A stretch of 64,000 nucleotides of DNA from NCBI RefSeq assembly GCF_032362555.1, contig NC_083515.1:2081001-2145000 (forward strand). The letters run 5' to 3'. Below are positions 1-64,000 of this stretch, one piece after another; position 1 is the first letter of the stretch, and every line of letters starts with the position of its first letter. Position numbers and translations under genes: made by a program. The notes under the pieces were generated by a model that saw nothing but the letters and a program-made list of their open reading frames with translations, made no database searches and had not been told where the DNA came from. This DNA is from Amyelois transitella (Eukaryota; Arthropoda; Insecta; Lepidoptera; Pyralidae).

Positions 1-345
1 TTTATTTTGAAATTCATTCTTGTTTTTTTTTCAGAAATGAAATAAATATTTTCATGTTTATAGTTTTATAGAAGTGGTATTTTAATTGGGTACTTATGAA
101 ACAGAGTTAGAACCTTATGATTAGAACCGTACTGCTTAACTTAATCGGCACGGTATAACGAAAGTGTTGTGGCGGTACTTAAATTGGGAAATAAGAAGGA
201 TTCAAACAAGTTTGGTGTGACCTTGTCCCGTTATCATTATCATACAATTACCTATCGCATTCGACTGTCGGTTGTGTGTGGATCAGTGTATGCCCTGCAT
301 TGTAGCTCTGAACTTTATGGCAAGAGACTTTTATCTGAACTTATC
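1..345. other. 5' flank / probable promoter and 5' UTR of the ACAD-like gene
   Basis: AT-rich sequence upstream of the start codon at 346. I see no clear TATA box. About 100 bp (roughly 30-140) resembles a stretch of the gene's second intron (roughly 1295-1400), including a 'cagtattttaatt'/'tggtattttaatt' core followed by 'acttat..aaaca', so a short segment was duplicated across the first exons or both are relics of one repeat. The open frame from 169 to 345 is upstream of the preferred ATG and is not needed. Confidence 0.4.
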
Positions 346-3300
346 ATGGCAAGAGGCGCACTTTTAAAATCGGCTACGACCTGTAAGTATTAATATTGAA
401 TTTTTTTGTTTGGTTAATTAGTAACAAGCAATTTTATTTAAGTAGTTGTTTTTCAATACCTACATATTATAACGCCTTTATCCCTAATGGGGTAGACAGT
501 TTCAGTGGAGTTGAGTCTCTGATAGTGACGGGCTGCTAGCTCTTTGCATAGAAAGGAATCCAACGCTTACTAGCTTTTCCCTTTATTGACTTTTACAATT
601 GGCATGGGAAGAGCAGCAGCTGGCACACACACTGTGTTTTCCAGTTACCAGAGAAGCATGGAAAGTTGCACTAGATTAATGTACATACACCTACTCCAGT
701 AGTTAACTTATACAACATGCATGAGAAATGGATCAAGTGGTCCTATTCAAAGCATCAGGAACCACATGGCATTACATTAGATGCGGACAGATCTGTCAGC
801 ACAGTACTAACTTGATAAAACATAGGTATCATATTATTAAAATTGTTGATTGGCATCATATAAAATAATGGTATGTTATCTGCGTGTTTGAAACTAACCA
901 TATTATTTTTAAGTAAATACATTGCAACACTAAAGTTTAATATCAGTTATCTATCTATCCCAGTGTACAGTCGCCAAAATTCAAAAGCTGTAGCCTCACA
1001 ATGCCGAGGCTTCACCACCCAGCTTACGGAGCAGCAGCAGAGTGTCCAGGACCGTGCACGCCAGTTCAGCATTGAGCACCTGAAACCCATTGCCTCGAGA
1101 CTGGACACGGAGGGGCGCTTCCCTCATGGGGAGGTATATTTCATGAATTGTTTGGGATTTTAAAATACATATATAACATTAAAATGAATTTGTTCATGGT
1201 GAGGTATATTTCATGAATATTTTGTGATTTTAAAATACAAATTACATTAATATGAATTTGTTCATGGTGTATTTTGAAATACATTATTGATTGTTTCAGA
1301 AATTAAATATCTGAATATTTTTATAGATTCACAGAAGCAGTATTTTAATTATGTAGGTACTTATAAAACAAGGTTGAAACTGCATAACTTAATCAAGAAT
1401 GTCACAGGCTATTCATAAGGGTAACATCACATGTGATGTAATCAAACATAAGCTTTTATCTTGGTGAAGTTAAATAAATCAAGATACTCTCATGTACAAA
1501 TCCTCCACAGATAAAGAAACTAACAAACATGGGCTACATGGGAGCTACAGTCTCTGAAGAATACGGCGGCCTGGGGCTGGACTACCTGTCCCTTGCCATC
1601 ATTGTGGAGGAGCTCTCCCGAGGGTGCGCCAGTACCGGCATGACACTCTCCATTCATAACTTCCTGTATGTGAACCTGGTTAATGAGAAAGGAACTCCGG
1701 AGCAGAAGGAGCAGTTCCTGAGGGATTTCACCAAAGGATCGATTGGGTGCTTCGCCTTGAGTGAGCCTGGTGAGATAGAATGAATCATTAGAACATGAGA
1801 AGATTAACTCTTCTTCCTCTCGGCTGCATCCTCACCACTCTGGAGAGGAGCCCGGGGTATGCCTTTGACAATGGATCCTGGATTGAGTGAGTCAGGTTTT
1901 ACACGAAGCGACTGCCGTCTTTCTTTGCAGGGGAACCAAACCCGTATTGGATCCATGGTTATACATCCAGTTGCCTGAATGTTCTACTTCGAAAATAGTC
2001 ATTGGTACATGGCCGAGGTGGGACTCGAACCTGTGCCTTTTTGCCCCACACGCATTTAAATCTTACCGATTCGACCATCGACGCTCTAACTAAAACATGA
2101 CAGTTAATGCACGGATTCAAACTTGTACTATTCGACTACAGCCCATTCTCCCTAAACAACGGTTTAATGGCGCCAAAAATATGCCACGTCACTGCCAAGT
2201 TTATTTATATCAATATATTTATCTTCGTTTAGAAACAATACATTTTTTTGTGATAAGATAAACGCTACGTGTTACAGGTTACAGGGAGTTTGATAAACTA
2301 TTATGCAATACCAATATTTTTTATATTTATATTTATCTGCCAGTCACGAGTACTATTGTTCTATACATACATATATACATACAAACATACATACATAATC
2401 ACGTCTATATCCCTTTCGGGGTACACAGAGCCAATAGTCTTGAAAAGACTGAGAGGCCACGTTCAGCTATTTGGCTTTAAGATAGAATTGAGATCCAAAT
2501 AGTGACAGGTTGCTAGCCCATACATACATAATAACGTTTATATCCTTTACGGGGTTGACAAAGCCAACAATCTTTGAAAGTCTGAAAGGTCGCGTTCAGC
2601 TGAATGGCTGAGTAATGAGATTCAGATCGTGACAGGTTGCTAACCCATCGTCTAAAAGAAAAATCCCAAGTTTATTAGCCTTATTCTTGATTGGCTTTTA
2701 CATTCCGCACGAATGGACGGCAGCGGCACAAGTTTTTTCTTACTACTAAACCAGCATGGCAGCTTACTCTAGATGAATGTGCTTATTCCCTTAGGCATCT
2801 TTAACGAAATCTATGGCGATGGCAAATTAAACCATAAAGTCTGGTTAATAATATGGGAATTATTTAATGCATTACTAAGATTAATCAACAGCTTATATAC
2901 TAAGGTTAATTGTGAGAAGTGGGCTAACCTCGCTGAGTACCTATGTACTACGTGTTCTACGTGAAACAATATTATTTACGGGTATGTCACGTAGGATGTA
3001 GGTGCTGCAGTGTAGTTTGTTCCGCCGCTTCTTCTATACATGCGCTTTGGAAGCGGTAGTAGTTATAATTAGATTTAAGTGATGTGACGTCAATAAGTGA
3101 TACCGTGTATCCAATTTTGAAAATAAGTCTATTCTATTCTAGGTATTCCTGATACCGCAATAAAATATATGGGAAAAGGAGTGGTCCTATTCTATAGTGA
3201 GGGGATCCCCATGCGATCCTCTTATGTTTTGCTTCTAAATAGCATTAATTTGTTTAACTATTATTTGTTTCATGTATTTGTCACTATTTGAATCTCAATT

Positions 3301-6300
3301 CTATCATAAAGCCAAACAGTTGACCGTGTCCTTTCTGTATATTCTCAACTATTGATTAGTCTACCCCGCGAGGGATATATTCAAAATTCAAATTCAAAAT
3401 TTTTATTAATTATTATAGGATACTTCTTATCGCTTAATAATTGTCAAAACGTTTGGTTTCACAACATTGGTTGACGTCAAATAAATAACTTAAAACTAAG
3501 TTTACTGCCGCTTCCAAGGCGTCAGTGCAGAAGAAGCGGTAACAAACTGCATTGCAGCATTTTCTTCAACAACGTCAACTTCACAATTATCCAAACTTAG
3601 TATAGAGACGTGTTTATATGCGTGTTAGTCATTAATGTAGTAATATTTATTTCATCCAGGCGCTGGCAGCGACGTGGCCAGCATCCAAGTGACAGCTAAA
3701 CAAGATGGCGACTACTGGGTGCTGAACGGCCGCAAGAGCTGGGTGACCAGCTGTATTGAGGGTCATGCAGCCGCCGTGTTCGCCACCTTCGATCCAGCGC
3801 TGAAGCACAAGGGTCTTGCATGTGAGTGCGTTGTAAGATTCTAATCACCCTGTTGTCCAAAACTTTTCATTTGTAATTTGAACTTGAAATTTGCATTAAC
3901 GAAGCTATGTTAACTGAAACTAGTAGTTCAAAGTCTACAGCCGAGAATATCAATATACTAGCTGTGCCCGCGACTTCGTCCGCGTTGAATAGTTATTTTG
4001 GGCATCATTAAAGCCCTCAAAGATGAATTATTTTCCTCGTTTTTTTTTTCACATTTTCCATCATTTCTTCGCTCGTAATAATGCAGCGTGATGTTATATA
4101 GTCTAAAGCCTTCCTCGATAAATGGTCAACACAAAAATATTTTTTTATTTTGAACCAGTAGGTCCTGAGATTAGCGCGTTCAAACAAACAAACAAACAAA
4201 TTCTTCAGCTTTATAATATTAGAATAGATAGGGGTCTTAACATATTTGTTGTTGATTTTACAGGTTTCTTGGTACCATTGGACGCTGAAGGAGTATTCAG
4301 AGGCAAGAAGGAACCAATAATGGGGATCAGGTATGAAAAGTTTAATGATTCAATTATTTTTTTGATATATTTTTCGACAACTCATTTTCCAACTGTCGTT
4401 TATTATTATTATGGTATCTGTACTTATGAATGTTATCTTAATTTTATAGTACCATACGCCGAAATATCACTATATATAACTGTATCGTCTTATAGATAAA
4501 TCCCTATATTTTTGTGATGAAGAAAATAAATAAATATAAATAGGTATCTATCCAAAAGCGATATTTTATCAACCTTTTTCAGGTAGGCATGAGTTTTAAT
4601 TTTCTTTTAAAACACAATCGTAAAATATTATTTTTTTACTGATGCAGCTTATCATTTAGATATTATGTTTACATTTTTATTTGGTTAAGGTCAAATATAT
4701 TTCGGCAATGTCAAAATTATGAATCATACGATTATCCTCTGCATGTGATAAGAAATCGATGTAATAATTTAGCGTTTACTTTGCAAAATGTACGTACGTA
4801 CATACTAAACAATAGTATATATATTTTGGTGTTTGTAATTTTTTAAATAAGTTTGTTAACTTGTTGTTTTGTAATGTTGCCTAATTAGTTTACGTTCGTA
4901 AAGAATAGTGCACTTTTGACCGTGACCCTGACCCTGGATTGGGTGGGGCCATTTTTTTATATGACGCCACTCCCGTTTGACCTCCGCAACGTTTGCAAGG
5001 GAGCCTTATCCATATTACATCATGGTTACTCATCCAGTTGGCTGCAGTGTTAATTTCGATGTATTTTCACACTGTAAGAACATACATACATACATAAAAT
5101 CACGCCTCTTTCCCGGAGGGGTAGGCAGAGACTACCTCTTTCCACTTGCCACGATCTCTGCATACTTCATTCGCTTCATCAACATTCATAACTCTCTTCA
5201 TGCAAGCTCGGCGGTTTCGGGTTCTGACCTGACCCTTTACTAGGACGTCCTTAATTTGATTAAGATACGGTCTTCCCTCTCCGACCTTTCCCTCCACACT
5301 CTCCTTGTATATCTGATTAGTCAACCTGTTTTCATTCATTCTCTCCACATGACCGAACCATCTCAACATATACTTTAGAAAGAAAAACATCGGTTAGCAA
5401 TTTAAATAATGTGCATAACTGACAATAAGAGTCATTAGCATTAATAAAATTAGCATGTAATATTTTGATTGGAGGAGAAAAAGTTGAGCAAGTGAAAGAG
5501 TTTGTATATCTAGGATCAAAGTTTACATCAGATGGCAAGTGTGATAGTGATATTGAAAGGAGAGTGAACGCGGGGAACATGGTGAATGGAGCTTTGCATG
5601 CCTTTATGAGCAGTCAGAAACTATCCAAAAAGGCTCGACTGGCTGTGCACAGGGGCGTGTTGGTCCCGACATTAATGTATGGGAGTGAAAGTTGGGTATG
5701 GCAAAAGAAGCACGAAAGCAGAATAAATGCAGTGGAAATGAGAGCGTTAAGGAGTATGTTGGGTGTGAAATTGAGTGACCGGATAAGGAACAGCGTGATA
5801 AGGGAATGTTGTGATGTGAAAGAAGATGTAGTTACAGGAATAGAAAAGGGTATGTTGAGATGGTTCGGTCATGTGGAGAGGATGAATGAAAACAGGTTGA
5901 CTAAGCAGATATACAAGGAGAGTGTGGAGGGAAAGGTCGGGGTGGGAAGACCTAGACGAACATATCTTGATCAAATTAAGGACGTCCTGGTGAAGGGTCA
6001 GGTCAAAAGTGCCCGAAACCGCCGAGCTTGCATGAAGAGAGTTATGAATGTGGATGAAGCAAAGGAAGTATGCAGGGATCGTGGCAAGTGGAAAGAGGTA
6101 GTCTCTGCCTACCCCTCCGGGAAAGAGGCGTGAGTTTATGTATGTATGTATGTATGTAGAGTCATTAGTTATATCCGCGCCCGCGGTAGCATTTGAAACG
6201 GGCACTTCACCTGTTTGGAAACTTAGGCTCTTATACTATACACTTTTTCTATTGTCCTTTAAATCCAAATCTTCTTACGAGCAGAGCATATAATAAGATA

Positions 6301-8768
6301 TAGTGCGGCCCACAGAGCGGCCACCGCTTGCGACCTAACCCTGGACCACGTCAGGATTCCGAGCAGCTACCTGGTGGGCAAGCCGGGGGACGGCTTCCGA
6401 GTGGCCATGGAGCAACTGGACCAGGCCAGGATCGGCATCGCCGCTCATGCTGTTGGTTAGTATTAAACCATCACCTAAGATCCTACCAACCTTAAGATTA
6501 TCCTCGCCGAATCTGTTAGTGCACCTGTATGTTACGTCCAGTGAAGGTTTCTTTAAGATCCCTGGTGCGCACGCTGGTGGATGGCTTCCGAGTGGCCATG
6601 GAGCAACTGGACCAGGCCAGGATCGGCATCGCGGCTCATGCTGTGGGTAAGTAAGGCTATCACACCATAACCTAAAATCCTACCAACCTTAAGGTTATCC
6701 TCGCCGAATCTGTTAGTGCACCTGTATGTTACATCCAGTGAAGGTTCCTTAAAGATCCCTGGTGGGCAAGCTGGTGGATGGCTTCCGAGTGGCCATGGAG
6801 CAACTGGACCAGGCCAGGATCGGCATCGCGGCTCATGCTGTGGGTTAGTAAGGCTATTACATCACTACTCATGGCTCTATAAACCTTCTGAATCGTAGTA
6901 GGGATGCGCTCTCGTTATCTCTAACAGCGCAACGTTTCTTGACTATCTACAAAATCTCTTTAGTGTCCCATTAATGATGTAAAGGTCTACACCAAAGGCT
7001 GGTGCTGAATCCAACATCCGGCTTGTAGCTTCTTCCTCCTGGCTTTAGGCCCGGTTGCATCCTCACCTCTTTAAAGAAGAGCCCGGGGTATGCCTTTGAC
7101 CATGGATCCTGGATAGGGGGAGTCAGGTTCTTACACGAAGCGACTCCCATCTGACCTCCACAACCTTTGCAGGTAAACCTAACCCGTATTGGATCCATGG
7201 TTACACATCCAGTTGCCTGAATGTGCAGGTTTCCTCACGATGTTTTCCCTCACCGTAAGAGCATCGGTAAGTATTCAAACTAATGTAAGTACATAACTTT
7301 GAAAGTAGTCATTGATACATGGCCGAGGTGGGATTTGAACCTGAATCCTTCTGCTCATCATGCATTTTAACCAGGCACCTTACCGATTCGACGACCGGCT
7401 TGTAGTTAATTTTAAATGTATAATTATTTGTTTGTAGGTATAGCCCAAGCAGCTCTAGACACAGCCATCGACTACGCAAAAGAGCGAGTGGCGTTTGGAA
7501 AGAGTCTTACCAGATTACCTTCAGTCAAGGTATGATCTTAACTGTTTAATGCCTCATTATATGCTATTATTACAGATCGGGGTCTCCTGGTACAGGCTTG
7601 CACGCTTAAAAGGAGACTCCAATCACATCCTTTTTGTATACTTTGCTTGAAGAAATAAACAATTTTGAATTTTTTTTTTTTGAATCAATACTTGTCAATA
7701 AATACATAAATTTTAAGTATTTTTCCCTTAATGGTCAGACGGGAGTCGCTTCTCGTAAATACCTGACTCACCCAATCCATGATCCCCGAACTCCTCTCCA
7801 GAGTGGCGAGGATACAATCGAGACTATAGCCAGGAGGAAGATCATTTTTTTTAAATAAAATCACGCCTCTTTCAGTAGTGGGGGTTGGTAGAAACTAGGC
7901 CTTTCCACTTGCCACGATCTGAGGTACTCTCGACTTGATCTTTAACCCAAAACAAAACGTCCCCATTTTTTCAAGGCGGCTAACATTCTGGAATTGATAT
8001 TCTGAAAAAATACATTGATTTTTAATTAATTTCCAGGACCGTCTCACAGAAATGAGCGTGCTAATAGAAACAGCTCGCCTCCTTACTTATCGTGCCGCCA
8101 CCGCTGTTAACACTAAGAATAGTGCTATGGCGAAGTATGTGGCGGGACGCAACGCTGTGGCGGTGTCAGATCATTGCGTGCAAATCCTAGGCGGCAGGGG
8201 ACTGTCTACTAAATATGATGCCGAGAGACATTATAGGTGACTATAAGTTGTATATAAACTATGATAATAATGTCAAATAGTAGAAAATATAGTGCTATGG
8301 CGAAGTATGTAGCAGGACGCTACGCTGCGGCGGTGTACGATTCGAAATTTCGTGCAAATTCTAGGTGACAGGGGAATGTCTACTAAAAACGACGCCGAGA
8401 GATATTATAGGTGATAATAATTTAATAAGATGAGCTATAAACTGTGTTAAAAAAATAGTTAATAATACGCCACGGCGGTGTCCGGTTTTACAATTGCGTG
8501 AAAATTCTAGGTGACAGGGGACTGTCGAGAAATATCTCTTATATCTCTTACATTGTATTGAGACCATTTTTACTTACGAAGCGGAAAACATGATATTTTG
8601 TTTATTTAGATAAGGCAACATAGTTAAAGTATTACGCATTTATGAACGATTTAAACATTATTTTATTGTCGTAGGGACGCTCGTGGTACGCAGATCTACG
8701 GCGGAGTGACGGACATTCAGAAACGGCTGGTCGGACATTTCCTACTCAAAGAACACGACGCGCTTTGA
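346..8768 (+). CDS. ACADS: Short-chain acyl-CoA dehydrogenase-like protein, mitochondrial (9 exons)
   Basis: Exons: 346-382, 964-1133, 1511-1769, 3660-3821, 4264-4330, 6316-6455, 7438-7529, 8037-8236, 8675-8768. They join in frame to 406 aa, close to the roughly 410 aa of the family. The FAD flavoprotein family removes alpha/beta hydrogens from short acyl-CoAs in the mitochondrial matrix and passes electrons to ETF. The N-terminus (MARGALLKSATTLYSRQ) is basic, Ser/Thr-rich and lacks acidic residues, as expected for a mitochondrial presequence. Family motifs are clear: EELSRGCASTGMTLSIHN, GCFALSEPGAGSDVAS (FAD/substrate loop), LNGRKSWVTS, then QILGGRG and AERHYRDAR near the C-terminus. Oddity: the catalytic position in IYEGTSEIQ of ordinary ACADS reads IYGGVTDIQ, so the active-site Glu is Gly. 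The alternative Glu position used by isovaleryl-CoA dehydrogenase (LDLER) is Ala here (LDQAR). The family is certain; the activity is doubtful. ACADSB is less likely. Confidence 0.9.
470..665 (-). repeat. Degenerate copy of the GTGTGGTTCCCGGCACC SINE family
   Basis: In intron 1 of the ACAD-like gene. It carries the recognisable minus-strand order of this family: 'cgcctttatccc..ggggtagacag', 'gtgacgggctgctagc', 'cccttta..gacttttac', 'catgggaagag'. It is strongly diverged and so probably old. Confidence 0.6.
1125..1266 (+). repeat. 70-bp tandem duplication spanning the exon 2 splice donor of the ACAD-like gene
   Basis: The exon end and donor (catggggag|gtatatttcatgaat) recur 70 bp downstream as catggtgag|gtatatttcatgaat, followed by the same 'tttgtgattttaaaatacaa' type sequence. 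Both units carry a usable GT donor. The first is the one that keeps phase with exon 3. Confidence 0.8.
1801..2092 (-). repeat. tRNA-derived SINE (family B), minus strand
   Basis: In intron 3 of the ACAD-like gene. Read on the minus strand, the head has a B-box-like 'ggttcgagtcccacc' and an A-box-like 'tggtcgaatcggtaag', as in tRNA-derived SINEs. The body contains 'ccatggatccaat' and 'ggcatacccc'. Related copies are at about 7022-7402, 24767-24966, 58785-58945 and 62276-62632. Confidence 0.7.
2355..2765 (-). repeat. Two adjacent minus-strand SINE A copies
   Basis: Copy one (about 2364-2520) and copy two (about 2521-2720) each begin with tacatacata and run through 'ggggta.acagagccaa.agtctt' and 'gtgacaggttgctagccca'. 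Copy one stops at that block, so it is 5' truncated in SINE orientation. Copy two continues to the 'tcccaagttta.tagcc' block and is diverged. Confidence 0.75.
2995..3575. repeat. Pair of opposed LINE 3'-end-like repeats (family D)
   Basis: A plus copy (about 2998-3142) reads 'gcagtgtagtttgttccgcc..cttcttc..ggaagcgg..gtgacgtcaataagtg'. A minus copy (about 3385-3575) holds the complementary 'ttgacgtcaaataaataact..cgcttccaaggcgtcag'. Further copies lie at about 35563-35730 (+), 44685-44825 (-) and 53510-53652 (+). The 'tttgaatttgaa' ends suggest the 3' end of a non-LTR retrotransposon. The family name is not known to me. Confidence 0.55.
3957..4200 (+). repeat. Dispersed lepidopteran repeat with 'cgcgacttcgtccgcg' motif
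   Basis: Starts 'ctagctgtgcccgcgacttc' and continues 'gggcatcattaaagccctca'. The same sequence recurs at 61374-61500. Other members or relatives are at about 25205-25420, 30908-31130, 56601-56815, 61527-61716 and 63836-64000 (with 'actactgaaccgatta' and 'tttataatattagtaggat'). This type is widespread in Lepidoptera. I believe it belongs with Lep1/Helitron-like non-autonomous elements, but that assignment is from memory. Confidence 0.5.
5085..5370 (-). mobile_element. RTE-type LINE 3' fragment, inverted relative to the next one
   Basis: The minus strand encodes the same C-terminal reverse-transcriptase tail as 5465-6133 (GHVERMNENRLT, then [20 protein letters not shown]) and ends in a tacatacata tail on the plus strand. 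A frameshift or indel breaks the middle. Together with 5465-6160 it forms a long inverted pair inside intron 5 of the ACAD-like gene. Confidence 0.8.
5465..6160 (+). mobile_element. 5'-truncated RTE-type LINE: C-terminal reverse-transcriptase fragment and (TATG)n tail
   Basis: An open frame (5465-6133, 222 aa) matches the C-terminal region of RTE-like endonuclease/reverse transcriptases: [68 protein letters not shown]. The catalytic RT motifs and the endonuclease are missing, so this is a dead 5' truncation. After the stop come 'gagtttatg' and a tatgtatgtatg tail. The frame is still intact, which suggests a recent insertion in intron 5 of the ACAD-like gene. Confidence 0.85.
6560..6850 (+). 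repeat. Two extra copies of the 3' half of ACAD exon 6 with donor
   Basis: The exon 6 segment from 'ggcttccgagtggccatgg' to the donor (start at 6392) recurs at 6583 and 6780, with spacing of 191 and 197 bp. The copies encode the same residues (GFRVAMEQLDQARIGIAAHAVG) and each keeps a GT donor (gtgggtaag, gtgggttag). The intron tail ('cctaccaacctta..gttatcctcgccgaatctg') is copied too. I see no good acceptor before either copy, so they look like pseudo-exons. Confidence 0.85.
7022..7402 (-). repeat. tRNA-derived SINE (family B), near full length
   Basis: In intron 6 of the ACAD-like gene. It runs from 'cttcctcctggctttaggc' through 'gcccggggtatgcctttgac', 'aacccgtattggatccatgg' and 'catggccgaggtgggatttg', to the tRNA-like head ending 'taccgattcgacgacc'. 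Read on the minus strand it has A- and B-box-like promoter sequences. A truncated relative follows at about 7731-7845. Confidence 0.75.
8283..8540 (+). repeat. Two decayed copies of the ACAD exon 8 3' half
   Basis: 8285-8412 copies exon 8 from 'agtgctatggcgaagtatgt' to 'gagagatattatag|gtgat', including the donor. 8463-8540 copies 'ggcggtgtc..ttgcgtg.aaattctagg.gacaggggactgtc'. Both carry many substitutions and no intact frame, so they are older than the exon 6 copies. Confidence 0.8.
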
Positions 8769-8970
8769 CGAGCGATGTAATTAATGAGCGATGTGATGCG
8801 TAGCGCGCAAGTAACTTCTAGAACGCATAATAACGAGACTTTTTTAAGAGTAATTAAGTATACAAGATTTTATAAGAAATGGGTATTTAGAGACTTGAGG
8901 AGGACAGTTACTTTTTCTTAAATTGAAAAATAATAGCGGTTTTATCCGTTATGCACTGAGGGGTGCAATG

Positions 8971-9218
8971 TACATACATACATATAATCACGTCTATATC
9001 CCTTGCGGGGTAGACAGAGCCAACAGTCTTAAAAGACCACGTTCAGGTGTTTGGTTTAATGATAGAATTGAGATTTAAATAGTGACAAGTTGCTAGCCTG
9101 TCGCCTAAAAAAAGAATCCCGTTTATAAGCCTATCCCTTAGTCGCCTTTTACGACATCCATGGGAAAGAGATGAAGTGGTCCTATTCTTTTTTCTATTGG
9201 TGCCGGGAACCACACGGA
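8971..9218 (-). repeat. SINE A copy (GTGTGGTTCCCGGCACC family), near full length
   Basis: From a tacatacatacat tail through 'ggggtagacagagccaacag', 'gacaagttgctagcctgtcg' and 'gcctatcccttagtcgcctt' to the head 'ggtgccgggaaccacacgg'. This roughly 250-270 bp family is the commonest repeat in the window. Confidence 0.85.
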
Positions 9219-12200
9219 TAGGGGTACAATGTGATTGCCCCATTAAAATAAAAAATTCTTACTTATATTTCGTTCTTTACTTAATCACGCTTCACTTAAT
9301 CAATCTTCTTACTTATAATACTGACCTCCATAAGTAAATATTAACCCTTTATGTATATACCCTGTTTATAATAATAAAATTCAAACCCTGCATATCTTAT
9401 TTTTTAAGTGACCGAATTATAACTTTCTTTTCTAGTCTATTTACTTTACGTAATAAGTACCTAATTTAGTTGTTGGCGAAATAATGGCAGAAATATGGGC
9501 CAAATTTTTACTTAATTTACGCTTAAATATTGAAGTCAGAAAACCTTCTTTAAAAAGAATTTTAAAAAAGAACAAGTAATTTGTACTAAGAGAAAGTCGA
9601 GAATTACTCTTCCCTGTGAAAATAGCTGAACCATGTTGATGTATTTAAATTATAGAATAAATTGTCTTTTAGAAGTAGGATATGTATGTACAATTCTGAA
9701 GTCACGTAAGACGGTTAGTGATTTGTTTATACGGTATTAAAAGTATGGCCCTTTCGTGAATTGTGTTTACTAAAGGTCTTTCCACACCACACACATCCTG
9801 TCACGTTCTCGCCTCGACTCTGGTGTTTTTATTCGTTTGTAATATCTTTATTGCATAGAAATTTACACAGTAACAAGAAAATAGTAAGTACATAGTTATA
9901 AAAGAAACAAATCACTTGCAATGGCGGACTTATCCCATGAAGTTTGGTGGTGGTGTGACCTTTATATATGGTGGTACTTTTATGTACACTGTACTGTTTA
10001 CGAAAAATAACGACTGTTTTGACAGCAGGACAGAATGATACATTTGTAATTAGAGCGAAAGAGACAGACGAACAAAGTTCGTGTTTGATAGCTGTCTGTG
10101 ACTTTTTTCTAGCACTAGTGTTATCGACATTCCATGTGTCATCTTTATTTCTTGGTTACAAAATGGAATTTTAAGACTAAATTTCTATGTTATCATTATT
10201 TTTATCATCTTATAAACTTTCTGCTCAATTTTGTTTATTTATTCATTGTATATCTTGAGTATGACTCTTTTTGTACTAGCGATACATATTAATTCCCTAC
10301 ATTCAAATTATAAGTTCATATAAGTCTTGGAGCTGACAAGGGACAATGGCCCGAAGCTTAGATATATTATGTTAAATTTTGAATCGCATGTTTGAATTGA
10401 GAAGCACCCGTGTTTTATTTGGTATGTATGCTAGGCATTGCCACTCCCGCACAGAAAAATATATATGGTCAAAAAGTTGAAAAACTTGTTATTCCTAATG
10501 TTGGTTTTGTATAAGCTTGGAATAGTTCTATTTTGAAAAAGGTTATAATTTAGTTTATAAAGCATTATAGAAAAAGTATTGATAAAAATAGATTTAAGTA
10601 ATCTTCTAATAAAATATTTATTGTTATGAAATATTCTACATTGTTGAATTGTATTAAAAATATCTATTTTTATATAACTGTGTTTGAATTTTACGTATTT
10701 TCCTATAAAATTTTAAAGCATAATAAGTACTACACTACACATCGTTATGTAGCGCCAAGTAGGTAAATAATAATGGAAGGTTGATAGTTGCGTGAGGTCA
10801 CGTACATTCAGTGTTTTAGTTCTATATATTATGATCAGCTTCTGTACGTTATTATGAAATATCTTATCTGGAAGTAATTTATCTAGAAATAAGTAGTGCC
10901 CTTGTACTAAATTTCTCTTTAAGTTCTATTCTTACTTTTCCTTGATGTACATACAAATATATACAATAATAATAAATAACAACTTTTATTAGGTACAACA
11001 AATCTTCATCTACAGTCACTCATAATGCATTCTTTCTAAATTCTTAAAAAAAATATGTGCCAAAAAGTCTTAAACATCAATTCAAATTGTTATTTTGATA
11101 AAAATTTAAGATTGTCTAATATAGATAGAGTAGACTCTCAACAAATGATAAATCCAGATATATCTAATTTTTCTGATTGACTAATCGCGGCATGCGGTGT
11201 CATTGTGGTCAGCCGCCCACGACACTTTGTCCGATCAATTCAATGTGGCGTTACTTTGTTGTTGCAACTGGGTGAAATTGCTCTCAATTTTATCAAGACC
11301 CTTTGAAGTCTGAAGGCATTAGTGGCGGATACTTTTAACGTTCTATTGTTTATAGTTTTGCAGTTATATGGAGCCTATATCTTCTAATACGCTATTTCTA
11401 AGTGTTAACATTATATGGGTTATACCATACCAGTAAAAGGTACTGACAAAAAAGAATTCTACTAAAAATATTGACACTAGTACTAGTTTGAATTGGTTTT
11501 ATAAATAACAGATTTAAACCTAAGGCTTAAAATTTTATTACTTCATAAAATATTGCTGTTTTTAAATAAAAATGTGAGAGGTAAACAAAACGGATTAATA
11601 CTAATATTTTATTGTTTTGGAATACTACCCAGGCTAATCCATCACTCATAGAAACCGCCACATTGAAATTAAACATGACGACAATGTATGCACGCGTTTT
11701 CTTTCTATATAATAAATAATACGAAAACATAATAAATAGGGCAATACACTCTACCTATCGTGTTTACAAGTACAATGCATCCTAGACGCAGGCAGATAGC
11801 TAACTAATGGTGCGGTTAGTGCATATCAGGCATCGCTGACGCGCGCTCGAGTTTCATTCTTAATATCGCCTTTGGTAATACGATACCAATGTTCTTCCGT
11901 CCATAAATTTATGCAGAAAATGATTGCTTATTACTTTTACGAAAGTTAAAAGTGGATAATACAGTACCTATTAGGTATTTATGTATTTACTAAGGTGTCA
12001 CAATGTTGAAGTAGACAATAATGTCCACAGTGTTGGTTTGTTTGAGCTGACCTCCAGAAATAAAATTGAATCCTAAGTGTAAAAATCTATTATAAATAAA
12101 GAGTTAATTGGAGTTCAGTACCTTACAGTCCGTCAGATGGTACTGTATGCATATTAGGTATGGTCTCTTAAAATATACTTACTATATAGTAATGTAAAAG

Positions 12201-12383
12201 GCATTAAACCTATTGTTTTCTTCGATAACGTCTACGAAGTTGGTGATCCTAATTGATCCTTATCTTTGTTGTTCCGAGTTAGAGGAATGCGATGACACAA
12301 ATAAGTGTGGGTCCGAGTGATTCACAGTGGAGTTTAGTTTCTAATCCGCTACCAAATCTACGTCACTTTCAGCAATAGAGACC

Positions 12384-12418
12384 GATAAGCGATAACGAAA
12401 TGATAAAACTTTATCATT
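12384..12418. promoter_or_regulatory. Cluster of GATA motifs upstream of the LRR gene
   Basis: Within 35 bp there are gataag (12384), gataac (12391), tgataaaa (12401) and the reverse form ttatcatt (12411). The cluster sits 75-110 bp before the start codon of the LRR gene, where a proximal promoter would be. Binding by GATA factors is inferred from the motifs alone. Confidence 0.4.
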
Positions 12419-12492
12419 CTACCTTGATTACGGACAAGGCGTAGCTGTATCGGCGGCATTTATGTAGAAAAACAACAGAAAATCAAGCGAAA

Positions 12493-15400
12493 ATGCGCGC
12501 CATTATTTTGGCATTTTTATTTTTAATTTCAAATTTTACGAGTGGCCAGGACATGTTGAGTGATGCGGAAATAAAACGAGTGGTGAAATTGGATGATATT
12601 TGTACGTGCAGTGAAATCCATGATGCTACAGGGACACATTTTGTGCTCAATATCTTGTGTTCGTCCACTGATAGGATTGAAGAGTTCCAAGATTTGGATA
12701 AAGTGGAATGGCCGTCAAACCCTCATGGACTGAAAATTGAAGCGAACTTCCAGGCATTGGGAATTACTATTCTAGCTAAGTATGTATTCATAATATCTTT
12801 TCATTTGTAAGTATATTAAGTATTTGTAATCTTATCTTTAAAGACTTTAACACATAATGTTCTTATTTCTGCTATACAGACCCTCAGTCCAGTAAACACT
12901 TACATACATTCTGTGGCTGTTTGCGACTGGTAGAAGCAAATATAAGTGTTAAGAAGGTAGTGTTAGATTGTGCAAGTCCATCGCGCCTATTCATTAAGAA
13001 AGTGACCCTTGACTGTCTGGTTTAAAAGGGAAGAAAAGTGGCTGCCACTAGTTTATCGGACCAAAACCAAGTCTTCAGACTTAAAAATATAAATTTAACG
13101 TCCTTCTGCCTAGTGATATCCAGTCTTGCTTTGTGGTTTTGCCGACCTCCCAATCTATACTATCAAATTGAATTCAGTTTATAAGTAAGCTTGCGGTTGA
13201 AATAAATCTATTTGGGATAATGTATGAAGGCCAACAGATTGTGCAATGAAGTGCAAATAACTCAAATTTTAGGGTACCAGTTATAACTTGCCTAAACAAA
13301 ATACTAAAGAAAAACACAAAAAAGTCTATGAATTATTCAGAGGACTTCATATGAAACTTGTGACCATATCCAGTCACCATGTAGGTAGATGTTCTAACCT
13401 TAATGATAAATCATAGATAAACACTAAACTATGCTTATCAGAGGATCCAGTACCTGGGTGCTACCGAGAGTACCTACAATGTATAGTGATGAGCATAGAA
13501 ATCTGACCGTCTGTCAGTAGTTAGGGGAAGGTGGGGCTACTTCGTACACATTTCACTTATCGGGGTATACAAACGGAAGTAAATCTTTTTCAAAATAAAC
13601 AGAGACGTCAATGGAAAGGTGGTATATTTGACTTTAAAACTAGATAATTGCTTTTGGAGTATAAAGAAGTACTTCAGATTTATAAGCTATTTACCTAAAG
13701 ATGGAAATTGTGCGAATTTACCCCACACGTGGGGCACATTCGAACATATAGTGGGGCACATTCATGCGCAGTGGGGAACATTCGTACAAAGTAAAATAAT
13801 ACCCAAAAATTATGCAAAAATAATACTTTATTGACTTTAAATCTACCTAGGTACTTAGTCAACAATCATAGCCATATTTTGAAATAGTTGTATTTATTCT
13901 CTGAGATCAATTACGAAAAATGACGTTACAGTAATCAGTCTCAAAATCAAATTCAAAACCATAAATCTAAAAACGACACATAGGAACTTTTTCCGTATTA
14001 TAAAATATGAAATAATAAACTCTTCTATGCCATCATTGATATGATACTTAACATGATATCCTAATCTAGCCAAAACTTTTCAAAAAATTAAAAAACTTAT
14101 CAAAATACAAAAAACTTAACGATCTTTCGTCAAAAAAGAAAATAATCATCTCAAAGTATCAAATTATGAAAATAAACAATTTTATCTTAATTTACTCCAA
14201 CTCTATTGGATATTATATCTAGAAAAATCTTTTCCAAAGTTGAAAATACTAGCTGTCCTCGCTGTAGCAGCAGAATTTGCCAGTAAATTTGTGTTTTTGT
14301 AAGACATTTTCTAAGTTTCCAAAGAATTCGCCAACCGCTGTCTTATTAAATCCAAATGATCTAGCTGCACTTGTATTTTCGGGTTTTCGTAAACTCAAAT
14401 TAGTGTTTCGTTTACGATAGCAGGCCAACCAATCTTTACCGGCCTTTTTGTTTTCATCCCAGCTAGGTGGATATCGAAAATTATTCAATTTAGCGAATTG
14501 GTAGGCAAGTTTCCTAATTTGTTCAAGCGTTAAACCATAGTGCCTCTTAGAACTGATCTTAATATAGTCATTAAGCATGTCTTCTTCTTGTTTGGTAAAA
14601 ACCTGATTGGCAGTATACTTTGAGTCAAACGATCGTTTTGGTGTAGTAGGTTCAGCACTTTCGGCAGATTTGAATTTGCGGATGTTTTTAAGACGACTTT
14701 CAAGTGTTGATGGCTTTACATTATATTTATCTGCAGACTTCCTGATAGATAATTTTTCGTTTAGTACCCCTTTAATTGCTGATGCCATGTCCCCTTCATT
14801 CACTATAGCACTCCTGGTATTCTTTCTTTTGTAGTTACGAACCATCTGAAACAAAGTAATTATGAAAATCTAGTAAATCAGATTAAGATGTCATTAGGGG
14901 TACATTCGTACAGTACGAATGTGCCCCTTGTGTTAGTGAACGAATGTACCCCAACCAATATGCAAGTCACATTTTATAAACTAGAAAGAAAACCGTTAAG
15001 ATGACAGTAAAACGGATGAGAATCACTTAAAACTGATACATCTCCAGTGAATATAACAAATAACAAAACCATTGGTATAGTTATTACAAGAGATAAAGGA
15101 GTTTAATTTACTGTAAAATAAATACTTACGGTGACGAAAAACACGTAGTGTCCAGTCCCAGCGGCCGCGTCGCTCGCACTGCCTCTTCACCCCGCGCGCC
15201 GCGCCTCTGAACGGGTGCGTACTTCGCACACAAAGATGGAGTCTCTAGCGTTATTCTTTAGTATAAATATAGCTGGTGAACGAATCTACCCCGCGTACGA
15301 AATAGCCCCACCTTCCCCTACTATGAAATAATGGTCAGATATATGAGCTATACACTGTACAACATAACCGTAAGGTTCAAGGGCCTCGCACGTCATCATA

Positions 15401-18400
15401 TTTGCATGTGGTTTTCAACGGCTTTATCGTTTTATACCTTGCCTAGGTTAATAAACTAATTGGGCTATTTTACGTAGATAAAAATGGAAATACCTAATAA
15501 CTCGGCAATTATTCGACGTTTATTATCGCATACCTAGTGAGAATCCAGAACTCTTTCTTTTTTAAGTCTATTAAATATCTACTAATCAACCATTCTCTAC
15601 TAGTAAACCATTGCAATAATAATAAACCATAAAACGATTAATAAAAAAATACTTTCACTCAAGTAACATGAAACTTAGTCGTAATGAGCCGATGTCTTGA
15701 CGAAAAAGTCAATAATCAAATTGTCATCAAAAAGATATTAAATGGGCGAAGTTTCGACACAAATTCGTAGTGTAGTGCAACATCTTATCTGAGCACAACA
15801 TTACAATACATACTTGAGTAATGATAATTTCTGAGTATTGCACAGATACTCGGTACCTACTATCCTGTGAGTAACGATGTCTATCGTCTATTTAACTTCA
15901 TTATGATTATAATGTCGTCGTGTTATGTTTCCGGCACATTGACTACTTAATTATCTTCATTGGTTATTGTAAGAGGCGACTAAGGGAATAAGCGCTTTTT
16001 CCCGTGTCTCAAGTTCGAGTAATCTAAGCTGGGTTAAATAAAACCGTCTTATTTAAAATACTCGACTCCTCTCCAAGTCTCCAGGGTAATGACGAATTAA
16101 CTTTAAAAAAAGAACCAAAACTTGCAAGCACAGCTTTTTAAACAAAGAAGTTAATTAGTTAGATACCGATTCGACATATCGTCTCCTGTGAAGGTTCATT
16201 GATGCTAAAGGTTCATATTTTTGTAATTTACCCAGAAAAAGGGCGATCTAAATAAGAAATGAGTTTATCGTACGAATCCCTGGTAGGTAGGTACCTAAGG
16301 TCAACAACCACGCTATCAGCGTAAAAATTGGTGTAGTTTGCGCACCGTCACATCAATCAACTTGTGCTCAAATTCATCCGAATTATCAAGTTTGCTTTGC
16401 GAATCTTTATCGTAAAAATCTACGATAAATATCCGCAAAGACCGTCTTTTATCCCTAACCTACTTACGTGATGTCAAAAGGTGTGCAAGCCTCATTAATG
16501 ACACGCTTAATGTACAGAATAACACCTTCCCGCCATATTCATTTACCCAAGTAGATAAAGGGTCGATTTTACATAGATTAAGGGTATAAGTGGGATGCTA
16601 ACCCGGAGACGTGATGTTAATATTGACGTGTATGCAAGCACCTTTGTTTATACATACATACATACAATAACGTCTATAACCCTTGCGGGGTAGACAGAGC
16701 CAACAGTCTTGTTAAGGCTTATAGGCCACGTTGAGCTATTTGGCTTTAAGATAGAATTGAGATTCAAATAGTGACAGTTTGCTAGCCCATCGCCTAGAAA
16801 AAGGATCTCAAGTTTGTAAGCCTATCCCTTAGTCGCCTTTAACGACATCCGTGGGATAGAGATGGAGATTGGGATTGGTGCCGGGAACCACACGGCACGT
16901 CACCTTTGTTTATAAATGTAAGATTATCGTAATTACAGGATTGCACGGTTTCTGATGTCGGGGTGTGGTAATAGCGTTAGATAAGGTTATTAGAGAACTG
17001 ATGTCACTGTGGCAGTAATTGGTTCCGTTGTCAAATTGACTCAACTCTAGGGAGATCATTGTACTGTTCATAATTCTACTTAGTAAAGTATGGACTAACA
17101 ATTTGTCAGTTAGGATTGTACAGTAACCCAAAAAATATGTTAGGTTCTTAGATCAAATAATCTTGTAAGATAGGTAGGGACATTAATTCGGTATAGTAGG
17201 TATAACTCATGAATTACTTTATTATAATTATATACTATGCGAGTATATTCTTCTGTGATAGAGTTTATAATGTGATACTCTGTAAATAGGTACTAGCTGC
17301 CTTGATGGTATTAAAAGATGACTGCATTGATGGTATCATAAGAATCATGAAGACGAATGATCTACTTCCTAGTTATTCTAATACTTAATTCCTGTATGAC
17401 CTCAAACCAGGGAACTGCTAGGATAATGGATATTAACTTCTTTGTTGCGATTTACCTATTGGTGAAATAGTTGTATTTGCTGTTTTAAAACACAATAGGA
17501 ACGATTTGAATCTCCAAACAGCTTTTTTATGTACCTCTTACTTGGAATGTGATCATAAACGTTCCAGGTCTCTCATCAAGAACATGACCAAAGAATACGC
17601 TAGGATATTTTAAAACTATAATCATCAGCACATAATCAGCGACACAGAATATCATTTATCCTTTTCGTGTATGTAGCGGGAACAAGGAATCGGGCTCGAC
17701 ATCCACATGTGAACCTAATTGAAAATTACGATTTCCATTTCAGATTACCACCAAATTCTCAAGTGGAGACGCTGACCTTCAACAGCAACGCAATAAACAC
17801 ATACTGGCCTGACCCATTCAGTGACCTGCCCAATCTGCGAGTTCTCTCATTCTACCAGAACGAACTGACCAGCATATCACCAGATCTCTTTACCAAACTC
17901 TACACACTAGAAGACTTGGATCTATCATACAACAAACTTTCAACATTTTCACACAGAGACTTTAAAACTCTGAAACGACTGAAAAGATTGAATTTGCAAA
18001 GCAACAATATACAGTATGTGCCACTTGAAGCTTTCAGGCCACTAGCAATGTTGGAAGAGTTAGATTTGAGCAGAAATAGTTTGTCAGGAGAACTAATGCT
18101 GAGAACGCTGGATGGAGAATCGTTGAAAGGGTTGAAGAGGTTATTGCTAGGCGCAAACAGAATTACTACAATTACGAAAGATTCATTTCAAGATGATAAT
18201 AGTTTGTAAGTAAATGTGTCTCATCGAATAGATATTTATGTCTAACTAAACCACTTCCCAAGTTTCTTAGAACCACATATTCATGCTATTGCTTCTAACA
18301 CTGCCTCGCTCAATTTTACTAAAATATACAGAATTGATGAATACACTTGTATATTTTGTTTTACTAATGTTATTTCTATAAATGTTCACGTAAAGACGAG

Positions 18401-21400
18401 AGTAAAATCCTTATTGATTTTCACTTATTATGGTCAGTCAGCAGCAAAGTAAGAGCATTTTTCTTTAAAAATTTCAGAGAGTTGTTGGACCTGTCGTACA
18501 ACCTCATCCAAACAATCGACGAGGACGCATTCCTCTCCTGCGTCAATTTACAAGAGTTGAACCTCGGAAACAATAACATTACCTTCGTCTTCCAACTACC
18601 CTCGCTTCTGCAGATCGCCATATTGAAAACCAACACCTTGTACCATTGGCCGCAGTTTCCTGGCGGCATCAAACTGATCGATTTGGCGAATAATCGATTG
18701 TCCGATGTGTACGACGAAAGTAGAGCTGAATTCGATAATCTCGAGGTAATTTCTGCTATCATATTAGTGCGAATTTATATAAAGACATACTTATTATTGA
18801 ATTTATTTTATGGTATGACATAAGGCAATGTTTTGGGCCCTCTGAGGATATAAAAAATCTTTTTAAAATAGAGATAATTGATATAAATTGAACAGATAGT
18901 AATTATTTTATTGGATCGTGAAATTAATTGCTATTATGTTTTTTTTTTTCAGGTGTTGGATATAAGCGGAAACCAAATTACAGATTGGAATATACAAAAG
19001 AAACTGAGTAACTTAATAAATCTAGATTTATCCTACAATGCCATCAAAGAAATACCAAAGACCCTAAACGCAGAGTTACTACCTAGTTTAAAAACTCTCA
19101 GGTTAGACGGCAACCCAATAAAGAATATTTATTTTAAGAACATTATAGCTCTAAAGCATTTATATATGAATGATTTAGACAAGCTTGTTGTAGTCGAAGA
19201 TAAGGCATTTAGTAACGTAGTGGGTAGAGATGACACTGAAGGGCAGGAGATGATGGACACAAACTGCTTCTCTTTATATTTGAGCAATTGCCGATCGCTG
19301 GAAGAGATCCAGAGGGGTGTTTTTGACGGAACTTCTTTATGTATGGTTCGTATCACTATTATAAAAAGATAAATAAATAACAGATATAAATGTAAATAAT
19401 AAAGTAAGTAGCAGTGTTATTTTGAACTTACGTATCTTGATGATACAAAGCTTGCAGAGTTTTATTTCTGAAATTCATGTATAAGTAAACTCTCGAGGAA
19501 AAGTAACTGACATAACATTTATTTTCTTTTTTATCATCACCCCAGAATCAACTAAATAGATAATAAAGGTATCTGAACCTTGCGGGAAAGAAGAAACCCT
19601 CACTGACACACTTAATGGAAAAGATTCTCTAATTTCAGCTAGACATAAGCAAGAACAACCTGACACATATCCCTCGAGGCCTGCTGGACTGGGCTTCAGT
19701 GCCAGAGGGCGTTAACCTCCAGCTGAACCCGTGGGATTGCTCCTGTGATATGGAGTGGATGCTCGATGATATCTTGGGGAGGATGTACAATGATAACGCT
19801 AATCTTCTTCTGAATTTGAGGTAAGTATGGATTTATGCTAGGACTCCTTTTAATCACGAGACAAATCAACGTTATTTACAAACATGCAAATTATCTCGTT
19901 TTTAAGCCCATACGGTGTAGATAGAGCCAACAGTCTGAAATGAGATTCAGATAGTGACATATTGATAGCCTATTGATATTAAAACTAGAATTTTAAGTTT
20001 ATTGGCCTCTCCCTTTGCTGTCTTTTACTATCTGCACGGGAAGAGAAAATCTTAATGCAATACATGAATGTGGCTATTCCATCAGTTATTTACAAAACAA
20101 CTATTTAAAATACCTGCACCGAAACTTCAGGCTCATACAATTTGGTAAACTAAGCTGTATGTTTAAAAGTATGTACTCGTAAATGTTTAAAAGTATTGGT
20201 TACTCGTCCTTACCTTAAGTTGCCATAGTTATTTATGGTAATAACGTTGCACGTTTCTAAGTAACTATATAGTTTAGGTATTTTATGTTAATTTGTCCCG
20301 TATATCTTTATTTATGTGCCGTGTGGTTCCCGGCACCAATACAAAAAAAAATAGGACCACTCCATCTCTTTCCCATGGATGTCGTAAAAGGCGACTAAGG
20401 GATAGGCTTACAAACTTGGGATTCTTTTCTAGGCGATGGGCTAGCAACCTGTCACACTATTTGAATCTCAATTCTATCATTAAGCCAAATAGCTGAACGT
20501 GGCCATTCGGTCTTTTCAAGACTGTCGGCTCTGTCTACCCCGCAAGGGATATAGACGTGACCATATGTATAGTTTATTTTATGTTCAGATGCGCCTCCCC
20601 CCGCGCCCTGCAAGGCCTCCGCCTGGTGCATTGGTACAACTGGACGGACCGCCCGCTCTGCGGAGACGTGTACGACATGTCGCCCAGGGCCGGACCTCAT
20701 AACACATTTTTGGTAAGAAAATTAACATATTAGCTAATACATACCTTAACACACGCTATTGTATACTCCACTGATGTTATTCAGGTTGTGAGAGGATTTA
20801 TCGTCGGTATTTTTGATTGTAAGATTAAGGGCGTAGAATTTTAAACAAATAAAAATTAAAAGACGGTGGTATCTGAGTGGTGGTGGGTAGCCTTTCAGTC
20901 TATTCGGGAATATTGACTCTGTCTACCCCATAGGGCATTAAGACGTGATTTTGATCTTTTTTTTCTTTCCATCTCTCAAATGAGGTCAATTAGAAAAAAG
21001 ACAATAATTTTTCCAACGTTTTTTTAGTTAAATATTCTTTGTGCGTTGAGTGTGAATTCCTTAAGATACGCTTAATCTATATGCCACATTGTCTATATTT
21101 TCTTAATCTATATTCCACATTACAGCGAGAGCCAATTATCATCAAGAGATATCACAATGTATCGTTATATTCAGTGGTAGTATAATTCTCAGATGGAGTC
21201 AACATCAGCGACCTACGCGCCCAAAGTGAGCACACTTACCATCATCCTCGGGACTTGTATCCTTACGTTCTTGGTCGTAGCTATAGCTCTTATGGTCTAC
21301 CTCATAAGGACCAGGAAGAGGCACCGAGCGAGACAGGCAGCTATGCAAAGAAAGAGACAGAGTGCCACAGATTCTAAACACTTCAACGGTGTGGATAAAG

Positions 21401-21429
21401 AACAGTTTTCGGCTTTGAATAAAGCGTGA
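12493..21429 (+). CDS. Single-pass membrane leucine-rich-repeat protein (7 exons)
   Basis: Exons: 12493-12779, 17744-18205, 18478-18745, 18953-19345, 19639-19820, 20589-20712, 21193-21429. They join in frame to 650 aa. Signal peptide MRAIILAFLFLISNFTSG. A Cys-containing N-terminal segment of about 75 aa (CTCSEIHD) follows, then roughly 14 LRRs (LEDLDLSYNKLSTF, LKRLNLQSNNIQYV, LEELDLSRNSLSGE, LINLDLSYNAIKEI, LDISKNNLTHI). An LRRCT-like cap carries NPWDCSCDMEWM and downstream cysteines. The transmembrane helix (TIILGTCILTFLVVAIALMV) is followed by a basic stop-transfer RTRKRHRARQ and a cytoplasmic tail of about 40 aa with no TIR domain, so it is not a Toll receptor. An adhesion or receptor role is inferred from architecture. 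I cannot name an orthologue. The exon 4 donor (ATG|gttcgt) is non-consensus but is the one that keeps frame. The intron 1 insertion makes this gene long. Confidence 0.87.
13522..15320 (-). mobile_element. Deleted pogo/Tigger-type DNA transposon with terminal inverted repeats and TA target duplication
   Basis: Ends ggggaaggtggggcta.ttcgta (13524 onward, and its complement ending at 15318) are flanked by TA on both sides, the Tc1/mariner-pogo signature. Inside, repeated 'gtgggg.acattcgtac' blocks lie near both ends (13725-13795 and 14893-14960), resembling arrayed transposase-binding sites. The minus-strand frame 14854-14249 (201 aa) gives a pipsqueak-type helix-turn-helix (SIRKSADKYNVKPSTLESRL) and a CENPB-like second DNA-binding region (LNDYIKISSKRHYGLTLEQI). 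The frame stops before the DDE catalytic domain and no further frame follows, so the copy is non-autonomous. It lies in LRR intron 1 on the opposite strand. Confidence 0.85.
14249..14854 (-). pseudogene. Truncated pogo/Tigger-like transposase, DNA-binding half only
   Basis: 201 aa, very basic at the N-terminus (MVRNYKRKNTRS). It has a psq-type HTH at about residues 25-60 and a CENPB/HTH_Tnp-like region at about 90-150, including WDENKKAGKDWLACYRKRN, a typical sequence before the DDE domain. It ends at GKFCCYSEDS, where relatives continue into the catalytic core. The rest is absent from the element. A DNA-binding-only product could be expressed or domesticated, but nothing here shows it. Confidence 0.8.
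16651..16898 (-). repeat. SINE A copy in LRR intron 1
   Basis: tacatacatacat tail, 'cccttgcggggtagacagag', 'gtgacagtttgctagcccat', 'tatcccttagtcgccttta', head 'ggtgccgggaaccacacggc'. Near full length, with the poly(A/T) stretch near the head reduced. Confidence 0.85.
20316..20570 (+). repeat. SINE A copy abutting the exon 6 acceptor of the LRR gene
   Basis: A full copy from gtgccgtgtggttcccggca to the tail 'gacgtgaccatatgtat'. Its end lies only about 18 bp before the acceptor AG at 20587-20588, so the branch point and pyrimidine tract of this intron must lie in or beside the SINE tail. Confidence 0.85.
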
Positions 21430-22549
21430 AATTGTCAATTTTCGGTTATCTAACCTACACTGATAGTAGAAATTTAACCTTTTGGAACCTTTTTGGAATG
21501 TTGACAACATAATAATAATGTCTTATATTCCCTCTCTTTCTATATTTTAGTTAACCGAAGTGATAGAAAGAGAAAGAACATAAGAAACGTGTCTTCATTG
21601 ACAATGTCCGTTAATTAAGGGGCTACTAGTATGTATGGTGAACCCAGCGGTTCAATAAAACACCACCCAATTTACAAATCAGCTCCTCGATTAAGCAAAA
21701 TTAAACTAATTGATTTTAGAATCACTTTTTTATAGTTACCTTAATTTCTTTTTACCTTAGACATTACCTATTTAGGGTTAATTGAAAAGAAGCATTGACT
21801 TAGTTTAAACTCGAAATAAGATTTGTATTGTTTTGTTACTGTAAATAATATTGAAGATTTAAGAATCAATAGTTTTATTGTTAGCAATGTGAAGTACCAA
21901 ATATTTAAATAAATGATAAGTATGTAATATTTTTTACACAGTTCTGTCAAAACAGTTACCAAACATAAATATATAAGTAGGAAATACAATTCTAATAAAT
22001 CTTAATTTATTGATGTTGGTATTAAAATATTTTTATAAAGATTCTGCTTATTTTTTTCATTAACCGATTAAATTATCACGGTGCACTGTGCATGGAGCAT
22101 AAATAATGCTAGTTGGGAATAAACATGACATCGCAACTAATATTATAAATGAGAAAGTAAGTTAAATTTTTCTTAAGAAATTTTAACTGATCAAAATTAC
22201 TTTATTACATTCCATGGTTACCTATACTTAAATCCCATTCAACAATCGCACAAATTTGTTATTATGAATTGGTTTTATTCGCTCACTTAGTCATTATATT
22301 TTCATAGATATCTATCACATCGCTAGTCCCGTCAGAGTACTTTGTATAACACTAGCCAGCCGCCCCGGCTTCACACGGGTAGCATTATAGATGTAAATCT
22401 CCCTTGAAAACCCATCTTTCCAACATTACAAATGGACCAAAATCCGTCAATAGCTTTCTGAGATTAGTTCATATATATATACGGATAGACAAAATAGAAG
22501 GATAATAATTGTGTAGTAATACTAATACAATGTGTATCGGCCTATAATC
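21430..22549. other. Convergent 3' region between the LRR gene and SQOR copy 1
   Basis: Holds the LRR 3' UTR with a good poly(A) signal aataaa at 21654-21659. SQOR copy 1 probably ends near a minus-strand signal (tttatt on plus, 22274-22279). The rest is AT-rich. A decayed 'cgccccggcttcacacgggt' dispersed repeat lies at about 22355-22480. Confidence 0.55.
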
Positions 22550-28701
<6,152 letters not shown>

Positions 28702-30657
28702 TTGTATTATGCCGAAATTATTGCAAATACGGACATTTTTACTGTAATTTTGACAATGTAGCCTTCTAGATTACATATTTATTAATAATAATTGTTTTCC
28801 ACAATTGAACCTACATATAGCACTCATATGAGGCTATTCACGAAATTTGATAACCTATGTCTTATCATCTCTTTGGTTCCGACATGATTTCGATGGAGAG
28901 ATCTGATGAGTTTTTCAAAGCTTGGAATAGCCTTATACAAAATTTTATAAAAAATTGTAATAGTTTATTTACACTAAAATTTGCATACACATGAAAGGGC
29001 GATATTTAATTGAAACCAAAAATAACATTCAAGGAATATATTGATCAGTACAAGATATACATAAATCTTTAAATAAAACTTCAACAAAATTCTCAGATGT
29101 TAACAATATACTGATTAGCAACAAAATATGTGACATCAATAAAGTGACCTACAAATGTAACATTTGAAATGTGTATAAATAAATCAAAAAATTGATTGTA
29201 AGTCATTTTCTCCAAACTAAACTTTCAACGCTAAATTTTCATGACGCAAAAATTTTATAACATTAACTTTTAAAATAAGGAAATCTACAAGGAGGCAAAT
29301 GCTTTCTTTGGTTAACTAATTTATTGTCTAACTAACTTCATAAAACATGTTCCTTTATTTCATTTTCTACCAGTAACCCGCCCCGGCTTCGACGGGTAGC
29401 ATTTATAAATATAAACATTCTTCAGAAAACTCTCTTTCCATCATTTCATACAGGTGGACTTTATAATATATAGTGATTATTAACGTTCATCTTATTATGT
29501 TATTTCATAAGAAGAAATAGTGTGTGTATTTATATTCTATCTTTATTCACATAATGCATATAACCACGTCCTCATCTCTGACGGGGTAGAAGAGCCAACA
29601 ATCTCGAAATGACTGAAATGTGTTCCATGTTCCGCTGTACAGCAAATGATGGAATTGAATGAGGAAATATTTAGTTTCCTGATATTAAATATTGTGAGAA
29701 CATTTTTATATATTAACATAAGTAATAAGCTCTGTTACTTTGTGTTTATTACTATTTTACAAACGATAGTATGACTGCGCAATTATTTAAATATCGCGTG
29801 GGATATTGCATCAGTCTTTTAACATATTTGTTTATGATAAACTCGTTAAAAAATAACATCGCGTTGCTGCAACTAAATAAGATAAATAAAAAAATCTTTA
29901 CCTCCTTGTTGTTTTATCACTCTTTCAGTTTTCTTTTATATTTTCATAAAAATATTATTAATAACAATTTTATTTCAAAAACATTTGTCATTAGACGCTA
30001 CTTTCCAAATTTATATAGTAAAATATATTTGTGACAATGTATTGTACAACAATAAACATTGAAAACTTATCTAAAATAAGACATAAAATAATTTTCTATG
30101 TTACGAGTATATTAGTCACAGTCAAAGGTGTAAATAAGTAAAATAAAAATTGACATACAAAAAAAAAATATATAAAAAAATACAGTTTTACCCTCACTCA
30201 TATATATAAAGCCTTTCACTTCATTCACTCGCATAAAACACTTTAAAAACATACACAGTTCATCGATCGTATAACAAATTGTATAAGAAAAAATCTCCAA
30301 TAACATGTCTGTGCTATAGAAATAAAAAAAAATATGTATATGAATCAAATACATCGATTATGACTTCGCAATACATACCGCTCCTTGTCAGTACTCGAGC
30401 AAACAATTCATTCATTATGGTGTATATAATAATGAATGGACAAAATAATGCAAGAATACACCTACTTTTTGTCAACTTCGTCGCTTCAAGCCGCCTACCG
30501 TCGACTAAGTGTGTAAGCACCTTAAATCGCGTTCAGACCATGAAAGATCACAGTCGTTCATTCACTTTAAAAAAAAAGTTAACAATCTTTAAAAAAAATA
30601 AACATTTCTCTTATAAATAGAAGAGGGATACAAAAGCACACAGTGGCGCCATCTGGA
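28702..30657. other. Spacer between SQOR copy 1 (upstream) and SQOR copy 2 (downstream end)
   Basis: Holds the promoter of copy 1 and the 3' UTR of copy 2 (both genes minus strand). Very AT-rich. A decayed dispersed repeat ('cgccccggcttcgacgggta') lies at about 29375-29460 and a SINE A fragment at about 29560-29625. The open frames at 29771-30034, 30112-30354 and 30279-30620 have AT-driven composition and no motif. Confidence 0.5.
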
Positions 30658-33600
30658 TCAGTTTTTAGCCAAAGGGTTAACGATTCGCCTGACGAACTCA
30701 GGGCCGTGGTAGTACCCTTTCAGCATGAAGTTCCAGTATAAGAACGGGAATAGCTCCTTCTTCATGTAGAACGCTATAATGCTTTCTCTGGCCTGAAAGA
30801 AATGAGTGAAATTATACAATATCTGAACTATGATATAAAACTTTAAAAAAAAATACATTCATTAACATTCTTTAAGTATTGAAAATGGTCGGGTTTATAT
30901 AAGTACTAAAGGCCGCCCTCGACTTCGTCCGCGTGGAAACCCTATCATAACTTAACAATCAATCCCGCGGGGGCTCCGGGATAATAAGTAACCTATATGT
31001 TATTCTGGGTCTGCAGCTACCTACATACCAAATTTCATCGTTATCGGTTCAGTAGTTTTTGCGTGTAAGAGTAACAAACATCCATACTGGCATACTCAAA
31101 AACTTTCGCATTTATAATATTAGTAGGATATCCACTGGTTTATATCAGTGACTGTCGATCTCCCACGTTCAGCATATAACCTTTAATTTTTAACTCGATC
31201 ATTATAAAGTGCTGGTGACAAATCAAAATTATAGAAAAAGTAACGCTAGTATCCTACAGGGATAATTATTCATTTACGGCTTGTTTTCTTGTCTAATAAC
31301 CAGTTACGAAAAAAGAATTCACTTTTTTGTCACCTAATATATCTTTTTTTTTTTGTCACATGTTTCATAACCAGCTACGAAAATGTTTTTTTTTCCCTGT
31401 TCATAACTAGTTATTCATGTGTCTAACGATGAAAATTTCTCTCAACCTCTATCTAGCAGCTGTGATTATTACAACAAATACTGATTACGCCCTGATTCGG
31501 TGATAACTTTTTTACCTGGTTGAAAGGCAACGTCTCGTGCACCTCGCCGTCGTACAGGAACTCGGCCAGGATGCACGTGTTGAATGACGTCAGCAGCGGG
31601 CAGGCTCCGTAGCCGTTGTACTTCTCCCTTGGACTGTTCTTCTTCATCGTGCTAAGCAAGTTCAGTTCTAGGACGTAGCACTGTTTTGCTGTAATTTAGA
31701 ATGAAATTAAATAATAAATAGCCATCCTACATACATAAATACATACGATAACGTCTATATCCCTTGCGGCGTAGACAGTGCCAAGAGTAAAGGCAATATA
31801 TCTATAGTAAAGTAAGTATTATAGCACACGAAATATTTTTTCCGGTTAGTATACAAATCTTTCGCTTCGAACGTATACTTCGCGATTATGATTAGCGCCA
31901 TCTATTTTAAAATGTTTGCATACGGTCATGTATTTTTGCATGTTGTTTAACATCTTGACAATTGAGTTTATAGGTTCTTACATTTAAAAGGTTGCGAGTT
32001 GCTTAGGCAGTTACTTTGTAAAAAAAAAACAACCTTCCAAAAAATCGTAGTTTTTAATAAAGTACCCGGGTTGAAAAAGCTATCTGGCAGTGCTTTCGAA
32101 TCCAAAATACCTTAATTGATGACTTTTATTTGAATCTCAACTCTTTATCAATAAGCCTTACAGCTGAACGTCGCCTATCAGTCTTTGCAAGACTGCTGGC
32201 TCTGTCTACTCCACACGGGATAAAGACGTGATTTTATGAAAGAATTAATGAATGAGAAACTATAAGGGGGTATACGTACCGATAGCAGCTGCAGTCTTGC
32301 TGTTGGGCGTGTTAGTGCAATCACCGATGCCGTATATATTCTTATATTTGGTATGCTGTAACGTATACTTGTCAACGGTGAGGAATCCCGATTGGTCGAC
32401 GATGTCAGCGTTGCAACGGATGCATTCCGGCGTCCGCATCGGAGGGGTTACGTGGAGGAGGTCGTATTTCATCGTCATTTCCTTTGGTGAATAAGAGTTT
32501 ATTTTTAATTTAGAATATTAAACCAACCATTGCCGTGTGGTTCCCGGCACCAATAAAAAAAAAAGAATAGGACCACTCCATCTCTTTCCCAAGGAAGTCG
32601 TAAAAGGCGACTAAGGGATAGGCTTACAAACTTGGGATTCTTTTTTAGGCGACAGGCTAGCAACCTGTCACTATTTGAATCTCAATTCTATCATTAAGCC
32701 AAATAGCTGAACGTGGCCTTTCAGTCTTTTCAAGACTGTAGGCTCTGTCTACCCCGTAAGGGATATAGACGTGATGATATGTATGTATGTATTAAACCAT
32801 AATATGTATGTAGATTGAACCATGATCAGGTCAGAATAGCTAATTTTTGAGTAAACATTGAGTTATTTTGTTTAGTCTTAATTTGCACAAAAATCAATAT
32901 TTATTCATTTATTTATTTACGCCAATAATACAACGGTAAAATACCTCTTGAAGTATTTGGCAAAGAATTCTTATATAACAAAATTTTGTGCTGTACAGCA
33001 AAGCAATAGTATGATAACGTAAAATGTCGTAAACATACCTACATATAAATGAGTGGATGTCTCTTTTTTTAAGATTCACACATTTTGCCATTTCTGGCAT
33101 ACAATAGTGATAAAGTCGCCAGGGAAAAAAACAACAGGTTCAGGTTATTTATGATAACAGAATATCTAATACAATAATGTCACATATTATGATATAATTA
33201 AAAAAAAAATGAAATAAAACGATTGACCTAAAATGACTTGTATCTATAGCCGTAAGTAAAAAAAAAAAAACAATACCTCGTTATCATCTTTGTTGACAAA
33301 CACCGCCTCTCTTCTGTCGTGCGTGACTCCCTTCAGCACAGTCTTGTAGTTGACGCGGATTTGTTTGCGTTGCGCGACTTTCAACAACGCATCTGCATAT
33401 TTTTTAACGCCGAATATGACCGGCAAGCACGTGTTGTACATCATATTTGCCTTAGAGCGGACACCGGACTGAAACAATGAGTTTATGTCATTCATTCGGA
33501 TCACACGTGTCACGTCGTTATTTCTTCAGAGGCAGACAGATAACTTAATGGTAACGTTTAGCTTGCTTGATGTAGGAATTGAGATTTTTTTGGTTCAGAG

Positions 33601-36600
33601 AGACACATAAAAAAGTTCTACTGACAGAGAATGCCTTGTGGCATTAAGTCAGTCTTAATGCCACAAGGCATATATGTATATGTATATACATATATTCACG
33701 TCTATATCCCATGCGGGGTAGACAGAGCCAACAGGCAAGACTGATTGGCCACGTTCAGCTGTTTGGCTTAATGGTAGAATCAAGTCCACCTGTTGTACAT
33801 TTAATGTGCATAAATTTTAAATAAAAAACAAAAAGTACAAGCCTGTAATTTACTTTGGGGCTCTATATCTCATCATCATCCTGACGTTGAAGCGAAGGAA
33901 GTATGCAGAGATCGTGGCAAGTGGAAAGAGGTAGTCTCTGCCTACCCCTCCGGGAAAGAGGCGTGATTTTATGTATGTATGTATGTATCCTGACGTTAGT
34001 CCAGGTTACATCCTCACCTCTTTAGAAAAAAGCCCGGGGCGCGCCTGTGACCTCAATCATGTACCACTACAGGAGTACGTTTGATGAAAAAGTGTGACTT
34101 ATGTGGGTAATAAGTTCGTCACGAAGTAACTCCCGTCTGACATCCACAACCTTTATACTGATGTACGGCCTCTGTGGCGCAGCGGTAGCGGAAGTAGCCC
34201 TGGGAACTCCGGTGCGTCTGTGGAGGAGGTTCCGGGTTCGAATTCCGGCCAGGGAATGATGAGAAACGAACTTTCTTTGATTGGCCTGGGTCTGGGATAT
34301 TTATCTATATAAGTATTTATTGCAAAATTTAGTATCGTTGAGTTAGTATATCTTAACACAAGTCTTGAACTCCTATTTCTTTATTTATTAAATAATCTGA
34401 CCTAAATTGGATTAAGGTTTCAGTAAGCAAGCAGTTTTCCCAACCATTGTGACTCACATCTTTTGCATCATTCCATTTCATTCTCAAAACTTATTGATTG
34501 AGAGATGTCGTCTTGTTTTCATTAAACATTTAGCTTATGATTTGGTTGATCATGACCTAATAGATTTACTTAAACAATCCAATATAAATCCATTGTTCAC
34601 GAGAAAACAATGAGTATAGTAATCGCCTTTTGCTCGACAGCTAAAGAAGAGTAGTATAGTATTTTTACACATTAAACTTTATGAGAATGAAATTCGTTAA
34701 ACAATTCAAAGAAAGATGATGGGTAAGATGTTGTCTCTGCCTACCCCTCCGGGAAAGAGGCTTCATTTTATGTTAAATGATTACAAAGCTTTTATGGCTT
34801 TTACGCTATTTGTCTAACTCCGCCAAATTAAAAAATAAAATTTGTTACAAAATAAGTTTTTCATTGCAAAAACGTCTTTATTCCCAGCGGGTTGATTAGA
34901 GTCAGTAGTCTCGAAAAGGTCGCGTTCATGATAGAAAAACAGTAGGCAAACAATAGGTAATTATTTTACTAGCAGACTTAATTACTTTAGTCGCCTTTTA
35001 CGATATCCATGAGAAAGACATAGACTCACACACAGCATTCTACATAGTATAAGTTGACAAAAGAAATTGACACTGACGGAACGTGACGAAACAATATTTC
35101 ATATAATAATAAAAAAAATTACATACATGCCGGGAACCACATCATTCTTAAGTGCAGATAATTACTCAAATTTTTATTTCAAAGTGTCACATTACCTTAG
35201 TAAAATAAGAGTCCGCCAGATAAGCGATCTTCTGCGGCGCCCCAGGACACTTAATCGGGGTGTCCGGGTATGTGAAGATGGCGTCTCCTCCTTTGAACTT
35301 GTTCAGGTCGGAAGCGGTCTTCTCCGCGTACTGCCACGAGTATATGGTGGACACGCTGCTGTCGGGGTCCACTAGGGCTTCGCATAGACCTGGAACCTGA
35401 AAATATTCAAAAAACAGTTTTTCAACCGCACCTTCGCAATCGTGGACTCTTATCCAAAAGACTCTACATAATATACCTATATTTTGTATAACATATGGTA
35501 AACACATATTCACTTGTTTTTATTTGTAACATATTGTATTTTTTTAAATATGAAGAAAATGCTGCAGTGCAGTTTGTTACCGCTTCTTCTGCCTTGGAAG
35601 CGGCAGTAAACATAGTTTTAAGTAATTTATTTGACGTCAACCAATATTGTTAAACCATACGTTTTGATAATTATTAAGCGATATGAAGTATCCTATAATA
35701 ATGAATAAAAAATTTGAATTTGAAATAAAAAATAAACTAAATGAAATAAACTAAATTTTAAAATAGGCGCACCTACTGGCTTCTCTTAAAAGGCAGAACC
35801 AACCTGGTAAAGTAAACAGAAAGGCGGATTTGGTGACCCACTCTGCCTTCTCTGGCACTATCAAGTACCCACTCGGCCTTCTCTGGCACTATCAAGTTCT
35901 TACTCGGCCTTGTCTGGCACTATCAAGTACCCACTCGGCCTTCTCTGGCACTATCAAGTACCCACTGGTACTAACCTTGTCGTAATCATTCTCCAAACCC
36001 ACCGCCACCACCAAGTACTCGTACTGTATTACGTGCCCCTCCACAGTAGTGACGCAATTCTCCGCAGCGTTTATACACTCAGCTTTATCCCTTATCCATT
36101 TGGCCTTTTCTGGGAGACAGAGCTGCTCGGGACGGCAGGTAGTCGACAATTTCGTCACCCCAGCTCCAACTAAGGTCCACAATGGTTGGTAGTAGTGATC
36201 CTGAAATACATAAATAGAAATACATATACATACATAAAATCACGCCTTTTTCCCGGAGGGGTAGGCAGAGACTACATATTTCCCCTTGCCACGATCTCTG
36301 CATACTTCCTTCGCTTCATCCGCATAATTAAAAAACGGTCTCTGCCCCGTAATAAGGCAGTTTTATCGCGCAAATCGCCGTCTCCCCTTTTTATTATGAC
36401 GTGAAACGGGATAACAACAGTTTTGTTTTCGGGGTTCATTAAGAGAATCGCTGCCTGTTATTTTTTTACACAGTAATAGCAAACTTCCTTATTTAACAGA
36501 TCAACGTGACAAAAACGTGTTAGATGACTTGGAGTCAGAGTGCAAATATCATTAGTATTTATTAGCGAAATCCATTATGCATGCTTTATGTATAAAGTGC

Positions 36601-39600
36601 CGTGTGGTTCCCGGCACCAATACAAAAAAGAATAGGACCACTCCATCTCTTTCCCATGGATGTCGTAAAAGGCGACTAAGGGATAGGCTTACAAACTTGG
36701 GATTCTTTTTTAGGCGATGGGCTAGCGACCTGTCACTGTTTGGATCTCAATTTTATCATTAAGCCAAATAGCTGAACGTGGCCATTCAGTCTTTTCAAGA
36801 CTGTTGGCTCTGTCTACCCCGCAAGGGATATAGACGTGAACATATGTATGTATGTATGTATGTATAAAATACAACATATATTTCTATACTTATATTATCA
36901 AGAGCAAAAATGTCTATTTTTTTATGTACCTATGTTTGTAATGTTTTCACACAAAAAGTACTGAACCGATTTTAATGATATTTGGCACAGACATACACAA
37001 AACCTTCAAGAGTTACATATGCTATATTTTTTATTTCCCTCAGGAGTGAAATGCGGGCAAAAGCTAGTAGTCTTATAAAAAAGTGAATGTGGCCAACGGT
37101 ACATACACAAAAAACCGGTCTAATAACATCTAAGAATTCCATAAAATACATAATGACTGACAGTAGCATTTGTTTTAATTTGATCTGTTTCAGCATGCAT
37201 TTGGTTGTCTCATACATTAAACGCACAGACGTCAATCGAGTGACCTTCTATAAATCTGTGATTATTTAAAGACCATTGTGCATATGACATCATGCATAGA
37301 AATTCGCAATGTTGTTGGTAAATGAAATATAACAAAATATATGTATCATACAAATTTCAATTTAGATTTTTTCTCGATACTGATAATTACCGAAATTGTA
37401 TAAGCTGATTTAAGGCAAAGATTTACATACATACATATGGTCAGGTCTATATCCCTTGCGGGGTAGACAGAGCCAACAGTCTTGAAAAGACTGAATGGCC
37501 ACATTCAGCTATTTGGCTTAATGATAGAATTGAGATTCAAATAGTGACAGGTTGCTAGCCTATCGCCAAAAAAGAAACCCAAGTTTGTAAGCCTATCCCT
37601 AAGAAAAGATTTTCTTAAAGCTGTTTTTTGTGGAATATAGGCACCTAAGGATATCCACAGTTAAATCTGAATTCTGGAGTCCCCTGTGCCCTAGGAAGGG
37701 CATAACCGAAACGAATAGCCTATCATAAGATAAAGAAAAAAAAATTAGTTAGTGGTAATTGAAATAGTTGTCAGTCACATGCTATATTGACTGATGTGTC
37801 ACACTTGATAGCAAAAACCGTATAACATTTTCGTTTTTATGTTGACATAACACTTTAGCATTTTAAGTACTATAACTTTTGATAAATGACATATTTATCA
37901 AGTTTTATCTATATTTTTATTTTGTTTATATAAAGACAAAAGTGCACAAACTAATATTACAAAAGCGAAAGTCAGTATGTTTCTAAATCAAATAAAACAA
38001 TTCTATACATAAAGAACTAAAGATCAGATACTTTTAAACCCAGAAAAAGTAATGTCCCCTGTAGATAAGCACCAACAACCAAAACAACAAAAAGCTAATG
38101 TTTAATGGTCCTTTCTTATTTCCTAACAATTCATGCAAAGAGATGACATTCATGTTTATGGTCCTTCTTTTTCCTAACATTTCATACAGGGGTGGAGTGA
38201 TGGCATTCCCTGGCTATAAACTCGAAGAAATAACACTACACAACAAACTTCAGAGGAACCCTGAAAAATATCACCACATTTTATAAAGTTATTTAGAAAA
38301 TAAACTTACCAAGCTGGGTTCTAGTACTATAACGGAGTCTTTTGCCTTCAACCTCCTCACAAACTTGGAGGCGATAGTGCATCCGCCGGAGCCACCACCG
38401 ATAACCAGTAGTTTGCATCTACAATAATAAATATGAATTAATTGCCTTGTAGGTATTTTACTGGGCCAGTAACTTGTTGCTATTTGAATCTTAATTCCAT
38501 CATTGAGTCATACAGCTGAAGATGCTACTAAGACTGTTGGCTCTGTCTACCCCGCAAAAGATATAGACATGGTTATATGTATGTTTGAGGCTTTTCAAGA
38601 CTTTTGGCTCTGTCTACCCCGCAAAAGATATATGTATGTATACAGGGTGACATTTAAAACAACTGCATCCTTTTAAACATAGACTATACCCATGCTTCTG
38701 AGCCTATTTTTATTTAAATTAAACGTCATCATTTTCACATTTGAAAACCCTCAAAAACTACGTCACACGCTTTATTAAAGACCAATACTACAAAAAGAAA
38801 TTAAAAATAAACATGTAAATAAATGTCTGAAAAATAAATTATTTTTCTAGTATCAAGATCAAGTAAAGAACAGAGTTGTCGAGATCGCTCAGCTGAATGA
38901 ATTGTGTCGTTGACCTCTGAATCTTACGCGTCGCTTTTCCGCCGGCCGGGGTGATATGACGTATTTAGGATTGTGGATTTTGATACTTTTATTTTTTTTC
39001 GTACTTTCTGAAATATGAACCGCTATTTTTGTTTTAACGTTTTTAAATATCCTTTAGATGAGTATACTTAACAGTTAAATTTATGCAGTTGAATTAAAAG
39101 TCACCCTGTATAGAATAAAAAACATTATTTTTCCATCATCACATCCTAAGCAACAGTCCAAAAGTGGAGTCAAATTATGACTAACATTGTTAATATGAAA
39201 AATTTTGAAAGGATGTGTGGATGTATGTTTGTTAGTCATCCATACATACATATAGTCACATCTCCCTTGTAGGGTAAACAGAGCAAACAGTTTTGAAAGT
39301 ATGGCTTTATGATGGAAATGTTTGTGTTTCCTCATCTGTTGAAATAATAAGAATGGCCTGTTTTTTACATAAACCTATTTCTGTCAGAGATTTGTGGCCT
39401 TGCAAGCAGAAAAATCCGAATCAGGATCATGTTTTTTCACTACATAAAAGGGCTAATTTCATGCAATATCCACAAGAACATATAGAATATTCTAATCCTA
39501 TTACCTTGAGTCTAATAATCCTAATAAATTTAAATCAAAAACCAGTTCCATCAATATTATGCATTAGCATTAGTAAACACATCAACATGTTATGTTGGTA

Positions 39601-39971
39601 TGTTTACTAATGCAATAAAATTAGTTACTACTTTTAGTTACTACTAATTTTATTGCATTAGACTAGAGCAACAGGTGAAGCTGCTGTACTTTTTATGTTA
39701 ATTGTACAATTATTTGATGACCTTGGAACGAAAAAATGAACAAATTAAAAGATAAACGATGTAGTAGGTTCTACTTAGGTACCTACTTATAAATATGAAG
39801 GTCATTTTATAAGTTTCGAGTAGGATAATAACTTTAATCACAGATTGAGACAGTTAATACAAACTAATATAATTGAACTTACGAATATTTATCGTTATGT
39901 ACCGAAGACCCAGAGAAGTTTCTGTAAATCCCCATGGAGGATATCGAACTTAACTTTCGTATGAAATTCAT
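30658..39971 (-). CDS. SQOR: Sulfide:quinone oxidoreductase, mitochondrial, copy 2 (8 exons)
   Basis: Exons in coding order: 39971-39883, 38418-38310, 36200-35976, 35396-35196, 33468-33277, 32481-32280, 31688-31516, 30792-30658. Together 441 aa. Exon count and intron phases equal copy 1, so this is a whole-gene tandem duplication, but the proteins are well diverged. The presequence (MNFIRKLSSISSMGIYRNFS) precedes the FAD loop KLLVIGGGSGGCT. Redox Cys positions are kept (KCPGAPQKIAYLAD, YGACPLLTSFN), as is [17 protein letters not shown]. The C-terminus is FPFLYWNFMLKGYYHGPEF. The same reaction is expected; division of labour by tissue or stage is plausible but unseen. The start codon is 391 bp from that of MYSM1 on the other strand. 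Confidence 0.9.
32531..32791 (+). repeat. SINE A copy in SQOR copy 2 intron
   Basis: Near full length: tgccgtgtggttcccggcac to 'gggatatagacgtgatgata' plus a tgtatgtatgta tail. A 3' fragment of the same family lies about 300 bp earlier (32140-32240). Confidence 0.85.
33631..33671. other. Perfect 18-bp inverted repeat with 5-nt loop
   Basis: Left arm atgccttgtggcattaag (33631-33648), loop tcagt, right arm its exact complement (33654-33671). It lies in a SQOR copy 2 intron directly before a partial SINE A copy (33672-33790). Confidence 0.9.
33886..33992 (+). repeat. RTE-type LINE 3'-terminal fragment with (TATG)n tail
   Basis: Last about 100 bp of the LINE seen at 5465-6160: 'gatcgtggcaagtggaaaga', 'ctacccctccgggaaagagg', cgtgattttatgtatgtatg. 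Other short 3' ends are at about 34722-34770, 36228-36330 (-), 58955-59030 (-) and 59070-59237 (-). Confidence 0.8.
34164..34380 (+). repeat. tRNA-derived SINE (family C)
   Basis: A-box 'tgtggcgcagcggtagcg' and B-box 'ggttcgaattccggcc' precede the shared body 'ttggcctgggtctgggatat'. About 30 extra bases sit between the boxes compared with the 25786 copy. Confidence 0.75.
35841..35968 (-). repeat. 31-bp x4 minisatellite beside the SQOR copy 2 exon 3 donor
   Basis: Units start at 35841, 35872, 35903 and 35934 (ctc.gccttctctggcacta). The array ends 8 bp from the donor boundary of exon 3 (35976). On the coding strand it translates to a segment (VPEKAEWVLDSA) resembling exon 3's own LPEKAKWIRDKA, so the array may come from an exon copy. 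Confidence 0.85.
36597..36864 (+). repeat. SINE A copy in SQOR copy 2 intron 2
   Basis: Full copy with a (tatg)5-like tail: head gtgccgtgtggttcccggca, end 'gggatatagacgtgaacata'. A truncated minus copy follows at 37424-37603. Confidence 0.85.
38643..39108. mobile_element. MITE, copy 1, TA-flanked
   Basis: 466 bp. Termini cagggtgacatttaaaacaa and the complement of cagggtgacttttaattcaa, flanked by TA (TATA). The interior holds 'cgtcgcttttccgccggccg'. A 478-bp copy in the opposite orientation is at 43498-43975. No coding capacity; it lies in SQOR copy 2 intron 1. Confidence 0.8.
39567..39661. repeat. Overlapping inverted repeats (nested hairpins)
   Basis: Arms gcattagtaaaca (39567-39579) and its complement (39601-39613) overlap a second perfect pair of 19 bp, ctaatgcaataaaattagt (39607-39625) and 39643-39661. 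Only one of the two hairpins can form at a time. In SQOR copy 2 intron 1. Confidence 0.85.
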
Positions 39972-40362
39972 GTTTATTTTGTGTATGTATCAGAATTTTG
40001 TATAAGCCATTTGCTGTCACATTCAAGTCTGAATTGCTATCAATTTAATTATTAATTTGATTGCACCGAGTGATACGACCGAACTACACAAGACAACGGA
40101 AATAAAACTGAAAAATGAAATGAAAATTTTTCGGTCGGGCCTTTTATTTTGTTCGATTCGATTGACGAAATAGGATAAACAAGAAAAGTTTGACAATTAT
40201 GCCTTAGTGACAATGACAGCTATTGAAAATTTATGACAATGGCAGTTCGTAGGGTTGTATTTGCTTCGCCTTAATACTATGCTTTTTGCCCTTTATGTCG
40301 ATGTCAAGTCAACATTTTGGTCAACATCAACAACAATAAATAAGTACAAAAAAAAAACAAAA
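39972..40362. promoter_or_regulatory. Shared divergent promoter of SQOR copy 2 and MYSM1
   Basis: 391 bp separate the two start codons, which point away from each other. I saw no intact dispersed repeat in it, unlike its surroundings. No TATA box stands out. It includes 'ttgattgcaccgagtgatac' and a 'tgacaatgacagctattg' stretch. Confidence 0.6.
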
Positions 40363-43300
40363 ATGGCCGACGATGACGAAATAGACGTTCTCGGAGAATT
40401 TTCTTTTAATTCTTGTTTTGCTCAAAATAATCAAGGAATGTAAGTTTTATTTACGATTTTGTTTATTCAATAGTTATCTGTAAACAACATTCTTTACTAT
40501 AAAAGATAACGAAAAGATATATATTATACGCCTTGAAAAAATTTTGTTGTGATGACACTTCATAGCCCAATATTTTTTCATTGTATGTATGTAAACAAAA
40601 CATTCGAAGATATCGTTGTTGGTTTTTGGATTGAATTTGACTGCTTCCTTGTAAAATAAATTATACAATATTGTTTCCTTTGCTGTTCCATTTCCAACCA
40701 AAAGTAAAATGTGTTTACGAAAGTTACTGGTTTACTTTTTCAGCCCATCATGCTCCAACAGAGAAGATACAGTGCATCCACAATGGCTCCTGGATTCCAC
40801 AGCAACGAATTGGTATGATATCCAGAATAAAAATCTCCTTAGGTAAGCTGTTAGTTTGAAAAGCCCCTGCCAAATACTTTACAATAATTTGGGTCTCCTA
40901 GTCATAGTTTAAAAATTGTCTTTTTTATAAAGTTTCATATAGTGTGACTATGTAGTGCATATGCACTTAAAATTAATAAATTAAATATTTGTTCTAGTGA
41001 GAAAAGAATACATCAAAAACCACCCAAAAACAAATCAATAGACAGAGATAACAATATCATTTGTGCAGAATGGACTCGTGAAGAAAGGAAGATATTGCTG
41101 GAACAAATGGTGAGTAACTTAAAACCAAAATTTTTCTTTTTTTCATATGTCAGTAAACAAATCGGGAAATTGATAACAACTATACTAATACTTTCTACTG
41201 TTTGTATTATGCATTTTGTTCTTTTTTTCCTTGCAAATAATAACATATTACATTTAATTTCAGGATAAGTATGGTAGAGATGTACGTAAAATTTCTCAAA
41301 CATTGAAGACAAAGACTGAAGCAGAAATTCAAGCACTGATTGAGGCTGAACACGGGATCAATCTGGAGACACCCACATTTGGCCTGGACAAGAATGTGGA
41401 CCATGACAATGTACCTGTTGTAGTCCAGGAAGAAGTAGTGATGGACACAACTCCAAAAAGCCCAAGAAAAATAAAATCTAGGAGAAAATACACAATATCA
41501 AAAAATAGTTTACTTAAACCTGTAATTGTAGAGAATAGAATTGATGCAATGGACATTGATCCTGGAGAATTGGTTTACGAAGACGATTTAATGTTAGGAT
41601 CTACAGAATCCATAGGGTCTGATTTAGACTTGACTGATGTAGTTTCTAAGAGGTTTCAGAAAGCAAAGGTTGGTAGGAAAATGGGTAATCATAGGAGAAA
41701 AACTTCAGGTTCGGACAGAGGCCGACCGAGGAATAAGAGTAAAGATATCCTGAAATCGCCGCAGGGAAGGCAGAGGAAGGATTCCAGCCTGTCTGAAGAT
41801 AGTATGAAGAGCCCTAAAATGCAAATTGTATTGGGAACTGGACAAACGTTACCTGTTTCGGAAGGGGAGCAAGTGGTAATTTATTTTTATAGTTCTGTTG
41901 TCATGTAATAGTCTGCAACAAAGTTTTAAGACAGCTGATTTAAAACTGCTATCTACTTACGTAACAATATTTAATACTGAAGGTACTGTAACATTCAGCA
42001 AGGGTTATTTTTAATTTAATTTTTAATCATTAATACTAGTCATCTAGTCATTTATGATCTATCTATCAATATAAGACTAGATGTCAATCCAAAAATAAAT
42101 AATCAGTATTCACTAATGCCAGTGTAATACTTTAAAAATTTCTTTAATTCATACAGAGTTTGCACTTTGAATGAAACCTGTTTTACGATAATGTCACTGA
42201 TAAGCTGGCATTATATAACAATTCTGATAGAATGTCCCTTGAGTGTTGGTGCAAAATGATGCATTAATAACATAGATTGCTAATAATGATTTGATGATAA
42301 CGGCAATGCTTAAAACAGTGACCCTATTAGTAAACAGGATATTTTATTCGTGTAAACCACGGGCTTTGCGCGAATTCAGCGAAATTATCTACAAAAGAAT
42401 ACAGGATTTTCGCAAATCCCATAGTAATTATATTAATTATATTTATTTATTAAACATTATTATTATATTAAAATATTAATTTCAAGAATATTAGTTCACT
42501 AATAACATTAATGCATAAATATGTTACAAACAAACATTAGTTTTACTTTTAGAGTAGTTAGGATAATATGATCCTTTTCAAGTAACTTACTTAAAAATAG
42601 CTTTATATGGATAAAAAATTACAGATAAAAATAGAGAAGAAAAAGGATTCAGAACCAGAGAGTGACATAGAAGTGGACATAGACAGCGATAATGAGGATG
42701 GTTCCACCAAGAAGTGTTCCATGGATGCGGGCACAAAGACCAATGTTGAGGAGGCTCCGATTGCTGTGCCAATTGAGGGGAGGAAGTTTGAACCTATGAG
42801 GAAGAGAGCTAGGAAGATTAACCTGGTAAGAATGTTTTTTTTTATTATTATTGTGTTATCTAAAAATTTCAGGAAGTTTTAAAGTTTGATTAGTGGCAAA
42901 AATAAGGTAGACTTTTACAGACTTGGGTCAAGAGAACCATTATGTTTTGCTTGTTTTGATGTCGTTAGAAGTGGCCGCAATAATGGCTAGTGCATCAAAA
43001 TTTCTCTAGGTGTTTAAGAATGTTTTTGATTGTGTTGGTTTCAATTAAGAAAATTGGTTATTTGGCACACTCGCAAATAATAAAATCAAACTAAAATAAT
43101 AAAGCAAGCAAGCTGTTGCAAATTCTCTAATTCGTGAGCGGGCCACAAACCAACTTCCTGAATAGGCTTAGATCTTTCCAAAGAAACATTGTCCTTTCTT
43201 TTTACAAATATTTACATGTTTTGCGCTGCACAGAAGAGTATAGTTACATGATATGGTCTAGGACGGTGGCGGCGGCTACACGATAATGCACACGCTGGAG

Positions 43301-46300
43301 GGCGACCTGCTGGAGACGAGCGCGGAGCCCCGCCGGCCGCCGCGCCGCGCCGCGCCGCCCGTGCCGCTCGTGCGGTGTCGCGTCTACAACGCTGAGAGAC
43401 CGGTAACTTATTATGATACTACATGTTGCCAGCGACTTCGTCTGTATTAATATCTATGAATTAAAATTAATTGTGTTATACCAATTTCTAACATATACAG
43501 GGTGACTTTTAATTCAACTGCATAAGATTAACTGTTAAGTGTACTCATCTAAAGGATATTTATAAACGTTAAAAGAAAAATATCGGTTCATATTTCAGAA
43601 AGTACGAAAGAAAAAATAAAAATATCAAAATCCACTATCCAAAATATGTCATATCACCCCGGCCGGCGGAAAAGCGACGCGTAAGATTCAGAGGTCAACG
43701 ACACAATTCATTCAGCTGAGCGATCTCGACAACTCTGTACTTTACTTGATCTTGATACTAGAAAAATAATTTAATTTTCAGACATTTATTTACATGTTTA
43801 GTTTTAATTTCTTTTTGTAGTATTGGTCTTTAATAAAGAGTGTGACGTAGTTTTTGAGGGTTTTTTAAATGTGAAAATGATGACGTTTAATTTAAATAAA
43901 AATAGGCTCAAACGACTCAGAAGCATGGGTATAGTCTATGTTTAAAAGGGTGCAGTTGTTTTAAATGTCACCCTGTATAACTGCAAAGTTTCATGAGAAT
44001 CTGTTCAGGTCTTTTTTTTAGCATGAAATAGTGAGAAGCACATACATTCTTATAAAATTTAGCTATTTTTATAATATAAGAAAATTAACAGAGAAAAATG
44101 ATGAATCCACTAACTCCACCTACAAAAGCGCTTAAATTTAAGAAGAAGAATATTAGAAGGATTTATTGAAGAGTAAGCTTTGTATCGTGCTACTAATGTT
44201 AAATCCGGCCTGATGTTTAAACACAATTATTTTAGGGAAATTCTTTTTTCTCATCAATAATTTTCCAGTTAAACAGGACATTAAGACTACCCTAAAAAGC
44301 CAGCCAACAAGAATATAAACAGAAACCTCAAGACAAATGATATGTATCCCTCTAGGCCCCCTTCGACGTCCGCCTATACGTGTCGGCATTGATCAGCATG
44401 GACGTACACGCTCACACGTCCCGCGGCGAGGTGATGGGGCTGCTGGGCGGCACGTGGAGCCCCGCGCTGCTGGCGGAGCGCCCCGCCGTGTGCGGGCTCG
44501 CCTACCGCCCGGCCGGGGCGGCGGCCGGCTCCACGCACTGCGACATGGACCCTGGTAACGCACTCCTTGCTGTAAATTACAATTACGTCTTTCTAGAGAC
44601 GAGCCCGGATTGTATGTATCCAGCTTTTGATGCCACAGTCAGTGATGTGCGGTTATGTCTTTTTGTTTAAGTCATACATAAATTCAATTACAAAATTTTT
44701 ATGAATTGATAGTTCATATCACTTAATAATTGTCTTATCTAAAAGATTTACAACATTGGTTGTAGTCAAATAAATTACTTAAAATTTTGAGTTTATTGCC
44801 GCTTCTAAAGCGTCAGTGCAGAAGACAATTCAAACGTTTGTATCCCTTACGCAATAGACACAGAACGGGAACAGTCTCCTAATAACTGAAAAGCCACGTC
44901 CAGCTGAATGGTTTAATGACGGTATTGGAATTTTGAAAGGAATGTAATCTATATTGCAGTGTCCCAGTCATCGGCGGCGGAGTCCCTGCGAGCCCAGGGC
45001 CTGTCGGTGGTGGCGTGGCACCACTCGCACCCCGCCTTCCCGCCCGCGCCCTCCGCGCAGGACCTGCGCTCGCAGCGCGCGCTGCAGGCGCTGGGGCCCC
45101 GCCTGCTGGCGCTCATCACGGCGCAGCACTGGCCCGCGGGCCGCGCCGCCTCGCAGTACAGGTGAGCTCACACAGCGCTGCAGGCCTGGGGCCCCGCCTG
45201 CTGGCGCTCATCACGGCGCAGCACTGGCCCGCGGGCCGCGCCGCCTCGCAGTACAGGTGAGCTCACACAGCGCTGCAGGCCTGGGGCCCCGCCTGCTGGC
45301 GCTCATCACGGCGCAGCACTGGCCCGCGGGCCGCGCCGCCTCGCAGTACAGGTGAGCTCACACAGCGCTGCAGGCCTGGGGCCCCGCCTGCTGGCGCTCA
45401 TCACGGCGCAGCACTGGCCCGCGGGCCGCGCCGCCTCGCAGTACAGGTGAGCTCACACAGCGCTGCAGGCCTGGGGCCCCGCCTGCTGGCGCTCATCACG
45501 GCGCAGCACTGGCCCGCGGGCCGCGCCGCCTCGCAGTACAGGTGAGCTCACACAGCGCTGCAGGCCTGGGGCCCCGCCTGCTGGCGCTCATCACGGCGCA
45601 GCACTGGCCCGCGGGCCGCGCCGCCTCGCAGTACAGGTGAGCTCACACAGCGCTGCAGGCCTGGGGCCCCGCCTGCTGGCGCTCATCACGGCGCAGCACT
45701 GGCCCGCGGGCCGCGCCGCCTCGCAGTACAGGTGAGCTCACACAGCGCTGCAGGCCCGGACTTATCTCAGTCAGACATCATTTCTCAGACATCCACGTGA
45801 CTCAGTAAGATATCACGTGTCTTAGTCAGACATCACATTCAAGTTTGTAGCTTCGATGGTTTAAGCTGAGCATTGATGAGCCAGTAACCTTTATCCTTTT
45901 ACACATCACAGTCTAGGGATTAGGCAAATGTTCATAAACTATATTAGTTATGAACTTATCTTTCAGTATAGTTAGTAAATACCCCGTATGTGAATAATTG
46001 ATTGGTTTTGTGGCGACATCTATTCGCCACAAGTCTCAAAAATAAAATCACGCGACGCTAATGTCAAAAACAGCGGCAAGTCTAAATCGCGCAAGCAAAG
46101 ATTTCACGGATTGAAGCATACAACCTCCGACACAACATCGTCGGAGCCACAGGCATAACAACTAGCCTGGCGGAAGATTTCCCCTTGGTGGCGGTCGAGC
46201 CGAACTATCGCTCCCGTTACAGTTTCACTCGAGTATTCAGACGGTGTTCCGTACAAAAAGTTAAGATAGCCATGATGGTCGCCAATCTTCGTCGAGAAAC

Positions 46301-47034
46301 GGCATTATAACATGTAGAAAAGCGATCCCCCAAAGAAAACTCCTTTGTTCAACAACCTGAGACTTCACTCTAATAGGAATATCAACTTGACCACATCTTT
46401 TTTCTTCCCACAGATGTATCCGCGTGGAAGACGACGACTTGGAGCAAGAAGTGCCGACCGGCTACCAACTCAGCGTCAAGTTGGTAGCTGACATCACCAT
46501 AGAATCTCTCCCTCTCTACTTGGAGGAACTAGCGGGTCTGCTGGGCGAATGCGAGCGAGACAGCTATAGCGTCGATGTGACGAAGGATATATGTCCGCAA
46601 GCCAAAATGACGTACTTAGACAAGGTACGTTGTGTTCGTGACCCCCAGTTCGTGAATTTTGAATGGAATATCAACTCAAAAGTTTATTCCCAGAGCCAGA
46701 CTAAAAATGTTCATTTCCCTAAGAGCTGATCCGGGATTGAAACTTTGTGACTTAGAGCAACCACAAGCGTTAGTCGCAAGAGTTGATTATTGATGATTTG
46801 TGACGTCGTGCCGCTGCTGTCTCCCTGTTCTCCTCTTCACAGATTTAAGCATTGTAATCAAGATTACTAAAAATATATGATTGTTTTTTTTTTGTTTGAG
46901 AGATAAATTTTAATTTTTTTTTTCTTTTTCAGTGCCTATCCAGTATATCGCATCACATGCGCTCGGCGGGCTACGCGGACGACGACCCCGTGGTGCCGCA
47001 GCTGCTGCAAGGGATCCGCGATATATTCAGATGA
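40363..47034 (+). CDS. MYSM1: MYSM1-like histone H2A deubiquitinase: SANT/Myb plus JAMM metalloprotease (10 exons)
   Basis: Exons: 40363-40439, 40744-40842, 40998-41109, 41264-41875, 42625-42825, 43262-43402, 44356-44554, 44960-45161, 46414-46624, 46933-47034. Together 651 aa, in frame. SANT/Myb domain at about residues 84-130: EWTRDEER-type start (EWTREERKILLEQM) and KYGRDVRKISQTLKTKTEAE. A basic, acidic-patched linker follows. The MPN domain has GEVMGLLGG, CDMDPVSQSSAAE and the zinc motif HSHPAFPPAPSAQD, which fits H-x-H-x7-S-x2-D exactly, so it should be catalytically active. MYSM1 removes ubiquitin from histone H2A in chromatin. Human MYSM1 is longer (about 830 aa) and has a SWIRM domain between SANT and MPN. 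I see no SWIRM here; the space is low-complexity. The MPN matches MYSM1 better than MPND. Confidence 0.88.
43498..43975. mobile_element. MITE, copy 2, inverted relative to copy 1
   Basis: 478 bp, same family and very similar sequence as 38643-39108 but reversed. Ends cagggtgacttttaattcaa and the complement of cagggtgacatttaaaacaa, flanked by ata/tat. In MYSM1 intron 6. Confidence 0.8.
45162..45760 (+). repeat. 95-bp x6 tandem array copying the MYSM1 exon 8 end and its donor
   Basis: The last about 81 bp of exon 8 (from cgctgcaggc to tcgcagtacag) plus 'gtgagctcacacag' repeat with exact 95-bp spacing. Donor boundaries fall at 45161 (true), 45256, 45351, 45446, 45541, 45636 and 45731. The extra copies appear identical to each other and differ from the true exon by a one-base loss (aggcgctggg to aggcctggg). 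In the gene's frame every read-through meets TGA at once (tac agg tga), so only the first donor gives the full protein. Confidence 0.92.
46008..46250 (+). repeat. Unnamed dispersed repeat, copy 1 (family E)
   Basis: Shares 'acacaacatcgtcgg', 'aagatttcacggattg' and 'ggaagatttccccttggtgg'-type blocks, in reverse order and complemented, with 53640-53905. About 240 bp. No coding frame, and class not determined. Confidence 0.55.
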
Positions 47035-50000
47035 TCTCCTAGTACCAAACGATTTGGTTCATACGTTCATGTGATGCCATTACTGATTTGCCCTATCAAG
47101 TTCTGAGTGAAGGGTGTGTTCGAATGTTATGTACTTTTAAAAACAGAACAGAAGAATCTATCAGTGATTTGCTTTTTAAAATTATCTTTGTGCGATCTCA
47201 GGCGCACCCTCCGTCGCTAAGTAATGGGACCCGGGTGTTGTTTTTTGTAATATTTTATTTCCCAAGGTTTATTCAATACTTTATTGGGTAAGAAGATTAT
47301 AATTTGCCACGATTTTTTTTTCAAACTCTGTCGCAACCTCTGATATCTATAGGCTTAGTTCGGGTCTGATAAAATCGACACTGACGAAACTCACCGACGA
47401 AGATTGTTGAGTTCAGATTTTTGAAAATAATAAGCCTTTTTTCGTATGAATGTCATGCGTTATATGAAATTAATTTCAAAGGTAACTAAATTATTTATAT
47501 ATATTAATATAATAGTATGTAAGTAAGAAAATTACATTTATTTTATTGATTGCGTTTGTTTGCCATGAATTTAAGCGAGGTGTAGAAAATCCTCGGCACA
47601 TGTAAGATACTTAAGATCTTTTCAACAATTTTAAGTTACAATGTCCTTAGTCTGAAGGAACAATATGTATCCTTTTTTCGTAAATTAATTTAAAATTTCA
47701 GGTGCAGTATTAAGGAAACAAAAAATAATATACATCCGTTCTTTTTGTGAAGAACTAACTGTAAGTGTACCTGTAAGACAATAAATTGTAATTGTACATT
47801 ATTTTGTGAGAAAATATTGTAAAATAAATGCATAGGTGACTAAAGGCAGCCTTTTAATTTCAGTACCAGCCTTTATTCTATCTATAAATTAGCTAGTTTT
47901 CGCCAAAATTAAACCAAAATTCAAGTTTGTCGCGTTTTAATATAAAAAAAACAAGGCACCTACTCTATCAAAAAAATAAACCCTAACAGTTTAGTAGATC
48001 TAAACTTAGTAAAATTCAAAATAACGGGTTGGCACGGTCCACCAGGCTCTTCACTTAGCCCAAATTCTGACTGAGCACAGAACTAGGATTGACAAGATAA
48101 AATAAAAAAACAGAAGCATATGGCACAGTTCCGGTTTTATTCTTTTTAAATGTTACATGTGCTAGATAAAAAAATAATACAGTCCGATTAGTGAAATTCT
48201 TTTACTATTACGATATACACATCGCTGATTGTAATACTTTAGTACATCAATATATTTATTACAAATCGTTTACTTCCACATTCGTATACACTCTAAATTG
48301 GAAAACATTATATTTTTTTTTTACAATTTAACAAGTAATTTAACTTCGACGTAATTTTGAGTAGCGCAAAATGCCAGGCATCTCAAAATGCTGCCAAAAT
48401 AAAAGATTCAATTGATTGGATTCAATTAAATAGGAAAATAATTATGACACTAAATCATATGTGACTTCAAAGCCCATCAAACTGGAATATTTTGAAAGAA
48501 ACCTGGCACTAAGCGTGTACACTTTGAGCCCTCATGAACATTTGATGGCTATATCGTAGCGCACGGTACCTTGAGACGCTAATATGAAAGTGCCTTATTC
48601 CGATATTTAAAATTATAGACTTCATCTATTTATACAATGCCTTAGCGGCGACCTTTGATCGTAACAAAAGTGGAGCGTCTCAGACACGGTTATAATTCAT
48701 AACCTCAAATCTTATAACATCGTTGTACTTTCGAACACAAAAACAGAAAACCGAATGAAAACTTTGTGTCCTAATTTGCGTGGTAAGGAACATTTCTCGT
48801 TTCTCTCAGCGTCAATAAACGTCCCTAATAATATTCAATAAAACTTGACATCTTAAATACTAAATTAATTATAAGATTAAGGAAGAATAGTTAGAATAAA
48901 TTATATTCAATCTTAGCGTTAAATGGAGAGATTTTGGCAGTGGCAGAAAGTTATTGTAAAGTATCTGACAAAAATAATGTTAAGCCAAATGATACATTGC
49001 GCAACTATTTTACTATAGTATTGTGTTGTTGAGTTACAAAAAACTTCTGTCATTTTAAAAAGAAAGAGTCACTGTTATTTTAAAATCACGGCGCCCAAAA
49101 CAATGGTCTACAATCTACAACCAAATAAAAAAGACGCTGAAGAAATATGGAAGGTACTAGTGTCTGAGACGGCGCGTGCGCAACGCGACCTTAGGCAATA
49201 AATAAAAATGTATTCAATTAAATTAATAAAAAATAGAGTTCGAATCATAGTATTTTTACGTCTATATTTACAAGTGTTAACTTACATTTAATTAGAAGCA
49301 TCAACTATGAAAAATGTATCAACATTGAAGGCACATGATTTCGCACCCGATTCACATAATCGTGCATTCGATTTTGTGCACTGTTTTAGCTGGCAACACT
49401 GCTCATGTACCGTCCGCAAATCGGGTTAGTAAACCGATATTAAATTTCATTGAGAGTATAGTGAACAGCGAAGTGCGGTCGGTACAATGGATCGGACATG
49501 ACAATCTAACTTACTTTATGTTACAATATGCGAAGTAATAAGTACTAACGGGCATGTCCGGCGACCGCGGTGTGACGTCACATCCCGTCGCGGCGCCGGA
49601 GTGGACTAGTGGTCGTAACTAACTTAGGGAAACTCAGTCTGGCAATAGTTTGCAGTTGCATTTTGAAGACGACAGTATAGTCTGCGTGTAGCGATACCCC
49701 GGTAATGTATATAAAGAAGCTGTTTGTTTTATAAGAAATAAGGCAAAGGAAAAAAATTACTAATGACAGATAAAAAAAATCCCAAAAATAGGTATCGCTA
49801 GTTTTCGAGACTCGTTGCAATTGCACAGTCTACTACATCATAACCGGCACTTATTCAAGACAGCAAGTTATTACGCTGCCAATTGCTAAGAGTATTTGTG
49901 TCAATACAACGAATATCAAACTGTCCGTCTAAATAATGATGGTTTATTAATTAAAAAATGATGAATAATATTATCTTACAATCTTGTTAATTACCCCTAT

Positions 50001-51643
50001 TCACAGCTGCAGAACGGAAATAATTTCTATATCGATTTAGTGCGTAATTCATATTATCGATTGAGATCCCATAATGCATTGATTTTGTAGTGAATTTTGG
50101 AGGACCCGACCGGTACAGCATATAGCCTTTATATAAAGTTGATAATGTCGTTTTAATGCTGAAATTATTATAGAGAAATAAGAATTTATAAAAATAAATC
50201 AATCAATACAAAAACAGTCTGTACCGGCGAGTTAATTTCATAATATATTTATATAATATCCAATATCCGAATCTCAGATTATCAACGAATTATATCTTTT
50301 AAAACAGAACACCTCATTTATACCTAAAATATTAATTTAAAAATATACAAACTAAGCAGTCATTCGTTTAACACTAGGAATATTAGAACAAAAGTTGCGT
50401 ACTTTAAATGTTCGAATAAAAAAAACATATCGTACAATAGTAAGCGTACTCACCTAGCTCAAGTAAAAAAATAGTTAAAATTAAAAAAGCTAAATGTCGA
50501 GGAACCGAGTCGTTATATTATATTAGCGCGGTCGTTATAAATAAATGATTTATCACTTTATTGCCGCCCTGAACTTATAAAATAATAATTTAAAAACAAA
50601 AAGGTACTCAAATAGACAAGCAAACAAGTATTGAAGGTTGTTCTTAAAAAACTATCATACATTTAATGTCCTTTAAAGAATGTAGCCTGAAACTAATATT
50701 TTATTACACGTTGCCAAAGGTGTTGCTGTTACGTTAAAAAAAACTATTTTAGTCAGGCAACGATCAGGTTACGTTAACTTATTATTCATTTTGTAATAAC
50801 TGTCAAGAAAATATACGACTCAAAGCTTGTATCTTAATATTTAAACAATACTACACATATAGTTTTACACATCAAATTGAATACTTTATTAACAGGGCGG
50901 CAAGCTTCACGTGGCATAACTTGTACATATAACAACAAAGCAAGCTACTCCTACGGGAGAATAAGACAGTCACAACTTGACATATAATTTTGATTTTAAT
51001 AACTGCAGGCAAAATAAATTACTAAATTATGTATTGCTCTTTTAAAATTTGTTTATTACATTATGTTTATTGAACTGTATGTTTTTCTTTTAATTTAATT
51101 AAAAAAGCTTTAAATACTATGCGTACAAACACACAAAATTTGTTTGAGTGTTATAACGATCATGGCGTAACTCGAAATGTTGTTTTATGTACTTTGGGTC
51201 ATCTCAAATGCTATGAGTCAAATTGTCGCATAAAAATTTCCTACCTTAGCTTAAGCAGGGCGTTACAAAATTATACCACATATCGGGAGATTAATTTTCT
51301 GCCAAATCGAGTGTGTCGTATACACTCGCACGAAAGTATAGCCAACTTGAAAAAAAGAAACACTCAAGCAGGCTTCAAACAGGGAAAACGAGCTTGTATT
51401 TTTCCAACCAGTCTCTTTCTATTTAGTATAATTAGAAAGAGACGGAGGAGAATCATGAAACTGAGGGCGCTGAAGACCGGATAAAACTTCTCGTTTTTAT
51501 TTAATTAATCGTGAAAAGAAAAAAATATTTAAACTCTTTGCATACTTCTAGGATTTATGTTTTTTTTTTTTAAGAATGTGATTTTTTTGAATATGTGTTC
51601 CCGTTTGGTTATAGTTCCGTGACGATTGTTACATTTGGTGGGA
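47035..51643. other. Convergent 3' region: MYSM1 3' UTR and probable long Axin 3' UTR
   Basis: MYSM1 3' UTR probably ends after poly(A) signals at 47780-47785 or 47823-47828 (aataaa). On the minus strand a signal lies at 48136-48141. From there to the Axin stop codon about 3.5 kb holds almost no dispersed repeat, in contrast to the rest of the window, which fits a transcribed and constrained 3' UTR. A short GC-rich stretch (about 49555-49615) contains the palindrome tgtgacgtcaca. The plus-strand frame at 51119-51484 has no recognisable feature. Confidence 0.55.
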
Positions 51644-54600
51644 TCACTCGATACTCTTGACTCGCGCCATGACCTTCCCCTCGAACATGGGCAGGGGGTC
51701 GTTGTCGTTGCTGACTTCCTCTTGTATCACCGTGTCCAGGTCGGCGCAGTTTGTTTTGAAGAAGTATCTGTGTAGTGGTAAATAAGTCGTGTTTAATTTT
51801 GGCTGTTGAAAAATGTTTTAATATTATCATGCAAGGGGCAGAAAATGTCTGCCTATAATTTAGCGCCATGACCAGGGTGTCTAGATCGTGTCTATTTTCA
51901 GGTAGGATTTCCATCATATAAGCGAAGAAGCATCATAGCATCATAGAAGCGAAGCCCCACACGAAAGCTTTACTATTTTGTTTTTTAATTTTGCTTTCAA
52001 TAGTCTGTGTTCCTTCTTTATGTACGCCATAGCAACGGTTGCCATGGTTTGTTATTTAGGAAAAAAATACAGATATTATTTTTATTTTCATCATATTTTT
52101 ATTTTATTACATAGGGATAGGCTTACAAACATGGGATTCTTTTTTAGGCGATGGGCTAGCGACCTGTCACTATTTGAATCTCAATTCTATCATTAAGCCA
52201 AATAGCTGAACGTGGCCATTCAGTCTTTTCAAGACTGTTGGCTCTGTCTACCCCGCAAGGGATATAGACGTGACCATATGTATGTATGTATATAGTACTT
52301 AAAATTTGATTATTTCTCTCCTCTTTTCTCCTTCCGTATTAAATAACTAAGTTAGCGACTACACTCCCTCCACCCCCCACCTGTAGTTCCCCTTCCTGGG
52401 CAGGTACTCCTTGAGCAGCTTGAGCGTGAGCGGCGCCGCGGGCACCTTGAACCGGTACGGCACCTGCTCGTCCAGGAACGACACCACCAGCACCGTGTGC
52501 TCGCCCCCCCCGCCCCCACCACCGCCTCCGCCGCTCGTGCTGCTCGACTTGCTGCCGCCGCCCCTGGGAACAACACACCGTTGGATTAAAGGTTTACAAT
52601 AGACCTGGCGAGCTACTAAATATAGCAGCAAAGAGTATGTACATATTATCACGTCTGTATCCCTTGAAAGAATATCTAAAATAATTATATATAAGCGTAT
52701 CTCTTAGTCGCCTTTTGCAACATCCATGGGAAAGAGATGGAGTGGTGTTATTCTTTTTTTTTATATTTTATATACAGTAAAACTTTGAAGAATTTCTATC
52801 ATTGATAGATTGACGTAGATCGATTAGTTAGATGTATACAATTGAACGAACTATTATTTGCGGTTTTGGGCCACCTCGACTATATCATTCTTGCACGCAG
52901 TTCTAACGAGACTCAACTGTAGATCTATTTTTGACTAGATGAGTGTGGTAAAAAATTAGGGCGCATCTGAGGGTCAAAATGACTACATACTTATATGACG
53001 TAGGTATTAATTTCCTTTTTTTGACATAAATTGAAATATAATGTGAAAGCCGATCTTAAATGCAGAGTTAGAAGCCTTGATTACCGACTGCATCGAACAA
53101 TCGACTAATTTGATTACTTTAAATAGAAATCGCCCATCGCTACTACTATATAACGTAGGAATTTATTTCCGTTCCCTCTTCTTCGAAGACCGAAATGTAA
53201 TATGAAAACCGACCCAAAATGAATAGAGGTTCATTTAGTTATCTGAAATAAATTTTACGGAAGAACCGATTAATTTTGAACCGTTTCAAAGTAGCGATGG
53301 GCGATTATTGCTAAATATACAGTCGACCGCATCGAACCTAATTTCTGATCAATTGTATAAGGTTTTATAATAAATTACCAAATAGTGTTCTTAAAATGAA
53401 TGATAGAAAATTCAAAAAATACATTAAAGTAGTTTTTTAATGTAGACAATGTGCATTCGTCCATGATTTAGATTTAAGAGATCTATATTTGTATATTGAC
53501 GTCCGATGAAAATGCTGCAGTGTAGTTTGTTCCGCCGCTTCTTCTACACATGCGCTTTGGAAGCGGTAGTAGTTATAATTAGATTTAAGTGATGTGACGT
53601 CAATAAGTGATACCATGTATCCAATTTTGAAAATAAATCTATTCTATTCTAACCACAATGGGAACGATAATTCGAGCTCGATCGCCATCAAAGGGAAAAT
53701 CTACCGCCAGACTATGTTTGATGCCTGGGGAACTGCACGACAGACGATGTTGTGTCGGAGTTTGTATATATGCTCCAATCCGTGAAATCTTTTGCTCGCG
53801 TAATTTAGACCCTTCGCTGTTAATGGCCGATAGCGCCGTTTGACTGACTGTTGTGGCTAGTGACGTATAGAGGTCGCCACAGAACAATCGAGTGATTCGA
53901 TTACTGTATCTCTCAAAGTGTCGTGTGGTTCCCGGCACCAATAAAAAAAAAGAATAGGACCGCTCCATCTCGTTCCCATTGATTTCGTAAAAGGCGTTAG
54001 GGATATGCTTATTAACTTGGGATTCTTCTTTTAGGCGATGGGCTAGCAACCTGTCACTATTTGAATCTTAATTCTCTATCATTAAGCCGAACAGCTGAAC
54101 GTGGCCTATCAGTCTTTTCAAGACTGTAGTCTCTGTCTACCCCGTAAGGGATAAAGACGTGATCATATGTATGTATGCATTAAGCCGAACAGCTGAACGC
54201 GGCCTATCAGTCTATTCAAGACTGTTGGCTCTGTCTTCCCCGTAAAGGATAAAGACGTGATCATATGTATGTATGTATGCATTTAGTCAAACAGCTGAAC
54301 GTGGGCTATCAGTATTTCCCAAATTGTAGTCTCTGTCTACCCCGTAAGTGATAAAGACGTGATCATATGTACGTATGCATTAAGCCGAACAGCTGAACGC
54401 GGCCTATCAGTCTTTTCAAGACTGTAGTCTCTGTCTACCCCGTAAGGGATAAAGAGCTGAACGCGGCCCCTATCAGTCTATCCCAGCTCGCAGTCCCCGT
54501 CCACCCCGGCGGCCCACCTGGCGCGGCGCTCGCGGCGGCGGTGCTCGTCGCGCTCGGGCTCCCCGGCCGCGATCCACAGCAGGATGCGGGGCTCCGCGTC

Positions 54601-57600
54601 CGCCGCGCTCGTGCGCTCCGACACCACCGACACGCCGCTGTCCGTCAGCTCCGTCGCCGCCGTCTTCTTCGAGAACCTGGAAATTAAAAAAAAAAAAAAA
54701 AAAAAACAAAATTAAAATTGTGCCGTGTGGTTCCCGGCACCAATAAAATGAATGATAGGACCACTCCATCTCTATCCCGTGGATGTCGTAAAAGGCGACT
54801 AAGGGATAGGCTTACAAACTTGGGATTCTTTTTTAGGTGACGGGCTAGCAACCTGTCTATTTGAATCTTAATTCTATCATTAAGCCAAATAGCTGAATGT
54901 GGCCTTTCAGTCTTTTCAAGACTGTTGGCTCTGTCTACCCCGTAAGGGATATAGACGTGACCATATGTATGTATATATGTAAAATCTAAATTCGTTTATT
55001 CACTAAAACAGTTTTACAAAGCCAGTTGTTGAGGCCCTCTAGTGAGTATAGAATACCCGTGTCAGAGGACCACGCTCCCTCGTTACGTAACTATTACTGA
55101 GTACTAAAATAATACCTACCTGGTGCACTTGTTTTATTAGCGCTCGACATGTTGTAGAAATTGTTAAAAGTTGTATATGTATACATATTTGCTTGTGTTT
55201 GAATTTTTGGAATAAAATACGTGATTTTTGCTCAACAATCTATTTGACACTAGAGATGTACAGACATGACATTGTCATAATAATTATGAAAAAGAAATAA
55301 AACTAGACTAACACCATGTACTTTGTTTCACTATCTTAAAAATCGCTCGAATGATAAATATGCAACTTAAATGACTATAAACGAATGTCTACATTCTTGA
55401 AATACGGTTTAGATTTACTCTAGAGAATGTTTTGGGCAGCTGCGATTAGCATGATGGATCTGAACGGGCGCGCCACAAGTAAATAAAGGCAAATAAAAAA
55501 ATGTATACACAATTGCATTTTTGTTCGATTCAACTCGTACACAAGTAATAAAATTATGAAAAACAAAAAAAGATTTTTCTAAGACGTGCATTTTTGTTCG
55601 AAATTGAAAAGTATTTTTTTAAAGGCTATGATAAAAAGTGGCCAGTACCTTGAATGCAGAAAGAATATTATTTAAAAATATTTAATTTCAAGAATGACTT
55701 TTGTCTTATTTTTTGTATTGTATTTTATTATATGTATGTATTTTATTATTGTATTATATGTATGTATTATTTTTTTAATTTCAAATTTTTTTACGACCTC
55801 TGTACGAGATATTCTTCATGTGTTCCCCAGTTATTTACTTTTATTTTTCACCCTATTTTTGACGAATTAAAAGTATTTGTATCAACACACCTGCGCTGCA
55901 AGGAGTGCGGATGATGCATCATGTCCGGGGGCGCGTCGTAGTGGCCGGAGTCCGCCGACAGCGCGCTGGGCGCGCGGCGCGCGGGGGCCTCGGGCGCGGG
56001 CCGGGGGCGGCGCCGCCCGCCCGGCGGGGACGCGCCCGGGGTGCGCTCCGACCACACGCGCGACACGTGCTGGTCTGGGGAATGGGAACAAAAGTGGGTT
56101 AGAAATCATTCATTAATCATTTATATGAATATATGGGATACCTTGACCTAGTTTAAACAATAGTATTATCTAATTTTAATGTACCTAATTCCATAGTTTA
56201 TTAGTTGATAATAGTTAATTAGCCCGCCCTACAATGTCGTAAAATAAAAAGTATACGTAACATACAACCTATAAGTAACATTTTTGTAAAAAAAAACATT
56301 ATTAGTCGATAACAGCACAAACAACATGACGTCACCATAAATTCATAGCTAACTCGTATCCAAAAACAAGGAATATTACAAACACTTTAAAATATAATAA
56401 AATCATACTTAAACTTAATGGACAAAGTTGTCAAAATACACGCACCGAGTATGTCCTGGTCGTTGTCATCATCCAGCTGAAGTTTCTCTCTGATGGCGGC
56501 CGCCACCAGCGCCGGCGGCAACGCTTGTCCACACGAAGCCTCGTCACCCATACCCTGGTAACAAAGTAGGTAGGTAAGTAAGTTGGTTTATACCATACTA
56601 GAGGCCGCCCGCGACTTCGTCCGCGTTGAATCATTCCCGCGGGGACTCTGGGATAAAAAGTTGCCTATATGTTATACTGGGTCTTCAGATACCTACATAC
56701 CTACTAAAGTTCATCGTAATCGGTTCAGTAGTATTTGTGTGAAAGAGTAGCAAAACATCCATACTGTCATCCTGACATACTCACCAACTTTCGCATTTAT
56801 AATATTGGTAGGATTAATTTAATTTCGGGATAAAAGTAAAAGATTTGTCAAGTAGATTTTGCGTAAAAGTGTAAAAAAATATACACAGCCACACATTATA
56901 CGTAAAGACAAAACTCGCAAAGACAGAAAAGACACGTTCATCTAGTCATCGTGACAAACTTTCACGTTTATGATTTACCTAGTTACAAATAAACATAAAA
57001 TTAGGCCTCTTTCCTGTAGGACAAAGACACCAATCTGTCCATTTCCTACGACCGTTTTCAAGTTTTCACATTTTACCTTCTTGACGTAACCAAATGCAAT
57101 ACGTAATAAGCAAATGTTTAGCTACTTTTTTATTTTTATATAAATATATAAGTTCTTTAAATATTTAAAATTAATTGTCAAATAATAATATATAGTGTGC
57201 AAAAAGTTGCGTTGCCACCGCGCGCGCCACACAATTTTCAACATTTTGCAGAAAAAAAAAAAACAAACTGAATCTAAGGTTTGTCTATGGACGTCTACCA
57301 TAAACTAACCTCTGCCAGCCTGCGCTCCAGCCGCTCCTTGTTCTCCTGCTCCCGCCTCACCCTCTCCAGCTTCTCGATAAGGAGCGGCGCGAACTTGTTC
57401 GGCGGTAGAACTCTTAATTGTTCGGACTGAATGCGTTGCGTGCGTGGTATCACCTGGGAAGAAGAAATTATATATTTAATACATACATACATACATACAT
57501 ATAATCACGTCGTCCCTAGTGGGGTAGACAGAGCCAACAGTCGTGCAAAGACTGACAGGTCACGTTCAGCTATTTGAATTTAAGATAGAATTGAGATTGT

Positions 57601-60600
57601 GACAGGTTGCTGGTCCATCGCCTAAAAAAAAGAATCCCGAATTTATAAGCCTACACCTTAGTCGCCTATTACGACATCCATGAGCGAGAGAGAATGGAGT
57701 GGTCCTATTATTTTTTCTAATGGTGCCGGGAACCACACGGCACACACGTTTGATGATATGTAAAAAAAAATTGATTAAATTAGACTTTTTTATCTTATGA
57801 AGGTAGAATAACTTACCATAGCTGTATCTGGTTCCATGTTGATGATAGCGTTCCTGTCGAGACCGTGGGGCCGGGAGCGGTGGCGATCGCGGGTATCGCG
57901 CAAACCACGCATTGACATGCCGTCCCTGTCGCACACATGATAAATCAATATGGAAGAGAGAGAGAGGGCAGATGTTTAAGATTGTGTTATTAAAAATCGT
58001 TTGCATTATGTACCCCTAATAGCGAAAGTTATTTCATTCTTGATAGGCAGGAATACCAGTTCGTGAAATACTAGAGGTAAGTAGTATTTTTACTTTTTAG
58101 TGTCTACTAGTACAATATGATAACTTTTTATTTTTTGTTTTTACTTTTTCATTTCTTTTATGTAATATCTCTGCGAGCTTCAATCATAAATGTATTTTTA
58201 TTACATCTAAAGAACCTATCAAACAGACACATATAACTTTAAAGTATTACATTATTTAATAAACAATTCATTTTTAAGTCAAATTTATTTAATCAAGTGA
58301 TCTTATGTTTATAACATCACCAGCAATGTATGTATTAAGATGTTACACATTAATTACATAAATTACGTCAATTTATGCAATGTAAATGGTGGATTAAATG
58401 ACTGTTATAGCACATTCTTGGGAATTACTGACAGTGCAAGTTAGTTAAGGGTTCCTATGACAGGGACAAACAGATGCAAGTATATTTTTGTAATGCAGTC
58501 AATGGGAGACTAAAGGTGCGCTTACCCAGATGCAAATTTCTACGTATTCGCATCTGTTAAAACGCACCTTTATGATAGAAACGATATTTTGTACACTAAT
58601 TGCTAACATACATTTATAAAAACTACTTAATAGACTAATACATAAATAGTATAACTAAAAGGTTTGAAAAGTAAATAAAAATTGCAACTTATAAGAAAAC
58701 TGGTATAATTAAAAAAAATATACTTTTTTTTTCTATTAGAAACACATTACTTACTTGTAATTAATTGCAGAACATTATCCTGTTGCCTGATCATGCAAGT
58801 TTCTCCCGATGTTTTCCCACACCATAAGCAACGTAGGTACCGGTTAGCACACAAACTAATGTCCTTACATAACTCAGAAAAGAGTCATTGGTACTTTGCC
58901 GAGGTAGGTTTCGGACCTGTGCCTTCATGCGCATCACACAGTCGAATACATAAATACATAAAACACGCCTGTTACCGCTTGAAGTGGTAGGCAGAAAAAT
59001 CTTTCCACTTGCCACGATCCCTTCATTCTTTCACTTCATTTAATTGAAGTCCCACCAACGACGTCTCGACTCTTACATACATACATACATAAAATGACGC
59101 CTCTTTTCCGGAGGGGTAGGCAGAGACTACCTCTTTCCACTTGCCACGATCTCTGCATATTTCCTTTGCTTCATCCACATTCATAACTCTCTTCATGCAA
59201 GCTCGGCGGTTTCGGGTACTTTTGACCTGACCCTTAACCTCTCGACTCTTTCATGGTAAAAAATATGTCCATTACTTACACGCTGCTGCCAGACAGTGAA
59301 ACCGCATCGCTGTCGGTCCTTCCGCTGCTGAAACTGGCGCGGGACGAGTCCTGCCTCGAGGTGGGGCAGTAGCCGGCGTAAGTCACGTGGGCGCTGTACA
59401 CTGACCGCTTGCGGTGACTGCTGCCACCCGATTGTGGTAGTGAGCGGGCGGTGGATTGTGCGGGTCGGTGGGGGAGTCGAGTTTGGACAATTTTGGTGTT
59501 ACAAGGAAAAATGAATGTAAAAGTTGATAGCAATTTGGAAGGAATAAAATGAAGTTGCAACAAGGGAATCCGAATACATCGTAATTCGATAAAATATTCG
59601 TAATTTCGTGACAAAAATGAGATTAAAGAAAATAAAATTTCAATTTGAAAATAGAATCAAGAGTTTATGGAAACAGATGTCAGGTTTAGTCAAAAAAAAA
59701 AACATATCGATGTAAAAATGCATTTTGGTATGGGTGAAATTAATTTGCAACAAAATATGGAATAGATAAATTAATTTTTTTTTAATAAAGGGCATGTGTA
59801 AGTTTAAACATTAGGATAGGGTGGAGATAAGGATGTCAGGTGAGAAACAAGGGTGCATGTGCAAGGATAAATAATAGAGTAGGGTACGGGTGTATGGATT
59901 ATTCAGGTGGCGACGCATCGTGATAACGGGCGGCGTGCGGCGCAAACATGCAGGCGCGGAACAAAACATGGGGGGCAAACAAACTTTATATCAGAAAGCT
60001 GGCAGGGAACAAAAATAAAAAAAAATAATAATATTTAAAACAGCTGTCATCTGGCAGGGAAACAAAATTAAAATTAGAACAGCTGGCGGGGGAACAAAAT
60101 TAAAAATTAAATCAGCTGATAAGTAAGCTTGGGAGAGGGGGTAAATTAAAATGAGTGGATAAACCTGGGCATTCTGATGTGTTGAATATTTTTTTTTTCA
60201 AATGTTGGTATTACATAAAATGTAAAAGGTTGTCAGACTTTTTTCCAGCTTGAATTTATTACTTGAAGTTTATGAATATTTATGTATAAACGATTTATAT
60301 GATTACAACAAAAGGTTTATTGACTATCATTTTGATCAATATGCCGTGAGTTTTGTTCAATGAATGCTCAGGTTTATCAAAGTATTTTTTATTACAATAT
60401 CGCATGCAATGCTAGGGGTCACACTTTATGCAAATTTTGATGACTTAAAGCATTCTAAAAATAATTTCTATATGTACATGTATATTTGAAACAAAATGTC
60501 TAAAAATAAGCTAACATAATAACACTACTCTTGACGTTTAAAACTAAACTACTGTATTAAAGAAAAAAACCCAGACTCGATCCATTAAGCAATCTAGTGT

Positions 60601-63421
60601 GTCATTAGAATTAAGAATTTCGTAAGATTTCTATGAATCTATCTATTTATAAGGTACCTTTATTCTATATATCAGGTCTAGAGTTGAAGTCATTTAGAAA
60701 AAATCGTAAAATAAGATTTTACGAAATTTCTTGGACTACAGAATTGCTTCATGAATTGGCTCTGGGTCGGTTGAAATGCGATGCGACGAACAATACTGTA
60801 GCTTTTGACACTTCGTTTAGAAATAAGAGTACATAGCAATAATATTGTTATTTTAAATTCTTTACCTATGTACTACAACTTCCATATACAACAGAAAAAT
60901 AAATACTGACTGATGTATAAACGCTGAACCCAACCCGATGGGTCTTAAGTTTAAAAATGTAGCATAAAGATGCCAATCTTCTCTTATGCGCCCTCCCTCA
61001 TACTTCAAAAGAAAGACCTTGTCTTTTAAAGTTTTCTTTTTAATTAATTAAAAAAAAAGCGTAACTTTCCATGCTCCTATCTCACCAAAACCAATCGTCA
61101 CCAACTTAAATCTAATCACAACTGCGACCGCTTCCAAAGCGCGCGCGCACAACACAATGTACAGGTCAGTACGTACGGCGCCACATCGGAGCGCAGCCGG
61201 CGGCCCTGCGTGGCCAGCAGCGCGCCGTGCGTGAGCCGCGCCGGCAGCGCGCCCGCCGCCAGCTCCTGCTCCTCGTGCAGCGTGGCCAGCCCCGCCAGCG
61301 GCTGCGCGGGCGGCGACATCTGTCGGCGTTATATTATAGTTATTAACGTTATCATGAAATATATATACAACTAGAGGCCGCCCGCGACTTCGTCCGCGTG
61401 GAAAAGTTAGTTTGGGCATCATTGAAGCCCTCAAGGATGAATAATTTTGGCCGTTTTTTTTTTCACCTTTTCCATTATAGCTTCGCTCCTTAAAGTTACA
61501 GATAGATTATCATTATCAATCAATATATATCCTACTAATATTATAAATGCGAAAGTTTGTGTGTATGTCAGTATGGATGTTTGTTACTCTTTCACGCAAA
61601 AACTACTGAACCGATTACGATGAAATTTGGTATGTAGGTAGCTGAAGACCCAGAATAACATAAAGGCTTTTTATCTCAGAGTCCCCGCGGGAATGATTCC
61701 ACGCGGCCTCTAGTATATAATAAATCAGGGGAAAAAAATAACAAATAACTATGTTGTAAAACACAATCTAACGCCTAAATAATAAGAGATTAAGGTAATT
61801 CAATAAAAGCCGACGATTCATGGAGGGTATGTGGGTATTCATGTAGTGGGTATAGGGGTTCACGGAAAGGGTGTAGGTTCACGGAGGGGGTGTGGGGGTT
61901 CATGTAGTTGTTATGGGGGTACACGGAGAGGGTGTGGGGGTTCACGGAGGGAGTGTGAGGGTTCATGTAGTGTGTATGGGGGTACACGGAGGGGGTGTGG
62001 GGGTTCCCAGAGGGAGTGTGGGGGTTCACCTCTCTGTACTGCGGCGGCGAGTCCGGCGAGGAGAGCGGCTGCGTGGCCGCGCTCACGTACGACACATACG
62101 CCTCCGACCGCAGGAACGCCTGGTACGTCGACTCCGTTATCGAGCGCGTCACCTGGACAAACAAAGAGAGACATAAAGCGTGCGAATACAGGTATTATTT
62201 GAGAGAGTCAGAAAAATATATGGTGTGTTAAGTCGATTCAGAAAATGGACTTGTTCACCGGTAAAAAAATCGAATCTTCGTCTTCTGCCTCCTGGCTTTA
62301 GTTCCGGTTGCATCCTCACTTCTCTGGAGAGGAGCCCAGGGTATGCCTTTGACCACGGACCCTGAATTGGGTGAGTCAAATTTTTACACGAAGCGATTCA
62401 TCTGAACTCCGCAAATTTTGCAGGTAAACCTAACCCGTATTGAATCGATCATGGTTAAACCACAACCAGTTGCCTGAATCTCACCGTAAGAGCATCGGTT
62501 AGCATTCAAACTAATGTACGTAACTTTCGAATATAGTCATTAGTACATGGCCGAGTTGAGATTCGAACCTGCGCCTTTCTGCACATCAAGCATACTAAGC
62601 GTTCATCTTACTGATTCGACCACCGACGCCCTAAATAAATTATTTTTATCTTTAAATAAACTCTCATAATTTTTCCTTTGCGCGAATTTATAATATTCCG
62701 TGTGGTTCCCGGCACCAATACAAAAAAGAATAGGACCACTCCATCGCTTTCCCATGGATGTCGTTAATGGCGACTAAGGGATAGGCTTACAAACTTGGGC
62801 TTCTTTTTTAGGCGTTGGATTAGCAACCTGTCACTATTTGAATCTCAATTCTATCATTAAGCCAAATAGCTGAACGTGGCCATTCAGTCTTTTCAAGACT
62901 ATTGGCTCTGTCTACCCCGCAAGGGATATAGACGTGATCATATGTGTGTATGTGAATTTATAAGTATAATACAGTACAGTAGTACTAGTTAGTGGGTTTT
63001 AATTTAAGTTCCTGGTTGACCGAGCTTTGCTCGGTCTACTGATATATCTTCTTAAAACGCGGTTTTTAAAATGTTTATATATCGGATGGCGCTGATATAG
63101 TTTCTTAAAACGCGGTTTTTAAAATGTTTATATATCTTGGGAACCGAGCTTTTCTCGAACCTAGGACCTTATAAATCGATTCCTTGAACCGAAAAGCCCC
63201 TAATCTTTAACTTTCATGAAAATCGTTGGAGCCGTTTCCGAGATCCTGATTATATACATATATATACAAGAATTGCTCGTTTAAATATATTAGATTTCTC
63301 CTGTACCTCCTGTTCCATGTTATCGAAGATCGTCCGCTCGATGTCAACTCCGTCCTTGAGACTCTGCTTGACATGCTGCTTCAGCTCTTCAGGCATCGCT
63401 AGCTGAGACTTGCGGAGAAAT
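51644..63421 (-). CDS. Axn: Axin, C-terminal part: RGS end to DIX domain (11 exons, 5' end outside window)
   Basis: Exons in coding order: 63421-63307, 62152-62030, 61319-61177, 59420-59280, 57925-57817, 57453-57310, 56554-56446, 56074-55891, 54676-54518, 52563-52381, 51767-51644. Together 510 aa in frame. Axin is the scaffold of the beta-catenin destruction complex in Wnt signalling. Seen in order: the last RGS helices ([27 protein letters not shown]); [13 protein letters not shown]; a GSK3-binding-like helix ([19 protein letters not shown]); the beta-catenin-binding helix ([12 protein letters not shown]); a Pro/Arg/Ala-rich linker; then a Gly run directly before the DIX domain ([43 protein letters not shown]-stop). 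DIX polymerises Axin and binds Dishevelled. The N-terminal half of RGS and the tankyrase-binding region lie past the right edge. The exon 59420 acceptor was chosen by phase. Confidence 0.92.
52113..52291 (+). repeat. 5'-truncated SINE A in Axin intron
   Basis: Begins 'atagggataggcttacaaac' and runs to 'gggatatagacgtgaccata' plus a tgtatgtatgta tail, ending about 90 bp from the Axin exon that begins the DIX domain. A minus fragment follows at about 52640-52750. Confidence 0.8.
53510..53910. repeat. Family D (+) followed by family E (-) dispersed repeats
   Basis: 53510-53652 copies the 3000-3142 repeat closely ('tgatgtgacgtcaataagtg'). It joins directly to a minus copy of the 46008-46250 repeat (about 53640-53905). 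The tight junction suggests one inserted into the other or that they form one composite element. In the Axin intron before the DIX exon. Confidence 0.6.
53919..54510 (+). repeat. SINE A copy followed by a tandem array of its 3' end, reaching the Axin exon 9 donor
   Basis: A full SINE (53919-54178) is followed by three or four more copies of only its last about 100 bp ('agctgaacg.ggcctatcag' to 'gacgtgatcatatgtatgta') at about 54180, 54285 and 54380. A final diverged unit (about 54454-54510, 'agctgaacgcggcccctatc..cagtccccgtccacccc') stops about 7 bp short of the Axin donor boundary at 54518. Confidence 0.8.
54720..54980 (+). repeat. SINE A copy just upstream (coding sense) of Axin exon 9
   Basis: Full copy starting 44 bp from the exon boundary at 54676, separated by a 20-plus A/T run that on the minus strand forms the acceptor's pyrimidine tract. 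Exon 9 is therefore sandwiched between two SINE A insertions. Confidence 0.85.
57481..57742 (-). repeat. SINE A copy in Axin intron
   Basis: (catacata)n tail adjoining the exon 57453 acceptor region, then 'ggggtagacagagccaacag', ending with the head 'ggtgccgggaaccacacggc'. It starts 28 bp upstream (coding sense) of the exon. Confidence 0.85.
58511..58572. repeat. Imperfect hairpin 'taaaggtgcg..cgcaccttta'
   Basis: Outer arms taaaggtgcg / cgcaccttta are perfect. Inner arms agatgc / gcatct are also perfect, with small bulges between. About 62 bp in all, in an Axin intron. It could be a tiny foldback element or a small-RNA-like hairpin. Confidence 0.7.
61822..62029 (-). repeat. 21-bp minisatellite starting at the Axin splice donor
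   Basis: From the donor of exon 62152-62030 the coding strand reads about ten units of gtgaacccccacactccctc type, nearly all exactly 21 bp (one is 19 bp). The first unit's GT is the splice donor itself. The array stays open in the exon's frame as heptads of the form N-P-H-T-P-S-V until a stop at 61790. Several units repeat the 'tcc|gtgaac' donor-like junction. Confidence 0.9.
62276..62632 (-). repeat. tRNA-derived SINE (family B)
   Basis: Near full length and diverged: 'gcctcctggctttagttcc', 'gagcccagggtatgcctttg', 'catggccgagttgagattcg', ending 'ctgattcgaccaccgacgcc' (tRNA-like head on the minus strand). Confidence 0.75.
62698..62953 (+). repeat. SINE A copy in Axin intron
   Basis: Full copy from ccgtgtggttcccggcacca to 'gggatatagacgtgatcata' with a short tgtgtgtatgtg tail. 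Another diverged copy lies at about 63498-63758. Confidence 0.85.
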
Positions 63422-64000
63422 CTGGTAACAAAACAATGTACATTTAACTACTTACATATTTGGAGAAACCGTGTGGCCATGGCCATTAACATAGTGGCGT
63501 GTGGTTCCAGGCGCTTTACAATAGGACAACTTTCGAATAGATGTCGTAATAAGACTAAGGGTAATAACGTTATTAGAATAAGACTAGAGATACTTAAAAA
63601 TAAACTCTGAGAGAGATAAACTCGGGATACTTCTTGTAGACGATAGGCTAGTAACCTATCACTATTTGAATCTCAATTCCACCGTTGAGCCAAACAGCTG
63701 AACATGGCCTTTCAGTCTTTTAAAGACTGCTGACTCTGTGTGTATGTATGTACTATTTGAATAAAAGCGATGTATAAAGTCAGTCACCCATTTAAGAATT
63801 GTGTGAGTTGCTCCCATCTAGACAGAGAGACGGAAGAATCCTACTACTATTATAAAGGCGAAAGTTTGTATGGATGTATGGATGTTTGTTACTCTTTCAC
63901 GCAAAAACTACTGAACCGATTACCATGAAATTTGGTATGTAGGTAGCTGAAGACCCAGAATAACACATAGGCTACTTTTTATCCCAGAGTTCCCGCGGGA
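63422..64000. other. Axin intron running off the window
   Basis: Holds a diverged SINE A copy (about 63498-63758) and, at 63836-64000, the 'tactattataaaggcgaaag' / 'actactgaaccgattaccat' dispersed repeat, cut by the window edge. I see no further Axin exon, so the rest of the RGS domain lies beyond 64000. Confidence 0.6.

What the first reader, a model, noticed from the sequence alone, without database searches (positions are those of the whole stretch)
1125..62029. Tandem duplications repeatedly sit on or beside 5' splice sites in four of the window's genes
Seven arrays or duplications contain or abut a splice donor: ACAD exon 2 (70 bp, 1125-1266), exon 6 (two extra 3' halves, 6560-6850) and exon 8 (two decayed 3' halves, 8283-8540); SQOR2 exon 3 (31 bp x4, ending 8 bp from the donor); MYSM1 exon 8 (95 bp x6); Axin exon 9 (SINE-tail array ending about 7 bp from the donor); Axin exon 62152-62030 (21 bp x10, starting at the donor). 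Ages differ, from identical copies to decayed ones, so this is not one event. I know of no described mechanism that would target donors. Options are R-loops or replication slippage at GC-rich exon ends, or retained selection for donor redundancy.
Basis: partly seen in the sequence, partly recalled or inferred. Interest (0 to 1): 0.75.

Follow-up and report, generated by a model that had tools for sequence, protein, structure and literature searches.

The report
Moth exon ends repeat into introns
In this moth DNA the tail ends of several exons, with their 5' splice sites, have been copied in tandem into the following intron more often than chance predicts for this window, and predicted proteins of some other moths and butterflies show similar copies; the closest described case is 'exon stuttering' on tiny bird chromosomes.

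Summary
The window is Amyelois transitella (Pyralidae). Six gene models give 47 donors. A blind self-comparison finds 11 close direct-repeat arrays: 7 span or start within 10 bp of a donor, 0 lie at an acceptor (free placement expects 2.5 each, donor p=0.0017; with coding sequence kept intact 0.90 expected, 0 of 4000 runs reached 7). Four of the seven copy the exon's 3' end with its donor; a fifth (SQORb) is built from a piece of its exon. Annotated ACAD and MYSM1 proteins use the first donor, so the extra copies would be spliced out.

Predicted proteins of Colias, Phthorimaea, Tuta and Ostrinia repeat exon parts that end at about an exon's 3' end, in the three gene families searched; one case sits at an exon's 5' end.

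This matches 'exon stuttering', described in 2026 on bird dot chromosomes; Lepidoptera and the donor bias would be new. Selection for spare donors is not supported. Best reading: recurrent microhomology-mediated duplication at exon ends, with splicing sparing the donor side. No genome-wide test could be run, and the window was chosen for its oddity.

The parts
1124..1269 (+). ACAD (short-chain acyl-CoA dehydrogenase) exon 2 (964-1133): 70-bp duplication holding the last 10 nt of the exon, the donor GAG|GTATAT and 60 nt of intron, x2 plus an 8-nt third start
   Evidence: short repeat TCATGG(G/T)G at both ends of the duplicated segment and at the junction
6370..6864 (+). ACAD exon 6 (6316-6455): the 3' 84-86 nt of the exon plus donor plus about 110 nt of intron, two extra copies; donors read GTTAGT (used), GTAAGT, GTTAGT
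8119..8535 (+). ACAD exon 8 (8037-8236): 3' 118 nt plus donor copied at 8289-8423 (84%) and a decayed remnant at 8466-8535
35836..35966 (-). SQORb (sulfide:quinone oxidoreductase, second copy) intron 3: 31 bp x 4.2 starting about 10 nt after the exon-3 donor (exon 35976-36200); unit matches exon-3 codons around PEKAKWIRD
   Evidence: 21 of 28 nt, shuffled-unit p=0.002, best of 53 exons
45079..45759 (+). MYSM1-like exon 8 (44960-45161): 95-bp unit = last 83 nt of exon (82 in the copies) with donor CAG|GTGAGC and 13 nt of intron, one exonic and six intronic copies, nearly identical
   Evidence: 11-bp repeat GCGCTGCAGGC at both outer ends
54080..54508 (-). Axin exon 9 of the window (54518-54676): array of SINE-derived units of about 98-100 bp starting about 10 nt after the donor
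   Evidence: SINE match
61817..62029 (-). Axin exon 2 of the window (62030-62152): 21-bp minisatellite (about 10 copies) starting at the donor GAG|GTGAAC; several units keep GTGAAC or GTGTAC
59974..60106 (-). Non-donor array in an Axin intron, the only one of the 7 arrays classed as non-TE that lies away from a donor (694 nt from the nearest)
2386..2648 (+). Non-donor array, head-to-tail SINE pieces in ACAD intron 3

Best explanation
The arrays are a lepidopteran form of 'exon stuttering': recurrent local tandem duplications that start at the 3' end of an exon and run into the following intron. Shown here: in four of seven arrays the copied unit contains the exon's last 10 to 118 nt, the donor and the start of the intron; the coding exon stays intact; the annotated ACAD and MYSM1 proteins use the first donor; the copies have different degrees of decay; partial exon copies ending at about an exon's 3' end occur in predicted proteins of four other lepidopterans. 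Inferred: slippage or microhomology-mediated repair makes the duplications at exon ends, favoured where the exon end is GC-rich. Splicing then acts as a filter: the first donor transcribed is the one used, so extra donors downstream go out with the intron. A duplicated acceptor would offer the wrong (earlier) acceptor first, and a duplication inside an exon would break the protein.
For: 7 of 11 arrays at donors, 0 of 11 at acceptors; filter-aware null expects 0.90 at donors and 0.95 at acceptors, 0 of 4000 reached 7 donors. Bird-style screen of exons against introns of the same gene: 3 of 47 introns positive at the published 42.1-bit threshold, all on the donor side, sources ending 0, 0 and 2 nt from the exon border. 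ACAD model identical to P0060, 406 residues; SQORb query 100% identical over 441 residues to P0126; MYSM1 across the exon 8-9 junction identical to P0001. Short direct repeats at the ends of the duplicated segment in ACAD exon 2 (8 nt, imperfect) and MYSM1 exon 8 (11 nt). SQORb unit resembles its own exon 3 (p=0.002). Other Lepidoptera, mapped on Amyelois exons: Colias ACAD exon 6 (aa 258-279; exon ends 278.3), Phthorimaea ACAD exon 4 x3 (aa 172-213; exon ends 209.3), Tuta MYSM1 exon 7 (aa 439-480; exon ends 480.3), Ostrinia SQOR exon 3 x4 (aa 86-141; exon ends 141.0). GC of marked exon ends 65% against 51%, p=0.015.
Against: Three of seven arrays (Axin twice, SQORb) begin 0-10 nt inside the intron, and in the two Axin arrays I saw no exon sequence; one of those is SINE-derived. 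A filter alone would leave many intron-interior arrays, yet only 1 of the 7 arrays classed as non-TE is there, so a hotspot has to be assumed and its cause is not shown. Folding corrected for composition does not differ at these donors (z -0.31 against 0.14, p=0.20), nor do G2-quadruplex motifs (p=0.09). One case anchored near an exon's 5' end exists (Ostrinia SQOR exon 6), and Colias P0062 also holds a copy of nearly the whole exon 6. The other species are known here only from predicted proteins, with exon borders taken from Amyelois. One window, chosen for its oddity.
Confidence: 0.52

Rival explanations
1. Donor-specific mutational hotspot: something tied to transcription or splicing at the 5' splice site (polymerase pausing, R-loop, U1 engagement) breaks or stalls the germline DNA there and makes short tandem duplications.
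For: The seven arrays start from 118 nt before to about 10 nt after a donor; none lies at an acceptor, although exon starts average 56% G+C against 51% for the unmarked exon ends. SINE and minisatellite arrays without visible exon sequence also start at donors (Axin).
Against: No transcription, R-loop or replication data; GC skew does not differ at marked donors (p=0.63); marked donors are not stronger. A splicing filter gives the donor/acceptor asymmetry without a hotspot at the donor itself. One case near an exon's 5' end in Ostrinia.
Confidence: 0.2
2. Chance clustering in a window picked for it.
For: The window was flagged for this feature. Only 11 arrays; three lie in one gene; looser thresholds weaken the signal to p=0.036 within 10 bp and p=0.38 within 100 bp.
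Against: Filter-aware P below 1 in 4000. Partial exon copies ending at about an exon's 3' end in the same three gene families of four other species, which were not picked for it.
Confidence: 0.13
3. Uniform random tandem duplication with splicing tolerance as the only filter, no hotspot of any kind.
For: Duplications downstream of a used donor are removed with the intron; this explains donors over coding interiors and, with first-site use, over acceptors.
Against: Intron interiors should be at least as tolerant and make up most of 41,969 intronic bp, but hold 1 of the 7 arrays classed as non-TE; a null that rejects coding-breaking placements expects 0.55 of these at donors against 6 seen, 0 of 4000.
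Confidence: 0.08
4. Selection keeps extra donors as back-ups or decoys.
For: Copies in ACAD exon 6, ACAD exon 2 and MYSM1 keep GT donors, one stronger-looking (GTAAGT); the two Axin donors score low.
Against: The 7 marked donors as a group are not weaker (p=0.43). Use of a downstream donor without a new acceptor meets stops after 1 to 79 codons. Copies of ACAD exon 8 have decayed. Unrelated genes.
Confidence: 0.03
5. Assembly error.
For: The near-identical 95-bp MYSM1 array could be mis-sized.
Against: The other arrays are diverged (TRF matches 71-91%, ACAD exon 8 copy 84%) and so are unlikely to be assembler echoes; predictions from other species show similar copies.
Confidence: 0.04

Closest known systems
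Sequence stuttering / exon stuttering on avian dot chromosomes (Hron et al. 2026, PMC12954441; abstract, sections 7, 9 and 16 and passages read)
   Same: Imperfect direct tandem copies, tens to hundreds of bp, of a lateral part of a coding exon with its splice site, within the adjacent intron; exon itself intact; source within 1 base of the exon border in over 90% of their cases; proposed association with GC-rich coding sequence; mechanism unknown.
   Different: There 190 of 236 positive introns are on GC-rich bird dot chromosomes (10 on other micro-, 36 on macrochromosomes), and outside birds the authors name only gerbil GC-rich genes. Here an insect with 32-47% GC per 4 kb. They name donor or acceptor once and the main text reports no bias between them; here 7 donor to 0 acceptor in the window. 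Length variation between individuals is shown there and untested here.
Intron gain by tandem duplication of AGGT-containing sequence (PMC4974935, search listing with start of abstract only; dual-specific splice sites PMC10809524, passages read)
   Same: Local tandem duplication that copies splice-site sequence.
   Different: There a new intron arises. Here the introns with arrays are ordinary ones (intron 3 sits after codon 141 in both SQORa and SQORb) and the annotated proteins show no new intron.
Tandem exon duplication with mutually exclusive exons (recalled)
   Same: Exon sequence repeated in the following intron.
   Different: Whole exons with both splice sites are copied there. In the window only 3' parts are copied and the annotated proteins found here use none of them.

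Membership tests
[quoted passage not shown]
   3 of 47 introns: MYSM1 e8, ACAD e6, ACAD e8. The other four arrays gave no exon hit at that threshold: ACAD e2 shares only 10 exon nt, SQORb is decayed, the two Axin arrays show no exon sequence.
Exon stuttering (PMC12954441) | Source sequence at the exon border | tested here: met
   Sources end 0, 0 and 2 nt from the exon's last base; the ACAD e6 alignment stops 2 nt short.
Exon stuttering (PMC12954441) | Coding exon left intact | tested here: met
   Spliced model identical to the annotated protein for ACAD and SQORb, and across the MYSM1 exon 8-9 junction. Axin not compared with a database protein.
Exon stuttering (PMC12954441) | Intron length varies widely between individuals | not testable with these tools
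   One assembly, no reads.
Exon stuttering (PMC12954441) | GC-rich setting (dot chromosomes) | tested here: inconclusive
   Window GC 32-47% per 4 kb, but marked exon ends 65% against 51%.
Intron gain by tandem duplication | A new intron whose two ends come from the two copies | tested here: not met
   Intron 3 position shared by the SQORa and SQORb paralogs; the annotated ACAD, SQORb and MYSM1 proteins need no new intron. Axin not tested.
Mutually exclusive exon duplication | Complete exon copies with own acceptor and donor, used alternatively | tested here: not met
   In the window only 3' exon parts are copied. Alternative use of the copies was not tested by RNA. In Colias P0062 one further copy covers nearly the whole exon 6.

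The most novel reading that the evidence does not exclude
In Lepidoptera the 5' splice site, or the exon end that carries it, is a germline hotspot for short tandem duplication, so that transcription or splicing itself marks the places where new repeats are born. This would make exon stuttering a general eukaryotic process with a direction (donor side), not a peculiarity of bird microchromosomes.
Probability: 0.25. Interest if true: 0.85.

Novelty: new variant of a known kind. Interest (0 to 1): 0.62.

Why it matters
If the donor excess holds genome-wide, a repeat-birth process has a fixed address in genes. Its cause (transcription, splicing, GC, replication) could then be tested in insects that can be bred and sequenced in numbers. 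It could also account for some wrong gene predictions in moths and butterflies (proteins with repeated exon tails), and it would carry exon stuttering from birds to insects.

Tried and rejected
Selection for donor redundancy: set aside on donor strength and read-through stops. Secondary structure and G-quadruplexes as the cause: folding corrected for composition not different (p=0.20), G2-quadruplex motifs p=0.09, GC skew p=0.63; raw folding energy differs (p=0.013) but follows GC. Alternative in-frame exon from the ACAD exon-6 copies: by reading, the copies could be joined in frame to exon 5 through an AG before them, but the annotated protein does not use them; dropped. Exon-to-intron Smith-Waterman scan: z above 4 at 3 of 47 donors (z 33-65) and 1 of 47 acceptors (MYSM1 exon 10, 16 nt, z 4.5, taken as chance); empirical p of 0.02 or less at 4 donors and 3 acceptors; so the exon-copy signal by that measure rests on three donors. 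Wider offsets (up to 600 bp) give 13 arrays, 9 at donors and 3 at acceptors; the two added donor arrays and the three acceptor overlaps are pairs of SINE copies whose joined span runs over an exon. Self-BLAST of proteins printed nothing and was replaced by a diagonal scan. Genome-wide test: not possible. Paper searches: looked for donor-linked tandem repeats, exon copies or stuttering; I saw listings only (20 of 44, 15 of 97) and noticed no such report outside PMC12954441. One search (splice-site choice) returned no paper. Most subscription journals are not held.

Rows set aside: whole-gene or multi-exon repeats (P0127, P0128, P0129) and one 8-aa simple repeat (P0058) were not counted as exon-end copies; P0062 and P0064 are counted as one gene. 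The SQOR search listed 120 of 3917 hits, and only those were scanned. In one search four arrays were classed as TE-derived: three match the SINE; 58946-59158 was classed by reading, from similar motifs elsewhere in the window.

Full report
WHAT THE WINDOW IS. Predicted proteins place it in Amyelois transitella, the navel orangeworm (common name recalled; Lepidoptera, Pyralidae). I built spliced models of six genes: ACAD, an LRR membrane protein, SQORa, SQORb, a MYSM1-like gene and Axin. They have no internal stop, 47 introns and 47 donors. The ACAD model equals the NCBI-named protein P0060 over 406 residues, and SQORb is 100% identical to P0126 over 441 (my model itself stops two residues short). 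MYSM1 equals P0001 except for ten residues and one neighbour, which look like another donor choice in exon 2. The donors that carry arrays are therefore the annotated ones in ACAD, SQORb and MYSM1. Axin was not compared with a database protein.

THE ARRAYS. A blind self-comparison of the window, direct repeats with offset 10-600 bp, shows strong hits above a background at scores of about 34 or less. With offset up to 200 and score 40 or more there are 11 arrays. Seven span a donor or begin within 10 bp of one; none lies within 50 bp of an acceptor. I set the score cut after seeing the list. At cuts of 30 and 27 the donor count within 10 bp stays at 7, of 14 and 19 arrays (p=0.008 and 0.036). 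When distance is relaxed to 100 bp the p-values are 0.05, 0.11 and 0.38. With offsets up to 600 there are 13 arrays, 9 at donors and 3 at acceptors; the two added donor arrays and all three acceptor overlaps come from pairs of SINE copies whose joined span runs over an exon.

CHANCE. Long arrays hit donors by luck, so free placement expects 2.5 at donors (p=0.0017). A fairer null rejects placements that would break coding sequence; it expects 0.90 at donors and 0.95 at acceptors, and none of 4000 runs reached 7 donors. For the 7 arrays classed as not transposon-derived, 0.55 are expected and 6 seen, again 0 of 4000. Seven to none between donors and acceptors gives 0.016 in a two-sided sign test (my arithmetic). 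The window was flagged for this very feature, so this is not a genome-wide estimate.

ANATOMY. In ACAD exons 2, 6 and 8 and MYSM1 exon 8 the unit holds the end of the exon (10, about 85, 118 and 83 nt), the donor and a piece of intron. In SQORb the 31-bp unit sits just inside the intron but resembles codons around PEKAKWIRD of the preceding exon (21 of 28 nt in the alignment, p=0.002, best of 53 exons). In the two Axin arrays I saw no exon sequence; one is SINE-derived, the other a 21-bp minisatellite that begins at the donor. Short repeats at the outer ends of the duplicated segment, TCATGG(G/T)G in ACAD exon 2 and GCGCTGCAGGC in MYSM1 exon 8, point to slippage or microhomology-mediated repair as the first step (in MYSM1 an end piece left by later expansion would look the same). 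Exon-derived copies range from nearly identical (MYSM1) to 84% (ACAD exon 8), so the events probably differ in age.

CONSEQUENCE. The annotated ACAD and MYSM1 proteins use the first donor. Reading past the used donor meets a stop after 1 to 79 codons at the seven sites. The extra copies are therefore best seen as intronic passengers. Marked donors are not weaker as a group than the 40 others (p=0.43), which speaks against selection for spare donors.

OTHER SPECIES. I scanned the 245 proteins listed by the three homology searches (59 MYSM1, 66 ACAD, 120 of 3917 SQOR hits) for internal direct repeats and mapped the hits on Amyelois exons. Four lepidopteran genes repeat a segment that ends at about an exon's 3' end: Colias eurytheme ACAD exon 6 (also copied in Amyelois), Phthorimaea operculella ACAD exon 4 (three copies, with about 12 residues not from the exon; the alignment runs 4 residues past the exon end), Tuta absoluta MYSM1 exon 7 (a prediction that stops just after the second copy), and an Ostrinia furnacalis SQOR exon 3 (four copies). 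The longer Colias protein also has a copy of nearly the whole exon 6. One case lies near an exon's 5' end (Ostrinia SQOR exon 6), and one spans several exons (Operophtera SQOR). They come from three further families (Pieridae; Gelechiidae, with Tuta placed there from memory; Crambidae).

WHAT IS KNOWN. Hron et al. 2026 (PMC12954441; abstract, sections 7, 9, 16 and passages read) describe sequence stuttering on chicken dot chromosomes: tandem copies of exon edges with donor or acceptor in the adjacent intron, in 236 introns, 190 of them on dot chromosomes (3.4% of dot introns). Outside birds they name only GC-rich gerbil genes, and they speculate about replication stress or meiotic conversion. 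A screen with their settings on my six models gives 3 of 47 introns (6.4%), all on the donor side. The phenomenon is thus described; in the listings that I saw I noticed no report of it in insects or of a donor bias.

MECHANISM. Best supported: duplications arise at exon ends by slippage or microhomology, more often where the exon end is GC-rich (65% against 51%, p=0.015), and splicing decides which survive. If splice sites are used in the order they are transcribed (recalled principle, not tested), a copied donor downstream is harmless, whereas a copied acceptor upstream would be used too early. This explains donor over acceptor. It does not by itself explain why intron interiors, which should tolerate such copies, hold only 1 of the 7 arrays classed as non-TE; some hotspot near exon ends is needed, and its cause is open. 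A hotspot made by transcription or splicing at the donor itself is the boldest reading left standing.

VERDICT. A real, non-random feature of this window; a new variant of a known kind, in a new group of animals, with a directional bias that needs a genome-wide test.

Noticed in passing
40744-40842: MYSM1-like exon 2 seems to have two donors 30 nt apart: my model and annotated isoform X2 (P0001) differ by ten residues (WYDIQNKNLL).
   Followed up: partly
61817-62029 (minus strand): The 21-bp Axin array continues the exon's reading frame for 79 codons (VNPHTPS-like heptads) before a stop; intron retention would add a repeat tail. By eye the heptad register breaks in the last third.
   Followed up: partly
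22550-28701 and 30665-39971: Two SQOR genes in tandem with eight exons each; predictions with two SQOR-like halves, perhaps fused neighbours, appear in Danaus (P0127) and Spodoptera (P0128).
   Followed up: partly
whole window: A SINE-like element (GGGGTAGACAGAGCCAACAGTCTTGAAAAGACTGA) gives 28 hits in the window, and its pieces form tandem arrays at 2386-2648, 38530-38632 and 54080-54508.
   Followed up: partly
about 14240-15250: The long first intron of the LRR gene holds what looks by eye like a decayed mobile-element gene on the minus strand.
   Followed up: no
protein P0129 (Operophtera brumata SQOR): Internal repeats at offsets 175 and 159 residues, 98-99% identical, spanning several exons; possibly an assembly duplicate.
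   Followed up: no
protein P0058 (Leptidea sinapis MYSM1-like): An 8-residue coding minisatellite (MGPPLRSI) in the protein.
   Followed up: no
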